This document shows positions 1-64,000 of a stretch of DNA of 64,000 nt, piece by piece. Positions within the stretch are counted from its first letter, which is position 1. Each line of letters opens with the position of its first letter. Made by a program: the position numbers and the translations under genes. Under the pieces are notes generated by a model that searched no databases, was not told the DNA's origin, and worked only from the letters and a program-made list of their open reading frames with translations. The stretch spans positions 186,001 to 250,000 of the forward strand of contig NZ_SJPQ01000004.1 of NCBI RefSeq assembly GCF_007859945.1, written 5' to 3'. Source of the stretch: Pseudobythopirellula maris (GTDB lineage: Bacteria; Planctomycetota; Planctomycetia; Pirellulales; Lacipirellulaceae).

Positions 1-19
1 GGTTGGGAGGGGCTTAGGG

Positions 20-50
20 AGCTGACAGCTGAACGCTGACAGCTGACCGC
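20..50. repeat. AGCTGA-type short repeat cluster
   Basis: The stretch consists of iterated AGCTGACAGCTGA-like units (AGCTGACAGCTGA, then CGCTGACAGCTGA, then CCGCT). It lies just beyond the 3' end of zwf. The same 12-mer GCTGACAGCTGA occurs inverted in the exbB-exbD spacer near 23176, so this is a dispersed intergenic repeat family and not a local accident. Function unknown. Confidence 0.6.
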
Positions 51-56
51 TTCTCA

Positions 57-1511
57 TCACTTAATCACCGGGCAGATATCAAACCACTGCCGGCCTTCTT
101 GGTACATCCACTCGGTGCTCTCTTCCGGACCCCAGAAGCCGGGGTCGTACATGTAGAGCGTCGGGCGGTCGCGTTCGGCCCAGGCATGAAGGATCGGGTC
201 GCAGATCGCCCAGGCGGCCTCGACCTCGTCGGCGCGTGCGAACAGGCTCGCGTCGCCCTCGAGCGCGTCGAGCAGCAGCCGTTCGTACGCCTCGGGCATC
301 GTGCCGCGAAACTCGCGCTGGTAGTTGAAGTCGAGGTCGGTCTGACGCATCTTCATGCCCTGGTCGGGCACTTTGGTCTCGAAGTGCATCTGGATCCCCT
401 CGTTCGGCTGCACCTGGATCACGAGCCGGTTCGCCTCGGACACGCTGCGCGGGCCGTCGTCGAACAGCATGTGCGGCGGCTCGCGGAACTGGATCACGAT
501 CTGCGTCGTGCGGCAGCTCATCGCCTTGCCGCTCCTGAGGTAGAACGGCACGCCCTGCCAACGCCAGTTGTCGATCGACAGCTTCATCGCGGCGAACGTC
601 GCCGTGCGGCTGCGGGCGTCGACCCCTTCCTCCGCGGTGTAGCCGCGGTACTGGCCGCGCATCGTGCTGGTCTTCACCTCGTCGGCCGACATCGTGCGGA
701 CCGCCTGCAGCACTTTCACCTTCTCGTCGCGCACCGGGTCGGCGGCGTAGCGGATGGGGGCCTCCATCGCCGTGATCATCAGCAGCTGCAAGATGTGGTT
801 CTGGAACATGTCGCGCACCACGCCGGCCGAGTCGTAGTAGCCGGCCCGCTTGCCGACCTCCACCTCCTCGGCCACGGTGATCTGCACGTGGTCGATGTAG
901 TTGCGGTTCCAGACCGGCTCGAAGATGGTGTTGGCGAACCGCAGCACCATCAGGTTCTGCACCGTCTCTTTGCCGAGGTAGTGGTCGATGCGGTAGACCT
1001 GGTGCTCGTCGAACGCGCAGTGGACGGTCTTGTTCAGCTCGCGGGCCGAGGCGCCGTCGGTGCCGAACGGCTTCTCGATCACGACGCGGCGCTCGCCGTT
1101 CGTCTCGTCGGCCAAGCCCGCCTTGCCCAACCGCTCGCACGCCTGCCCGTAGAACCGCGGCGCGGTCGACAGGTAATAGACGCGCGTCGAAGGCTCGCCC
1201 CCTTCGAGCTCGTCGAGGAAAGCGGCGAGCTTCGCGAAATCCTCGTCCTGGCCGATGTCGCCCGGCTGGTAGTAGATGCTCTGCGAGAACTCTTCCCAGA
1301 GGGCGGCGTCGAACAGGTCGCCGGTAAACTTTGCGGTGGTCTCGGTGAGCTCCTTGCGCCAATCCTCGTGCGAGAAGGGCGTGCGGCTCACGCCGACGAT
1401 CTTGGCGTCCTCCGGCAGCCGCCCCTTGCGCCGCAGGTTGTAGAGCGCGGGGATCAGCTTGCGGCTGGTGAGGTCGCCGGAGGCGCCGAAGATGACAAAC
1501 GTGTGGGGCAT
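57..1511 (-). CDS. zwf: Glucose-6-phosphate 1-dehydrogenase
   Basis: Oxidises glucose-6-phosphate to 6-phosphogluconolactone with NADP+, the entry step of the cytosolic oxidative pentose phosphate pathway. The 484-residue length is normal for the family. The N-terminal dinucleotide-binding motif GASGDL lies at residues 9-14, and the substrate/active-site signature RIDHYLGKE lies near residues 174-182. The start is the ATG giving MPHTFVIFGASGDL, which places the Rossmann motif at the usual distance. It lies 94 nt downstream of gnd on the same strand, with a repeat hairpin in the spacer, so the two may be one transcript. No 6-phosphogluconolactonase gene lies between them. Confidence 0.97.
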   Translation of the reverse strand: MPHTFVIFGASGDLTSRKLIPALYNLRRKGRLPEDAKIVGVSRTPFSHEDWRKELTETTAKFTGDLFDAALWEEFSQSIYYQPGDIGQDEDFAKLAAFLDELEGGEPSTRVYYLSTAPRFYGQACERLGKAGLADETNGERRVVIEKPFGTDGASARELNKTVHCAFDEHQVYRIDHYLGKETVQNLMVLRFANTIFEPVWNRNYIDHVQITVAEEVEVGKRAGYYDSAGVVRDMFQNHILQLLMITAMEAPIRYAADPVRDEKVKVLQAVRTMSADEVKTSTMRGQYRGYTAEEGVDARSRTATFAAMKLSIDNWRWQGVPFYLRSGKAMSCRTTQIVIQFREPPHMLFDDGPRSVSEANRLVIQVQPNEGIQMHFETKVPDQGMKMRQTDLDFNYQREFRGTMPEAYERLLLDALEGDASLFARADEVEAAWAICDPILHAWAERDRPTLYMYDPGFWGPEESTEWMYQEGRQWFDICPVIK

Positions 1512-1520
1512 GGGGGATTA

Positions 1521-1593
1521 ACCACAGAGAGCACAGAGGACACAGAGAAAAACACAGAGAGCACTCTCCGTGCTCTCTGTGTTCTCTGTGGTG
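1521..1593. repeat. CACAGAG-type repeat forming a long hairpin between gnd and zwf
   Basis: The gnd-zwf spacer is filled with ACCACAGAG/CACAGAGAGCAC units on both strands. A perfect 14-bp stem pairs 1551-1564 with 1570-1583 around the 5-nt loop TCTCC. An outer ACCACAGAG at 1521-1529 matches CTCTGTGGT at 1584-1592. Similar CACAGAG-rich intergenic repeats are, as far as I recall, widespread in environmental bacteria including planctomycetes. Here it could modulate readthrough from gnd into zwf; there is no clear T-tract, so it is not called a terminator. Confidence 0.75.
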
Positions 1594-1605
1594 AACTACT
1601 AAGCC

Positions 1606-3048
1606 TCACGAAGGGTCCTTACGCAGATCAAGCCACTCCGTGTGGAACATCTCCCCACGCGGCTTGTCGACGCGCTCGTAGGTGTGGGCGCCGAAGTAGT
1701 CGCGTTGGGCTTGCAGCAGGTTGGCCGGCACGGTCTCGCGGCGGAAGCCGTCGTAGTACGCCAGCGCGGTGTAGAACGCCGGGGTCGGGATGCCCAAGAG
1801 CGCGGCCTGCGACACCACGTGCCGCCAGGCGTCTTGCGCCTTGTCGACCGCCTCGCCGAAGTACGGCGCCAACAGCAGGTTTTCGAGCTTCGGGTTGGCG
1901 TCGAACGCCTCTTTGATGCGGTCGAGGAACACCGCCCGGATGATGCAGCCGCCACGCCACAGCATCGCGCAGTCGCCGTAGTTAAGCGGCCAATCGTGCT
2001 CGGCCGCGGCCGCTTGCAGCTGCACAAAGCCCTGGGCGTAGCTGACGATCTTCGAGGCGTAGAGCGCCTGGCGGACCTGCTCGATGAATTCCTTCTTGTC
2101 GCCCGAGTAGGCGGGGCTTGGCCCCTTGAGCACCTTGCTCGCCTTCACTCGCTCTTCCTTGCGCGACGACAGGCCGCGGGCGTAAACGGCCTCGGTCACT
2201 AGCGTGCTGGGGACGCCCAAGTCTAAGGCCAGCTGGCTCATCCACTTGCCGGTGCCCTTGGCGCCGGCGCGGTCGAGCACCTTGTCGACCATGTACGAGC
2301 CGTCTTCGTCTTTGACGCTGAAGATGTCGCGCGTGATCTCGATCAGGTAGCTGTCGAGCTCGCCGGTGTTCCACTCGGCGAAGACGTCGTACAGCTCGTC
2401 GTTCGAGAGCCCCAGGCCCTCTTTGAGCATGGCGTACGCCTCGCAGATCAGCTGCATGTCGCCGTACTCGATGCCGTTGTGCACCATCTTGACGTAGTGC
2501 CCGGCGCCGCGGGGGCCGACCCACTCGCAGCAGGGGATGTCGTTGTTCGGTCCGACCTTGGCGGCGATCGCCTGGAAGATCGGCTTGAGGATCGGCCAGC
2601 TGTCGGGCGAGCCGCCCGGCATGAGGCTGGGGCCCAGCAGGGCGCCTTCTTCACCGCCGGAGACGCCGGTGCCAGAGTAGAGGAAGCCCGCCTCCTCGAC
2701 TTCCTTGGTGCGCCGCTCGGTGTCGGCGTAGTAGGTGTTGCCGCCGTCGATGATGATGTCGCCCGGCGACAGCAGCGGCTTGAGCGAGTCGATCACGGCG
2801 TCCACGGCCGGTCCCGCCTTGACCATGATCATGATCTTGCGCGGCGTGGCGCACGATTCGACGAGTTTCTCGAGCGTCTCGCAGCCGACGAACGCCTTGC
2901 CCTTGGCCCGGCCGTTGATGAAATCCTCCATCACGCTGGTCGTGCGGTTGTAGACCGCCACCTTGTTGCCGCGGCTCTCGACGTTCAGGGCCAGGTTTTC
3001 GCCCATGACGGCGAGGCCGATGAGGCCAAAATCGCAGGAATCAGCCAC
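1606..3048 (-). CDS. gnd: 6-phosphogluconate dehydrogenase, decarboxylating
   Basis: Converts 6-phosphogluconate to ribulose-5-phosphate with NADP+ and CO2 release, the third step of the oxidative pentose phosphate pathway. It has 480 residues, the usual length of the long, homodimeric form. The N-terminal NADP-binding segment GLIGLAVMGENLALN covers about residues 8-22. The catalytic segment GAGHYVKMVHNGIEY, containing the active Lys and the HNG motif, lies near residues 180-195. The gene stands upstream of zwf on the same strand and is divergent from the PEP-CTERM gene at 3300. A GGGGGG-rich stretch upstream of the ATG is compatible with a ribosome binding site. Confidence is high from the motifs and full length. 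Confidence 0.97.
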   Translation of the reverse strand: MADSCDFGLIGLAVMGENLALNVESRGNKVAVYNRTTSVMEDFINGRAKGKAFVGCETLEKLVESCATPRKIMIMVKAGPAVDAVIDSLKPLLSPGDIIIDGGNTYYADTERRTKEVEEAGFLYSGTGVSGGEEGALLGPSLMPGGSPDSWPILKPIFQAIAAKVGPNNDIPCCEWVGPRGAGHYVKMVHNGIEYGDMQLICEAYAMLKEGLGLSNDELYDVFAEWNTGELDSYLIEITRDIFSVKDEDGSYMVDKVLDRAGAKGTGKWMSQLALDLGVPSTLVTEAVYARGLSSRKEERVKASKVLKGPSPAYSGDKKEFIEQVRQALYASKIVSYAQGFVQLQAAAAEHDWPLNYGDCAMLWRGGCIIRAVFLDRIKEAFDANPKLENLLLAPYFGEAVDKAQDAWRHVVSQAALLGIPTPAFYTALAYYDGFRRETVPANLLQAQRDYFGAHTYERVDKPRGEMFHTEWLDLRKDPS

Positions 3049-3299
3049 GGTGGGGGGGTCCTTTCGGAGCGTGGGGGGGAATCGCGTTAAGTCGTCTGTA
3101 GGGCTGATGATCGGTCTCTAGCGCCCTACGGTCAATACAGCGCGAGAGAGCGGGCCTCGGCTTTCGAGGCGGAATCACCCGTCAAAAGTGATAGCCCGCA
3201 CAAGATGTGGGAATAAGTAGGCCGCGGCAAAGCGAACCGTGTAGCCTACCGCAATATCGGCTAAAACCCGTTTTCCTCCGACTTCGAACTGAGGTGCTT

Positions 3300-4079
3300 A
3301 TGGCAGTCGCAACCTGCGGGGGATCACGATTCCTACCACCCATCTCCGCTCTAGGCCTGGCCGTGCTGAGTCTGGCCGGATTAGGGGTGGCGCCGACGGA
3401 GGGCCGCGCCTTCGTCACAAACATCTCCCAGACGGCCGAGGTCCGACTTGACGTCTTGGGCCAGCAGCCCCAAACGCTCAGTGACAACGGCTACGAGCCG
3501 AGAGACACGCTCCCCTCGAGCTTGATTGGAGCGGAGGTGCTCCAGCATAATTTTCTTGATCAGGCGCGGGCGACCACCTCCGTTGCCCCTTACGTTGCGA
3601 CGATTAGCGAGCATTCGTCTTTCGGAGCCTTGGTGGCGGTGAACAGCTACGCGAGTATCGATCCCGGAGATGAAATCTCCAGCACCGCAACTTACGAGTA
3701 CTCGTTCGAGCTCACGAGGCAGGCGACCTTTGTCGTAGCCCACTATCGGTCTTCTAGCCTTGAAATGGCTTTAGAGTTGGTCGGACCAACAACTCCCGAC
3801 CTCAGCAACCTCGGCCAGCAAGGACATGCCTCCGGTCGATTGCTAGTGGGAGAGTACTCGCTGAGGGCCACCGCCACAGCCCAGCCCGATCCCGACTTCT
3901 ATCTCGAACCTGGCTACGATCCGGGCACTCGGGCGAGTGAGTCCGCATGGCAGGTTTTTCTCTTTTCAATCATCGCCCCCGTCCCCGAGCCTGCCAGCGG
4001 CGCCTTGTTGCTAGGCGCGATCATGTTCGGAGCAGGGCTGCGAAGGCGAGGGTTGACCGCGGCGTCAGCGGCCCTTTGA
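3300..4079 (+). CDS. PEP-CTERM sorting domain-containing exported protein
   Basis: A 259-aa protein starting at the ATG that opens a clear signal peptide (MAVATCGG, then a hydrophobic run ISALGLAVLSLAGLG, cut near GRA). An upstream in-frame ATG at 3207 would put 31 charged residues before the signal, so it is rejected. The C-terminus has the PEP-CTERM layout: VPEPASG, a hydrophobic helix (ALLLGAIMFGAGL), then a basic RRR cluster, as recognised by exosortase systems. The body is Ser/Thr-rich and beta-prone without a named domain. Probably an extracellular or envelope protein of unknown function. Confidence 0.8.
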   Translation: MAVATCGGSRFLPPISALGLAVLSLAGLGVAPTEGRAFVTNISQTAEVRLDVLGQQPQTLSDNGYEPRDTLPSSLIGAEVLQHNFLDQARATTSVAPYVATISEHSSFGALVAVNSYASIDPGDEISSTATYEYSFELTRQATFVVAHYRSSSLEMALELVGPTTPDLSNLGQQGHASGRLLVGEYSLRATATAQPDPDFYLEPGYDPGTRASESAWQVFLFSIIAPVPEPASGALLLGAIMFGAGLRRRGLTAASAAL

Positions 4080-4157
4080 CGGTCCGCCCGAGCGGGTATA
4101 TCCTGCGGTTTTCACCGTCTTACAGCCCGCTTCCTCCGTCTCGACGCAAGCCGCCTG

Positions 4158-5258
4158 ATGCCCGCTCTCAACGTCCCCACGGCCGACCCCTCGAACGACA
4201 ACCAGCTCGATTTCCTCTCGCTCGGCTCGCTCGTGACGCGGCTCGATCCGGGGATCCAGCCGTTCCGCCGCGCCCGCTCGCTCGACATCCACGTCTCCGG
4301 CGGCGAGTACAACGTGTCGGCCAACCTGGCGAGCTGCTTCGGCCAGCGCACGGGCGTCGCCACGGCGATGGTCGACTACGGCATGGGCGAGCTGGTGCAG
4401 GGCCGCGTGCGGGAGATGGGCGTTCGGCCCTTCTACAAGCACTTTGAGCACGACGGCGTACGCGGCCCGAACATCGCCACGGTCTACAGCGACCGCGGCC
4501 TCGGCGTGCGGGCCCCGGTGGTCTTCTACAACCGCGCCAACGAAGCGGGCGCGATGCTGGGGCCGGGCGACTTCGACTGGAAGAAGATCTTCAGCGAAAC
4601 GAAGACTCGCTGGTTCCACTCGGGCGGCATCTACGCCGCTCTGGGCGCCAACACCTCCGACCTGATCATCGAGGGCATGAAGGCGGCCGGCGCCGCGGGC
4701 GCGATCCGCTCGTTCGACCTCAACTACCGCGCCAAGCTCTGGAAGACCCTCGAGGGGGGCGAGAAGCACGGCATCGAGCAGAACCGCAAGATCGCCGCCG
4801 AGCTCGACGTGCTGATCGGCAACGAGGAAGACCTGCAGTTGGGCCTCGGCTACGAGGGCCAGGACGTCCACGCCAAGTCGAAGCTCGACCCCGAGGCGTT
4901 CTTCGCGATGATCGAACGCGTGAAGGCCGATTTTCCTAATATCAAAGCCGTGGCCACGACATTGCGTGAAGTCGAGTCCACGAACCGCCACAACTGGGCC
5001 GCCGTGCTGTGGGTCGAGGGCGAGCGGTTCGTCAGCCCCACGATGAAGCTCGACGTGGTGGACCGCATCGGCGGCGGCGACGGCTTCGCCTCGGGCGTGA
5101 TCTACGGCCTGCTCAACGGCGAGAAGCCTGAGCAGGCGCTCCGCTTGGGCTGGGCCCACGGCGCGTTGCTCACGACGTTCCCGGGCGACGTGTCGATCGC
5201 GCGGCTCGACGAGGTCGAGCAACTCGCCAAGGGCGGCACGGCGCGTGTGCAGCGCTGA
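4158..5258 (+). CDS. PfkB-family sugar kinase, probable 2-keto-3-deoxygluconate kinase
   Basis: A 366-aa cytosolic ribokinase-family kinase. Residues around 46-52 (VSGGEYNVSANLA) form the N-terminal substrate-binding GG signature. The C-terminal PfkB signature near residue 297 reads VDRIGGGDGFASG; in the family the Asp of the GxGD element is the catalytic base, and the usual GAGD is here GGGD. The region YNRANEAGAML resembles 2-dehydro-3-deoxygluconate kinases, so KDG kinase is the best guess, but fructokinase or another aldose kinase cannot be excluded. It starts 78 nt after the PEP-CTERM gene and is followed 45 nt later by a small gene, probably in the same transcript. Confidence 0.85.
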   Translation: MPALNVPTADPSNDNQLDFLSLGSLVTRLDPGIQPFRRARSLDIHVSGGEYNVSANLASCFGQRTGVATAMVDYGMGELVQGRVREMGVRPFYKHFEHDGVRGPNIATVYSDRGLGVRAPVVFYNRANEAGAMLGPGDFDWKKIFSETKTRWFHSGGIYAALGANTSDLIIEGMKAAGAAGAIRSFDLNYRAKLWKTLEGGEKHGIEQNRKIAAELDVLIGNEEDLQLGLGYEGQDVHAKSKLDPEAFFAMIERVKADFPNIKAVATTLREVESTNRHNWAAVLWVEGERFVSPTMKLDVVDRIGGGDGFASGVIYGLLNGEKPEQALRLGWAHGALLTTFPGDVSIARLDEVEQLAKGGTARVQR

Positions 5259-5303
5259 CCGCCACTGGATGTTGCGACTCTCGAGCGACGAGGGAGGCGA
5301 ACG

Positions 5304-5570
5304 ATGCCAGACGCCGATGTCACCCAGCTCTACGTGGTGCGCGTGGATGGCGCCGCCCGGCTGAGCAAGCTGCGCAGCAGCCGCACGCACGACGCCATGG
5401 AGTTGGCCGAAGGCTTTTTCCTGGTGCGCTCTACGGACACGCAGTCGCGTCTGTACCACGACCTGAAACGACTCGTTCAACCCGAGTCGCTGTTCGTGGG
5501 CAAGCTCGACGAGCGCCCGAAGTTCAAGGGCGTCGCCGCGGGTTCGCTCAAATGGCTCCGCGACGGTTGA
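5304..5570 (+). CDS. Small conserved-looking hypothetical protein
   Basis: An 88-aa soluble protein with no signal peptide or membrane segment. It starts at an ATG preceded by GGGAGG about 8 nt upstream, a good ribosome binding site. The sequence has an internal segment ELAEGFFLVRST and a C-terminal KLDERPKFKGVAAGSLKWL, and it carries no motif I recognise. It follows the sugar kinase by 45 nt on the same strand, which suggests co-transcription. Function unknown. Confidence 0.65.
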   Translation: MPDADVTQLYVVRVDGAARLSKLRSSRTHDAMELAEGFFLVRSTDTQSRLYHDLKRLVQPESLFVGKLDERPKFKGVAAGSLKWLRDG

Positions 5571-5603
5571 CGCCAGCCCGAGCGAGCTCGCCAGTCGTGC
5601 CGG

Positions 5604-6953
5604 CTAGGGGGCCAGACGCACCTCGACCTCGTCGATCGCTTCGAGCGGCGCCATGTACTTCTCATAGCCCGCCGTGCTTTGTTTTTCGCCGCCGCTGGAG
5701 CCACTGCCCCCGTGGCTCCGACCGATCGCAGAGTTATCGCCGATCGGACTCATCTCGATTCTTGCCGCGACCCCGCGCGTCCAGTAGGCGAGAGTCGTCA
5801 CACGGTCGCGATCGTCCGGCTCGCCGTTTCGGGCTAGCACGGCGGCGCTGCGGCCGACGTTGGACGCCGCGCCGTTTGCCCAAGAGCCGCGCCGCACAGA
5901 CAGCCTCACATCCAACGGCGCGAAGTCGGGCAGCATGGCGTCGAACTCCTCGCCGCCGATCGCCGCCCTAGCGACCGGGGGCGGCGCAAAGGGCCGCCCG
6001 CTTGCGGCCGGGAGCGGCACGTCGGCGAAAAAGAACTTGGTCGGCTCGGCATACGGACGGATGACGAAGTGGTCGATCTCGTCGGGCGACAGATCGATGA
6101 GTAAAGTTCGTTGCCCCCCTTCGAGCCTTTCGCCCATCCAGCCCGGCTCCGTTTCTTCACCATCGGCTCCTACCACGAGGATCGACCACGCGCCCGAGGA
6201 GGAAGGCGAAGTGTGGGCGCCGCTCAACTCATACAAGAAGGTGACGCCGCGGTGATCGAAGTCGGCGTGAAAGCCTTTCTTGGGGCGCCAGTTCCATTTG
6301 CCCTCGCGCCGGTCGATCAGGCGCATCCGTAGGCCCCCGCTGTGGACCCCGGCCCCGACGGTCGGATCGAGCGTGAAAGTCGGGCTGTCCGGCGGCCGGC
6401 TCTTGATGTCGAGCCACACGTCGACCGACTCGGGCAACTCTTCGCCCAGACCAAACAGCCGCACCACGTGGTTTTTTGTCACCCGACCCGGCGGGTAGTG
6501 GCGATACCCGAGCGGCGCCCGGTCCTCGCTCAAGATCCGGTGCGTCTGGTGGTCAAAGACGCGCAAGCGTCGCACCTCGAAATCGCCGGGAACGCAGGTC
6601 AGCTCCACCTGGGCCACATCGAGCCACGGCGCCGCGGCGAGGCAATCGGCAGAGAGGCTCGGCTTGAACGTTGCGGGCGCGTTCTCGGCGGCCCGAACCG
6701 TGCCGTCGCGGTCGTTGCGGACCATCGGTCCGATACGGATCGTGTTGCCCGGCGCGCGGTAGCCCGGGGCGTAGTAACTGGCTGCGTAGGTGCTGTCCGC
6801 CCTCTCGTAGAGTGGCATGCGGCTCTTCACGGTCGCCGCCCACCACCAGCCGAACGCACCGCAAAGCAACGCCACGACCGTGGAGAGGAGCAGCAGCGAT
6901 CGCAGCGAGAATCGCAAACGCCGCGGGCGGGGGGCTGGAGCGGGGTCCTGCAT
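5604..6953 (-). CDS. Membrane-anchored hypothetical protein
   Basis: A 449-aa protein with a basic, proline-rich cytoplasmic start (MQDPAPAPRPRRLRFSLRS) followed by one transmembrane helix (LLLLSTVVALLCGAFGWWW, about residues 20-38) and a large exported domain. The RFSLRSLLLLSTVVALL start is a pattern I know from many planctomycete membrane proteins of unknown function. The exported part is beta-prone and has no recognised enzyme motif. It is convergent with the small gene ending at 5570 and divergent from the PEP-CTERM gene at 7297. Confidence 0.7.
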   Translation of the reverse strand: MQDPAPAPRPRRLRFSLRSLLLLSTVVALLCGAFGWWWAATVKSRMPLYERADSTYAASYYAPGYRAPGNTIRIGPMVRNDRDGTVRAAENAPATFKPSLSADCLAAAPWLDVAQVELTCVPGDFEVRRLRVFDHQTHRILSEDRAPLGYRHYPPGRVTKNHVVRLFGLGEELPESVDVWLDIKSRPPDSPTFTLDPTVGAGVHSGGLRMRLIDRREGKWNWRPKKGFHADFDHRGVTFLYELSGAHTSPSSSGAWSILVVGADGEETEPGWMGERLEGGQRTLLIDLSPDEIDHFVIRPYAEPTKFFFADVPLPAASGRPFAPPPVARAAIGGEEFDAMLPDFAPLDVRLSVRRGSWANGAASNVGRSAAVLARNGEPDDRDRVTTLAYWTRGVAARIEMSPIGDNSAIGRSHGGSGSSGGEKQSTAGYEKYMAPLEAIDEVEVRLAP

Positions 6954-7296
6954 CGCGGCTCGATCGGAAGTGGGAAAAAGTTGCTTATTGCGGCGTGCGG
7001 CCTCTCATGCTGCCCGATCGGTTGCGGTTTGTCGAACCTTCGGGGTAGTGATTACGATAGCCCGACCTTGTTTTGCGCAGCGCCCCTCTGGCCGATGGCC
7101 CTTATTTTACGACCCCCTCAAATGGCGCCTCGCTTGTGAGCTAAAGACCCCGAGGACCCACTAGAAACGCTGTGAAATAAGGGCCAATTTGTTTGACCCG
7201 CCAGTCTGGGCCGATTAAGTTGTTAGCCGGACCACCGGCGGTCTCATTGGCCGCATCGGGCCGACTCTCCCGCACTGCTACAACGACGAGCTCACC
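6954..7296. other. Divergent intergenic region with an 11-bp inverted repeat
   Basis: No gene is seen in these 343 bases between divergent genes. They contain a perfect 11-bp inverted repeat, GGCCCTTATTT at 7097-7107 and its complement at 7175-7185, separated by 67 nt. Promoters for both flanking genes must lie here, but I cannot place them confidently. Confidence 0.6.
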
Positions 7297-8040
7297 ATGC
7301 CTTGCCTGCCTGCACTCTTCCGGTGTTACGGGTTTGCCGCTGCGATCGTGGCGTTGTTGGCCATGGGGCCGGCGTCGTGTCTCGCTTCGATCCAAACGTA
7401 CATCGACGCAAGCGCTTTCGACGCCGCGGCCCAGGGGCTGCTGTACGGCATGGAGGATTTCGAGAACAACTCGCTCGGCGTTACGGGCGCTGTCCTTATG
7501 GATGGCCCGCTGAGCCCCTCGAGCACCGAGAGCCCATTCGGCGGCGGCATCGGTGTGCCGGTGGCGATTCAAGACAACCAGGGCGGCGCTGGAGCGGCGA
7601 CCCCCGATCCCTCGCCTGCGGCTGGGCTGGCGGTGCTTAAAAACTTTGCTTGGGTCACATCGACCGCCGTGCTTTTTAATAGCAATAGCTCAAACTACAG
7701 CCTCGATCTGATTTTCGAGCCTTCCTCGCTCGTTCTCAGCGTTGGCTTCGACACCATCGTCAACGCGTCGGCGGACTTGGTGACCGTAACCGTGTTCGAT
7801 ACCTCGAACGCCGTGTTGGGGAGCTACACCGGGGTCGACGCCGCGGGCAACGGAACGGAGTTCTTCGGCGTCGTAGTCGGCGGCGGCGATTACATCGGCA
7901 GGATCAACATTGCCAGAGAGGGAGGCGGCATCGCCGGCGTGGACGATCTGTCTGTTTACGGCGCCACGCCCGAGCCGGCGGCGATCCTCGTCTGGGCGGG
8001 CATGATGGGCGTGGTCGCCTCGCTCCGCCGCGGGCGCTGA
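7297..8040 (+). CDS. PEP-CTERM sorting domain-containing exported protein
   Basis: A 247-aa exported protein. The signal peptide is at residues 1-30 (CYGFAAAIVALLAMGPASCLA). The body includes a jelly-roll-like C-terminal half (FEPSSLVLSVGFDTI, DLVTVTVFDTSNAVLGSYTG) typical of planctomycete extracellular PEP-CTERM proteins. The tail ATPEPAAILVWAGMMGVVASLRRGR has the PEP motif, a hydrophobic helix and a basic end. Starting at this ATG gives a normal signal peptide. Ligand and role unknown. Confidence 0.8.
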   Translation: MPCLPALFRCYGFAAAIVALLAMGPASCLASIQTYIDASAFDAAAQGLLYGMEDFENNSLGVTGAVLMDGPLSPSSTESPFGGGIGVPVAIQDNQGGAGAATPDPSPAAGLAVLKNFAWVTSTAVLFNSNSSNYSLDLIFEPSSLVLSVGFDTIVNASADLVTVTVFDTSNAVLGSYTGVDAAGNGTEFFGVVVGGGDYIGRINIAREGGGIAGVDDLSVYGATPEPAAILVWAGMMGVVASLRRGR

Positions 8041-8251
8041 GCGACCTTTTGCCGCTTAGCCGGGTTCTTATCGGCCCATCCCCTCTCTTGTATTTCGTCC
8101 GAAGCGCCGCTTGCCGGTCTCTTCGTTGAAGCGGTAGCCGCCTAGGCCTGAACCGCATTTCTGGCGATACTGTCTTCCCCAGGGGTCGCTGCGCGTGCGG
8201 CGTACTCCTGCGACGACTCGCCCGTATCCCGCCGACACCGCCCGCAGGCCC

Positions 8252-12010
<3,759 letters not shown>

Positions 12011-12154
12011 GTCCTGGCGCTTGGGACGCCGCAGGCTTTTGCCCTGGGGGCCTCTGCGGTAGAATCCCAACTCGCCCGAGCGAGGGCCGATCGCGTGATC
12101 GGCCGTTCCAGGGGGCTTCGACGAACAGAAAACTCGTCCCGGCTAGGGGCGTTC

Positions 12155-12227
12155 GAGCCCGTAGCTCAGTTGGTAGAGCATCGGACTTTTAATCCGTGGG
12201 TCGCGCGTTCGAGTCGCGCCGGGCTCA
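12155..12227 (+). tRNA. tRNA-Lys (anticodon TTT)
   Basis: A full cloverleaf of 73 nt can be folded by hand. The acceptor arm pairs GAGCCCG with CGGGCTC, the D-arm is GCTC/GAGC, the anticodon stem TCGGA/TCCGT carries the loop CTTTTAA (anticodon TTT, Lys), and the T-arm GCGCG/CGCGC surrounds TTCGAGT. The discriminator is A; CCA is not encoded. Confidence 0.97.
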
Positions 12228-12228
12228 T

Positions 12229-12276
12229 TCTGTTTGCCTTTCTCTCTGTTTGCCTTTCTCTCTGTTTGCCTTTCTC
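12229..12276. repeat. Three perfect 16-bp tandem repeats directly after tRNA-Lys
   Basis: The unit TCTGTTTGCCTTTCTC occurs three times without mismatch, starting 2 nt after the tRNA discriminator base. Each unit is pyrimidine-rich. It could act in tRNA 3'-end processing or termination, or be a slippage-prone minisatellite. Confidence 0.9.
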
Positions 12277-12411
12277 TAGGCCCGCCCCTCGAAACACGGG
12301 TGGCGCCAGCACTCGGCCGGCGGGGCGTAAGCCCCCGGTGGCAGCAAAGCCCCTCAGCGGAAAGCCCCGCAAAGGGATTTGCCCCACGCCGGGACCACGG
12401 CTTCAAGCGTC

Positions 12412-13551
12412 CTACTCCAAGACGAGCTCGCCATCATTGCGGCGGCCCAGGCGTTCCCAAACGATCTCTTCCACGCCAAAGGTGTAGGAGTGCACCGACC
12501 CGTCGCACAGCACCGCCTGAACGCCACCGGGGTGGGCGCTGCCGAAGCTCCGGAAGTGGGTGTCGCCCAAATCTTCATTGCTGTCGGGTTGCGGCGTGTA
12601 GAAGGTGCGATTGGAGTCAGTCGACCCGACCGGGAAATTCGAGACAAACCGCACGGTGTCCCAGTCGTAGCCGACGTACATCGAATTGTTGTCGCCCGAG
12701 TTGCGATTGGTCTCGTCCGGGTCGGTCGGGTTGAAGTTGTAGAACTTGGTCAGCAGCATCTTCTCGGCGGCGAGCAGCGTGTGGCTCGTGCCGTCGGTCA
12801 CCCGCGTAAGCTTCACGCCGGTGCGTTCCGTCGCGATCCCGTCGAAGTCTTCACGGATCGCTTCGAGTTCTCGGGTGAATTTGCCCTCGGCCGCGCACTC
12901 ATCGTGATTCATGCCATTCGTCAGGCACTGGACAGCGGAAGTGTTGCCGCCGATCGGGGGGATGATGACCGTCCCGCCGCCGTTGATCGCGTAGTCCGAC
13001 TTGCCGGCGAAGGCCGGGGCCTCCACGCTGCCGATGTCGCTGGGAACGCCGTTCGTCTGGGGGTTGATGTTCGCCACGTACTGATTGACGGCGATCGGCG
13101 CCGAGGTGCGGCGGCTGGGGCAGATGAACGCGGCGATCGGCGTCGTGTAGACGCTCTCCAAGGCGATCGCCTTATCCGCAAAGCTAAGGCCTTTGCCAAT
13201 CGAGGCGAGATTGCCCTCCTCGATGAACGGCAGGAGGGAGTAAATCCAGCTGCCCGGTTGATCCTCGCCGGCGCCCCGATCGGGGTCGCCCATGATGCGG
13301 AAGCCCCAACCCCCGGCGGGCATGATGCCGTGGGTGTCGACATGCATCTGGCACGCGATGCCGATCTGCTTGAGGTTGTTGGTGCATTGCGAACGCCGCG
13401 CCGACTCGCGGGCGGACTGAACGGCCGGCAACAAGAGCGCCACCAGAATGCCGATGATCGCGATCACGACCAGCAGCTCGACGAGCGTGAAGCCGCTCCG
13501 TTCGCCACGGAAGATTCGAGGCGTGGCGTGGGAGGGGAGGGTATGAGGCAT
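12412..13551 (-). CDS. DUF1559 domain-containing protein with type IV pilin-like N-terminus
   Basis: A 379-aa planctomycete-type pseudopilin-like protein. The N-terminus holds the prepilin cleavage and methylation motif [19 protein letters not shown], followed by [18 protein letters not shown] and NNLKQIG, the standard DUF1559 opening. The C-terminal block contains the typical [10 protein letters not shown] element. The chosen ATG at 13551 is preceded by AGGAGC and gives a short basic leader; upstream in-frame codons extend to 13758 without a better start. These proteins are thought to be type II secretion/pilus-like surface proteins, and planctomycete genomes carry many copies. Specific role unknown. 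Confidence 0.9.
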
Positions 13552-14297
13552 GAGGGGAGCTCCTAAATGTTCCTTGCTTCGCGCTTCGACGTGGGCGACC
13601 CGTGAGAGGGTCGCAAGAAACGCGGTCGCCAATAGGTCGTTGTCCGTGATTGGTCCCAGCGAAAAGGCATCCAAGAAATGCTGGGAGGAGGCAGCACGCC
13701 GAGAGGCGTGGTTTCGGATTCGCTTGACTCTATAATGTAACGGCAGCCGATCTCTCAAGGTTCGCGGGCCGTCGCCTATTTTAAGACAAGTCTTAGCAAC
13801 TAAGACCGTCGTTGCTTTCGAGATCTTCTACGCACTTATTGCCTGTGGGTTGCCTTGGCGTACTCCGCCGCAATATAATCAAAAGATGATGCTCTCGCGA
13901 ATTTGCCCTGTTTGGGTTAGTTCATGCTTGTCGTAGCCACTTTCGATTGACGTCCTAAAATGGGGGCTCATCGATTGGACGAAGGAATCTATGGCGCCTT
14001 AACATAGTCAGTTGATTCGATAGGCCTTACTAGGCGTTCTCGACGCTGTGTTCGGTGGTGAGAAGGACTTTCGGCCCATGTTTGTTGCTTTTCCCCAGTA
14101 TTCGTGGTTTCTCCGGCTGCTTTGATCTCCTAGGCGGTCTCCCCGTAGGCTCGATCGAGCGCGGTTTACCAAGTCGTCGTCGCTGGCGTGCGCTTGTCCG
14201 CTTTGAGACAGGGCTCGCTTCGAGTTGGACGCGAACTCCTCCCAACCATTTGTGCAGATACTCTCTGACAGAGGGACCCTCAAGAGGCTTAGCTATC
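13552..14297. other. Intergenic region between divergent genes, no gene seen
   Basis: About 750 bases separate the DUF1559 gene from the large beta-strand-repeat gene. The middle part (13780-14000) is visibly AT-richer than its surroundings and contains the short palindrome TAAGACAAGTCTTA at 13781-13795. Open frames here have no recognisable protein character. Promoters for both divergent genes presumably lie here. Confidence 0.5.
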
Positions 14298-17200
14298 ATG
14301 ATGCGCATCTTCTACCGTTCGGTTCTCGCGGCGAGCTTTCTTGCGTTGACCTCGACTCACGCACTGGCGGTCGACACGTTTGTGTGGCAGAGCGGGCAAA
14401 CCGGCGCCCAATCCTGGACGACGCCTTCCAACTGGTCGCCCAGCGGCGTGCCCAACAGCGGCGAGGACGTCGCCAACATCTCGGTTGGCGCCTCCACGAC
14501 CATCGACCTCGGAGCGATGGATCAAACCGTCGTTGAGCTGATGCTCAACACGACCAACCCGGCCGCGAACGTCGAGGTTTCTAGCAGCGGGGGCATACTC
14601 GTGCTGCAGAACGACGACGACAACAACATCGACGGCAGCGAGAACAATCCCTACCTCGGGTACAACCTCGGACGCGTGCGCATCCACAGCACCGGAGGAG
14701 CGACGAATCCGCACACGATCTCGGCGATGATCCGCGACTCGAACACGAGCCTGACCAATTACGAAGGCGTCGCGTTCCACGGCGACACGAGCATCGTGCT
14801 CTCGGGCGGTTACGAAGCGGTCAGCGAGATCGAGGGGGCTCAAGCGGCGATCAGCAGCTTCCTGACCGACGGCGCCGAGGTGACGATCAGCGGTCCGATC
14901 AGCCTGACCGACCCGGTTAACGGCATGGATCGCGACCTGCGGGTCAACACCTACGGCGACAACGACCCCGGTGTGCCGCCAAAAGGCACGATCCGCCTGA
15001 CGGGCGACATCAGCGGCAGCGGCGGCCTGCTCGTCGGTTGGGATCAGCACATCGATTCGGACGTGATCAATCCCTCTCCCGCGCCGACGCTCCCGTCGAG
15101 CGACGTGTACATCAGCGGCAACAACACGTTCACGGGCGGTTTCACCCTCGCTCGCGCCAACGTCTACCTCGGCAGCGACACCGCTCTGGGCACGGGAACC
15201 GTTCGCGGCAGCGGTCAGAAGCAGCAAGAGGGCTTCAACTTCCTCTCGACGGACGACGCGCGAGTGATCTCCAACAACTTGGTGATCACAGAGAACGTGG
15301 CTTTCCGAGGTGATCACTCGCTCGAGTGGAGTGGGCTCGTCACGCAGACGAACGTCCGTTCGATCAACAACGAAATCGCAGAGGGCAAGCAGCTCACCTT
15401 CTCCGGACCGCACTACGCCTTCACCGAGAACGACGGTGAATTCCAACGCGGCATGCATTACGAAGGCTCGGGACGGACCGTGCTGACGGCCGGATTCCAC
15501 GACCGCTACGACACCGCCGACGTGGAGTCCGACGGCGATCCGATCGGCCCCGTGCCGCCCGGCGAATCGGGGCCTGGCAACCTGATCAAATCGGGGTCGG
15601 GAACGATGGTCGTTGGCGGCGCCAGCACCTACACGGGCGACACGCACATCCGGGGCGGCAACCTCCACTTCGTCGACAACGCGGCCCTGGGGCTCGACCC
15701 GGCCCCGGGCGGAACCAACTCGGTTGTCTCGTGGGGCGGCGCCATCGGCGTCGACTCGGGAGTGATTGGCAACGCGGACTTCCTCAATCTCTTCAGCACC
15801 GACGTGAACTCTTCGGATCCCTACTTGGCCGACGACGGCGGCTTAATGCTAGGCGTTGGTGAGTACAACCAAAACATCAGCTTCGCCCCGGGCGGCAATC
15901 TGGACAAAGCCGGGCTGATGAGTCTCGCCGCCCACGAGGATGGCAATGTCTTCACCGGCGCCATCACGCCGCGTGACAACCTCTACCGTCTCGGCGGCGG
16001 CGTCGGCACGCTCACCTTGCCCAACGCGAACCAACTGACCGGCGCCAATTCGCTGCTCGCCATCAACGGCGGCGAGGTGGCTTTGACCAACACCAACGAC
16101 TACTCCGGCGGCACCGAGATCCAGCACACCACGGTCACGGTGGAAGACTTGGCGAATGGCGGGGCCGCAAGCGGCATCGGCTCGTCATCGAGTGACGAGG
16201 CCAACCTGTTCATCCAGTCCGGCACGCTCAAGTACGCCGGCTCCGGCGACTCGACCGACCGGCTGTTCACCATCGGGACCCGCGGCGCGACCATCGAGTC
16301 GTCGGGCAGCGGGGCGGTCGAGTTCACTTCGAGCGCTGCCCTGGGGGTCGACATCGCCGAAGAGCGGACCGCCGACGTGAACAGCGGGGCGTTCCCCACC
16401 AGCTTCAATGACGAGGTCGTCAACCTCACCAATGTCGACGACCTGGTGCCGGGGATGCTCTTCTTCACCGACGGAACGGACGTGTTTGGGCAGCCACTCA
16501 TCCCCGCCGAGGGCGTGACGATCCGGTCGGTCTCCCGCAGGTCGGGGCCCATCGACAACGACCACGACGACCCGGCCTACAAGAACCAAATCCGGCTGAA
16601 CCATGTTCTAAGTCCGGTCGCTTTCGCCGACGGCGCCACGGTTCGCTTCGGCCCGGCGCCGGAGCGCAAGCTTACGCTGGCGGGCGACAACAGCGGCGAC
16701 AACACGCTCACGCCGCTCGTGGACGACGCATCGGACGGCGGCTTGGTCGGGATCAGGAAAACGGGCTCGGGCCGTTGGGTCCTCGAGGGCGACAACACCT
16801 ACACCGGCTCGACCGAAGTGCAGGGCGGCGTGCTGGTCGTCAACGGCGATCAGACCGGCGGCGGCATGACGACCGTCGCCGATGGCGGTCGCATCGCGGG
16901 CGATGGCTCGCTGGGCGGCGGCCTGACCCTCGAAGAGGGGGGCGGCTTCTTGGTCGAGCTGCTCGGCGCCACGGCCGATGTGCTCGACGTGGCGGGCGAC
17001 CTCGACCTCAGCGCGATTGGCGATTCGCTCGACGTCTCTCTGCTCGGCGCCGTGAGTGGTTCGAGCTGGGTCATCGCCAGCTACGACGGCGTGCTGTCGG
17101 GCGTCTTCGACGCGGTCACCCCCGGCTACACGGTCGACTACGGCACGGGCTCGAACAGCGTGATCACGCTGACGTCGACCGGCGCCCCGGTGCTGCTGGG

Positions 17201-17468
17201 CGATTACAACGGCAACGGGATCGTCGACGCCGCCGACTTCACGGTCTGGCGTGACAACCTGGGTGGCGACAACAACGCCCTGATGGGCAAGGGCGATGAG
17301 ACCGGCCTCAGCGCCGGCGTCGTCGACATGGCCGACTACGACCTGTGGGTCTCGCAGTTCGGGCAGATGCTGCCGTCGCTAGCGACCTCGGTTCCCGAGC
17401 CATCGGCGCTGTTGCTCATCGGCTTCTCGATCGCGGCGGCGTCTTGGGCGTCGCGCCGCCGCGATTGA
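14298..17468 (+). CDS. Large beta-strand-repeat exported protein with dockerin and PEP-CTERM tail
   Basis: A 1056-aa exported protein. A signal peptide (MMRIFYRSVLAASFLALTS) precedes a G/N/S/T-rich beta-helical body with autotransporter-type passenger repeats such as GSGTMVVGGASTYTGDT and GSGRWVLEGDNTYTGST. From about residue 968 there is a dockerin-like pair of calcium loops (GDYNGNGIVDAADFTVWRD and VVDMADYDLWVSQFG). The end is a PEP-CTERM signal (VPEPSALLLIG, hydrophobic helix, SRRRD). No outer-membrane barrel is seen, so it is probably sorted by exosortase and not autotransported. The start is an ATG ATG pair giving a clean signal peptide. Likely a cell-surface or matrix adhesin; function inferred. 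Confidence 0.88.
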   Translation: MMRIFYRSVLAASFLALTSTHALAVDTFVWQSGQTGAQSWTTPSNWSPSGVPNSGEDVANISVGASTTIDLGAMDQTVVELMLNTTNPAANVEVSSSGGILVLQNDDDNNIDGSENNPYLGYNLGRVRIHSTGGATNPHTISAMIRDSNTSLTNYEGVAFHGDTSIVLSGGYEAVSEIEGAQAAISSFLTDGAEVTISGPISLTDPVNGMDRDLRVNTYGDNDPGVPPKGTIRLTGDISGSGGLLVGWDQHIDSDVINPSPAPTLPSSDVYISGNNTFTGGFTLARANVYLGSDTALGTGTVRGSGQKQQEGFNFLSTDDARVISNNLVITENVAFRGDHSLEWSGLVTQTNVRSINNEIAEGKQLTFSGPHYAFTENDGEFQRGMHYEGSGRTVLTAGFHDRYDTADVESDGDPIGPVPPGESGPGNLIKSGSGTMVVGGASTYTGDTHIRGGNLHFVDNAALGLDPAPGGTNSVVSWGGAIGVDSGVIGNADFLNLFSTDVNSSDPYLADDGGLMLGVGEYNQNISFAPGGNLDKAGLMSLAAHEDGNVFTGAITPRDNLYRLGGGVGTLTLPNANQLTGANSLLAINGGEVALTNTNDYSGGTEIQHTTVTVEDLANGGAASGIGSSSSDEANLFIQSGTLKYAGSGDSTDRLFTIGTRGATIESSGSGAVEFTSSAALGVDIAEERTADVNSGAFPTSFNDEVVNLTNVDDLVPGMLFFTDGTDVFGQPLIPAEGVTIRSVSRRSGPIDNDHDDPAYKNQIRLNHVLSPVAFADGATVRFGPAPERKLTLAGDNSGDNTLTPLVDDASDGGLVGIRKTGSGRWVLEGDNTYTGSTEVQGGVLVVNGDQTGGGMTTVADGGRIAGDGSLGGGLTLEEGGGFLVELLGATADVLDVAGDLDLSAIGDSLDVSLLGAVSGSSWVIASYDGVLSGVFDAVTPGYTVDYGTGSNSVITLTSTGAPVLLGDYNGNGIVDAADFTVWRDNLGGDNNALMGKGDETGLSAGVVDMADYDLWVSQFGQMLPSLATSVPEPSALLLIGFSIAAASWASRRRD

Positions 17469-17733
17469 GGCTCTTTGGGCCGTGGGACGCGACTGCGGTC
17501 GCTCGGGGGAGATGCGAGCGAGGCGCCGCGAGCGCCCCGCTCGCCCACCCTTCCCACGCTGCCACCGGGGGCCCACGCCGGCCGGCTCACTGCGCTCGCT
17601 CAAGGAGCCGGCGAATCGCTCTGGCCACGGGGCGGGGCAGTCGTGATAATCGCGCACTGCAACCAACGGCCCGGTGCGCGCCGACACGCGCCCCGCGCCT
17701 CCCCGTTCACGGACGACACAGGGACCCCAGGCC

Positions 17734-19638
17734 ATGCCGCTCAGCCGGTCGGGCGCCAACCGCGCCCCGCTCTTCTTCACGCTCCTTGCCCTCGTGCTGG
17801 CGCCGACCGCGACGGCCCACGCCGCCAAGTCGTACTCGGCCGCCCAGGCGCTCACTCTCGAGCCGGTGCAGCGCGGCGTGGAGTACGACAAGCCCTCGGC
17901 CGCCGAGGCCGAGAAGTGCGAGATCGCCCTGGAGAGCAACAAGGTCACCTGGCAGGTGCGCGACGCGTTGGGCAAAACACTCCGGCGATTCTCCGACGCG
18001 AACGGCAACGGCCGGGTGAACGTGTGGAGCTACTTCCGGGACGGCCTGGAGGTGTACCGCGACATCGACACCGACGGCGACGGCCAGGCGGACGAGTTCC
18101 GCTGGCTGCACACGGGCGGCGCCCGTTGGGCTGTCGACACCGACAAGGACGGCGAGATCGACCGCTGGCGGGTGATATCGCCGCACGAAGTGGCCGAATT
18201 GATGGCCGACGCGGTGCAGCGCAAGGACGAGAAGGCATTCGCCGCCTTGCTGCTGAGCGGCGACGAGATCAAGCGGCTCGGCGCCGGCGAGGCGCTGACC
18301 AAGCAACTCAACGAGCAGGCCCGGCGGGCGCCGAGCGACTTCCGCAAGCTCATCGGATCGAAGCAAGCGCTTCCCGCCGGGGCCCGGTTTGTCGACTTCG
18401 GCGCCGCCCGGCCGGGCGTGATCCCCGAGGGGATCGACGGCGCGAAGAAGGACCTCTACGTCTACGAGAACGCCTCGGCGCTGGTCGACAACGGCGGCGC
18501 GCCGGAGCAACTGCTGCTCGGCTCGCTGTTCAAGATCGGCGACGCGTGGCGTGTGGCCGAGGCCCCTCGGGCCGGGGGCGACGGGCCGGAGCTGGCCAAC
18601 GTGTTCTCCGTGCCGAGCTTCTCGCGCGGCGAGGCCGGCGGCCCGGCGCCGACCGAAGACATGCAGCGGCTGATGGACTCGCTCGAGCGGCTCGACCGCG
18701 AGATGGCATCGGCCCCACCGGCGAAGCAGAAAGAACTGATCGGCGAGCGGGCCGACGTGATCGGACGCCTCGCCCAGGCCAGCCCGGCGGGCGAGCAACG
18801 CGACCAGTGGCGCGACCAGTTGGCCGACATGCTCAGCGCAGCGGTGCAGGCCGACGGCTACAGCGAGGGGATCGAGCGGCTCAAGCGGCTCGAAAACGAG
18901 GCGGTCAAAGGCCGCGCCGGCGCGGCGACTCTCGCCCACATCCGCTACCGGCTGCTGTGGGCCGAGTACGGCCTGCAACTCCGCGATCCGAAGGCGGACT
19001 ACGTCAAAGTGCAAGAGTCCTGGACCAAGGACTTGGCGGCTTTCATCGATCGCCACCCCCAGGGCCCCGACGCCGAGGACGCGATGATGCAACTCGGCAT
19101 GGCCCATGAGTTCGCCGGTGAGAACGACGAGGCGGTCGTTTGGTACAAGCGGCTCGCCGCCGAGTCGCCCCGCTCGACCTCGGGCCGCAAGGCGGCCGGC
19201 GCCATGCGGCGGTTGGGATCGATCGGCAAGGCGATCTCTCTGAAGGGCCCGGTGCTGGGCGGCGGACAGGCCGACCTCGCGGCGCCGCCGTACCGCGGAC
19301 GCTACGTCGTGGTCCACTACTGGGCCACCTGGTGCGAGCCGTGCAAGGCCGACATGGCGCAGCTCAAGGAACTCGCCAGCAAGCATGGCCGCAAGCTGGC
19401 GGTGCTCGGCGTGAACCTCGACGACCAGCCGGCCGACGCCGAGGCGTTTGTCGCCACACGCCGCGCGCCGTGGCAACACCTCTACGGCAAGGGCGGACTG
19501 ACCTCGAGCGAACGGGCGCTCGAGATGGGCGTCATGACGTTGCCTCTCACTTTGTTGGTCGACGACAAAGGCCGGGTCGTGAACCGCAACGCCAACGTGG
19601 CGGAGTTGGAACGCGAGCTCGAAGGTTTGCTCCGCTGA
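17734..19638 (+). CDS. Exported TlpA-like thioredoxin-domain protein with long N-terminal region
   Basis: A 634-aa protein starting at the ATG that opens a signal peptide (FFTLLALVLAPTATAHA). Residues about 30-500 are alpha-helical, with a calcium-loop-like DTDGDGQADEF and DTDKDGEIDR segment near 110-145 and TPR-like helices near 420-490 (DAMMQLGMAHEFAGENDEAVVWYKRL). The C-terminal 130 residues form a TlpA/AhpC-type thioredoxin fold with the redox motif WATWCEPCK (Cys534, Cys537) and the cis-Pro segment VMTLPLTLLVD. It probably works as a periplasmic thiol-disulfide reductase or oxidoreductase. CEPC differs from the common CGPC. Substrate unknown. Confidence 0.85.
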   Translation: MPLSRSGANRAPLFFTLLALVLAPTATAHAAKSYSAAQALTLEPVQRGVEYDKPSAAEAEKCEIALESNKVTWQVRDALGKTLRRFSDANGNGRVNVWSYFRDGLEVYRDIDTDGDGQADEFRWLHTGGARWAVDTDKDGEIDRWRVISPHEVAELMADAVQRKDEKAFAALLLSGDEIKRLGAGEALTKQLNEQARRAPSDFRKLIGSKQALPAGARFVDFGAARPGVIPEGIDGAKKDLYVYENASALVDNGGAPEQLLLGSLFKIGDAWRVAEAPRAGGDGPELANVFSVPSFSRGEAGGPAPTEDMQRLMDSLERLDREMASAPPAKQKELIGERADVIGRLAQASPAGEQRDQWRDQLADMLSAAVQADGYSEGIERLKRLENEAVKGRAGAATLAHIRYRLLWAEYGLQLRDPKADYVKVQESWTKDLAAFIDRHPQGPDAEDAMMQLGMAHEFAGENDEAVVWYKRLAAESPRSTSGRKAAGAMRRLGSIGKAISLKGPVLGGGQADLAAPPYRGRYVVVHYWATWCEPCKADMAQLKELASKHGRKLAVLGVNLDDQPADAEAFVATRRAPWQHLYGKGGLTSSERALEMGVMTLPLTLLVDDKGRVVNRNANVAELERELEGLLR

Positions 19639-19915
19639 GCCCGTGTCGCCTCCTTGCCGTCGAACAGTTCCATAGCACTGCAGGCGGCTCCTGGGCTTGG
19701 GCGGGTGCTTCGGTAATGCGCAGGTCTGTCGGGCGGCGTCTGCGGGAAAACACGCTTTTCGCTGACCGATTGGAGCGTCCCCTCCAGCGGCCGGCGTCCG
19801 CATAGCCAAGTAGAAGCCTGGCTGAGAATGGAACACCCGCAAGTCCATTCTCGGTCGTTCCCACCCGCATCGGCCGCACGCTGCAAGCAGCCGGCCCCGA
19901 CTGAATGAGTCCGCC

Positions 19916-20224
19916 ATGACCCTCTCGCCCGAAATCGTGACCACCCTGTTGTGGCTCGCCGTTCACGCGGTGGGTCTTATCTCGGCCGGCCTTTGCCGGC
20001 TGCCGATGAGCGTCGGCCGCACGACTCTCGCTCAGCTGACAATGGCGACCTCGATGCTGCTGGTCGGATTGTTTGCCTGGGCGACTCCGACCGAGCATTC
20101 GGCCGCCTGGGTCGCATCGGCCGGCACGATTGGCCTGATGGTCACGGCCGTGGTGTGGCACTCGCCGACCGACGAGGTCGACCCGGTCTTGGACCGTCTG
20201 CTGGCGTCGGGCCAAGCGGTCTGA
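19916..20224 (+). CDS. Small integral membrane protein, unknown function
   Basis: A 102-aa protein with three predicted membrane helices: TTLLWLAVHAVGLISAGLC (9-27), QLTMATSMLLVGLFAWA (39-55) and AAWVASAGTIGLMVTAVVW (63-81). It has a short soluble tail (HSPTDEVDPVLDRLL). The start ATG follows GAGTCCGCC, which has no strong Shine-Dalgarno. No family recognised. Confidence 0.6.
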   Translation: MTLSPEIVTTLLWLAVHAVGLISAGLCRLPMSVGRTTLAQLTMATSMLLVGLFAWATPTEHSAAWVASAGTIGLMVTAVVWHSPTDEVDPVLDRLLASGQAV

Positions 20225-20632
20225 GGCACTGAAGCGGGCGCCGGCCCGTTGCTATCGCGGAGCGTTGCCGACAGCAGTCCGCGGCGGGACTGCGAGTCGC
20301 GGAAACCACGCGGCGGGCAACGCCCATGGGGCGTTAAACTCACCCTCGCTTGCCTGGTTGTCCACCCGAGCGGTCGCCCCGAGGATTATTGTCCCCCTGC
20401 GAGCGACAAAACCGGAAAAAAGCTCCCCCCGTCGTGTGGCCCGTGCCGAAAGTAGCAACCGGAGCGGTTGTATCGACCGACAGGCTGTCGCCTCCGGCGC
20501 ACGGCCGCCGCTCCGAAGCGGCGAACAGATTCGCCGTCTATCGAGCCGTTTGACGGCCCCGCTGGCGCCGGCGTTTGCTCTTCAGCACGCCGACCCACTC
20601 ACGGGGTCACACCGACATGGGGGGAATAGAAG
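20225..20632. other. Intergenic region upstream of the BON-domain gene
   Basis: No gene is seen in 408 bases. There are two small hairpins: GCAGTCC/GGACTGC at 20274-20293 and GGCGAA/TTCGCC near 20521-20536. The region must hold the promoter of the next gene; none is convincing by eye. Confidence 0.5.
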
Positions 20633-21463
20633 ATGCGTCACCAGATCATTGCGTGCGCCATGGCGGCCTTGTTGTGGCCGGCCGTGGCGGGAGCGGCCGA
20701 GGCCGGCTCCGCCCAAAAAGAGAAGGCCCAACAGATCGCCAGCGAGCTGCGTGAGAGCGGCAAGCTGTCGAACTACCGGGTCGGAGTGAAGTACGAAGAC
20801 GGCGTGGCTTGGTTGTACGGCGCCGTGTCGAGCGAGGCCCAAGCCAAGACCGCCCTGTCGCTCGCCGGCGAGGTCAGCGGCGTGAACCACGTGGTCAGCA
20901 AGCTGGAGATCACCACTCCGAGCGGCGAAGCCAAGCGGCCGGCCGTTTCGGTCAAGCGCCTGGCGAATAAGCCCGCCGGCGATTCGGACCTGATGCTAGC
21001 GGTGATGACCGAATCGGAAGAGGCGGCCGCCGAGGCGCCGCAGCCCTTCACGCCGGCCCAGCCGCAAGCGATCGCCCCGCAGCCGATGAAGCGCACGGCG
21101 GCTCGCGGCTCGATGCCGCGGCCGATGGCCCGCGTGGCCCAGCGTCCCCAGCCCGGCCAGCAGGGCCAGGTCAGCCCGGCCGCTTACGGCGGCGGGGCCC
21201 AGATCCCGCGGGGCTACAGCACCGGCGGCGCCGCCGGGGTCAGCTACGACCAAGCCAACATGCCCAACCACGCATGGCCGAGCTACGCCGCTTACCCGAA
21301 CTACGCGGCCGTGACCTACCCGAAGCAGTACTCGCCGGCCGCTTGGCCGTACATCGGCCCGTTCTACCCTTACCCGCAGGTCCCGCTGGGATGGCGGAAG
21401 GTGACGCTCGAGTGGGACGACGGCTGGTGGAACCTCGACTTCAGCCACCAGCAGCAGCACTGA
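20633..21463 (+). CDS. BON-domain exported protein
   Basis: A 276-aa protein with a signal peptide (residues 1-22, cut near AGAAEA). A BON domain follows (about 28-90), with the typical LYGAVSSEAQAKTALSLAGE and GVNHVVSKLEI pattern; BON domains bind membranes or partner proteins in the cell envelope. The second half is low-complexity, rich in Pro/Gln/Ala/Tyr, and ends in aromatic WRKVTLEWDDGWWNLDF. GGGGGGA sits about 8 nt before the ATG as ribosome binding site. A strong terminator follows 38 nt after the stop. Likely an envelope structural protein. Confidence 0.8.
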   Translation: MRHQIIACAMAALLWPAVAGAAEAGSAQKEKAQQIASELRESGKLSNYRVGVKYEDGVAWLYGAVSSEAQAKTALSLAGEVSGVNHVVSKLEITTPSGEAKRPAVSVKRLANKPAGDSDLMLAVMTESEEAAAEAPQPFTPAQPQAIAPQPMKRTAARGSMPRPMARVAQRPQPGQQGQVSPAAYGGGAQIPRGYSTGGAAGVSYDQANMPNHAWPSYAAYPNYAAVTYPKQYSPAAWPYIGPFYPYPQVPLGWRKVTLEWDDGWWNLDFSHQQQH

Positions 21464-21501
21464 TCGCCAGCCGGCGTGGCGTGTGAAGCACGAAGCTATC
21501 C

Positions 21502-21539
21502 AAAGCCCCCCGCGGCCCATCGGCCGCGGGGGGCTTTTT
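21502..21539 (+). terminator. Strong rho-independent terminator after the BON gene
   Basis: A perfect 13-bp GC stem pairs GCCCCCCGCGGCC (21505-21517) with its complement (21522-21534) around the loop CATC, extended by AAA/TTT and followed by a T-run. It lies shortly after the BON gene stop codon. Confidence 0.92.
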
Positions 21540-21756
21540 CGTGCGCGCGTTGCTGGCGCCCCCGCGGGCGTTATTTCCCAGTTAATCGGAATGACCCGCA
21601 AGTTCGCGCCAGATTCACACGATAAGTAATTCAACGGGACACGGAACCGGGTGATCGGACACTCGGCAACCGCTTCCCTTTCGACCCTATCGCCGACGCG
21701 TCGCCCCATTGCTTGGCGACCGAGCCACTACGGACAATCAGACAAAGGTTTCTTCG

Positions 21757-22350
21757 ATGGCACGCACGCGCACCTTGCCCCGTCCGCAAGTCGTTACGGC
21801 CGCGCTGCTGGTGGGCAGCCTCTCGCTAGGATCCTCCGGATGCTTCTGGGGCCTGGCCAGCCAGGGACCGAGTCTCGGCATCGCCGCGATCCCGATCCCC
21901 GTGAGTCCTTACTTCCAGAAGAAGAAGGAAGACGACCACTGGCAGAACGAGCGGTACGAACGCGTACCGATCCTCGGCCCGATCACCTCGGGCGGCCCGC
22001 CCATCGCGCTCGACACGCCGAGCGACGACGAAGTGATCCGCGCCCTGGAGAAGGCCGACCCGATCGAGGGCGGCATCCCGCTCTTGTGGGAACGCAACCG
22101 CAACAACGTGCGGATCGTCAAATGCAAGATGGCCGACTACGTCGACCCGGTGCGGGTCTACCCGATGATCGGCCCGGCGCAGCAGCACCACGCTCATTAC
22201 AAGTGCACCATCTACTACGAAGACGTCCGCCGCGTCGGCTGGCCCGTTCCGCACACCCTGCGAGACGAGGACGCCCAAGAGGTGGTCTACATCGACCACA
22301 ACCACCTCCACATGGTGGGCGACGTCGAGCCCTGCCACGACTGCGAGTGA
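21757..22350 (+). CDS. Lipoprotein of unknown function
   Basis: A 197-aa protein from the ATG at 21757. A basic start and a hydrophobic run (VVTAALLVGSLSLGSSGC) end in a lipobox-like LGSSGC with Cys as lipidation site. The mature part is polar, with KKKEDDHWQNERYERVP, an aromatic/His-rich end (YKCTIYYEDVRR, HNHLHMVGDVEPCHDC) and several Cys residues that could form disulfides or bind metal. An upstream in-frame start at 21709 would bury the signal. It lies between two terminators, hence is monocistronic, and just before the exbB-exbD set. Confidence 0.78.
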   Translation: MARTRTLPRPQVVTAALLVGSLSLGSSGCFWGLASQGPSLGIAAIPIPVSPYFQKKKEDDHWQNERYERVPILGPITSGGPPIALDTPSDDEVIRALEKADPIEGGIPLLWERNRNNVRIVKCKMADYVDPVRVYPMIGPAQQHHAHYKCTIYYEDVRRVGWPVPHTLRDEDAQEVVYIDHNHLHMVGDVEPCHDCE

Positions 22351-22395
22351 TCGCCCCCCGAGGCGACCGCCGCGATCGGAAAAACTGAACGCATG

Positions 22396-22429
22396 ACCGA
22401 CCGCGCGCCCTAGGCCGCGGTCGGTTTTT
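22396..22429 (+). terminator. Rho-independent terminator after the lipoprotein gene
   Basis: A 10-bp stem ACCGACCGCG (22396-22405) pairs with CGCGGTCGGT (22416-22425) around a 10-nt loop and runs into a TTTTT tract. It separates the lipoprotein from exbB. Confidence 0.88.
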
Positions 22430-22479
22430 GCGTGAATCCTCTTCCCCGCCGGGGGAGAGAGAACAAGGAGCACCCAAGC

Positions 22480-23166
22480 ATGCCCATTCTCGCCCAAGCC
22501 GAAGGCGCCAAGAGCCTGTTCGACACGCTCCTGGCGTGCGGCCCGATGCTCTACCCGATCTTGGCCGCCTCGGTCTTGCTGGGGCTGGTCGTGCTCGAGC
22601 GGTTCTTCACGTTGCGTCGCGTGAACGTGGTTCCCAAGCCGTTCGTCAAATGCTTCCTGTCGCAGATCAGCGAGGGCGAGGTCGACCGCGCCGGCGCCCT
22701 GGAGCATTGCCTCGAGGACGACAGCTGCGTGTCCCGTGTGTTCGAGGCGGGCGCCCGCCGCTGGGGCAAGTCGGCCGTCGAGGTCGAACAGGCCGTGCTC
22801 GACGAGGGCGAACGCTGCGCCAACGAGATGCGGCGTTACCTGCGTGTGATCAACGGCGTCGCCGCCGTCTGCCCGTTGCTCGGGCTGCTCGGCACGGTGT
22901 GGGGCATGATCGAGGCGTTCGAGGCGATCGCCGGCGAAGACGCCATGGGCCGCCCCGAGCTGCTGGCCAGCGGCATCGGCAGCGCGCTGCTCTCCACGGC
23001 CGCCGGCCTGGTGGTCGCCATCCCGGCGATGATCGCCTACCTGTACTTCGTCGGCCGCGTCGACAGCCTCGTGATGGAGCTCGACCGCCACGGCCAGGAA
23101 CTCGTGAACCTCGTTTCGGCCGAGGCCTTGTCCGACGCGAAGAGCGCTAAACGCAAAGCGGCGTAA
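22480..23166 (+). CDS. exbB: MotA/TolQ/ExbB-family proton channel protein
   Basis: A 228-aa inner-membrane protein forming the pentameric proton channel with ExbD. Three membrane segments are visible: about residues 12-40 (LLACGPMLYPILAASVLLGLV), about 124-150 (VAAVCPLLGLLGTVWGMIEAF, with the conserved LGLLGTVWGM core) and about 160-190 (GIGSALLSTAAGLVVAIPAM). The ATG at 22480 is preceded by AAGGAG, so it is preferred over the upstream in-frame GTG at 22432. It is followed after 97 nt by exbD and then by a TonB-like fusion, forming an energy-transduction operon. Confidence 0.92.
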   Translation: MPILAQAEGAKSLFDTLLACGPMLYPILAASVLLGLVVLERFFTLRRVNVVPKPFVKCFLSQISEGEVDRAGALEHCLEDDSCVSRVFEAGARRWGKSAVEVEQAVLDEGERCANEMRRYLRVINGVAAVCPLLGLLGTVWGMIEAFEAIAGEDAMGRPELLASGIGSALLSTAAGLVVAIPAMIAYLYFVGRVDSLVMELDRHGQELVNLVSAEALSDAKSAKRKAA

Positions 23167-23173
23167 ACGAGGC

Positions 23174-23256
23174 GATCAGCTGTCAGCGATCAGCTGTCAG
23201 CTATTTGGCGTGCCTGCGTACAAAAACTGACTGCTGAAAGCTGACCGCTGAAGGCT
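23174..23256. repeat. AGCTGA-type repeats in the exbB-exbD spacer
   Basis: Two clusters of the same repeat family face each other: TCAGCTGTCAGC units at 23174-23201 and CTGACTGCTGAAAGCTGACC-like units at 23227-23256. They are imperfect reverse complements and could fold into a hairpin enclosing about 25 nt. The family recurs at 20-50. It splits an operon whose other genes are tightly packed, so it looks like an inserted element. Confidence 0.7.
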
Positions 23257-23263
23257 ACTCTCG

Positions 23264-23698
23264 ATGCCTCTAAAAACAACCCAAGACGACGAGCTCCAGG
23301 TGAACCTGACGTCGATGATCGACGTCGTGTTCCTGCTGGTGATCTTCTTCATGGCGGCCACGCGGTTCACGGAGATGGAGCGCGACATCGAGCTCGAGTT
23401 GCCTCAGGTCACGGCGGCCGGGGCCCCGGCGCCCGCGCCCGCCAAGCCGATCGCCGTGACGGTCCTCCAGGGGGGCCGCTACAAGATCGACGGCGAGGAG
23501 CTCACGATCGAAGCGCTCGGCGAGCGCCTTCGCGCCGCGACGAGCGCCTCGGCCGACGCCGAGGTCGTGATCCACGGCGACGCCGGGTGCGAGTTCCAGC
23601 ACGTGGCCGCCGCGCTGGCCGTTTGCCGCGAGTCGAACGTCGAGCAGCTCGGCGTGACGGTCGAAGTCGCCTCGGCCGGCTCTCCCAACCACCGGTAG
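23264..23698 (+). CDS. exbD: ExbD/TolR-family biopolymer transport protein
   Basis: A 144-aa protein with one N-terminal membrane helix (MIDVVFLLVIFFMAATRF, residues 18-35) that contains Asp20, the conserved proton-carrying residue of ExbD/TolR. The periplasmic domain follows, with the typical ELELPQVTAAGAP linker and ITVTV-like strands (IAVTVLQGGRYKIDGEELT). It lies between exbB and the TonB-like fusion gene, 6 nt from the latter. The likely role is coupling the proton gradient to the fusion protein. Confidence 0.92.
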   Translation: MPLKTTQDDELQVNLTSMIDVVFLLVIFFMAATRFTEMERDIELELPQVTAAGAPAPAPAKPIAVTVLQGGRYKIDGEELTIEALGERLRAATSASADAEVVIHGDAGCEFQHVAAALAVCRESNVEQLGVTVEVASAGSPNHR

Positions 23699-23704
23699 GG
23701 GGAC

Positions 23705-25537
23705 ATGCTCGCCACGCTCAGCAACGCCGTGGGAAACTTCGTCCGGCAAGCCTTGTCGCTTTCGCCGGGTTATGTCGTGTTATGGACTTTGCTCGCCGTG
23801 GCGAGTGTCGCGCTCGTCGTGATGATGCGGCGCGGCAGAGCCCGCTCGCGACCGTGGCGGCTCTACGCCATGGCCTCGGTCGTGGCCCACCTGGTGCTGA
23901 TCGTGCTGACCACCACCGTCCGCTTGCTTTCAGCCCCGGTTGGCGACGAAGGACCGGCGCCGGTGAAGGTGCGGATCGTCACCCGCGTGGCGGAGCAGAC
24001 GATCGTCGCGCCCGAGCCGCTGGAGGCTCCCGAGACCGAGCCGGTCCCCGATAGCGGAGAGACGCCCGAGGTTGAGGCGCCCGTCGAGACGCAGCTCGTG
24101 AGCGAGCCGGCGGAACCGACGGAGCCGACGCCGCAGCCGCCCGAGCCGCCATCACCCCAGCCTGAGCCGGTCGAAACGGCGCAGGCCGAACCTCCGCCGC
24201 AGGCCGTGGCCGAAGCCGCGCCTGCGCCGCCCGTGGCGGAAGAGCGACCGATCGAGCCAACGCCGCCCAGCGAAGCGTTGGCCGAAACGACGCCGCTCGA
24301 AACCGTCATCGAGGCGCAGTCCAACGAGCCATTGCCACCCGTCGAACCGCCGCGGCAAGCCGCGCCGGCGCCCCCCGTGCCCGCCGCGCCGCGCACGGCG
24401 TTCAGCGCCCGCAACGACCGCGAAAAGCTCCGCCGCCTAGAGGATGAGGGAGGCGACCGCTACACCGAAGACGCCGTGGCCCGCGGCCTGGCGTGGCTCG
24501 CCTACGCCCAGTCACGCGACGGCCGCTGGGACGCCAGCCGTTGGTCGGCCGGACGCGAGCTGCAGGTGCTTGGCGTCGACCGCAACGGCGCCGGCACGAA
24601 CTCCGACACCGGCGTCAGCGGACTCGCGTTGCTCGCGTTCTTGGGCGCGGGACACACGCACCTCGAGGGCCCGTTCGCCAACCCGGTCGCGGGCGGCTTG
24701 CAATACCTCATCGACAGCCAGCGTCCCGACGGGGACCTGTCGGGCGACTCGGCTCTGTTTGCCAAAACCTACTGCCACTCGATGGCCACGTTCGCCCTCG
24801 CCGAAGCGCTCGCCACGACCGGCGACGAGCGGCTGCGTGACTCGGTCGATCGCGCGATCGGCTACCTCGTCCGCGGCCAGAGTCGCACGACCGGCGGCTG
24901 GCGCTACCGCCCCGGCGACCGCGGCGACATGAGCCAGATGGGCTGGGCGCTGATGGCGCTACGCAGCGCCGAGCTGGCCCGCACGCCGGTGCCCGCCGCC
25001 ACCTGGGGCGGCGTCGAAAAGTTCGTCCGCTCGGTCGAGATGGGCAAGCGCGGCGGGCTCGCCTGCTACCAGCCGCGCGGCCCGGTGAGCCGCACGATGA
25101 CCGCCGAGGCGCTCTACTGCCGGCAGATCCTCGGCTCGTCGCACTCCCGCCCCGGGGCGGCCGTCGAGGCGATCGACCACCTGCTCGGCCAGCTGCCGCA
25201 CCGCTCCAACGCGAACCTCTACTACTGGTACTACGGCACGCTCGCGTTGCACCACCACCGCCACGCGAGCCGCGACGCCGAGCGGGCCTGGCGGCTCTGG
25301 AACGACGCGCTCAAACGCACGTTGCTGTCGCTCCAGATCGACAACTCCAGCGGACATTTCGCCCAGGAAGACGGCAGCTGGAATCCCAGCACGCGGTGGG
25401 GGGGGTACGGCGGACGTGTTTACACCACGGCCCTGGCCACGATGTGCCTGGAGGTCTATTACCGTTACGACCCGGACGAAACGGCCCGCGACCCCTGGAT
25501 CGCCGCCCGCACCGACTCGGGAGCCATGCGCCGCTAG
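23705..25537 (+). CDS. TonB-like anchor fused to a squalene-cyclase-like alpha-toroid domain
   Basis: A 610-aa protein with two N-terminal membrane helices, about 21-41 and 53-75. The second contains Ser58-x-x-x-His62 in the order RPWRLYAMASVVAHLVL, matching the SxxxH motif by which TonB contacts ExbB/ExbD. A Pro/Glu/Ala-rich linker (84-235) would span the periplasm as in TonB. The usual TonB C-terminal domain is absent; residues about 250-595 instead form a prenyltransferase/squalene-oxidase-repeat toroid (QSRDGRWD, SQRPDGDLSGD, TTGGWRYRPGDRGDMSQMGW, GGYGGRVYTTALA). No DxDD cyclase motif is present, so it is probably a binding and not a cyclising module. It starts 6 nt after exbD, with its ribosome site overlapping the stop. 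Confidence 0.85.
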   Translation: MLATLSNAVGNFVRQALSLSPGYVVLWTLLAVASVALVVMMRRGRARSRPWRLYAMASVVAHLVLIVLTTTVRLLSAPVGDEGPAPVKVRIVTRVAEQTIVAPEPLEAPETEPVPDSGETPEVEAPVETQLVSEPAEPTEPTPQPPEPPSPQPEPVETAQAEPPPQAVAEAAPAPPVAEERPIEPTPPSEALAETTPLETVIEAQSNEPLPPVEPPRQAAPAPPVPAAPRTAFSARNDREKLRRLEDEGGDRYTEDAVARGLAWLAYAQSRDGRWDASRWSAGRELQVLGVDRNGAGTNSDTGVSGLALLAFLGAGHTHLEGPFANPVAGGLQYLIDSQRPDGDLSGDSALFAKTYCHSMATFALAEALATTGDERLRDSVDRAIGYLVRGQSRTTGGWRYRPGDRGDMSQMGWALMALRSAELARTPVPAATWGGVEKFVRSVEMGKRGGLACYQPRGPVSRTMTAEALYCRQILGSSHSRPGAAVEAIDHLLGQLPHRSNANLYYWYYGTLALHHHRHASRDAERAWRLWNDALKRTLLSLQIDNSSGHFAQEDGSWNPSTRWGGYGGRVYTTALATMCLEVYYRYDPDETARDPWIAARTDSGAMRR

Positions 25538-25615
25538 TGCTAGGCCGTGGCTGCGGACGATCGCGCCGGGCCGCATCGCCCCGCGGCCCCCTAGGAGGTA
25601 CAATAGAAAGGCGGT

Positions 25616-25643
25616 TTGACGCGACCGGGCGCCGTTCTAGAAT
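25616..25643 (+). promoter_or_regulatory. Candidate sigma70-type promoter for tatA
   Basis: TTGACG (25616-25621) and TAGAAT (25638-25643) are separated by 16 nt and lie about 90 nt before the tatA ATG. Five of six matches to each consensus hexamer; judged by eye only. Confidence 0.45.
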
Positions 25644-25735
25644 AAACGCAAGCGGTTGCGGCGCCGCCCTTTAGCTCACGCGCCCCGCCCTCACCTTCGG
25701 ACCCCGGCGGCCCCAACGCCTCAGGGACTAGCGAA

Positions 25736-25891
25736 ATGTTCACTCCCGGCATCTGGCAACTCGTGGTTGTCCTCCTGATCGTGCTCGTGCTGTTCGGCAG
25801 CCGGCTGCCGATGCTTGCCCGTTCGTTCGGCCAGAGCATCAACGAGTTCAAGAAGGGCGTTAAAGAGATCGACGAGAAGACCGAAGAGTGA
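25736..25891 (+). CDS. tatA: Twin-arginine translocase subunit, TatA/TatE family (short)
   Basis: A 51-aa protein, very short but complete. The N-terminal membrane helix (IWQLVVVLLIVLVLF) is followed by the hinge FGSRLPMLARSFGQS and an amphipathic helix (INEFKKGVKEIDEK), the classical TatA order. TatA oligomers form the passage for folded Tat substrates in the cytoplasmic membrane. It lacks most of the usual C-terminal tail. A second TatA-like gene follows 53 nt later; no tatC is in the window. Confidence 0.9.
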   Translation: MFTPGIWQLVVVLLIVLVLFGSRLPMLARSFGQSINEFKKGVKEIDEKTEE

Positions 25892-25944
25892 TCGTCCGCT
25901 CGTCTCGCTCGTGATTGGCGGCCCCCTAGGTTGGTTATATTCCC

Positions 25945-26298
25945 ATGCTGATCGAAACACTCACAGATACCCCGCGACTCTGCCTCGCGTTCTTCGCCGG
26001 CGCCCCCGGGCCGGTCGAGATGCTCTTCGTCGGAGCCATCGCGGTGCTGCTGTTCGGCAACCGGCTGCCGTCGGTCGCCCGCTCGGTCGGACGCAGCCTG
26101 ACCGAGTTCAAGAACGGCATGCGCGACATCCAAGACGACATGCACTCGGCGATCAAGGCGGACGAGGTGAAGGCCCCGCCGGCCACAGCGGCCGACACGA
26201 TCGGCGCCTCCGACGACGGCAGCCACGACCACGACACGCTCGGCGACTCAGACCCCGCCGGCAACTCGGCCGAGCCCGTGCCCGCCAAGGCGGACTGA
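25945..26298 (+). CDS. Twin-arginine translocase TatA/B-family protein
   Basis: A 117-aa second TatA-family protein. The membrane helix (VEMLFVGAIAVLLFGNRLP) with the FGNRLP hinge and amphipathic helix (SVARSVGRSLTEFKNGMRDI) mirrors the 51-aa neighbour upstream. It has a longer N-terminus and an acidic, His-containing tail (DDGSHDHDTLGDSDPAGN). It could be a TatA paralogue or serve the TatB role; the sequence alone does not decide. Probably co-transcribed with tatA. Confidence 0.88.
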   Translation: MLIETLTDTPRLCLAFFAGAPGPVEMLFVGAIAVLLFGNRLPSVARSVGRSLTEFKNGMRDIQDDMHSAIKADEVKAPPATAADTIGASDDGSHDHDTLGDSDPAGNSAEPVPAKAD

Positions 26299-26422
26299 GC
26301 CCCGATTTGCCCGCTCGGCGGGGTATCCTTGAGAGGCTTCTCAGCGGGCCTGTTCAGCCCCGCGACGGGGCGTTAGAATCTGAGACTCGCAGCCCGGCGC
26401 CAGCCCGTGGCGAGCGAACGAA

Positions 26423-26496
26423 GGGCGATTAGCTCAGTTGGTTAGAGCACTGTGTTCACACCGCAGGGGTCAGAGGTTCGAGTCCTCTATCGCCCA
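26423..26496 (+). tRNA. tRNA-Val (anticodon CAC)
   Basis: A 74-nt cloverleaf folds fully. Acceptor GGGCGAT pairs with ATCGCCC, D-arm GCTC with GAGC, anticodon stem CTGTG with CGCAG around TTCACAC (anticodon CAC, Val), and T-arm AGAGG with CCTCT around TTCGAGT. Discriminator A; CCA not encoded. Its 3' part is the left attachment site of the genomic island, and the integrase reading frame runs into it from the right. Confidence 0.97.
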
Positions 26497-27726
26497 CTCC
26501 TTCACTTGCAAGCAGTTGCATCAGATCGCTAAGCACTGCTTTTCCAGGGGAATCCTGATCAGGCTTCAGCCCGGTGCAACCGCTTGCAGGCAGACTCTGC
26601 AGCGCATTTGCAGCGCTTTTCGACGTGGCCGCTTCGAAGTGATCGTCGGTCACTTGCCAGTAGTGGCCCTTCGCGACCTTTACGCTGTGACCGAGCCAGG
26701 CCGCGGCGACGTGCCCGGGGAACTCGTCGGCCAGCTCGGTCGCCCTTGTCGCCCTCAGGTTCTGGAACAGCTTCGGCCACGGTGTCAGCCCGGCCCGCGC
26801 CACGATCTTGCCGAACCTCGTTCGTAGGTTGGAGGCGTTGTCACGGGTGCGAGTGATAACGTACTCGGCGCCCGTCTGGGCCGCTTCGAACGCTTCGGCG
26901 AGCACAGGCTCGAGTTCCGGGAATAGCGGCACGATCCGCGTGCCGAGGCCATCGTGGTGCTCGGTCTTCACGCAGGTCACCACAAGCCGGCTCTTGTCCC
27001 ACAGCACGTCAGCCCATCGCAGAGCTAGAACCTCGGAGGGGCAGGCAGGCCGCCATAGCGGGCCAGTGCAAAGATCAGCCGCCACTCGAGCGACGGGCAG
27101 GCGTCCATGACCTTCGCGGCTTCGGCCCGTGTGATGAAATACTGACGGTCGCGCACCTCGATCGTCGTGGCTGGCAGCTTGGCGAACGGGTTCACCTCGA
27201 TCAGCTCGTGTTCGATCGCCGCGTTGAACAGCTTCTTCGCGTTGGCGGTCCACTTGCGGACCGTGTTTTCGGCGCGATCGGCCGCGATAGAAACCCGCCA
27301 CGCCTTCGCCTCGCCACGTGTGATCGACCGCAGCGGCCTGCCCTCGCCGAAGTAGGCCCGCAGGCTTTTGTGCGTCGATTCCGACGCGGCGATCGTGCTG
27401 GCCCTGATCTTGGTGTCGGCTTTCCGAGAGGTCGTCCAGGCGTCGATAAATGCCCCCAGCGTGCCTTCAGCACGATTCTCGACGAGACCGACTCGCGACA
27501 GCTTGGCGAACATCCGTTCGCCACAGGTGGACAGCCAGCGGCTCGTCTCGGCGTCTGGCGCCGTTCCGGCCAGCTGCGACGAGACCAAGCGTTCAACGCG
27601 TATACGGACCGCCTCGGCGTCCCGCTTGGGAAGCTTGCCGAGGATGATGGTTCGTCGTCTTCGGTCTCGGTCTTCGAACTGGATCGAGTACGACCCCGTA
27701 CTCCGACGTTTCGAAAGGCTTGCCAT
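26456..27726 (-). pseudogene. Tyrosine-type integrase of the island, apparent 1-nt frameshift
   Basis: The N-terminal part (27726 to about 27045) opens MASLSKRRSTGSYSIQF and holds an AP2/SAM-like core-binding domain. The catalytic part continues in another frame with CPSEVLALRW (catalytic Arg), VVTCVKTEHHDG (Lys), FQNLRATRATEL (box II Arg; the usual His is Gln), AAWLGHS and HYWQVTDDHF (nucleophile Tyr). One missing base near 27044-27048 would restore GGLRCPSEVL. The C-terminus GDRGLEPLTPAV is encoded across attL into the tRNA-Val gene, on the opposite strand, and stops at 26456. Restored length is about 423 aa. Either inactivated or an assembly indel. Confidence 0.85.
26474..26503. repeat. 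attL: left 30-bp attachment site in tRNA-Val
   Basis: The sequence starting AGGTTCGAGTCCTCTATCG and ending CACTCCTTC is repeated exactly at 50135-50164. It covers the T-arm, acceptor 3' strand and discriminator of tRNA-Val plus 7 further bases, the standard target of tyrosine integrases. Confidence 0.92.
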
Positions 27727-27856
27727 GAGTTCTCGAGAAATGATGGAGATCGAAATGGGGGCTGTCTAAGCGTTCTTGGCTCTGATCGTTAAATGCCGTT
27801 TCAGAAGCACTTTTCTACTTGTGATTCTAAGGAATGATGCTTCGACATCGAAGCTA

Positions 27857-28138
27857 TTATTCCGACCCTAGCCAGCAATCGACCAGCGCGAACTCAGATT
27901 CCAGCGGTCTTGAATGGCAAGAGCCGCAGGAGGGGCAGGAGCCGCGGTTTGCGTGGAAGGCGTCGATCACGCCGCGGGCGTAGAAACGCAGTTGGCGGCG
28001 CTCCCGCTGAACGTGCTCAGTCGACAATAGTGGCCTGATAGCGCGGTCGAAGTAGGAGATGCGCACATCGAGCACCGCGGCCATCTGAGCCTTTGTGAGC
28101 CATGCTTGGGGGCGCTTGGGCTTGTGCGGGGCGGCCAT
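27857..28138 (-). CDS. Small putative DNA-binding protein next to the integrase
   Basis: A 93-aa basic protein. Its first half (AWLTKAQMAAVLDVRISYFDRAIRPLL) looks like a helix-turn-helix of the kind in phage packaging or excisionase-type regulators. The second half has FYARGVIDAFHANR and a possible zinc site (CPSCGSCH, then Cys near the end). It lies upstream of the integrase on the same strand, the usual position of an excisionase or integrase regulator. Family assignment is tentative. Confidence 0.55.
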   Translation of the reverse strand: MAAPHKPKRPQAWLTKAQMAAVLDVRISYFDRAIRPLLSTEHVQRERRQLRFYARGVIDAFHANRGSCPSCGSCHSRPLESEFALVDCWLGSE

Positions 28139-28269
28139 CCCTGGCTCCTACCTGTGTCGGCGCGTTTACTTACTTACTTTTTTACCAAGGCAGGCATAAA
28201 AGTCATTCGATTGCGGGCGAAGCCCACCCCACGGGGGCCCCCGAAAGGACCCCGACCCCCCGGGGGGGG

Positions 28270-31200
28270 TCAGCTATGGTTGGTCGCAAGCCTCCCGTCC
28301 GTGTCGCAAATCTGCTCGCGTTTGACCATAGACTGTAGTACGTACTCAATTCGATCACGCAGCCCTGAACTGATACGACCGATGCCGAACACCCGCGCCG
28401 TAGCGCTGACGACTTCCGAATGGCTCATCCCCACATGGCTGCTTACCAGCCGAACTATTGCCTCCTCGATCTCCATGTGGGAGATCATCTCAGGCTTCTT
28501 CAGAGTGAGGAGGCCAGTCTCGGATCGGTCGCGAACTACCTTGCAATCAGAACCACACATCACAAAGAAATCGCCGATCGACTCCAAGCCCCCGTGGCTG
28601 ACTGCGAGCCCCAAAGCTCCTTCAATGGCTTCAACGATACGCCTCCCGGCACGGGCGGATCCCCAAAGCTGTGCGATACGCCTATAGACTTCTTCGCGGT
28701 GGATTGGACCCTCGACGCGCACCACCTGAACTACCGCCCTTTCGAGATGATCGATCGGCGTGTCTGGGATCGTCGCGTTGCGGTTCACGTCGAAAGACGC
28801 TACCTCGTAGGGGGCGCCGATCAAGAGATCCTCCCCCCCAATCGTCTCAGGTTCTTCACGTCTCAAAATCGGGGGGGGCGGCGCCGGTGACGACACCGAG
28901 GGCGGATCAGCTACTTTCTCCGGCGTGGGCGCAGCCTGAGCCTGTTCGATCGCCGCTACGACTCGGCGCAGTTCTTGGTCCGGTTGGCTGAACCAATCAG
29001 AGCTCCAGATGCGATGGATTCGCCAGCCTCGCGCCTCCAGCACGGATTGGCGGATCCTGTCACGGTCACGGGCCGAGCGCGAGCTGTGGTAAGCCGCGCC
29101 ATCGCACTCGATTCCCAGCAAGTACCGACCCGGCTGAGAAGGATCCACGACCGATAGATCGATGCGGAACCCGGCAACTCCCACCTGGGCGTGGGTCTCG
29201 TAGCCAAGCCCGCGTAACGCTTTCGCCACCTGCCGTTCAAATTCTGAATCGTGCTCCGCTTTCACCGCTGGAGAGCCCGTATCAAGCATTCCCGTCTCGG
29301 CGTATTGCAGATACGCCTTGAAGGCTATTGCTCCGCGTGCTTGCGTGCGGCTCGTGTCGATGTCGCTTGCTCTGATCGATGAGAAGATCACGCAGCGGCT
29401 CCGAGCGCGTGTGATCAGCACGTTGAGACGTCGCTCGCCGCCGTCGCTGTTGAGCGGTCCGAAACTCATCGACATGTACCCGTCTTTGTCTTTGCCGTAG
29501 CCGACGGAGATATAGATGACCTCCCGCTCGTCGCCCTGGATGTTCTCTAGGTTCTTGACAAAGAATGGCTCGTCCTTCCCCTCGGTGAAGAATTCTTCGG
29601 CTTGCGGGTTCGCCTTGCGCAGCAGCTCCAATTCTTGCAAGATCGCGTCACGCTGGCTCATAGAGAAGGCGCCCACCCCTAGGCTCACGCCAGGGGTCTT
29701 CAGCGCGTGCTCGATCGCCGCCTCGGCGATCCGCTTGGCTTCGATACGGTTCGCCCGCGTGCCGCCGCGGTCGTAAACGGCCTCTGGTATATGAAAAAAC
29801 TTTAGCCCCAACGAATCATCTGGTTCGCATGGGCTAGGGACGATAATAAGCCGATCGTCATAAAACTCGTGGTTCGAGAACTCAATCAGCGAGTGGTGCC
29901 GGCTGCGGTAGTGCCACTCGAGCATCCGCTGCGTGACGTTCTTCGCGCAGCACATCGAGAGGATGCTCTCGATGTCCTTCGCTCGCACCGCGTCGTCGTC
30001 TTCCGACTCCGGCTCGCCGTCTTGAGTCGCACGGGCGAAGAACGACGTGGGCGGCAGCTGCTTGGTGTCGCCCACGACCACCACTTGCTTCGCACGGGCC
30101 ATGGCGCCGAAGGCGTCGACCGGTTCGACCTGACTCGCCTCGTCGATCAGCAGCAGGTCGAACTCCATCTCGCCGGGCGGGAGGTACTGCGCGATCGACA
30201 TCGGGCTCATCATGAAGACCGGCTTGGCCTTCTGGATCGCTCGCCCCGCCTTGCCCATCAAGGTGCGCACGCGCAGGTGCCTGCTCTTCTTGTTGATCTC
30301 ACGGTTGACGACCGCCATTTCGCCGAGTGAGCTCCTCGGCGTGTTCTCCCAGTGCACTTTAGCGACGAGCGATCGGCAATGCGCCAGACGCTCCTTGTCG
30401 AATCCGACGAACGCCTCACGCACACGCTCGTGCGATTCGCCCGAGAAAGAAGCGAGTGCGGGATGCTCGGTGTAGGCAAGTCGCATCAATGACTCGTAAA
30501 GCGCAAGCTCGACGCCGGACCTCAGCTCGTCGACGCCGATGGCCCCCGAATCGAGTTGTGTCAGCGCCTCATCCACGCCTCGACCCGCCAGCGAGCGGCA
30601 ACGGGTCCGGTAGCCGATCCAGTCCTTTAGCCCGTCGCGATCGCCCAGAAAGCCCGTCATCCGACGATGCAGATCATGTAGCGGGGCATCGACCGCTTGC
30701 CTTCCTAATTGGTCGACCGTGGAGAAACACAGCGTCTTCTCGAGCTTCCCGAGGCATTTGAAGCATGGGTTGAGGTCTTTGCCGATCTCCTGAAGGCAGC
30801 GCCGCAGCGTGGCGGAGTCGGGCGAGTGCTTGGCGACTTCCGTCAACGAGTGAGTCGGGAACTTCTCCCGGCAGACTTTCACTGCTTCGATCGCCTGGGC
30901 CAGGGCGCCCCAGTCTGTTTCCGCACCACGCCAGCCCGTCGAAAGCGCCTGCTTGCCCAGCTCCTCCGTGGCGTTTGACGAGAAGCACTCGACATCTGCT
31001 TGATGTTCGATCAGCAGGTTGAGAAACTCGAGTTGCTCCGCATGACTTCTCGGCGGGGCGCCGATCGAGATGGCGCGGAGCTTCGCCGACGCCGCACGGT
31101 AACGCCCCACAAAGCCTCGGTACCAGCGGTCGCCGTAGACCTTGATCGCCTCGCGGGCCTCACGGACGTCGGCGTTGTAGCTGTGCGGATCGAGCAACGG

Positions 31201-33063
31201 CTCGAGACGTTCCGCGGCGACCGACGACCGCAGACCCCGGTTGCAGGTCTCTTCGAGCTCCGCGAGCCGATTTGTCCAGGCGTCACAGTCCAGCAGGCAC
31301 AGCTGCGCACGGGGGATCGTGCTGACGGCTTTGGCGAACTGGGCCAGATCGGACAGCTCGCGGGCGTTGCGGGGCGGCTGGGCGCCAAGCGCTTGGGCGA
31401 GCTCCGCGCCGGCGGAGATAAGCCGATCTATTCTCTCCGCGACTTCTTTGATCTCAATCTCGAAGCGGTCCATGTCGGTAGGCAGCAGCGCCTCGAGTTC
31501 GCAACCGCGCCACGGGTGTTCGCACGGCGTGCCGATCTTTCGGGCGTGGTCGGCGAGGTCGGCTACCCGGTCGATCAAGTCCTTGATCTCGTCACCCGAC
31601 AAATGCTCGCAACCGGTCAGATGCAGGTCACGCCCGCGGACGCCCTCGGCCTGCAAGCGAGTAATCTCACCGATCAGGTTGAACGGAGAGAGGCCGCTGT
31701 CGCCGATCGGCGCGCTGATCGCCTTCACGTGGCCGTTCAGGGTGTCCACACGCTGCTGTAGCGAGTGGACGAGGGCGCCGGCGTCTTCGAGATGCGGCGC
31801 GCTGAGCTTGAGCGTGCGGTCGAGTTCCTGGAGCAACTGCTTGCGGTTCGCCTTGTTGCTGTGCAGTTCGAGGCACATGTCCCCCAGGCCGATATTCGCC
31901 AGCCGGCGGTGCACGACCTCCAGCGCGGCCATCTTCTCGGCGACGAACAGCACGCTCTTCCCCTCGTGCACGGCCGCGGCGATCATGTTGGCGATCGTTT
32001 GCGACTTGCCCGTGCCGGGCGGGCCTTGCACCACGAGGTTGCGGCCGCGGCGGACCTCTTCGATCACCATCGCCTGCGAGCTGTCGGCGTCGATCACGTG
32101 CACCGCGTCGTCGACCGACACGAGGTCGTCGATCAGCTCCGTGGGGTCCTCGAACAACGGCGGTTCGTCGCGGAATCCTTCGCCCAGCAGCGAGCGGATC
32201 AGCGGGTTCTCGCTCAGCTTTTTGCCCTTGGGCCAGGCTTCCTGCTTGAGGTCCATGAACATGCGGATCTTCGAGAAGACGAACATCCACAGGACCATGT
32301 CGTTGGCCTGAACCCGCCAGCCCTCCTTGCCCTCGATCGCCTCGGCGACCGACGCGAAGTAACCCGAGGGCGTCAGGTCCTCGAGCGACTCGGGAAGCTC
32401 GGGCAGCTCCACGCCGAAGTCGCCCTTCAGTCGCTCCTGCAGCGAGAGGTTGGTCGTCAGCTCCTCGCCGTTGTAACTCAAGCGGAATCGCGCGCCCGCC
32501 TTCGCGCGGCGCAATTCCACCGGCAGCAGCAGCAACGGCGCGTGCCGCTCGGCGCCGTTCGGGCCGCTCTCACGCCACACCAGAAAGCCGATCGCCAGGT
32601 AGAGGACGTGCACGCCCTGCTCCTCGGCAAAGGTCTTGGTGTCGTAGTGCAGCTTCAGGAGCCGTTTCTCGAGCGCCTCGCCGTCTAGCAGCGTCTGCAA
32701 GCGGTTGTCGGTGTGGCGGTCGGGCGCCGACTCGGCGGCCGCGTCGGTCTGGAGCAACACGTCGCTGTCCATGGCGCCGCCGTCGTCGACCCACGTGTCG
32801 ACCTCGCCGGTTGCCTCGATGGCCGTATCGCCGTCGCCCGGGTCCGAGACCAGCGGGCTGGCCTCGTCGTCGTCCGAGGCAAGGAAGGTCATCGTCTTCC
32901 CCTGGATAGCCAAGAGGTCGAAGACCTGATCGGCCAGCTCGTCGACCACCTCCACGCGCGTGCTACGCGTCGGCGATCGGGGGGTGTTCAGCAGACGGTT
33001 GCGGGCCGAGAGGTCGAGGAGCTCGCGACGCGACTCCTCCAGCATCGTTTCCAGGTCCGGCAT
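28270..33063 (-). CDS. Very large SF1 helicase with C-terminal Vsr-like nuclease (DUF4011/DUF3320-type)
   Basis: A 1597-aa protein. The N-terminal domain (LEESRRELLDLSARNRLLN) is the DUF4011 signature. Walker A GPPGTGKSQTIANMI lies near residue 348. Walker B LLLIDEASQVEPVDAFG lies near 972, followed by GDTKQLPPTSFF, an UvrD/Dna2-like helicase order, and RRLNVLITRARSR (motif VI) near 1240. Residues about 1315-1360 (GIECDGAAYHSSRSARDRDR, then RGWRIHRIWSSDWF) are a Vsr/MTES-type endonuclease fold. The last 180 residues resemble DUF3320. Such helicase-nuclease fusions are common in defence islands, so antiviral defence is inferred. A GACCCCCC/GGGGGGTC palindrome overlaps the stop. Confidence 0.88.
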   Translation of the reverse strand: MPDLETMLEESRRELLDLSARNRLLNTPRSPTRSTRVEVVDELADQVFDLLAIQGKTMTFLASDDDEASPLVSDPGDGDTAIEATGEVDTWVDDGGAMDSDVLLQTDAAAESAPDRHTDNRLQTLLDGEALEKRLLKLHYDTKTFAEEQGVHVLYLAIGFLVWRESGPNGAERHAPLLLLPVELRRAKAGARFRLSYNGEELTTNLSLQERLKGDFGVELPELPESLEDLTPSGYFASVAEAIEGKEGWRVQANDMVLWMFVFSKIRMFMDLKQEAWPKGKKLSENPLIRSLLGEGFRDEPPLFEDPTELIDDLVSVDDAVHVIDADSSQAMVIEEVRRGRNLVVQGPPGTGKSQTIANMIAAAVHEGKSVLFVAEKMAALEVVHRRLANIGLGDMCLELHSNKANRKQLLQELDRTLKLSAPHLEDAGALVHSLQQRVDTLNGHVKAISAPIGDSGLSPFNLIGEITRLQAEGVRGRDLHLTGCEHLSGDEIKDLIDRVADLADHARKIGTPCEHPWRGCELEALLPTDMDRFEIEIKEVAERIDRLISAGAELAQALGAQPPRNARELSDLAQFAKAVSTIPRAQLCLLDCDAWTNRLAELEETCNRGLRSSVAAERLEPLLDPHSYNADVREAREAIKVYGDRWYRGFVGRYRAASAKLRAISIGAPPRSHAEQLEFLNLLIEHQADVECFSSNATEELGKQALSTGWRGAETDWGALAQAIEAVKVCREKFPTHSLTEVAKHSPDSATLRRCLQEIGKDLNPCFKCLGKLEKTLCFSTVDQLGRQAVDAPLHDLHRRMTGFLGDRDGLKDWIGYRTRCRSLAGRGVDEALTQLDSGAIGVDELRSGVELALYESLMRLAYTEHPALASFSGESHERVREAFVGFDKERLAHCRSLVAKVHWENTPRSSLGEMAVVNREINKKSRHLRVRTLMGKAGRAIQKAKPVFMMSPMSIAQYLPPGEMEFDLLLIDEASQVEPVDAFGAMARAKQVVVVGDTKQLPPTSFFARATQDGEPESEDDDAVRAKDIESILSMCCAKNVTQRMLEWHYRSRHHSLIEFSNHEFYDDRLIIVPSPCEPDDSLGLKFFHIPEAVYDRGGTRANRIEAKRIAEAAIEHALKTPGVSLGVGAFSMSQRDAILQELELLRKANPQAEEFFTEGKDEPFFVKNLENIQGDEREVIYISVGYGKDKDGYMSMSFGPLNSDGGERRLNVLITRARSRCVIFSSIRASDIDTSRTQARGAIAFKAYLQYAETGMLDTGSPAVKAEHDSEFERQVAKALRGLGYETHAQVGVAGFRIDLSVVDPSQPGRYLLGIECDGAAYHSSRSARDRDRIRQSVLEARGWRIHRIWSSDWFSQPDQELRRVVAAIEQAQAAPTPEKVADPPSVSSPAPPPPILRREEPETIGGEDLLIGAPYEVASFDVNRNATIPDTPIDHLERAVVQVVRVEGPIHREEVYRRIAQLWGSARAGRRIVEAIEGALGLAVSHGGLESIGDFFVMCGSDCKVVRDRSETGLLTLKKPEMISHMEIEEAIVRLVSSHVGMSHSEVVSATARVFGIGRISSGLRDRIEYVLQSMVKREQICDTDGRLATNHS

Positions 33064-33207
33064 CGGTCGACTCGGCCTGTTGTGTGGGTGGAATGGCGAC
33101 CGCCCGGGGCTACCCGAAGCGCCAAGGCGGCGGCCGCACTAGGTATCAAAAGGTAGCACGCAATTCGGTTGCCCGCATGTGGGTGTTTTCTCCCAACGCA
33201 CGATCGG

Positions 33208-36200
33208 TCAAACCGCTACGAACCGACCATCGTCCAGCCGCCGCGCGCGGCCGAGGCTTGCCAAGGTCTCGAGCAGCTCGCCGATGCGGTCCTTGTTCGC
33301 CCGGGTGAAGGCGGCGGCGACGGTCTTCACGTCGGCCGGGGCGGCGATCGCGGCGAGCGCCCCCTGCACGGCCGCCGCCTGCTCGCTGAGCGTCTTGGGC
33401 CACGGCTGCTTCTTGACCTTCGCCTTGCCCTTCTTGGTGGGCTTGGCCTTGGTCTCCTCGGTGGCGATCGTCTGCTGCGTCTTGCCGTCCGGGTTCTGCC
33501 CCTTGGGGTTCTGGAACTCGGGCCGCAGCCAGCGCACCAGCCCGCGTTTCTCCTCCTCGGCGCGCTCGTGGTTGAGCGCGACGAGCCGCTCCAAGATCTC
33601 TTCGTCGGGCAGATCAACCGGCCAGCCGTAAGCGTCGGCCACCGCCGTGTCCAAGTCGTCGTGGATCTGCTTGAGCACCGAGACGAGCCCCTGCTCGTGG
33701 ATCACGCGTTCCTTGTCCGTGAGCTCCTCGCCGCCGCGGAGCTTCTCCAGCACGTTGTACATGCCGGTCATCGTCAGCTTCGGGTGCTGCTCTTGCTGAC
33801 GCTTGCGGTGGGCGTCGAGCTGCTCGCCGAGCTCGCGAATGCGGGATTGCTGAGGCTCACTCGCAATCGGGAAAGGAAAGGGTTCAAAGCAGCGTGTTTT
33901 ATTGTATCGAGGATCATTACCAACACCCAATCGTCCACCAGCAGCCAATGCCCACTGATAATGGATGCGGCTTGAGAGAACACCGAGAACAGCGGAATCA
34001 GATACCGCAATATTCGTCAGCATATTATCTGGCAGAACATCCTGATCCAAAAATGAGAAGACCCTGTGTTTCGATGTTTCAGGTGTAGCGACAAATCTGC
34101 TTACACCCGCAGATGCGTCTCTCCAGACGGGTCTTTCCCAGCCAAATCGCCACCATTTTTCACGTATCGAGGCTCGGCGATTCTGGTCTCGCTCAGGCTT
34201 GACATAGTCAATCACCCTCTGAAACGCGGCGGAATTAGCACGCTTCGCCTCTTCTACAGACATGCCAAAGAAGTCGATCACGTAAACTCCACGCGAAGAC
34301 TGCATGAAGTCACGGCCATTGAGGTACGCTCTTATTACTACATGTTCACCTGCCGTCTGAGCTCGCAGTTCAGCAGCTTGGCTAGCGTCGACAATAAAGC
34401 CTGCTCCGTAGAGCTGCACGCCCGGAGAATAAAGCCCGTCGTTTGCCTTTAAAGGGACTGCCGAATCAAGGTCCGGGCCGGCTTTTAGTTGATGATTGAT
34501 TTTCTCAACTTCAATCAGCTTGACTTCCACCTCTTCTTGCTTGTCCTCATTGACGACGCAGCCGATTTCATATTTTGCTGGCTCTTCTGCGGCTCCTATC
34601 GTCATCGCAATTCGTACCGCAGCAGCAGTTGAAGTATCCACCCACGGATGGTCAGCAATCACGAATGGTACAAAGAGTGGGGTGCTCTTGGCCTCCATGT
34701 GACGCTGCAGAATGCGCCGTTGGAAGACCTGCCTAATACTGTTCGTAGTGATGAATCCGAAGCGTTGTAGCTTTCCTTCGCGGGTAAGAGCAGCGGCTTT
34801 ATCCCACCAGTACATCACGTAGTCTGCCTTCTCAGGTAGATCGTGAACGCTCCAGAGCGCTTCGACGTAGCCATCTCCGTTGGCCTGCCGGATCATCCAA
34901 CCGCCAATAAACGGCGGGTTCCCCACCACATAATCTGCCGCAGGCCACTCCGCCTTGCGTGGGTTCACGTAGCGGTACATCGGGATCCGCACCGACTCGT
35001 CCGGCACCTCCTCGCCGGTGACCGGGTGGGGCTTGGTGGTGCGGCCATCCCAGATCGTGACCGGCTCGCCGTTGTCGCCCAGCACTTCTTCGCGGCCGTC
35101 GTAGGCGGCACCGCGTCGCGGCACTCGATGTTGCCAAAATTCTTGATCACCGGCTCCGGCGGCCGCACCTTGCCGCGCGTGCGGAAGTGCCACTGCAGGT
35201 AGCCGATCCAGAGGACCAGTTCGGCGATCGCCGCGGCGCGCGGGTTGAGCTCGATCCCCAACAACTGGTGCGGGTCGACCGTGTGGCCGCTCTCGAGCAG
35301 CATCTGCCGGCCGCCGGCCACCTCGTCGCAGGCAGCGAACACCTCGCCCTCGAGCCGCTTGAGGTGCTCGAGCACGACGTACAAGAAGTTGCCGCTGCCG
35401 CAGGCCGGGTCGAGCACCCGCACCTCGCAGAGCCGGTCGTGGAATCGGTTCAGCTCCTTGAGGGCGCCCGACTCGTCGCCGTCGTCGAGCAGCGTGAGGG
35501 CGGCGGCCAGGGCGGCGTCCCACTCGGCCCGCAACGGTTCGACCACCGTGGGAACGACCAGCCGCTCGACGTAGGCCCGCGGCGTGTAGTGGGCGCCCAG
35601 CTTGTGCCGCTCGACCGGGTCGAGGGCCCTTTCGAGCAGCGTGCCGAAGATGGCGGGCTCGACATCGCTCCAGTTCGCCTCGGCTGCTTCGATCAGCAGT
35701 TCGAGCTGGTCGCGGTCGAGCGGCAGGGCGGCCTGGGACTCGAACAGCCCGCCGTTGAACCGGATCAGTTTTTCGCGCAAGTCGGTCGAGAACCCGCCCT
35801 TGTCCATCGTTTGCCACAGCGACTCGACCACCGGCACGAAGTGCGCGGGGTCGTCGAGAGACTTGAGCAGCGTGGTGAACGGGTCGCGGCGCTCTTGGCT
35901 CGGCTTCTCCTGCAGCAAGCCGACGTCCTCGGCGAACATGGTGAACAGGCACCGCATGAGGAACTGGGCGACCTCCTCGGGCGCGTGTCCCGCCGCCTCG
36001 AGCCGCTTGGCGAGCTTGGCCAGGCTGTCGGCGATCTCGCGCGTGACCTTCGCGCTGCGACGCGACGGGTCGAGCGCCAGCGGGTCAGTCCAGACGAGAC
36101 GCAACCGCTCGCGCGTCTCGGCCTCGGCCAGGTCCTCCAGCGCGATCTTGTGCGACTGCGGGTCGGGGAACGCCACGTAGGCGCCGCCGGTCTGGCTGAA

Positions 36201-36722
36201 CTCGCTGTAGAGCTCGATCACGTGGCCGACGTCGACGACCATCAAGAGCGGCGGGCGGCCCTCGTCGGCGCTGAGGTGGCGGGCGTATTGCTCGGCCTGG
36301 GTGTGCGCCTGGCGCAGCGCCTTGTCGTGCGCCTTGCTGCCGCGGCGGCCGTGGCCCTGTTTCTTGGCGGCCTGCTTCTGCTTGCCGCGCTCGGAGAGGG
36401 CCGCGTCGTCGCCGCGCTCTTCGACCCCTTGCTTGGTCTCGCAAACGAAGCAGCCCCGCCGGTAAAGGTCGGCGAACTTCGTCGAGTGCGTGCCGTCGTA
36501 GTTGTCGAACCGGATCGCCTTCTCGAAGACGTAGGCGTTCTCGGCGCCGTCCGGCCCGGCCGGCTCGGGGTGGTCCACGCCAAGCAGGTCGCACAGCTCG
36601 GTGAGGAACAGCTGGTAGTTGGCCCGCTCGGCCCCGCCCGAGGGGCGCCAGCGGGCGATGAACTCGCGCGCCTGGGCATCGGCTTTGGCTTCTTCGGGGT
36701 CGTTGTCAGTCGGTTGCGGCAT
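33208..36722 (-). pseudogene. MmeI-like type IIL restriction-modification enzyme, apparent 1-nt frameshift
   Basis: A single-chain endonuclease-methyltransferase of about 1171 aa once joined. Residues 1-200 form the MmeI-type N-terminal nuclease with [17 protein letters not shown] (D..ExK site). The methyltransferase has motif [14 protein letters not shown] near 437 and motif IV YVVGNPPFIGG near 600. The target-recognition and C-terminal domains follow (RCFEPFPFP, then the helical tail). The frame breaks near 35106-35111 after NIECRDAV and resumes at [10 protein letters not shown]; one lost base explains it. The segment from about 33850 to 34930 is much AT-richer than the flanks. It is divergent from the DUF4268 gene. 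Confidence 0.85.
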
Positions 36723-37035
36723 GGCTTCTAATTCAGCTGCGCTCAGAAAGAACGTGCGGCGATGAGGGAGACGTAGGGGCCCGTGATTATGGCTGCCAAG
36801 GGATGCGAATGACAGCCGCGCGGCCGGGGGGCAGACTGCAGACTGGAGTCTGCGGGCTGGGGGACTTAAGCGGGGCTCCGATGGGGTGTTTTACTTGTTT
36901 TCGGCGTCGCTGACTCCGCAAAGTATCGTTCGTACGCTTTCTTCCCGGCGGTTGGAGGAAGCGGTCGCGTCGCGCTGTTAGAGTGAGGATCTGTGCTGTG
37001 CATATTCCTGAACTACCAGTCAATGCGATCTCATC
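36723..37035. other. Divergent promoter region with a 16-bp palindrome
   Basis: These 313 bases separate the MmeI-like gene from the DUF4268 gene. No gene is seen. GCAGACTGGAGTCTGC at 36838-36853 is a perfect palindrome apart from its central GG, and its left half is repeated just before it at 36831-36837. This is a possible operator controlling the divergent pair, but it might also be a dispersed repeat. Confidence 0.45.
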
Positions 37036-38052
37036 ATGCCTGACTATCCTCTGGGGCGGCTCGACAAGATCGAGGCCCGCAATATCTGGGTCGACGAGGC
37101 CCGCGACTTCACGCCTTGGCTCGCTTCAGAGGAGAACATCGGCCTGCTGGGCGACGCCATCGGCTACGAGCTCGAGGTCGTGGCCCAGGAGAAGAGCGTC
37201 GGGCCGTTCAAGGCGGACATCCTCTGCCGCGAGACGCTCAATGGCCAGTACGTGCTGATCGAGAACCAGCTCGAGAAAACCGACCATGGCCATCTGGGGC
37301 AATTGCTCACCTACGCGGCCGGCCTGCACGCGGTGACCGTGGTGTGGGTGGCGGTCCGCTTCACGAACGAGCACCGCGCGGCGCTCGACTGGCTCAATGA
37401 GATCACGGCCGAGGAGTTCCGCTTCTTCGGCCTCGAGATCGAGCTGTGGCGGATCGGCGAATCGCCCTGCGCGCCGAAGCTGAACATCGTCTGCAAGCCG
37501 AACGACTGGACCGCCGAAGTGGGACGCTCGGCGCGGGCCAGCAGCGAGGAAGAGCTGAGCGACACGAAGCGGTTGCAGCTGGAGTACTGGACCAAGTTTT
37601 GGGACTACGTTCGAACTAGCGACTCGGAGCTGAGGGGGACCAGGGCGTTGCCACAGCACTGGAACAACCTGCCGATTGGACGCACCGGGTTTCGGCTCGT
37701 TGCGATTATGAACACGCAGTCCGGATATATCCAAGTGGAGATTTACTGCCACGACGACAATGCTCTGCAGCATTTTCACCAATTGCTCGAGTCGCAATCC
37801 GAGATCGAAGCTGAGCTTGGGCATGAGCTTGATTGGCAAGAGCTGCCTGGTCGCCAGGCGAGTCGCATTGCCTACGCGAGGTCGGTAGTGAGTTTTAGTG
37901 ATCGAAGCCTTTGGCCCGAGCAGCATGAGTGGCTCCGCACGCACCTCGAGGCTTTCGATCGTGTGTTCCGCAAACGCATCCGCGGGCTCAACGCAAACGA
38001 TTTCGAGGCCGAGGACGGTGACGCCGAGGAGTCCGCTGAAAAAACGCCGTGA
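37036..38052 (+). CDS. DUF4268-type protein with PD-(D/E)XK nuclease-like N-terminus
   Basis: A 338-aa cytosolic protein. Residues about 50-90 contain VGPFKADILCRETLNGQYVLIENQLEKTD, where Asp, then Glu-Asn-Gln, are spaced as in PD-(D/E)XK nuclease folds (written here in two parts: KADILCRE and YVLIENQLEKTDHGHLGQ). The C-terminal half (LQLEYWTKFWDYVRTSDSE, then IQVEIYCHDDNALQHFHQL) is the DUF4268 region. Proteins of this type often sit beside restriction-modification genes. Here it is divergent from the MmeI-like gene and is the only plus-strand gene in the island. Defence role inferred. Confidence 0.8.
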   Translation: MPDYPLGRLDKIEARNIWVDEARDFTPWLASEENIGLLGDAIGYELEVVAQEKSVGPFKADILCRETLNGQYVLIENQLEKTDHGHLGQLLTYAAGLHAVTVVWVAVRFTNEHRAALDWLNEITAEEFRFFGLEIELWRIGESPCAPKLNIVCKPNDWTAEVGRSARASSEEELSDTKRLQLEYWTKFWDYVRTSDSELRGTRALPQHWNNLPIGRTGFRLVAIMNTQSGYIQVEIYCHDDNALQHFHQLLESQSEIEAELGHELDWQELPGRQASRIAYARSVVSFSDRSLWPEQHEWLRTHLEAFDRVFRKRIRGLNANDFEAEDGDAEESAEKTP

Positions 38053-38177
38053 TGCGGTCGGGTGAGACTGTTCGCCTGCCATGCTTAGCTGCAGATTGAT
38101 GTTGGTAGAGGGGAGCATCTGTCTATCTTCTTCGATACGGCGGGGCAGAAGAACTTGCGGCTGTCGTCGCGGTGTGA

Positions 38178-38726
38178 CTAGGCGACGGCCTGGGCCAGGG
38201 CCTCCTCGGCTGCGTGGCGGGCCTCTGGGTGTTTGAGAATCGTGCTCAGGGCCGTGCGGCCACCGGGGATGATCCCCTGCTCGCGCCAGTCGGGCTGGGC
38301 CATACCTAGCAGCCGCTCCTGCTCGGTGGCGGGGAGCCCACTCAGCGCTAGCCGGAACTCTCGTCGGCGGTCAGCGGCCTCGCCGATCCGCCGGTTGTGC
38401 TCCTCATGCTCGGCCTGTCTGTCAGCGCGTCGGGCGGATGAATGCTGCTCATTCGCTCGCCGCTGAGCGTCGCTCACGGGCGGCCAGCCTGCCTCGATCA
38501 AGTCCCCCGGCCGCCAGCCGCAGACTCGGCGGTAGACCGCGCCGCCGTCCCACGCCAGCGGGCGGGCCTCGGCGTGCGCCAACAGGGCGCCCAGGTGCTC
38601 CGGTTCGCCGCCGTGTTCGCGGAACTCGGCGATGGCGTTTGCCGACTGGGCGACGCCGAGGCGCCGCATGCGTCGCTCGAGGGCGGCCCACCCAAATTCC
38701 GTTCCAAGATTTTCGGATTCCTCCAC
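38178..38726 (-). CDS. Hypothetical protein, probable C-terminal part of the replication-like gene
   Basis: A 182-aa open frame starting at GTG, with a helical, charged sequence (RRANEQHSSARRADRQAEHE, EFRLALSGLPATEQERLLGM). It lies in exactly the same frame as the gene ending at 38850. The 41 codons between them (NERRNGAQTKSPKSPTEPPP) read like a low-complexity linker, so the two were probably one protein of about 340 aa interrupted by UGA at 38850-38852. Alternatively it is translated separately from this GTG. No domain recognised. Confidence 0.5.
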   Translation of the reverse strand: MEESENLGTEFGWAALERRMRRLGVAQSANAIAEFREHGGEPEHLGALLAHAEARPLAWDGGAVYRRVCGWRPGDLIEAGWPPVSDAQRRANEQHSSARRADRQAEHEEHNRRIGEAADRRREFRLALSGLPATEQERLLGMAQPDWREQGIIPGGRTALSTILKHPEARHAAEEALAQAVA

Positions 38727-38849
38727 CTCCAGCCGATCAGGCTCATCGCCTTCGGTGGGGGGCAGGGGGGGAGGGGGCTCTGTAGGACTCTTAGGACTTT
38801 TTGTCTGGGCGCCGTTTCGGCGCTCATTGGCGGCGCTTGCGTCGCTCTT

Positions 38850-39197
38850 TCACTGTACTTCGCGGACAGTTTCGGACCCGGAACGTTGGAATGTCTCCCA
38901 GTTGCATACCTTTACGTGTGTCCCATTGCGGTCAGATTTGAGCACCTCAAGCATCCCGTCCGCGACAAACTCTTGCAGGTAGCGGCGCACGGTCCGATCG
39001 CTGACGCCGATCCACTTGGCTAGGTCTTTCGTCGACATGAGAGCCTCGCCTACCTCGAGGCGACGGCCGTTGCGCATGAGCTGTGGCTTGTAGGCTGTGC
39101 AGAGAAGAATGTGGCCCCACAGAGCAAACGTCTGCCCGTTCGACCAAGCGAGAGAGCCCTTCACGCTCCAATGGAGCTTGATCCATCCAGTGGTCAT
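38850..39197 (-). CDS. Winged-helix, phage-replication-initiator-like protein
   Basis: A 115-aa protein from the ATG at 39197, with the start GWIKLHWSVKGSLAWSNGQ typical of phage/plasmid replication-initiation (DnaD-like) proteins. It includes a winged helix-turn-helix: ALMSTKDLAKWIGVSDRTVR followed by RYLQEFVADGMLEVLKSDR. It probably binds DNA for replication or regulation of the island. Its ATG overlaps the stop of the upstream small gene (TGATG), indicating translational coupling. It ends at UGA after REVQ, and the same frame remains open beyond. Confidence 0.65.
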   Translation of the reverse strand: MTTGWIKLHWSVKGSLAWSNGQTFALWGHILLCTAYKPQLMRNGRRLEVGEALMSTKDLAKWIGVSDRTVRRYLQEFVADGMLEVLKSDRNGTHVKVCNWETFQRSGSETVREVQ

Positions 39198-39445
39198 CAC
39201 GGCGCTCCCCCATTCACGAGGGCGGCGCCAGGGCGCCGCAGCGACCGCCGAGCGGCCTCGAGCGCCTCGTCTGGCGCCCCGCGCCGCAGACTGCGGGGCA
39301 GCTGTTGCCATGCCGCGAGCAGCGTCAAGCTGCCCGACAGCGGCTCGGCCGCTATCGCCGGCGGGAAGGCGAGCGGGTCTCCGTCACGCTCGTACGCCTC
39401 GGCGATCGTCGCTGGTGGCGACGGCTTCAGTGGGTTAGCATTCAT
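39197..39445 (-). CDS. Small hypothetical protein coupled to the replication-like gene
   Basis: An 82-aa protein (MNANPLKPSPPATIAEAYERD) rich in Ala, Pro and Arg, with ends LRRPGAALVNGGAP. Its stop shares one base with the downstream ATG (TGATG). It lies between an excisionase-type gene and the winged-helix gene on the same strand. No family recognised; the evidence is operon position and overlap. Confidence 0.5.
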   Translation of the reverse strand: MNANPLKPSPPATIAEAYERDGDPLAFPPAIAAEPLSGSLTLLAAWQQLPRSLRRGAPDEALEAARRSLRRPGAALVNGGAP

Positions 39446-39506
39446 TGTGATACCCAGCCCTGGTCGCGCATGTTGTGACCGCGCGGCCAGGGCCCCTTTC
39501 TTTGGC

Positions 39507-39707
39507 TCAGGCTTTTGTTTGCGCGGCGGCCGACTTCCGGCCCGCCATGAATTGATCGAGGTCCGCACGGTCGAGCACCACGCGGCTGCCCACCCCGATC
39601 TTGGGGATCTCGCCCTCGGCAAGCAGGGCGTCGAGGGTTCGAAGACTGACGCCGATGTAGGCGGCGCCTTCGGCTCGTTTCAGATAACGGGCCAAGTCAG
39701 TAGACAT
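39507..39707 (-). CDS. Excisionase-type helix-turn-helix protein
   Basis: A 66-aa protein, MSTDLARYLKRAEGAAYIG then VSLRTLDALLAEGEIPKIG and SRVVLDRADLDQFMAG. This is the MerR-like winged helix of the excisionase/AlpA family: the recognition helix is followed by the R-x-x-x-x-D-L-x-x-F tail. It would bind near att sites to direct excision, or regulate the operon behind it. First gene of a minus-strand run going to 38178. Confidence 0.78.
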   Translation of the reverse strand: MSTDLARYLKRAEGAAYIGVSLRTLDALLAEGEIPKIGVGSRVVLDRADLDQFMAGRKSAAAQTKA

Positions 39708-39801
39708 GGATCGACTCACTGCACGGAGTAAGAATCGCAGCCGCGTTCACGCGGTCGCATCGTGCAGCAGGTTAGCCAGCAATCGATGTGGACAAAGTGG
39801 A

Positions 39802-41307
39802 CTAGCCGCTATTTGTCCGCTTATTAAAGCGAGTCCCGTTGAGCAGGTGGCGGTGTTCTGGCCGGCGCAATTGTCTGAGTAAGCTATTCGCTGGTCGTTC
39901 GAGGCCACCCGTGAATTGCAGGGCTATGCTCTTCATGGTTTCCCTATCATCGGTGCTATTGCGGAGTGCCTTGGCCAACCGAATTACGTCATCATTCCGA
40001 GGCAATTTTTCGCAGTTTTTTTTGGAACTGTCCGTTTTCCTATCCGCCTGTCCGCTCTCTGTAGATGCTGTTGGTGAGTTCCCATGAGCGATTCTGGCGA
40101 CTTCCAGCTGGTCAGTTGACTTCTGACGCCGAATCGTCGCTCGGAGTTTGCGACGGAGAGTGTCGATCGCGCGATCGACCTGAGAAGCCATGTTGAATTG
40201 AGGGCGATTCGTGGGGAGACTCTTCCAATAGTTTCTCCCAACAGCACCAAGCGTTTCGGCCTCAACTGCGCAATCATAGTCCTCGGCAACATCCGCCAGC
40301 CCCCTCGCAAGTGACCGCATCTCTTCGAATAATCGCTTATGATCGGCGCCCCACACGTTCGCCTTCTCTAGGTCTTCAGGCGCCATTGGGCTCGGTTCTG
40401 CCCTGCCGGCTTCACGATTTGCTCGGGCGGCCTCGACCAAGAACTGGAACCGCTGCAGATTCTCGAGTGATTGCTGCGGTGAAGGGTTTTCCATGTGCTC
40501 CACTCCCTTTTCGGATCCCGTGCTTGCCCCCAGCCGCTCTGCCTCGGCGATTACCAGCTCCGTCACGGCCTCCATGCACAGCACCTGCCGCCGGCCTTGG
40601 TGCTCGTACTGAGACAGGTCGACGTCGAGGTCGTCGTCGGGGTAATGCATGCCCTGGCCGCCGTACCCGGGGGCCCGCACAGGCAGCCACAACCGGGTGA
40701 TTTGCTCATAAGCGGGGAAGTACCGGTCGGCCTTCTTGGGGTCCCGCAGCGGGGCTGTCATGGGGCCGACGAACTGGGCGTCGTCGAAGAATCCGCCGGC
40801 CTCGAGCACCCGCCAAAGCTGCTCACCCGCCCTGGTGTAGGACCTTCTCAGCAACAATACCCGCGCATTTCGCACCTCGTACGATTTAGCGTCGGTACAC
40901 TTCTCATCGGACTGGGCGAGCCTCGGCCAGCGGTCCCGGAGCTTATGGGTGAGCCGCTGCAGCTCCTGACCTGCGTGTAGGACGGCGTCGGCCTCCGGCG
41001 GGGCGTGGGAGTCGACGGCCGACTTGAGATCGCTCAACGCCGTGTGCAGCTCCCCGAGGGTCGCTTTGCCTTCCAGCAGCTGCTGGTAGGCGTTGAAGCA
41101 AACGGCGACCGCTTCGTGCAGCTCAGGGGCGTGCTGACGCGAGAATTGAGACGCCACATTGCCCGCCAACCAGCCCTCGCCCGGCTCGCCGCTGATCGGG
41201 TTGAGCCGCTCTACCAGGCCGGCGAGGGCCTTGGCAGCCTTGGGGTCGCCGTCTTCATCGCGTTTCCGGGCTAGCTCGCCCAGCCAGCGGGCGTGGCTTC
41301 TCGCCAT
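39802..41307 (-). CDS. Hypothetical island protein
   Basis: A 501-aa soluble, mostly helical protein from the ATG giving MARSHARWLGELARKRDED; an in-frame extension to 41553 is Arg-rich shadow sequence and is rejected. Recognisable blocks are EEMRSLARGLADVAEDYDCA near the middle-end and an N-terminal helical region with AGEQLWRVLEAGGFFDDAQ. The last 120 residues are basic (DTLRRKLRATIRRQK, RQLRRPEHRHLLNGT) and AT-richer. No domain recognised. It lies at the head of the excisionase/replication-like run. Confidence 0.6.
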   Translation of the reverse strand: MARSHARWLGELARKRDEDGDPKAAKALAGLVERLNPISGEPGEGWLAGNVASQFSRQHAPELHEAVAVCFNAYQQLLEGKATLGELHTALSDLKSAVDSHAPPEADAVLHAGQELQRLTHKLRDRWPRLAQSDEKCTDAKSYEVRNARVLLLRRSYTRAGEQLWRVLEAGGFFDDAQFVGPMTAPLRDPKKADRYFPAYEQITRLWLPVRAPGYGGQGMHYPDDDLDVDLSQYEHQGRRQVLCMEAVTELVIAEAERLGASTGSEKGVEHMENPSPQQSLENLQRFQFLVEAARANREAGRAEPSPMAPEDLEKANVWGADHKRLFEEMRSLARGLADVAEDYDCAVEAETLGAVGRNYWKSLPTNRPQFNMASQVDRAIDTLRRKLRATIRRQKSTDQLEVARIAHGNSPTASTESGQADRKTDSSKKNCEKLPRNDDVIRLAKALRNSTDDRETMKSIALQFTGGLERPANSLLRQLRRPEHRHLLNGTRFNKRTNSG

Positions 41308-41525
41308 CAACAGGAACCGACGGATGCACGCGACGCCAGTAACACATGGGGCCTCGGGGGGCGAAGTGGGCACGCGCGAGATTCCTTTCCGCGGGCCCGA
41401 CCACCCCGTCGCCGCCCGGAAAGGGGCACGGCGACGGGGGAGTCGACGCGGGAGATCAGCCCGCTGGCCTGCTGATCGAGAGTGAAGCGGAACCAGTCGT
41501 ACTAGGCAGCGACGCCGCCATTGTA

Positions 41526-44500
41526 CTATCTCGCTGCGATAAAGTCCCTGCACTCTCCCACGACATCAAGCCAGTCTTCTTCATCTGCGAACGCTTCATC
41601 GCTGGTCGCTTCGGGATTGATAAGTTCGGAGTCGGTGCTACGGTACCGAACATGCCGCTCTACCAGTAACAGGAGAAGATTGTCGGTGGCCGATTCCGGC
41701 GATAGCGTACTATCGAGTCTGGTTGATGGGGTGGGATCGTGTTCGGGGAGCGAAGTGCGTTCGCGGACGCCTACCTGAAGCTTGTGATACCTTCTTGATG
41801 CAGAGGTTTTGTTTGGCTTGTCCGCCTGAAAATCTTCATCTGGAGCTCGCAAGGTGACAACGGCATCATTCTCCTTAATGGGCAGCTGCGCCTGCGTGAT
41901 TCGAGGATATTCGGGAGAGAGCATGCTGTCACCCGCTTGAACATCAGCGGCAAAGGCTTCGTCAACTCCTGCTACCTCGTTGAAGTAACCTTGTGCCTGA
42001 GTGACTTGTAGAGGGGAAGAAAGTGTTTCGCCGAAATGCTCAGTCCATACGGTGTAGTCGTTTCTGGTAATCACCCCGTCGCCGTCCCCGTCGGCGCCCT
42101 CGTAGGGCGCCACCATCTCGTCAAGCGCGTCTCGCCAGACGGTGAAATCGGCGCCGTCGACCACGCCGTTGCCGTTGTAGTCGCCAATGAGTGGTGGGGC
42201 GTCGGCCTGGATCTCGATCGCCCCGATGTCGACGCCTCCTCCCGCCAAGCGGAAGTACCCCATGCCCCGCTGGTCGAACTCGCCGTGAGCGAATTCGACC
42301 GTAGGATCGCCGGCGTCGATCGCAGGGCTGCCTGGAAGTGGCAGATGAGTCGGCGTGGGGCCGCCGTTGTCGGCAAGGGGAGCGAGCATCGGGTCGTCAG
42401 CGATAACGTTGTCTTCACCAAGAGAAACGATTTCGTCCGTCCGCGAGCCGATCAGGCTGTGACGGATTTCCAGCGAGTTGGGGCCTTCGTCGTCGAGGAA
42501 GACTTCATAGCTCGGGTTTGCAGCAAGGTTGGCGGTCAGAATCGATCCTACGACAAGGATTTCGCCCGACGCATAAAGACCTGCCCCTAAGCTCGACGAG
42601 TTAAAGGTCACCGTGCTGTTGGTCAATCGTGTGTACCCCGATGACCAGATCGCCCCCCCTCGTGTCGAGCGTGAGGGCTCTCCCTTGTTTCCACTGAATG
42701 TGCTCTGCTCAACCACCAGTCGATTGGCCGAGTAGACGCCAGCCCCGAACACGGAGGTGTTATTACCGATGAGGCTCTCCGTAATTAAAGCGGACTCATA
42801 CACATACATCCCGCCCCCGCGACTCGAGGCCGTGTTCTTTTGGATCAAGCTGCGAGCGACCTCGGCGTTGCGAGCTCGCAATCCAGCCCCGGAATAAGAG
42901 GCGTTGCCGAGGATCTCGCTCTGATCAACAAAGACAAATTGTGAATATACACCTCCGCCGCTCGTTGCTGAGGTATTGTGTGTGATGCTGCTCTTTCTCA
43001 CCGTTACCGACGGGGCGAGAATTCCCCCGCCGAACCCACCAATTTCATTGGGGGCGTGGTTCCTTTGAATCGAGCTTTCCGTAATTACAACGGGGCCTTC
43101 CGCGAAAACCCCACCGCCACTTGTGTATACCCCCTCGACCTCGCTGTCGGAAACGACAGATCGAGTGATGATGAGCTTGCCCGAAGTGATCGATCGGATA
43201 GCGCCGCCATTGTAGATGTAGGAGGGCGGGGGGGATGGAGGGTCCCAGTGAGGGTTGTCGCCGGTCGTGAGACCGTTCTGTATGCGGAGGTTGACGATCG
43301 AAAAATCTCCGGTACTCGCAGTGAAGTGCAGCACGCGCGAGAGCCGCTCCGCGTCTATCGTCACTCCTTCGTTCGCCATCGAGGCGTCGAGTGTCGCCGC
43401 CTCGGTCAGCTCGAGTTCGGCGCCGCCAAGCAAGATCGTGCCTCCAGCGAGAGAAGGGTCAAATCCGATCGTGTCGGCGCCCGGATTGAGGTTCGCCAAC
43501 GCGATTGCCTCTCGCAGGGAGAGATGGCCGGGAGAGACATCGCCATCGGAGCCGCCATCGAGGCTGTCGACGACGATGTTGCCAACCCACTCGATCGCAC
43601 CAAGGTCAATGCGCTCACCCCACACACGAGGCAAGCCCGCTCCGCGCTGATCGCTCGCAAGCGGGGGGGTAGAAATCTGGGGGTCAAACAAGGGGTCACC
43701 GGCGTCGATGATGGGGCTGCTGGTGAGCGGCAGGTGGGTGGCGGTCGGCCCGCCATTGTCGGCCAGTGGGCCGAGAAGGGGATCGATCGCCCCGACCGTG
43801 CTAGAGTCACCAATCAAGTTGCCGGACGCATCGGGCGAATCGGATGAAGCCTGCAGCAGGCCGTCGGTGTCGCCAATGAAACTGTATTGCACCGTGGTCA
43901 CGAGCGCGTCGGAATCAAGATCGGGCGCCCCGCCTGTCGCGGTGTTCTTCGCCAGGATCGAACCCGAAATCTCAACCGTCCCGTCGGCACTGAGCCCTCC
44001 CCCCCGGACCCCCGTGAACAGGGCATGGTTGTTGACGACCGTCGATTGGGCCAGAGTGATCGCGCCTGTCGCGGAGACGCCACCGCCACTCGACTCCGCC
44101 CCGTGCGTCAGACTGCCGCTGACGGTGCTCTGGAGCAGGTTCACCTCGCTGGCCGCGATCGCGCCTCCGGGGCTTTCGCCCCCGAGGGTGGTGTTGTCAC
44201 GGAACAGCGTGTCTCGACCCGAGAGCCGACCCTCCGTAAAAACGGCGCCACCCGCACTATGGTCGCCCCGCGTGGTGTTCCAGCCGATCGTCGCTGTGGA
44301 GAACGTGGCGTCCCCACCGACAAACACCCCACCACCAGGCGAGGAGACACCAAGTGTTGTGTTTCTCTCGACGCCGCCGCGCTCAATAACGAGTCCTCCC
44401 CTGACGTATAGCCCGCCGCCAGGCGAAAAGCGTTCCTCAGTGCGGTTGTCAAGCACCCAAGAGTTTTGGAGCAAGGCGTCGCCGAAAACGAAGGCGCCTC

Positions 44501-47500
44501 CGCCGCTCCCACTGCCCCCGCTGGTGTAGTTCCTTTCAAGGATGCTGTCGGTGAGGGTGAGCTGCCCCCTGACATATAAACCACCCCCTGAAGCATGAGG
44601 CCCTTCCGTGTGATTGCCGCTCACAACACTGTCGGCTAATTCTAGGTCGCCCTTGGTGTCGATAGCCCCGCCACGGGCGTAGCCGCCTATCGCTGTGTTG
44701 TCCGTGAGCACTACTTGGCTGAGAAACAGCATTCCTTCAGAGCCGGAGATGATCGCGCCGCCCTGGCTCTCGTAAGAGCCGTAGTAGAAATCCGTCTCCG
44801 TTCTGCCGCCACGCAGTTTCAGACTCTTGAGTGTGACGTTGTCCGCTCCTGCGGAGATCTCGAAAATCCGCGACAGACCTTGGGCGTCGATTTGCACCCT
44901 CGCGTCAAGAGCCGAGCTGTCGATCGTGATCGTTTCCGTAAGAGTCAGCGCCTCGCCGTCGAGTAGGATCGTACGTCCCGACAAAGCCTCATCGAAGAGG
45001 ATCAGGTCGTTCCCGGGTCTGGCGTTGGCGATCTCGAGCGCCTCGCGCAGCGACAGGTTCCCCGATGAATAATCGCCGTCCGTCTCGTCGATCTGATTGT
45101 CGACGTAGAGCGACAACGCCTCGAAGGCGCCGATGTCGATCCTCCGGCCCGAGACACGCTCGAACGGCTCGCCGCGCTGGTCGTAGCCCTCGTCGTCCGT
45201 GTCTAGGTCGCCGGCCTCAATGGCGGGGCTGCCCGGCAAGATCGCGTGAGTCTGGTTCCGGCCCCCGTTGTCGGCGAGCGGCCCCAGCATGGGATCGATC
45301 ACGCCGCTCCCGGCGGAGCTGCCGATGAGGTTGCCGTTCTCGTCGGGGGTGCGTGTCTCGGCAAGGGTCGTGCCGGCGTTGTCGCCGATCAAGCTGAATA
45401 CGATGTTGGGGGAGGAGCTGCTGTGTAAATCGGGCGATGCGAATAAGGATGAGTTGCCAGCCACGATCGAGCCCTGGATTTGCGTCGGGAACCAGCCTTC
45501 CCACACTCCACCGCCGCTGCTGGCGGAGTTGCCTGTGATCGTGCTCTGTTCGATCGTAAGCCTGTCATACACTTGGTGGACGCCGGTACGAAACAGTCCG
45601 CCGCCGCGCGAATCCTCGCCTTCTGTATGATTCCCACTGATTGTGCTGTTGTAGATCGACCCTGGGCCATACACGCCGATCCCACCGCCCTTGCCTTGGG
45701 GGCCTTCGATGTGATTGCCTGAGATGAGGCTGTCAGAGACGGTCAGGTCAAAAGAAAAAAGTCCGGCGCCGGTCATCTTTTCTCCGGTAAGGCTATTGCC
45801 TTCGATCGTTGAGCCGGTCACCTCGAGACTGCGTCCGAATACCCCGCCACCGTGTCCATAGAGTCCGTTGACGTAGTTGTCGCTGACGACGCTTTCGGTC
45901 AATATAACGTCCTCTCCGTACACGCCGCCGCCGTTGTCGTAATAGCTGTTACCCCGTACCGAATTGGAATCGATAGTACTTGCGTGGATCGTCAGCAGTT
46001 TATATCCGACGACTCCTCCTCCCTGTGCGCTACTGCCAGAGATGTAGTTGTAATTAACCTTGCTGCTTACGATGCGCACGTTCCCACTCTTGGACCCAAC
46101 GCCGCCGCCGTGCGCTCGAAAGCCCTCGGTGTGGTTGTGCTCGATCGTGCTGTTCTCGATCGATAGGTCGCCGGCCTCGGTCCACGCTGCGCCGCCCGGC
46201 GAATCCTGTCCCACGGTCGTGTTCCCGGTGAGCAGACTGTCGATGATCCGCAAGCCGCCTTCGGTGTAGACGCCCCCGCCCGGCGCCTCGCGTCCCGTCG
46301 TGCCGCTGTTTTGAATCGTCATCCGCTCTAAGGTCAGAATTCCGCTCGAAGCCGAGATGATAGCGCCGCCGCCGCCGCTTCTGGTCGCCCGCCCCCCGGT
46401 GAGCACTAGGCCCGCGAGCGTGTAATCGTTCGAATCGTCCAAGAACTCGAATATTCTCGATTCCCCGTGGGCGTCGATGGTCAGGGGCTCGGCGAGTGCT
46501 GTGCCGTCGATCGTCACGGTGTCCGAGATGTGGAATTCATTATAGATGAGTGAGATGGTCTGCCCGGCGAGCTCGGGGGAGAATACGATCGTGTCGGCGC
46601 CAGGGTTGGCTTCCGCGATGGCCGCCGCTTCACGCAGCGACAGACGCCCCACCGAGAAGTCGCCATCGACCGCATCCTCGGTCGTGTCGACCACTAACGA
46701 GAGGGCCTGCGACTCGTAAGCCCCCATGTCAATTCGGCCCTCGGCGACACGATCGAACGGATAGCCCCTGACGTCGAGGACGACGTCAGAGGTCTCCGGC
46801 TCGCCGGCATTGATCGCTACGCTGCCGGGCAGTAGCGCGTGCGTGAGCGTGCGTCCACCATAGTCCCCCAACGGAGCAACCCCCGCGTCGAGTGTCCCCG
46901 ACGTGGTGAACAGGTTCCCTTGCCCGCTAGCCAACGCGATGAGCAGGGCGTTGTCCGGTCCGCTGGGGCCGTTCGCGTCGGCGACTAGGCTGTATCTCAG
47001 CGAGAACGATCCCGCCGCCGGCTCGAGGTCGTTGCCCCCGCCAGTTGCTGTGTTCCCGGCCACGATCGAGCCCTCGACCGAGAGCCCCTCGCCAGAAAAC
47101 CAGATTCCTCCTCCGGAGGCGCCGGCGGCTTGATTTTCTGACAGGGTGCTGCGGACGATCTCGAGATTGCCGTGCGCAGCAATCGCCCCGCCGTTGCTGC
47201 TCAGCCCCTCGGTCTTGTTGCCGCTAAGAGTCGATTGCACGAGACGCACGTCTCCGGTCGCGAAGATCGCTCCCCCCTGCGCGCCGTGCCCCTGGGTCCG
47301 GTTCCAGCTGATCAAACTCCCTTCAATCGTCAAAAGGCCGTCGCTCAAGGACCGAATCGCGCCGCCGCTGTTCGTGTAATCAAAGATCGTCGGGTTATTC
47401 TCTACGGTCCGGCCGCCCGTGAGATCGACGCCGACCAGCGTAACGTCTCCCGCCTCGGCGGTGATGCTCAAGACCCGAGATTGACCACGGGCGTCGATCT

Positions 47501-49604
47501 CCACGTTGCGAAGCAGATTGCTCGCGTCGACGATCAGCGGCGCGCTGATTTCCAACTCGCCTTTGGTCAGTAGAATAGTCCGCCCAGCAAAAGTGGGGCT
47601 GAACTGGATCCTCGCGACTTCCAGGGACTCGTTCGCCAGGAAGATTGCCTCCCGCAGCGACAAGTCACCCTCTCGGTAGTTGCCGTCGAATTCGTCGGTG
47701 CTCCTGTCGACCGTGTAAGTCGTGAAGTACCTCTCGACCGCGCCGATGTCGGCCCTGCCCACCGTCACGCGCGGGAATGGCTCGCCTCGCTGGTCGTAGC
47801 CGCTGTCTGACAAGATCGCCGGGTCACCCGCGTTGAAAGCGGGGCTGCCGTTCAGCAGGTCGTGGGTGCGAGTGGGCCCTCCGTTGTCGCCCAACGGCGC
47901 CAGGCGCGGGTCGAGCACACCGGCGCCTGCCGAGCTGCCCACGAGGTTGCCCGCCGCGTCCGGTGTGCTCGACTCGGCGAGGTTCACCCCGTCATTGTCG
48001 CCGATCAGGTTGAAAGCATAGACCGATGCGCTGTTAGTGGAACGTATGTCGGCGTACCGGTCGGCGGCGAGGTTGGCCGCGATGATCGTGTTGGTGATCA
48101 CCGCTTTCTCGCTGTTGATCGCCAAACCGCCCGCGTCCGAATCGTCGCCTAGCGCCTCGTTCTCCGTGATAGTGCTGCGGTCAATCCGTATCTCGCTGGA
48201 ATTGCGGAGATCGAAATAGCCGGCACCCCCCGGACTTCTTGGACCGCTGGTGCGGTTGTTGCTGAGCGTGCTGTCGATGATCTGAACCGAGCCGACCACG
48301 ACCATGAGACCGCCTCCGACTCCCCCCCCGCCGGCGGTTGTATTATCGCTGATCTCGGAACTGTCAATGACAACCGACCGCGTATAAGCCCCGCCGCCCC
48401 CAGAGTTTCTCCCCAAGGTCGTGTTGCCGCGCAATACGCTCGCATGCAACACAAACTCTCCCTCGACGTAGACGCCGCCACCGCGGGCGCTCTCGCCGCG
48501 GGTCTCGTTGTACGAAATCTCGCTGCTGTACGCCTCGACCGGTGCGTCCAAGGACCACACACCACCTCCGCTGGCGCCGATCCCTTCGGTGTGATTCCGC
48601 GAGACGAGCGTCTCCTCAAGAACAATTGTCGGAGACCCGAGACCACGCGCTGCAATGCCTCCCCCGCGCGAGTCCGTACTGAGGGTGTAGTTGTCCGTCA
48701 CGGTCGAATCAACGAATGTAACAGCTCCGTAGAATGTGAATATACCGCCGCCGTTGGACGAATCGCCTTCGGTGTAATTGCCACTTATCGAGCTCCGCGT
48801 GATCGACGTCGTACTGGACGCGTAGACCCCGCCGCCGCGCGCTTCCATTCCCTCGGTGTGATTGCCACTGATCGTGCTGTCTTCAATCTCGAAGGCGCCG
48901 AACCGCGAGTACACCCCTCCGCCCTTGCTTTCATCGCCCGTGGTCGAGTTGCCACGGATCTCGCTCCTCACCACTCGCGTACCGCCCAAGCTGAAGACGC
49001 CGCCGCCGCCGCCGGTGGCCTTGCTATCGACAACCGCCGTATCTTCGAGAATGAGCTCAGCCGAAGGGGAATAGATCGCGCCACCAGGGCCGTCCACGGC
49101 GCCGTTGGCGAGTTCCAAGCCGGCGACGCGAAGATAAGCGTCGGCCTGGATTACCCGCGAAAGCCCTCCTGCGTCGATCACCGGTCGCTCATCGAGCGCC
49201 GTCGCGTCGATGACCAGCGCGTCGGTGCTCTCCAGCTGGGCGCCTGCCAGGGCAATTGTCTGTCCCGAGAGAGACAAGTCGAAGCCGATCACGTCTTCAC
49301 CCTCGGTCGCGTTGGCGGCGAGGATCGCCTCACGCAACGAGACACCGTCTCCACCGTCAGTAGCGATTAAGCCTTCGATCGAGCTGACATCGCCATTCAC
49401 CAAGTCGCTCGTGTTTCCCACGGTGACGGCGGCGAGAACCCAACGCTCTTCGAGGCGTTCGTACCGGAGCCGACGGCCTAAGAACGGACGTTTGGCTGAC
49501 GTTCGAGATGTTTGGTGCTTCCCACATTGTCGGCGAGATGGATTCTTCGGGGAAAATAGCATGAGGTATTGCTCAGGGATGTAGGAGCCCAACGCGGAGG
49601 GCAC
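41526..49604 (-). CDS. Giant five-module beta-helix surface protein with dockerin
   Basis: A 2692-aa exported protein. The N-terminus has a basic leader and the planctomycete RYERLEERWVLAA signature. Five modules follow, each opening with a CSLREA-type element (SLREAILAAN, SLREAIFLAN, SLREAAAIAE, SLREALEIAN, SLREAIALAN near residues 90, 650, 990, 1520, 2030). Each continues through short right-handed beta-helix rungs (S-x-I-S-G-N-x-T, GGGVY/GGAI) and closes with a choice-of-anchor block (PLADNGGPTxTHLP, SPAIDAGDP, DQRG, IDIGAIE). A dockerin pair lies near 2473 (GDYNGNGVVDGADFTVWRD), then about 180 residues of unknown type. Probably an adhesin or polysaccharide-binding surface protein. The start could also be the ATG at 49562. 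Confidence 0.88.
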   Translation of the reverse strand: MPSALGSYIPEQYLMLFSPKNPSRRQCGKHQTSRTSAKRPFLGRRLRYERLEERWVLAAVTVGNTSDLVNGDVSSIEGLIATDGGDGVSLREAILAANATEGEDVIGFDLSLSGQTIALAGAQLESTDALVIDATALDERPVIDAGGLSRVIQADAYLRVAGLELANGAVDGPGGAIYSPSAELILEDTAVVDSKATGGGGGVFSLGGTRVVRSEIRGNSTTGDESKGGGVYSRFGAFEIEDSTISGNHTEGMEARGGGVYASSTTSITRSSISGNYTEGDSSNGGGIFTFYGAVTFVDSTVTDNYTLSTDSRGGGIAARGLGSPTIVLEETLVSRNHTEGIGASGGGVWSLDAPVEAYSSEISYNETRGESARGGGVYVEGEFVLHASVLRGNTTLGRNSGGGGAYTRSVVIDSSEISDNTTAGGGGVGGGLMVVVGSVQIIDSTLSNNRTSGPRSPGGAGYFDLRNSSEIRIDRSTITENEALGDDSDAGGLAINSEKAVITNTIIAANLAADRYADIRSTNSASVYAFNLIGDNDGVNLAESSTPDAAGNLVGSSAGAGVLDPRLAPLGDNGGPTRTHDLLNGSPAFNAGDPAILSDSGYDQRGEPFPRVTVGRADIGAVERYFTTYTVDRSTDEFDGNYREGDLSLREAIFLANESLEVARIQFSPTFAGRTILLTKGELEISAPLIVDASNLLRNVEIDARGQSRVLSITAEAGDVTLVGVDLTGGRTVENNPTIFDYTNSGGAIRSLSDGLLTIEGSLISWNRTQGHGAQGGAIFATGDVRLVQSTLSGNKTEGLSSNGGAIAAHGNLEIVRSTLSENQAAGASGGGIWFSGEGLSVEGSIVAGNTATGGGNDLEPAAGSFSLRYSLVADANGPSGPDNALLIALASGQGNLFTTSGTLDAGVAPLGDYGGRTLTHALLPGSVAINAGEPETSDVVLDVRGYPFDRVAEGRIDMGAYESQALSLVVDTTEDAVDGDFSVGRLSLREAAAIAEANPGADTIVFSPELAGQTISLIYNEFHISDTVTIDGTALAEPLTIDAHGESRIFEFLDDSNDYTLAGLVLTGGRATRSGGGGAIISASSGILTLERMTIQNSGTTGREAPGGGVYTEGGLRIIDSLLTGNTTVGQDSPGGAAWTEAGDLSIENSTIEHNHTEGFRAHGGGVGSKSGNVRIVSSKVNYNYISGSSAQGGGVVGYKLLTIHASTIDSNSVRGNSYYDNGGGVYGEDVILTESVVSDNYVNGLYGHGGGVFGRSLEVTGSTIEGNSLTGEKMTGAGLFSFDLTVSDSLISGNHIEGPQGKGGGIGVYGPGSIYNSTISGNHTEGEDSRGGGLFRTGVHQVYDRLTIEQSTITGNSASSGGGVWEGWFPTQIQGSIVAGNSSLFASPDLHSSSSPNIVFSLIGDNAGTTLAETRTPDENGNLIGSSAGSGVIDPMLGPLADNGGRNQTHAILPGSPAIEAGDLDTDDEGYDQRGEPFERVSGRRIDIGAFEALSLYVDNQIDETDGDYSSGNLSLREALEIANARPGNDLILFDEALSGRTILLDGEALTLTETITIDSSALDARVQIDAQGLSRIFEISAGADNVTLKSLKLRGGRTETDFYYGSYESQGGAIISGSEGMLFLSQVVLTDNTAIGGYARGGAIDTKGDLELADSVVSGNHTEGPHASGGGLYVRGQLTLTDSILERNYTSGGSGSGGGAFVFGDALLQNSWVLDNRTEERFSPGGGLYVRGGLVIERGGVERNTTLGVSSPGGGVFVGGDATFSTATIGWNTTRGDHSAGGAVFTEGRLSGRDTLFRDNTTLGGESPGGAIAASEVNLLQSTVSGSLTHGAESSGGGVSATGAITLAQSTVVNNHALFTGVRGGGLSADGTVEISGSILAKNTATGGAPDLDSDALVTTVQYSFIGDTDGLLQASSDSPDASGNLIGDSSTVGAIDPLLGPLADNGGPTATHLPLTSSPIIDAGDPLFDPQISTPPLASDQRGAGLPRVWGERIDLGAIEWVGNIVVDSLDGGSDGDVSPGHLSLREAIALANLNPGADTIGFDPSLAGGTILLGGAELELTEAATLDASMANEGVTIDAERLSRVLHFTASTGDFSIVNLRIQNGLTTGDNPHWDPPSPPPSYIYNGGAIRSITSGKLIITRSVVSDSEVEGVYTSGGGVFAEGPVVITESSIQRNHAPNEIGGFGGGILAPSVTVRKSSITHNTSATSGGGVYSQFVFVDQSEILGNASYSGAGLRARNAEVARSLIQKNTASSRGGGMYVYESALITESLIGNNTSVFGAGVYSANRLVVEQSTFSGNKGEPSRSTRGGAIWSSGYTRLTNSTVTFNSSSLGAGLYASGEILVVGSILTANLAANPSYEVFLDDEGPNSLEIRHSLIGSRTDEIVSLGEDNVIADDPMLAPLADNGGPTPTHLPLPGSPAIDAGDPTVEFAHGEFDQRGMGYFRLAGGGVDIGAIEIQADAPPLIGDYNGNGVVDGADFTVWRDALDEMVAPYEGADGDGDGVITRNDYTVWTEHFGETLSSPLQVTQAQGYFNEVAGVDEAFAADVQAGDSMLSPEYPRITQAQLPIKENDAVVTLRAPDEDFQADKPNKTSASRRYHKLQVGVRERTSLPEHDPTPSTRLDSTLSPESATDNLLLLLVERHVRYRSTDSELINPEATSDEAFADEEDWLDVVGECRDFIAAR

Positions 49605-50134
49605 AGTCTAGACCTTTCAGGCAAATTGAACGACCTCGACACGCCATCAAAGAATCTGGGCGGCAACGCGAAATCGCCCTAAGCGGGCAGTGCAAGGACA
49701 GCCTGAATAGGGTATTTCCAGCCAGATTTGATCTCCACGTTCCTAGCCGCGAAGAACAAATCCCTCAGGCCGTCGAATGCCCCTACCGCGAGAGATGCGG
49801 CATTCGAGCAAGTGACAAACATCAACGCGCAGGAAGGCGGCGAGCGCGCCTTCTTCGCCAGCGGCAAGAATGGGAAAGCAGACGAGCGTCACACACACGA
49901 GGATCCCATTGAGAGGCCGGCACCCCGTCAAGTCAAGGAAGGAAAAGGTACGTAGGGAAGCCGATTCGAGTTAGCTTTGCGAATCGAGTGATTACCAGCG
50001 AGGCACCCTAAGACCTGTTCTTCCCTTGCAGGATCTTCCTACCGCGTTGTCTGCTACACGTCTTGCGCCGCTCGGTGCAGCGCATCACGCAGCGCTTCGG
50101 CTAGAATCTGCCTAAACACCGAGGATTCCGTGGT
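49605..50134. other. Right end of the island, no gene seen
   Basis: These 530 bases lie between the start of the giant gene and attR. Short open frames exist on both strands but lack protein character and ribosome sites. The promoter of the giant gene should be here. Confidence 0.5.
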
Positions 50135-50164
50135 AGGTTCGAGTCCTCTATCGCCCACTCCTTC
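50135..50164. repeat. attR: right 30-bp attachment site
   Basis: An exact copy of 26474-26503 (tRNA-Val 3' end plus 7 bases). No tRNA 5' part precedes it, so it is the displaced copy generated by site-specific integration. Confidence 0.92.
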
Positions 50165-50510
50165 TTGCTTCGATGGCAATGGCGGCGGCTTTCTAGGTCG
50201 CATTGCTGGTAGCCGTAGCGTCGTTATTGCCTTTGCGACGCCGAATCACACCGCCACGCACGCTACGCATCCGTGCGATTCGCACTAACGGTCATGCTCA
50301 GTGCTGGGGCCTCAGTGCTGGGGCTCGCCCCCAGGAAATGCACTCGTTTGAGGCTAGAGCGTTTTTCGAATTGGTGTGGACGAGCGGGGAAGCGATAGGC
50401 GGCGTGGCGAGGAAGCCGAAGCAGGCAATGCGGTGCATTGTCGATGCAGGCTGACGAAGCCATGACGCCGATCGCGAGCCGAGCGTCTACTCCTATGAGC
50501 AAACCGCTCT
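50165..50510. other. Noncoding stretch after attR
   Basis: No convincing gene. The reading frame of the integrase remnant has a stop at 50496, just before the recognisable part. A short near-tandem CAGTGCTGGGGC duplication lies at about 50298-50322. Confidence 0.45.
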
Positions 50511-50963
50511 AGGCATTTCGACGGCAAACGGCTGGTTCTGCCCATCGAGCAAAGCAAGGGCCGCAAGCAGTCGCGGGTGGTCTGCCTGCCGCCCGAGGCC
50601 TTGGAGGTCATCAAGCGATTGGCTGAGAAGTGGCCAGAGGGGCCGCTCTTTCGGAATCCGAGGGGCATCCCCTGGAGCCGTATTTCGGTCCGCTTGTGTT
50701 TCCGCAGGCTCAAAGAGAAGCTCGGCATGCCAAAGCTATGCGCAACCACGCTACGGCATTCGTTCGCCCACCACCGGCTAACCAGCGGTCAGGATGCACT
50801 GACCGTGGCCAAGCTCATGGGCCACGTCGATACCCGGATGCTGGCGACCCGCTACGTCCACTTGGACGCCAACCCCGAGTTCATGCAGAATGCTGCTAAC
50901 CAAACAAGCTTCCCGGCCTTACCTGTTGAGCTTCCAAGCAGCTCTCCAGATCAGCCGGCTTGA
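50511..50963 (+). pseudogene. Truncated tyrosine recombinase (catalytic C-terminal part)
   Basis: The frame reads RHFDGKRLVLPIEQSKGRKQ, then box II TTLRHSFAHHRL (HxxR region), LMGHVDTRMLATRYVHLD with the nucleophile Tyr. The core-binding domain and the segment with the first catalytic Arg are missing, and a stop lies in frame at 50496. It lies just outside attR and differs from the island's integrase, so it is a relic of another element. Its 3' end overlaps the convergent excisionase-type gene by 68 nt. Confidence 0.78.
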
Positions 50964-51334
50964 TTCGTATGGCGGTCCCGAGCCGGCAGTGGGGCAGGGC
51001 GTTCTGCTCCACCAGCCGATAGATTGTCCGCTCGCCGAGGTTGAACCGGACCGCAGCTTGGCGGACCGTCAGTAGCTCCCCGTTGCCTGGATCGGCGGGG
51101 CCGTCCTGGGGCAGAGCCGCAATGCAGTCGATGAGCACGGCCGCACACCTGCCGAGCCGTCTCTACGCGGCCCGCATGGTCGTGAAGCTCCCCCACGCCT
51201 ACACCGAAGCGTCCGAGCCTCTTGGAGGCCTCCACGGCGACGCCTTGGGGGTCTTCTAAAGTGGAGACCTTGTCTAGGGGGTCAGCTTCTTTGAGCCGGT
51301 CGTCGAGCCAGCGGCGGAATTGGGGCAGGGTCAT
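50896..51334 (-). pseudogene. Excisionase-type HTH protein, apparent 1-nt frameshift
   Basis: From the ATG at 51334 the frame reads MTLPQFRRWLDDRLKEADPL, then VAVEASKRLGRFGVG and ARQVCG; it then shifts near 51138-51145 into VLIDCIAALPQDGP and the MerR-like HTH ELLTVRQAAVRFNLGERTIY with KPADLESCLEA. One extra base explains the shift. A separately translatable HTH of 80 aa from GTG 51138 remains possible. The N-terminal domain is homologous to the decayed copy at 55302-55549. It is convergent with the integrase remnant, as expected for an old integration module. Confidence 0.7.
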
Positions 51335-51541
51335 GCACAAGGATAGCTCTTTCCCACAAATCAGGTGCGGCAATCAGCCAGAAACTGACGATCACGCCAA
51401 TCCCCTTGATTGCATGGCTAGCGGCCACCCGCTATCTTCTTTATGCAACCGCGTTTTCGGCGACACTTTGGCAAGAAGGCCCTAGGGCCGGCGAAGTAAC
51501 CACCACAGCTACTATCGGATTGAAGCCCGGGGGTTTAGATC

Positions 51542-52177
51542 GTGTTCTTTCGACGCATCATCGACGAAACGCCTCTGGATGCAAAAAAACTCGATAGCTT
51601 GAACGCCGTTATCGACCGGAAAGACCTGTCGCTAGATGACGCTGCCTCGGGAACAGCCAAGGAATTCTACCAATTGGGGCAACGCCTAAAGGGTAAGAGG
51701 CAGCTGGAGAGAGCCTTATCCGCGTTCCGTGAAGGCTGGAAGCATGGCCACGTCAACTCTACTTATCAATGCGGACTGCTAGAAAGAGACACCGTAGAGG
51801 CCAATCGCTTATTCCAAAAGGCAGCAGAAAGAGGACACGTAAGGGCCAAGTTCAATCTAGGCACCTACTGGCTGCAACAGGGAAATACTATCCAGGCTCA
51901 ACAGACCCTGGAGGATGCTGCATCACAAGGCTGCGCGCGATCCAAGACGAATCTCGGGATACTACATGCAGTCAATAGGCGTGATCCTCAAGAGGGTCTT
52001 CGCTGGTTCCGCGAAGCGATCGCCGATGGCGACTCAGCTGCACTATTGGGAGGCGCATCAGCTGCACTGGAGGCAGGTGAGTATGCCTGCGCCGAAAGAT
52101 GGGCTGAGTGGGCAGTAGCCCTCCGAATAAAGAATGCGCCACGATTGCTCCGCACAATTAAGAGTTTTAACACCTGA
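51542..52177 (+). CDS. Sel1/TPR-repeat protein
   Basis: A 211-aa protein opening at GTG (FFRRIIDETPLDAKKLDSLN), with Sel1-like helical repeats: VEANRLFQKAAERGHVRAKFNLG, QAQQTLEDAASQGCARSKTNLG, and EGLRWFREAIADGDSAALLGG (each about 35 residues; longest quoted parts shortened: LFQKAAERGHVRAKFNLG). Such repeats mediate protein-protein contacts. The gene is clearly lower in GC than the chromosome. A second Sel1/TPR gene follows 82 nt downstream. Specific role unknown. Confidence 0.7.
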   Translation: MFFRRIIDETPLDAKKLDSLNAVIDRKDLSLDDAASGTAKEFYQLGQRLKGKRQLERALSAFREGWKHGHVNSTYQCGLLERDTVEANRLFQKAAERGHVRAKFNLGTYWLQQGNTIQAQQTLEDAASQGCARSKTNLGILHAVNRRDPQEGLRWFREAIADGDSAALLGGASAALEAGEYACAERWAEWAVALRIKNAPRLLRTIKSFNT

Positions 52178-52206
52178 GTTACACATAGTAGCGACATCAT
52201 TCTTAT

Positions 52207-52227
52207 GTGCCCTGACTGACAGGGCAC
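52207..52227 (+). terminator. Short hairpin between the two Sel1/TPR genes
   Basis: GTGCCCTG (52207-52214) pairs perfectly with CAGGGCAC (52220-52227) around ACTGA. There is no T-tract, so termination is uncertain. Confidence 0.3.
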
Positions 52228-52259
52228 TGCCGTCACCAACCGTTAACAGCAAGCACGTT

Positions 52260-52973
52260 ATGGGCCTCTTTTCCGGAAAATGGCGCGGCGGCCTCCCTTC
52301 CGTCGCTGTTCTCTCCAGCGATACGTCTATCTTTTACCTAGTCGCCGAAGACGGCGTACATGGAATGGCTGTTTATGAGGCAGACATTACGCGTGACTTG
52401 ACACAGGCCCCGCCCGTCGCGAATTGGCACTACAAGGAAACCGTCGAGGCTGTTCGCAGCTGCAAGCGTTCCCTCGCAAAGGAATGCCTCTTTAAAGCCT
52501 CTGAGCTGGGACACCTGGACGCACTCTACCTAAAGTGCCGCTATTTCGATTACCACGCTGACCGCGTGGCCCTAGAACGCAATCTCCGAGTCGGAGCCAA
52601 CGGCGGAAATATTAAGAGCATGGTTGGCCTGGGATCACTCCTGACGCACAACGACCAACTCAAGGAGGCAGAGACCCTCTTCAGGAAGGCCTACGAAAAG
52701 GGCAGCATTTACGCGATCAATCTATTGGCCTCACTATATGCCTGCCAACACAACAACCCCACAGAGGCACGACAACTGTCAATGCTCGCAGCCGATGAAG
52801 GAGACAAGCAAGGCCTCATAGGGGTGGCAGCCATGTCTATGCGACTAGAAGACTGGGATACAGCACTGTCATATGGAAAGCGAGTAGAAGTGCAGGACCC
52901 TGACACCGGCCGAAAGCTGCTAAAGGACATTCAGAACACCAGGCGGCAATTGCTACACATTCGCAGTCATTGA
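52260..52973 (+). CDS. Sel1/TPR-repeat protein, second copy
   Basis: A 237-aa protein from the ATG at 52260 (MGLFSGKWRGGLPSVAVLSS). An N-terminal beta-rich part (TSIFYLVAEDGVHGMAVYEA) precedes Sel1/TPR-like helices: LAKECLFKASELGHLDALYL, LKEAETLFRKAYEKGSIYAI, ARQLSMLAADEGDKQGLIGV. It resembles the upstream gene in its repeats but has a different N-terminal domain. Upstream in-frame codons to 52134 overlap the previous gene and are not needed. Probably in one transcript with its neighbours. Role unknown. Confidence 0.68.
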   Translation: MGLFSGKWRGGLPSVAVLSSDTSIFYLVAEDGVHGMAVYEADITRDLTQAPPVANWHYKETVEAVRSCKRSLAKECLFKASELGHLDALYLKCRYFDYHADRVALERNLRVGANGGNIKSMVGLGSLLTHNDQLKEAETLFRKAYEKGSIYAINLLASLYACQHNNPTEARQLSMLAADEGDKQGLIGVAAMSMRLEDWDTALSYGKRVEVQDPDTGRKLLKDIQNTRRQLLHIRSH

Positions 52974-53034
52974 CTCCATCTATACCGCTTGCGGCATTAC
53001 CCACCCACCTTAACTACACTAGAAAGACGGCGGT

Positions 53035-53241
53035 ATGTCTGGCCCAGGCTCCGGAGGGAACGTCCTCGCCGCCTTATGCAGCTTTTTCATCCCTGGGCTC
53101 GGTCAGTTGCTTCAAGGCCGGCTAATGATGGCGGTTCTGCAATTCTTCCTTGCTGCATTGCTTTGGATGGTCTTACTGGGATGGGTAATTCACATTTGGT
53201 CAATCGTTAATGCGGCTCGCTTTGACCCTTACAGATACTAA
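53035..53241 (+). CDS. TM2-like small membrane protein
   Basis: A 68-aa protein with two membrane helices and the signature CSFFIPGLGQLLQGRLMMA followed by FFLAALLWMVLLGWVIHIWS, as in TM2/DUF5683-like proteins. The start follows AGACGGCGGT without a strong Shine-Dalgarno. Part of the low-GC plus-strand cluster. Role unknown. Confidence 0.65.
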   Translation: MSGPGSGGNVLAALCSFFIPGLGQLLQGRLMMAVLQFFLAALLWMVLLGWVIHIWSIVNAARFDPYRY

Positions 53242-53337
53242 CGTACCCAAACACGCAAAGTGCAGCCGCACTCACGCAAGCATCGGACATCACTTTCCAT
53301 CGCCATCCCACGTCACTTCTTACCTCACGGTCTTTCT

Positions 53338-53682
53338 ATGGCTATCGTATGCACCGGATGCGCTACGATTAGAAACCATGACTTAACACCATGTCCCGTA
53401 TGTGCCCAGAATCGCTTCCACCAAAAAGAACGTGAGGCTGAGAAACGCCGTTCAGCCAGAAGGGCTGAGAAAGAGCGCATCGAGTCAGCGAAGCAGGCCG
53501 CCAAGGCTCGCAAGTCTGGCGCAAAAAAAACATGCCATTGCTGTGGCCGAAGCGTCGGCGGCTTCTTTACACCACCATCATGGAAGTGCCAGAACGCAAG
53601 CTGTGGGGGCGTGTTTTGCAGGTCATGCAAGAAGGGGTCACTCTTCACTAAGTGCCCGCTGTGCGGATCGCGTGCAGCCTAG
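53338..53682 (+). CDS. Small zinc-ribbon/zinc-finger protein
   Basis: A 114-aa protein. The N-terminal zinc-ribbon pair CTGC...CPVC is followed by a long, highly charged helix (KEREAEKRRSARRAEKERIE) and a Cys-rich C-terminus (TCHCCGRSVGG, then CQNASCGGVFCRSCKKG and KCPLCGS). Ten or more Cys in CxxC pairs make several zinc sites likely. The ATG at 53338 is preferred over one at 53260 that precedes basic non-homologous residues. Possibly nucleic-acid binding; role unknown. Confidence 0.65.
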   Translation: MAIVCTGCATIRNHDLTPCPVCAQNRFHQKEREAEKRRSARRAEKERIESAKQAAKARKSGAKKTCHCCGRSVGGFFTPPSWKCQNASCGGVFCRSCKKGSLFTKCPLCGSRAA

Positions 53683-53726
53683 TGCGCACTTCCGTCCGCC
53701 TCCCCACCTTCACCACAATCAGCGCA

Positions 53727-54065
53727 ATGCCCGACCTCCCGCCCATTCCGCCGTGCCCCACTTGCCGAAAATCACTAGACTTCATGTCGCCATGCAAACC
53801 AGACCATCCAGAACGCGGCTTTATAGCCGCTATGGAGGGTCGCATGATGTGTATATGCTGCTACAGATGTGGCATGGTGACTTTCATTAAAGTGCGTGGA
53901 TGGCTTCGCATCTCACTGAGAACTGAAGGACACCTTCCTCTTGCGGCATTCATTGACATAGAACAGGACAATAGCTCCGCATTCGGCGACGTCATCATCC
54001 CTGAGCTTACAATGCTGTGCCGACAAGGCCTTGTTGAAGGACCGGAATGCCAGCTGCTTGAGTAG
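53727..54065 (+). CDS. Hypothetical protein with CxxC motifs
   Basis: A 112-aa protein (MPDLPPIPPCPTCRKSLDFM) with a CPTC pair near the start and CICCYRCG near residue 46, suggesting a small zinc-binding fold, followed by a region ending IIPELTMLCRQGLVEGPECQ. The start at 53727 is chosen because the upstream frame overlaps the previous gene. Low GC. No family recognised. Confidence 0.55.
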   Translation: MPDLPPIPPCPTCRKSLDFMSPCKPDHPERGFIAAMEGRMMCICCYRCGMVTFIKVRGWLRISLRTEGHLPLAAFIDIEQDNSSAFGDVIIPELTMLCRQGLVEGPECQLLE

Positions 54066-54144
54066 CAGCAATGCCGAGCCTGCCATCCTTGGAAAAATGG
54101 CGCGGATTCAACAGCGACACCTACACAGCCGAGGAACTAGTGAT

Positions 54145-54576
54145 ATGTTTGGGAAGAGAAGTAATCGCGACGTACGGCTTACGTCGGCACTCGACTCCGT
54201 GGGTATAAAGTACGAATGCGATGAGGATGGAGATTGCAGTGTATTGTACAATCTGCCAAACGGCCGGTCACAGACGGCCTTTGTCAGCGGGAAGACAGAG
54301 TCTTTCGACAATCTTGAGGTACGTGAAGTGTGGTCTGTTGCCGCGTATGACACAGGTACTATAGGGCACGCACTTGCAATCCACCTGCTAAAGCAGAATG
54401 GAACGAACAAATTAGGTGCATGGCGAATCATTGATAGCGGTGATAAAACTATAGTTGTATTTGCGGTCCAGCTAGCGGCCGATACTGATGGACATACACT
54501 TCGTAGTGTACTAGAGCTAGTAACATCTACGGCAGACAGCGCTGAACAGCAAATCACCGGTGGAGATGTGTTTTAG
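54145..54576 (+). CDS. Hypothetical protein, possibly YbjN-like
   Basis: A 143-aa protein (MFGKRSNRDVRLTSALDSVG). The segment GIKYECDEDGDCSVLYNLPN followed by GRSQTAFVSGKTESFDNLEV and REVWSVA resembles the YbjN/CesT-like fold in order of strands, but this is a weak likeness. Cytosolic, acidic, low GC. Last plus-strand gene of the cluster. Confidence 0.55.
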   Translation: MFGKRSNRDVRLTSALDSVGIKYECDEDGDCSVLYNLPNGRSQTAFVSGKTESFDNLEVREVWSVAAYDTGTIGHALAIHLLKQNGTNKLGAWRIIDSGDKTIVVFAVQLAADTDGHTLRSVLELVTSTADSAEQQITGGDVF

Positions 54577-54695
54577 GCTGTAATTACCAAGCACGAATGC
54601 ATGGACCATGTCCAGAGATAACTCTTCTGTGATTCCCGGAAAGCAGCCTTTTCCGACGCGAAGTGGCCTCTTTCCATTGCGCCCTTATTGATGGT

Positions 54696-54779
54696 TGCGT
54701 GAGCAACTGGACGCGCTAGCAGACCGGGATGCTGCGGTTATCGGTGCGCTCGGTGCTAGCTGGTCCAGTTGTTGATGCA
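54696..54779. ncRNA. Long imperfect hairpin, candidate structured RNA or recombination site
   Basis: Nested complementary arms run through the gene-free interval between the plus- and minus-strand genes. TGCGT (54696) pairs with ATGCA (54775-54779) with one wobble, CAACTGGAC (54704-54712) with GTCCAGTTG (54763-54771), and GCTAGCA (54715-54721) with TGCTAGC (54754-54760), enclosing a 32-nt loop. A foldback this long is unlikely by chance. Integron attC consensus boxes are not met. Confidence 0.4.
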
Positions 54780-54857
54780 CGGGTCAATAAGTTGCGATTA
54801 CAGCCGCGAACCAAGACGCGGACCTTCTATGTGCCGGTGCGGCAGTAGCTTAGGGGC

Positions 54858-55262
54858 TTAGTCGCTACCATCAATGACCATGGCATTCTTCATGGCGAAG
54901 GCCGCTGCCCCTCCTCCAACAAGGCAGTAGAGCACGTCACCCCAAGCGTGGACTGAGCACAACGCAATAGCCGAGAATCCGAAGAACAGAAGCGTCAGAG
55001 TTCCCATCGCCACGGCGGGAGCGGTCTTGTTCTCACAAGGGGCAACCATCACCGCCGCCCACACTGAGAAGGTTCCTAACGCCACCATCACCATGAAACT
55101 GACGAATGGGCTGTCCTGCGAGTAGCCAGAGAATCCCATCGAGAAATTGGCAACGCAGCTGGCGAAAAATCCGCCTACCGCTCCCGCTGGGATAAACAGC
55201 ACCCAACGCAACCCGCGTCCAACGTCGGCTGCCCAAGTGCTTCCGGGGGTGACAAGTTCCAT
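54858..55262 (-). CDS. Multi-pass membrane protein, unknown function
   Basis: A 134-aa protein with four predicted helices: WVLFIPAGAVGGFFASCVA (20-38), FVSFMVMVALGTFSVWAAVM (53-72), APAVAMGTLTLLFFGFSAIAL (81-101) and VLYCLVGGGAAAFAM (109-123). The ATG is preceded by GGAG on the minus strand. It lies between the hairpin and a decayed excisionase-type copy. No family recognised. Confidence 0.6.
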   Translation of the reverse strand: MELVTPGSTWAADVGRGLRWVLFIPAGAVGGFFASCVANFSMGFSGYSQDSPFVSFMVMVALGTFSVWAAVMVAPCENKTAPAVAMGTLTLLFFGFSAIALCSVHAWGDVLYCLVGGGAAAFAMKNAMVIDGSD

Positions 55263-55301
55263 GGCTTCTCCGAAGGGTAAATCCTACGAATAGTCAGGTA
55301 G

Positions 55302-55549
55302 CTACTTCGACAATGCTTCCTCAGGAGGCAGTGCGGCGAGGCAATCCGCTCGCACCCCAGCGCATTCCTCTGCGGTCCTGACTCGGCCACCCCGGCTCAG
55401 CAGTTCCCCGGACCCGTAGCCGACCAAGCTAAGTTTCTTAGTGGCCTCAACAGCCACAGCCGTAGGGTTCTCCAGTGCAGGCGGTGCGTCGATGGGCCCG
55501 GCTTCTTTGAGTCGTTCTGTAACCAGCTGCGTAGTTGGCGGACGCTCAT
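55302..55549 (-). pseudogene. Decayed copy of the excisionase-associated N-terminal domain
   Basis: From the ATG at 55549 the frame reads MSVRQLRSWLQ, then one base is missing and the next frame continues ERLKEAGPIDAPPALENPTA, VAVEATKKLSLVGYGSGELL, and ECAGVRADCLAALPPEEAL before a stop. It aligns with 51334-51100 (MTLPQFRRWLDDRLKEADPL, VAVEASKRLGRFGVG, VLIDCIAALPQ) but lacks the HTH. It therefore duplicates the module at the other end of the cluster. Confidence 0.6.
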
Positions 55550-56476
55550 AATGGCTCCCTTGAGGTAGGGTGGTTGACTGACTTACAAGTCTAGTGCGCA
55601 CTCCCGCCAATGCATGTTGTCTTTTTGCAACGGGTCAGAACACGAATAGCCCCCACCCGACGAATCAGGCAGGGGCTTTGAAGTGTGTTACTCGGCCCTA
55701 TCCCTTCGCTGACCAAAGCGATAGATTGCGGCTAAGACCTCTTACCGTCCGTAATCTATGGTTAGCACATCAATAGCCCTCAGATACGCATAAGGGTATA
55801 GGCCGCCCAGATGAGCTGGATGGGGTTAGTGGTTCAGCGCAACGTGCGTAAGGCTATCCACCAGCGGGTGTGCACTTTGCGCGTTAGTGGCTCAAACGCT
55901 TCACGACCGTTGCGTAAGCAAAGAGAAGCCCATCAGCCCGTAGAGAGGCCAGCAGAGGCGGCAGTCGAAGGGCAGGGGGGGGCGTGGCGGGTCGATGCGA
56001 TCCAGGCTTGTGGGGGCCGGTGCAACGCGTCCAAAAACGGGACGACGGTTTTTCTGCCGCGCGGCAAAGCGAATCAGCCCGCACAATTGATCGCCGCAAC
56101 GCGTTGCCGAGCAGGCTCTTAGAACAAAATCGCGAGTGGCCAAGAATCGCTGCTGCGCGCGCGGCCAAAACGGATTGTCGAAATTAGGTGTGGCGGCTGT
56201 TACAAAGATAATTGGGCGCCGCAGGGGTGTATCCTCAGCCGCCGGCGGTGCGTTCATTCGCGCATTCCCCCGATTCGAAGCCGCCCCGCTGCGTTTTTTA
56301 GCCGTGCTCACTGGTCGGCTTCCCTCGCGACTTTTCTGGGCGGCGCCAACCGGGGCGATTCCGAAATACTTTTTGGCCACCCGACCCGATGCGACCGGCG
56401 GGCCCGAGCGGTTTAACGGGCAACGGGCAACGGGCGGCGGCTCGTCGAACCCGAAGCCGGCGGCCATACTAGTGGC
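55550..56476. other. Long gene-poor interval between the accessory region and the sulfotransferase gene
   Basis: About 930 bases without a convincing gene. AGCCCC (55648-55653) can pair with GGGGCT (55672-55677), a weak terminator-like hairpin. I looked for a third copy of the tRNA-Val 3' end here and saw none. Composition changes from mixed to GC-rich at about 56200, which probably marks the return to chromosomal sequence. Confidence 0.5.
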
Positions 56477-57055
56477 ATGAACGACACGATCACCGTGGTA
56501 TCGGGACTGCCCCGATCGGGCACGTCGCTGCTGATGCAAATGCTCGCCGCCGGCGGCATGGAGGTGTACACCGACGGCGAACGCGCCGCCGACGACGACA
56601 ACCCCCGCGGCTACCTGGAACTTGAAGCCGTCAAACGCCTGAAGCACGACGCCTCCTGGCTGCCCGCCGCGCGTGGCAAGGCGGTGAAGGTGATCTCGCA
56701 CCTGCTGGGTGACCTGCCAGACGGCGAGGACTATCGGGTGGTGTTCCTCGAGCGCGACATCGAAGAGGTGCTCGATTCGCAGCAGAAGATGCTCGAGCGG
56801 CTGGGGCGGCCGGGCGCGCCGCGCGACGTGGTGCGGCGGGCGTTTGCGGCCCACTTGGCGGGTTTCGACCGACTGACCGCGAGCCGTGAAGACATGGCCG
56901 TCTTACGGCTGCCTTACGCGGAGATCATCGCCACGCCCAAGGCCGCCGCCGAGCGGCTGGCGGGGTTTGTGGGCGACGCCAGCCCGGCGCCGCTCGACGC
57001 GGCGGCGATGGCCGCGGCGGTCGATCCCGCCCTCTACCGGAACCGCCGCGGTTGA
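56477..57055 (+). CDS. Sulfotransferase-family protein
   Basis: A 192-aa protein with the N-terminal PAPS-binding loop SGLPRSGTSLLMQML (residues 9-23), followed by YRVVFLERDIEEVLDSQ, which matches the 3'-phosphate-binding Arg/Ser region of sulfotransferases. It would move a sulfonate group from PAPS to an unknown acceptor. It is shorter than typical sulfotransferases (about 250-300 aa) but has a plausible compact fold. Lies upstream of a metalloprotease gene on the same strand. Confidence 0.8.
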   Translation: MNDTITVVSGLPRSGTSLLMQMLAAGGMEVYTDGERAADDDNPRGYLELEAVKRLKHDASWLPAARGKAVKVISHLLGDLPDGEDYRVVFLERDIEEVLDSQQKMLERLGRPGAPRDVVRRAFAAHLAGFDRLTASREDMAVLRLPYAEIIATPKAAAERLAGFVGDASPAPLDAAAMAAAVDPALYRNRRG

Positions 57056-57221
57056 GCGCAAAACGAGGGGTTTCGACGGAATTCGACGCCGGTGTGTCGC
57101 CCGGTTGGGCGTTGCTGGCTAGCATAAAGCGATCAGTCCCGCCCCCCTCGAGCTGCTCTCGCCAGCACTCCCCGTGGCGACTCCCAGCAGCCGCCACAAG
57201 CTCACGGTATAGCAGCATCCC

Positions 57222-58802
57222 ATGCGTAGGTTGTGTCGATTCAACACGAGGCGGCTCGCAGGCTGGGCCGTCCTGCTGCTGGCGGTAGCTGCCGCCACGC
57301 CCGCCTGGGCCTACGACAACGCCGACCGGTGGCAATTCACGGCTCTCGATGGCGCGGTCGCTCCGACCGGACAGCCGATCACGCTCACCTGGAGCATCGT
57401 GCCCGATGGGACGCTGATCCCCAACGTGTTCCCCGGAACCAACCGCAACAGCAACCTGCGAGCGACGCTCGACACGTTGTTTCCGGGCGGGGAGTCCGAA
57501 TGGTTCCCGGTGATCGCCTCGACGTTTGAACGCTGGGAGTCGATCAGCGGCATCGACTTCGTCTACGAGGCGGCCGACGACGGGGAGGAGCACCATTTCG
57601 AGGACAACCCCGGCGTGGCTGGCGTGCGCGGCGATGTCCGTTTGGGGGGCACGCTGATCGACGGCACGAGCGGCACGTTCCTCGGCTCGGTCGGCTATTC
57701 GTACTGGCCCGACTACGGTGAGGTCGTGCTCGACACGGCCGACACGGGCTACTACGGCGACGAGGCGAGCAACCACCTCAAGCTCCGGCACACGCTGATG
57801 CACGAGATCGGCCACGCGCTCGGGCTCGGCCATGTCTCTTCCGCGGCGACCGACATCTTGATGGAGTCGTTCCCTCAGTCCCATTTTGACGGACCGCAGA
57901 TCGACGACATCCGCGCCGTGCAGTACCTCTACGGAGACGCGTTGGAGAGGTCCCATGGCGGGGCGGGCAACAACTCGCTGGCCAACGCCACGCCGCTCGG
58001 CGCTCTGGCGGCGGGTGAGACGATCTCGCTCGGCGCCGACGCCGACAGCGGCTTCGCGGTCGACTTTGACGAGAGCGACTTTGTCAGCATCGCCCGGGCC
58101 AGCGACCTCGACTACTTCGCCTTCACGGCCGATGGCGGTTCGCTCGTCGACGTGGTGCTCACGCCCGTCGGGCCGACTTACATACAGTTTGTGCAGCGCA
58201 CCAGCCGCACCAATCAGGTGGTCGCCTCGGCGGTCAGCGACCTCAGCCTCGAGCTCTGGGACGTGACCGGCACGCCGGAACTGCTGGCCACGGCCGACGC
58301 CACGGCGGCTGGGTCGGTCGAGTCGATCTTGGGCGCCGAGCTCGCCGCGGGCGGCGAGTACGCGGTGCGCGTGGCGGGCGATGGGAACGACGTGCAGCTC
58401 TACCGGCTCGACCTGGTCGCCGTAGCGGCGCCGGTGCTCGCGGGCGATTACAACGGCAACGGCGTGGTCGACGCGGCCGACTTCACACTATGGCGAGACA
58501 CGCTTGGCGAAACCGACAATCTGGCCGCCGACGGCGACCTCAGCGGCGAGGTCGACCAGGGGGACTACGACCTGTGGGCCGCGAACTTCGGCATGACGCT
58601 CGATGCAGCGCCGGCGCATTTGGCGGCCCCCGAGCCGAACGCGACTCTGATGGGGGTGATCGCGGTTTTCACCACACCCTGGCTCAGAGGACGAAGCAAA
58701 CGAGGGTGGTTTGCTACCCATGCGGCAAGTCGCACTGCGCAGCCCCGAAATTCTTCCCACGGCGACCGAAACATATTGTTTTTGGGGAATTCACCTTATT
58801 AG
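57222..58802 (+). CDS. Matrixin-type zinc metalloprotease with dockerin and PEP-CTERM-like motif
   Basis: A 526-aa exported protease. The signal peptide (LAGWAVLLLAVAAATPAWA) ends near residue 29. The zinc site HEIGHALGLGH is at 194-204 (ligands His194, His198, His204, base Glu195), with the Met-turn near Met214 (TDILMES), the metzincin/matrixin pattern. A region like a pre-peptidase C-terminal domain follows (DLDYFAFTADGGSLVDVVL), then a dockerin (GDYNGNGVVDAADFTLWRD) near residue 407. PEPNATLMGVIAVFTTPWL plus RGRSKRG is PEP-CTERM-like, but about 30 more residues follow it, which is unusual. Likely extracellular. Confidence 0.88.
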   Translation: MRRLCRFNTRRLAGWAVLLLAVAAATPAWAYDNADRWQFTALDGAVAPTGQPITLTWSIVPDGTLIPNVFPGTNRNSNLRATLDTLFPGGESEWFPVIASTFERWESISGIDFVYEAADDGEEHHFEDNPGVAGVRGDVRLGGTLIDGTSGTFLGSVGYSYWPDYGEVVLDTADTGYYGDEASNHLKLRHTLMHEIGHALGLGHVSSAATDILMESFPQSHFDGPQIDDIRAVQYLYGDALERSHGGAGNNSLANATPLGALAAGETISLGADADSGFAVDFDESDFVSIARASDLDYFAFTADGGSLVDVVLTPVGPTYIQFVQRTSRTNQVVASAVSDLSLELWDVTGTPELLATADATAAGSVESILGAELAAGGEYAVRVAGDGNDVQLYRLDLVAVAAPVLAGDYNGNGVVDAADFTLWRDTLGETDNLAADGDLSGEVDQGDYDLWAANFGMTLDAAPAHLAAPEPNATLMGVIAVFTTPWLRGRSKRGWFATHAASRTAQPRNSSHGDRNILFLGNSPY

Positions 58803-58948
58803 GATATGGATGCTGAGCGACCAGGCGGCGGTCGGCGTGTTCTCTTGCTATTTGGTGAGGCGCCGGAGACATCCTGTAACGACATAGGCATCTTCTGACC
58901 ATTTGGTGCGGCCGAGGGCCGTACCCCAACGACAAGGACCGACCGCTA

Positions 58949-59617
58949 ATGAGTCACGATTCGACTACTTCCACCTGCGAAGAAAACACTACCGCGCGCA
59001 CGATCGCGCGACGCACCGCCTACACCCTGGCCGCCGGCGCCGCCGTCGGGGCCGCTGGCCAAGCCGACGCCGAGGTGCAGTACTCTGGCGTCCAGGACCT
59101 CTCGATAGCCCAGTATGGTGCGCAAGATCTCAACCTCGACGGCGACGCCTTCAACGACATCCTGCTGAAGAACTACGTGTTCGGAGGCAACTATCAGGGC
59201 GCCACGGTCAACGGCTATCCCGGCAAGCTGGTTATTTCGAACGGCAGCTTCCCGTATTACGTCAGCGCTTTAGAGAAGGGCGACCTGATTGACGGGACCG
59301 TGGTTGGCCCCACCTTCTACGGCGCCCTGGGCTACGCCGCGAATCCGGGCTCCGAATTCGACAGCTCGACCGACGCCTTCATCGGCCTGAGCTTTCCGAT
59401 CGGTGGCAACGCCCCCGAGTTCATCCACTACGGCTGGATCCGGGTCGACATCGACAACTCGGCGGGCACATTCGTGATCCGTGACTGGGCCTACAACCCG
59501 GTTCCGAACCGCGGCATCCTCGCCGGCGACAAGGTGCCCGAACCGGGCACGCTCGGCCTGCTGGCGGCCGGCGCCGCCGGGGTGGCCTCGATGCGTCGCC
59601 GCCGCAAGGCCGTCTGA
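58949..59617 (+). CDS. PEP-CTERM exported protein, paralogue A
   Basis: A 222-aa protein. The N-terminal signal has a long polar start and TIARRTAYTLAAGAAVGAAG, with twin Arg before a hydrophobic run, then AEVQYSGVQDL. The mature part contains ILLKNYVFGGNYQGATVNG and HYGWIRVDIDNSAGTF, elements shared with the next gene. The tail VPEPGTLGLLAAGAAGVASM with RRRRK is a perfect PEP-CTERM. Function unknown; an extracellular beta-sandwich is likely. Confidence 0.82.
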   Translation: MSHDSTTSTCEENTTARTIARRTAYTLAAGAAVGAAGQADAEVQYSGVQDLSIAQYGAQDLNLDGDAFNDILLKNYVFGGNYQGATVNGYPGKLVISNGSFPYYVSALEKGDLIDGTVVGPTFYGALGYAANPGSEFDSSTDAFIGLSFPIGGNAPEFIHYGWIRVDIDNSAGTFVIRDWAYNPVPNRGILAGDKVPEPGTLGLLAAGAAGVASMRRRRKAV

Positions 59618-59788
59618 GACGAGTGTTGGAAACACGTTCGGCGAGCCCGGCCCGCGCAGTCGGGGCGGGCTCGCCGTGATTTTGCTCCTTTCGTTAGGGG
59701 CCCTTGCGACAGCTTCCTTCCCCCGCGGCGACCCCCTCGCCATCAGGAGCTGCGCCATTCGCAACGCTTTAATTGGAGCATCTAACCG

Positions 59789-60787
59789 ATGAGCCCACGG
59801 CTTCTCGAGACCGGGCGTCCGGCTGCGTCACCAGGCGCCACCCCCACTACGGCCGCGCGCCGCGTCTCCTATTCCCTAGCCGCCGCCGGCGCGGCGGCGG
59901 CAACCCTGGGCGGCGCCCAACAGGCCCAAGCCAAGATTGTCTACTCCGGCATTCAAGACATCGAGATCGAGTACACCGCCGACGCGTACGAGTTGGTGCT
60001 CGTGCACGACGGGCTGACCGGCATGGGCACTTATCCCGAGCCGAAAGACCCCAACGCGGACCTGCTGCTCAAGAACTACTCGTTCCCCAGCGGGGCCTAT
60101 CAGGGGATCTTTGCCCCGTTTGCGCCCTCGGGTTTTGTCGGCTTCCAGCCGTTCAACCAATACGCCACCGCGCTCAACGCGGGTTACCTGGTTGACGGCG
60201 AGTCGATCGATAACTCGTTTGCGGTGGTCTCTCTCGCCTACGGCGGCGCGAATCCCGACGCCCAGTTCAATTCCGCCGTGAACAAGTACGTCGGCTTCGG
60301 GTTCTCGGTCTATCCCGAGGGTTCCGAAGAGGCGAACCTCCACTACGGCTGGCTGCGTGTTTCGATCAACAACGCCAACCAAGAGTTCACTCTGCACGCT
60401 TACGCCTTCGACGACGAGCCCGGCATGGGCATCGTGACCGGCGAGACCGGCTCGACCGAGATCCCTGGCGACTTTAACAACGACGGCTCGGTCGACGCGG
60501 CCGACTTCACGGTTTGGCGCGACAACCTCGACACGCCCTTCGGCCTGGCCGGCAACGGCGACGACAGCGGCGAGAGCAAGGGCGTGGTCGACATGGCCGA
60601 CTACGACCTGTGGGTCAACGAGTTCGGTTCGATGGGCGCCGCGGCCGCCACGGTCCCCGAGCCGGTCACGCTTGGCTTGCTGGCTGCCGGGGCGGCGGGA
60701 GTGCTGGCGTTGCGAGGCGCGCGGAGCCGAGGCGTGACGGATCGACAGGTCTCGGACCGACGGGCCACGGAGCGCGCCGACGGATGA
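59789..60787 (+). CDS. PEP-CTERM exported protein with dockerin, paralogue B
   Basis: A 332-aa protein paralogous to the preceding one: ARRVSYSLAAAGAAAATLGG signal, KIVYSGIQDIEIEY, LLLKNYSFPSGAYQGIF, and HYGWLRVSINNANQEF. It additionally has a dockerin pair (GDFNNDGSVDAADFTVWRDN and VVDMADYDLWVNEFG) before VPEPVTLGLLAAGAAGVLAL. The PEP-CTERM basic segment is followed by about 20 more charged residues. Its stop overlaps the next start (ATGA), linking it translationally to the phosphodiesterase gene. Confidence 0.82.
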   Translation: MSPRLLETGRPAASPGATPTTAARRVSYSLAAAGAAAATLGGAQQAQAKIVYSGIQDIEIEYTADAYELVLVHDGLTGMGTYPEPKDPNADLLLKNYSFPSGAYQGIFAPFAPSGFVGFQPFNQYATALNAGYLVDGESIDNSFAVVSLAYGGANPDAQFNSAVNKYVGFGFSVYPEGSEEANLHYGWLRVSINNANQEFTLHAYAFDDEPGMGIVTGETGSTEIPGDFNNDGSVDAADFTVWRDNLDTPFGLAGNGDDSGESKGVVDMADYDLWVNEFGSMGAAAATVPEPVTLGLLAAGAAGVLALRGARSRGVTDRQVSDRRATERADG

Positions 60788-62802
60788 GCATCGAGCGTCG
60801 CCGCCGTGAGGGCGCCCCCAAGCGAGTGTTGCTCGTCGGCTGGGACGCCGCCGACTGGCAGATGATCCACCCGCTCATCGAGCAGGGCCTCATGCCCACG
60901 CTCGCCGGGATGATGGAACGCGGCGCCTGGGGCAACCTGGCCGCCACGCGGCCGATCCTCTCGCCGATGCTGTGGAACACTATCGGCACGGGCAAGCGGC
61001 CCGCAGAGCATGGCGTGCTCGGCTTCACCGAGCCGACGCCCGAGGGCGACTCGGTGCGGCCGGTCTCGAGCACGAGCCGCAAGTGCAAGGCGCTGTGGAA
61101 CATCCTCACGCAGTGTGGGCTCAAGTCGAACGTCGTGGGATGGTACGCCTCGCACCCGGCCGAGCCGATCGACGGCGTGATGGTCTCGAACCAGTTCGAG
61201 AACTTCCGCTTAGAGAACGGCGCCGCGACGCCGCCCACCGCGCAAAGCGTCCACCCGGTTGAGATGGCCGAGGGGCTCGCCCCCACGCGTGTCCATCAGA
61301 GCGAGATCGACCTCACGGCGGTCGGCCCGTTCGCACCGCGCATCGGCGAGCTGCTCGCCCAAGAGGGCGAGGCGGGCAAACGCCACTCGAAGAAGCTCGG
61401 CAAGCTGCAGCACATGCTGGCCCAAACCGCCACGATGCACGCCGCCACCACGCAGCTGATGGCCTCGACCGAATGGGACTTCACGGCGGTCTATTACGAG
61501 GGGATCGACCGTTTCGGCCACGAGTTCATGGAGTTCCACCCGCCCAAGATGGAGCAGGTGAGCGACGAGGACTTCGAGGCGTACCGGCAATGCATGGTCG
61601 GCATCTACCGCTTCCACGACATGATGCTCGAAACGCTGCTCACACTCGCCGGCGACGACACCGCCGTGATCGTGATGTCGGACCACGGCTACTACAACGA
61701 CCATCTGAGGCCCGACCCGCGGCCCGGCAAGGCGGGGCCCGTCGAGTGGCACCGCCCATTCGGCATGCTGGCGGCCCGGGGCCCCGGCGTCCGCCAGGGG
61801 GCCCGGCTGTACGGGGCGAGCCAGCTCGATGTCGCCCCTACCGTGCTTGAGTTGCTGGGCTTGCCGGCCGCCTACGACATGCCGGGCCGCGTGCTCGCCG
61901 AGGTGATCGACGGCGAAACGCCCCTCCCACGCATCGAGACCTGGGAAGAGATCGAGGGCGAGTGCGGCATGCACCCGGCCGACCTGCGGGTCGACCCGAC
62001 CGAATCGGCCGCGGCCCTGCAGCAGCTCGTGGACCTGGGCTACGTCGAGGCGCCGAGCGAGGACGCCGCCAAGACGGTCCGCGACACGGTCACGTCGAAC
62101 CAGATGAACCTGGCCCACTCGCTCGCCGACAGCTTCCGCCACCGTGAGGCGCTCGACGTCTTGCGGTCGCTCGACGAAGGGTTCCGCAATGAGCCCGCGA
62201 GCAGGACCTTCATGGCGACGTGCTTGTTGGCGACCGGCGAGGCGGAGCAAGCCCGTGAGGTTCTCGAACGACTGCTCGAAGAGACCGGCGACAAGCCGCG
62301 GATCCACATGATGCTCGGCTCGCTTGAGTTCGCTGGGCGTCGCCCGGAGAAGGCCTTGGAGCACCTCGAGCTTGTCGCCCGGGCCGACTCGCGGCTGCCG
62401 GGGCTGCACACCAAACTGGGCGAGGTTTACCTCCACACAAAGCGTCACGCGCTGGCGCTCGAGGCGTTCGAGAAGGCGTTGTCGATCGATGGCGAGAGCG
62501 CCCCGGCGTTGTGCGGGCTCGCTCGTGCTCAGCTCGAGCTGAGCCGACCCCAAGAGGCGCTCGACAACGCTTTGATCGCCGCCGAGTTGGTCCACCACTT
62601 CCCACGGGCCCACCTGACGATCGGCCGTGCGCTCGCCGCGCTGGGCGACGACGACGGCGCGGTCGAGGCCCTGGAGCTTTGCGTCAAGCAGTCCCCCGGC
62701 ATGCTGGCCGGTCACAAGGCCCTGGCCCAGGCGTACCGCAACCTCGGCGAGTCCGACAAGGCGATGCAATCCGAACTGCGGTCCAAGAGCGTGATGGCGT
62801 GA
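60784..62802 (+). CDS. Alkaline-phosphatase-superfamily phosphodiesterase with C-terminal TPRs
   Basis: A 672-aa protein from the ATG at 60784. The N-terminal type I phosphodiesterase/nucleotide pyrophosphatase domain has a metal-binding Asp in VLLVGWDAADWQMI (about 15-28), a nucleophile region LSPMLWNTIGTGKRP near 60-75, and metal ligands VIVMSDHGYYNDH near 295-307. From about 440 to 660 there are TPR-like helices (ALDVLRSLDEGFRNEPASRT, EKALEHLELVARADSRLPGL, ALEAFEKALSIDGESAPALC). No signal peptide is seen, so it is probably cytosolic. The in-frame extension back to 60514 is shadow of the previous gene. Confidence 0.88.
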   Translation: MSIERRRREGAPKRVLLVGWDAADWQMIHPLIEQGLMPTLAGMMERGAWGNLAATRPILSPMLWNTIGTGKRPAEHGVLGFTEPTPEGDSVRPVSSTSRKCKALWNILTQCGLKSNVVGWYASHPAEPIDGVMVSNQFENFRLENGAATPPTAQSVHPVEMAEGLAPTRVHQSEIDLTAVGPFAPRIGELLAQEGEAGKRHSKKLGKLQHMLAQTATMHAATTQLMASTEWDFTAVYYEGIDRFGHEFMEFHPPKMEQVSDEDFEAYRQCMVGIYRFHDMMLETLLTLAGDDTAVIVMSDHGYYNDHLRPDPRPGKAGPVEWHRPFGMLAARGPGVRQGARLYGASQLDVAPTVLELLGLPAAYDMPGRVLAEVIDGETPLPRIETWEEIEGECGMHPADLRVDPTESAAALQQLVDLGYVEAPSEDAAKTVRDTVTSNQMNLAHSLADSFRHREALDVLRSLDEGFRNEPASRTFMATCLLATGEAEQAREVLERLLEETGDKPRIHMMLGSLEFAGRRPEKALEHLELVARADSRLPGLHTKLGEVYLHTKRHALALEAFEKALSIDGESAPALCGLARAQLELSRPQEALDNALIAAELVHHFPRAHLTIGRALAALGDDDGAVEALELCVKQSPGMLAGHKALAQAYRNLGESDKAMQSELRSKSVMA

Positions 62803-62978
62803 GCCGGAGGCGCCACTCGCGACAGTCGTTCGCTACAAAAAAACTCGGGATCGTGTAATCCACCGGCCGTGTGCGACGCTTTTGCTAGGGCGTTTCTCAT
62901 GCCTTACGCCTCGCTGTTGCGAAACCCGCTTTCACGCCGCTAGCCGGCGACAAGACCGCCAGAAAACAAACGGAAACG

Positions 62979-64000
62979 ATGATGGCGAATCCTGCCTACC
63001 GCTGTTCAGAAACCTCCCCTCGTGGCCGGGGTTTCACGCTCGTCGAGTTGCTGGTCGTGATCGCCATCATCGGCATCCTGGTGGCGCTGCTGCTGCCGGC
63101 CGTGCAGTCGGCCCGCGAGGCGGCCCGGCGCACGCAGTGCAAGAACAACCTCAAGCAGCTGGGGTTGGGAGCGCTCAACTTCGAGTCGAGCTACCGGCAC
63201 ATGCCGCCGGGGCATCTGGGCTGCAAGGTCTGCACTCTGAGGAACTCGAACGGAGAAACGGTCCCTTCGGGATCACCCCCTAAGCCGGATCAATGGGTCG
63301 GCGTGTTGGCTCAGATCTTGCCGTTCATCGAAGAGAACGCGGTTTACGACCTGCTGACCACCAACTACTCGATCGGCGCCGATCAGTACGATTTCTACTG
63401 GCAGACTCGAGCGAACGCTCGCGCCGCGGCCGAGTCGGAGATCAGCAGCTACCTTTGCCCTTCGGCGCCCAACTACGCGCCGCTGTTCGGGCCGACGACC
63501 CGTGTTTACATGTCGGACACGAGTGGCCTGACAACCCCTCACGCCTACGGGGCGTTCGAGACCGTAGGGAACTACGAGCTGGGTTCGGATCGGCTGAATG
63601 TCACTAATGCGTTGTCGCAGTCGGGCAAACGGACCCACTACCAAGGCGTGTTCGGGGTGTACGGCGAGCTCGGCGCCAACACCGAGGTGCTTGGTCCAAA
63701 CGGCCAAGGCTTCGTGGTCGACAAAGACTTGATCGGCGTCTTCAGCATCCGCTCGAAGACCAAGCTCGCCAAGGTGACCGACGGCACGTCGAAGACGCTC
63801 ATGTTCGGCGAGGCGCCCGGAACCATTGGCAGCAACTTCGAGGACGGCGACAGCGGCGAGCTCGTCAGCGGTTACACCGACGCCTTCCTCTGGATGGGCG
63901 CCAACCTGCTGCCGACCTACCAGGGACTCGACCTCGGTCGCGAGAACTTCATCGGCTCGGCGGGCACGAATCCGAACTTCGATACCAAGTGGTCGTACTA
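62979..64000 (+). CDS. DUF1559 domain-containing protein, cut by the window end
   Basis: The open frame runs to the last base, so only the first 340 residues are visible. The start ATG ATG gives [19 protein letters not shown] followed by the pilin-like [20 protein letters not shown] and [20 protein letters not shown]. Downstream are typical DUF1559 features: [24 protein letters not shown] and [15 protein letters not shown]. It is a paralogue of the protein at 12412-13551. Likely a surface pseudopilin-like protein. Confidence 0.9.

Follow-up and report, generated by a model that had tools for sequence, protein, structure and literature searches.

The 23.7-kb island analysed here is very probably an integrative element of a tyrosine recombinase at tRNA-Val(CAC), with an integrase from a family of planctomycete enzymes whose genes contain the attachment core, so that the tail of the enzyme is swapped on integration. 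It lies in a window, the whole stretch of DNA that was analysed, of 64,000 nucleotides from Pseudobythopirellula maris (contig NZ_SJPQ01000004.1). The island alone would be ordinary. A first-pass annotation of the same DNA described a complete island, and that reading missed the most interesting feature, which is the att core inside the integrase gene.

Tyrosine recombinases must tell integration from excision. In the mechanism proposed here, a tyrosine recombinase would insert the element at the 3' end of tRNA-Val(CAC). In the circular element, the integrase gene is predicted to read through the core into a C-terminal tail encoded by the element. Integration would cut the gene at the core, so that the stretch coding for the tail stays behind at the far end, and the antisense strand of the tRNA would supply the integrated gene with its last few codons and its stop. 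Excision would restore the tail. C-terminal recombinase tails dock between subunits, and this tail may alter the behaviour of the integrase, perhaps favouring integration from the circle and then stability. The enzyme would be full-length when made from the circle and tRNA-tailed when made from the chromosome, and the two forms would be expected to differ in activity. A broader proposition is that elements across the phylum Planctomycetota carry an integrase that senses the free and the integrated state through its own gene, with a conserved two-helix module that is present only in the circle and gives way to tRNA-encoded residues on integration, so that direction would not depend on an excisionase alone, with any tRNA as target. 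To this we give an even chance.

Attachment sites and bounds of the element

The first-pass annotation proposed a perfect 30-bp direct repeat around some 23.7 kb, with the 3' end of tRNA-Val as the left copy. Both copies were recovered as exact and identical sequences, and the repeat period is 23,661 bp. The left core consists of the last 24 nt of tRNA-Val(CAC) and 6 bp beyond it. The features that define the element and its integrase are as follows.

26423..26497, + strand: tRNA-Val(CAC), the integration target, with the anticodon-loop TCA at 26456-26458
26474..26503, + strand: left 30-bp att core (attL side)
50135..50164, + strand: right 30-bp att core (attR side)
27025..27726, - strand: integrase N-terminal part, an ORF of 233 aa with 66% identity to residues 1-231 of the intact integrase of a relative (G015)
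26456..27301, - strand: integrase C-terminal part, read in a different frame and sharing 67% identity with residues 228-419 of the same G015 integrase
50054..50134, - strand: severed alternative integrase end, 26 codons and a stop, in the integrase frame across the core (TTESSVFRQILAEALRDALHRAAQDV)

A matching 30-bp repeat arose in none of 100 dinucleotide shuffles, and a third copy is absent from the window with up to 3 mismatches allowed. The 22-bp tRNA part has two occurrences at up to 2 mismatches in the genome assembly (6 contigs, 5.07 Mb, 96.5% complete), both of them within the window. The segment is bracketed by a tRNA gene and a 3' fragment of it in the same orientation, as expected of a tDNA-integrated island; the integrase inside, which is intact in such islands, is here divided over two frames. 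That the segment is an att-bounded insertion into tRNA-Val, at the 3' end of the gene, is well supported.

The region to the right of attR (50165-56400) is low in GC. A fragment of a further integrase (50577-50963) lies there, alongside an HTH_17 protein (50896-51138) and ORFs of Sel1/TPR-like type. The region probably represents the remains of a second element.

The tRNA-Val locus in relatives

Relatives were sought in 59 genomes, none of them congeneric with the window genome. Neither an empty site nor a circular form of the element was seen, which counts against the main reading. A cyclase-like gene (23705-25537 in the window) is followed by tRNA-Val(CAC) in all nine relatives in which the locus was examined, and the sequence downstream of the tRNA is variable. 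When the regions of 17 relatives were scanned for repeats after tRNA-Val (the tRNA was not found in three of them), other repeat-bounded segments were seen in G006 (6.3 kb), G028 (4.0 kb) and G002 (11.1 kb). The tRNA-Val(CAC) gene beside the cyclase-like gene thus appears to be an insertion hotspot. The corresponding loci are L021 (G002), L062-L064 (G006) and L073 (G028), and the last keeps only a 93-aa integrase remnant and the tail module described below. G015 and G032 have an integrase of the same family at tRNA-Val, without a second repeat within the stretch examined.

The ORFs downstream of the tRNA were compared with those of eight relatives (15-20 kb per relative, ORFs of at least 90 aa, E<=1e-12, this locus only) in place of a translated nucleotide comparison, which was too noisy. 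Only G015 shares an island protein, its integrase, and the interior is therefore accessory at this locus, in agreement with the earlier annotation, for which an interior of conserved core genes would have spoken against an island. At another target, the tRNA-Lys element of G027 was compared with the congener G014: the tRNA-Leu/tRNA-Lys pair is common to both, and the right flank of the element is not shared by G014 within 17.7 kb.

The integrase gene of the window

The left att core, read on the minus strand, encodes the integrase residues EGVGDRGLEP. In the integrated state the core is followed by LTPAV, and the frame ends inside tRNA-Val as GVGDRGLEPLTPAV and a stop, the TGA being the antisense of the anticodon-loop TCA (26456-26458).

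As sequenced, the integrase is frameshifted near 27.03 kb, and a second frameshift is found near 35.1 kb in an MmeI-like gene; the first-pass annotation had overlooked both. The claim of a complete island therefore stands for the bounds and fails for these two genes. The intact homologue at the same tRNA in G015 has 419 aa, and programmed frameshifting of the window integrase was set aside for that reason. Long flanking genes have open frames, among them those for glucose-6-phosphate dehydrogenase, 6-phosphogluconate dehydrogenase and methionine synthase (1271 aa), so a general sequencing error is not evident. The two frameshifted sites are either pseudogenes or local sequence errors, and the island looks immobilised or mis-sequenced. 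Because its integrase is frameshifted, the window copy is probably not self-mobile, barring sequencing error.

A flanking 366-aa ORF (4158-5258) matches the PfkB model at positions 235-294 of 302, in the C-terminal fifth only, and is either a divergent kinase or a further broken gene. Outside the window, the same genome has a second relative of the integrase (C4:295436-296536), 38% identical and in a 473-aa open frame.

Cargo genes

The remaining genes of the island are these.

27857..28138, - strand: 93-aa ORF beside the integrase, possible DNA-binding protein, without family match
28270..33063, - strand: 1597-aa protein with DUF4011, superfamily-1 helicase, MTES_1575 nuclease and DUF3320
33208..35952, - strand: MmeI-like enzyme, C-terminal part in another frame, with the methylase end and target-recognition domain (33208-35130 scanned)
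34965..36722, - strand: MmeI-like type IIG restriction-modification enzyme, N-terminal part
37036..38052, + strand: DUF4268 protein (PADLOC PDC-S11, 410 bits)
38178..38726, - strand: 182-aa ORF without family match
38850..39311, - strand: winged-helix-type protein (38850-39218 scanned)
39507..39719, - strand: excisionase-family HTH protein (TIGR01764, 35.2 bits at a cut-off of 28.8; PF12728)
39802..41553, - strand: 583-aa ORF without family match
41526..49604, - strand: 2692-aa protein with right-handed beta-helix stretches

All the genes named in the first-pass annotation (integrase, excisionase-type, helicase-nuclease, MmeI-like, DUF4268 and giant surface protein) are present, and the 2692-aa beta-helix protein is likely a surface protein. 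The 1597-aa protein has long matches to the ProA, Hhe and PDC-S37 models of anti-phage helicase-nucleases. The PADLOC PDC-S37 match spans nearly its whole length. Against NCBIfam ProA (NF058533) it scores 1474.4 bits, just below the curated cut-off of 1500, with a match that begins at profile position 357; against Hhe it scores 1105.4 bits, well below the cut-off of 2000. The N, helicase-spacer, methylase and target-recognition domains of MmeI are all present, split over the two frames. Three putative anti-phage-type genes (helicase-nuclease, MmeI-like and DUF4268/PDC-S11) are thus supported by PADLOC and NCBIfam models, which bears out the earlier description of the cargo as defence-like. Among the 12 island ORFs scanned, there was no Pfam match to conjugation or virion families.

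The cargo of related elements was surveyed in 94 ORFs, each 180 aa or longer, taken from 13 further att-bounded elements. Among the top families listed (25 of 264 for PADLOC and 25 of 57 for Pfam) are type I restriction-modification subunits, double-GTPase proteins and DUF3987/AAA_25 proteins, a pattern that the defence-type cargo of the window fits. Cas9 was matched by two of the 94 ORFs and Cas1 by one, and CRISPR-Cas II systems may ride on such tRNA elements. Among the bounded elements L074-L109, the ORF sizes suggest L080:7584-10964 and L097:8008-11133 as the Cas9 carriers.

The att core within the integrase gene across the family

The position of the core within the integrase reading frame is found both in the window and in the family. 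A collection of bacterial and archaeal genomes gave 590 named loci, of which the best 80 were compared; by their record titles, 77 belong to planctomycete lineages, two are given as 'bacterium' and one as 'Actinomycetes'. The stop codon of the integrase lies inside an antisense host tRNA gene at 61 of the 80 loci. The 19 loci without such a stop, a proportion measured in this integrase family alone, comprise eight with a tRNA nearby and no stop inside it, three with a T-arm motif and no tRNA, four with neither, three that run off the contig, and L196. The last was flagged as a fused integrase-tail and was not counted as such because its end lacks the motif. A search at the level of the order gave a similar picture, with 20 of 30 homologue loci ending inside an antisense tRNA as judged from coordinates; the two samples overlap in part. 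The targets among the 80 loci include tRNAs for Val, Glu, Leu, Met, Asn, Lys, Ile, Ala, Arg, Tyr and Gln. Searches of plasmid, phage and viral collections brought up no relative of either the integrase or the joined form.

Three residues, R228, K254 and Y356 of the integrase P0001, are invariant and lie upstream of the core-equivalent peptide at residue 407. We take them to be the catalytic residues. The core would then lie about 50 residues past the catalytic tyrosine, so that the integrated form should retain the catalytic domain.

Chromosomal integrase ORFs of the phylum (L156-L235) often end in tRNA-derived residues, for example GLEPVTSAV, and their apparent C termini therefore reflect the target tRNA.

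The severed tail at the other end of the element

The far ends were studied in 45 sequences, consisting of 40 integrase regions (L074-L113) and five regions at tRNA-Val (the window, G006, G028, G032 and G015). A convincing att pair was found in 16. Of the 40 integrase regions, 27 had no accepted pair in the fetched stretch, and eight were shorter than planned (from less than 6 kb to 11 kb) owing to contig ends or chosen bounds. A 15-bp match in L105 and two of three repeats in L100 were dropped since they are not at a tRNA 3' end.

The open tails past the right core in the integrase frame are 9-70 codons long in the 16 elements, with a median of 59.5, and the median in the other two minus-strand frames of the same right ends is 16. 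When the tails were compared pairwise, 41 of 120 pairs in the integrase frame scored at least 40. The mean was 0.18 such pairs (maximum 2) in 200 shuffles, and 5-17 pairs were obtained in each of the five other frames, a control that shares DNA similarity with the integrase frame. A common tail module is present at ten of the 16 right ends, and in all ten it is in the integrase frame; these elements thus encode an alternative C terminus for the integrase, in the same frame, at their other end.

A model built from 21 orphan tails, that is, copies of the module away from the 16 elements, matched exactly those ten right ends, and no other stretch of the 206,364 bases left of them scored above 15 bits. 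None of the 21 tails comes from the 16 elements, but they were found with a model of the ten elements' tails, and the test reduces circularity to that extent. The consensus of 22 orphan copies is SGAESGAVGA, a short spacer and DPDLxAVVxAWPxLPEAxRAGILAMV, with a mean column identity of 52%. Six of the 16 bounded elements lack the module, and among the 27 regions without an accepted att pair it was found in one only (L077); both observations count against the main reading.

The window itself shows the arrangement without the conserved module. Its tail (TTESSVFRQILAEALRDALHRAAQDV) follows the core at the severed end, where the remaining minus-strand frames stay open for only 7 and 11 codons. This 26-codon tail is unlike the module, and the loci compared yielded no convincing homologue of it beyond its own genome.

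Orphan tails and joined reading frames

The module is widespread, with matches in 183 of 396 sampled genomes of the order (E<=0.001) and, in a sample of the whole phylum, in 59 of 392 genomes (E<=1e-6). One orphan module is present in the window's own genome, outside the window (C4:171936-172061). A T-arm motif was found upstream of 24 of the 30 top-ranked orphan tails, always 50-63 nt away. It was also found upstream of 17 of 20 mid-ranked tails, hand-picked at intervals down the ranked list, at 50-66 nt in 12 and at 80-117 nt in five; random windows from the loci analysed contained the motif in 187 of 4000 cases. ARAGORN detected an intact tRNA at none of the 30 top-ranked orphan-tail loci.

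Natural ORFs that join the catalytic part of the integrase, a GLEP-like core and the module were found at two (G042 and G079) of 11 loci chosen for long open frames, and nine had none. The integrase part of both joined ORFs is without its N-terminal portion, a point counted against the main reading. The two ORFs look like the predicted form of the circle or like a junction between elements that lie side by side.

The joined ORF of G042 was modelled in three dimensions with a mean pLDDT of 70 and a pTM of 0.48. Residue 143 is presumably the catalytic tyrosine, from the recombinase signature, and the core peptide starts at residue 222. The module is modelled as two helices (residues 264-271 and 278-300) preceded by a linker (233-258) with pLDDT below 50. 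A fold search with the joined model ranked only weak matches to tyrosine recombinases first (best E 5e-3) and was uninformative for the tail.

Alternative explanations

One alternative is that the read-through into the tRNA is passive: attP lies near the 3' end of the gene, no stop intervenes, and the tail has no role. The T-arm is near-universal and would make antisense tails alike whatever their role, and the six elements with short or unrelated tails, the window included, would also fit. What makes this explanation unlikely is the piece at the right end, which is conserved as protein in the integrase frame in ten of 16 elements and recurs as a module in 59 of 392 phylum genomes with 52% mean column identity over 22 copies. 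An orphan tail might also be a separate small gene, for instance that of a directionality factor, which abuts attR by chance. The tail ORFs are indeed short open frames of their own, many of which reach upstream of the core, but we consider this explanation highly improbable. The frame of the tail agrees with that of the integrase across the core in ten of ten cases, the T-arm spacing is 50-63 nt in the 24 top-ranked copies with the motif and similar in most mid-ranked ones, and natural ORFs join integrase, core and tail.

A further explanation concerns the window alone and is compatible with the main reading, namely that the 24-kb region is an old immobile island and the repeat a leftover. 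This is quite possible, at somewhat below an even chance. The frameshifts in the integrase and the MmeI-like gene point to it, as does the fragment of a second integrase just outside attR. Against it, the two 30-bp cores are still identical, and the 1597-aa and 2692-aa ORFs of the island and flanking genes such as methionine synthase are open, from which it follows that decay is not general. For the family as a whole, the preferred reading remains an integrase whose tail is exchanged at the core. The att repeats, the core inside the frame, the conservation of the module in frame and the natural joined copies can all be read from the sequences.

Implications

If the proposed exchange is real, the DNA rearrangement itself would edit the recombinase, and this control would be directly testable in bacteria. 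It would extend the mechanism of phage Mx8, with a conserved, removable module and numerous natural variants at a range of tRNA genes. An orphan AWP tail next to a tRNA fragment is a practical marker for the far end of a planctomycete island. The ends of chromosomal integrase ORFs in these elements are tRNA residues, foreign to the enzyme's own gene.

Comparison with known systems

No report of integrase tail switching in planctomycetes was found in the open-licence literature, where the cases found were those of phage, archaea and mycobacteriophages. In layout, the island resembles the Islander class, with a tDNA, a displaced tDNA fragment and the integrase between them (PMC4383910). It differs from that class in that its integrase is frameshifted.

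SSV-type archaeal integrases have their recombination site inside the integrase gene (PMC8371274). They are split into N and C parts with the catalytic domain in the C part. The planctomycete integrases differ from this suicidal type, in which integration separates the catalytic domain, since their catalytic residues precede the core.

In BPs-type mycobacteriophages, attP also lies within a gene and the C termini of the free and integrated forms differ (PMC8092301, PMC4557955). There the gene in question codes for the repressor, and an ssrA-like tag is often part of what is lost. In the planctomycetes, by contrast, it codes for the integrase, and what is lost is predicted to be a helical module.

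The closest parallel is phage Mx8. According to a review, attP is there within the integrase coding sequence and integration gives a new 3' end, by which the integrase is altered in specificity and not inactivated; this was termed a molecular switch (PMC6070905). The Islander paper likewise describes the Mx8 and SSV integrases as extending across attP (PMC4383910). The planctomycete elements share with Mx8 an attP inside int and a new end of the gene upon integration. Unlike Mx8, they form a family of planctomycete elements with many tRNA targets and a conserved tail module, and no phage genes were found in the window element. A removable integrase module that occurs across the phylum is a new form of the Mx8 principle.
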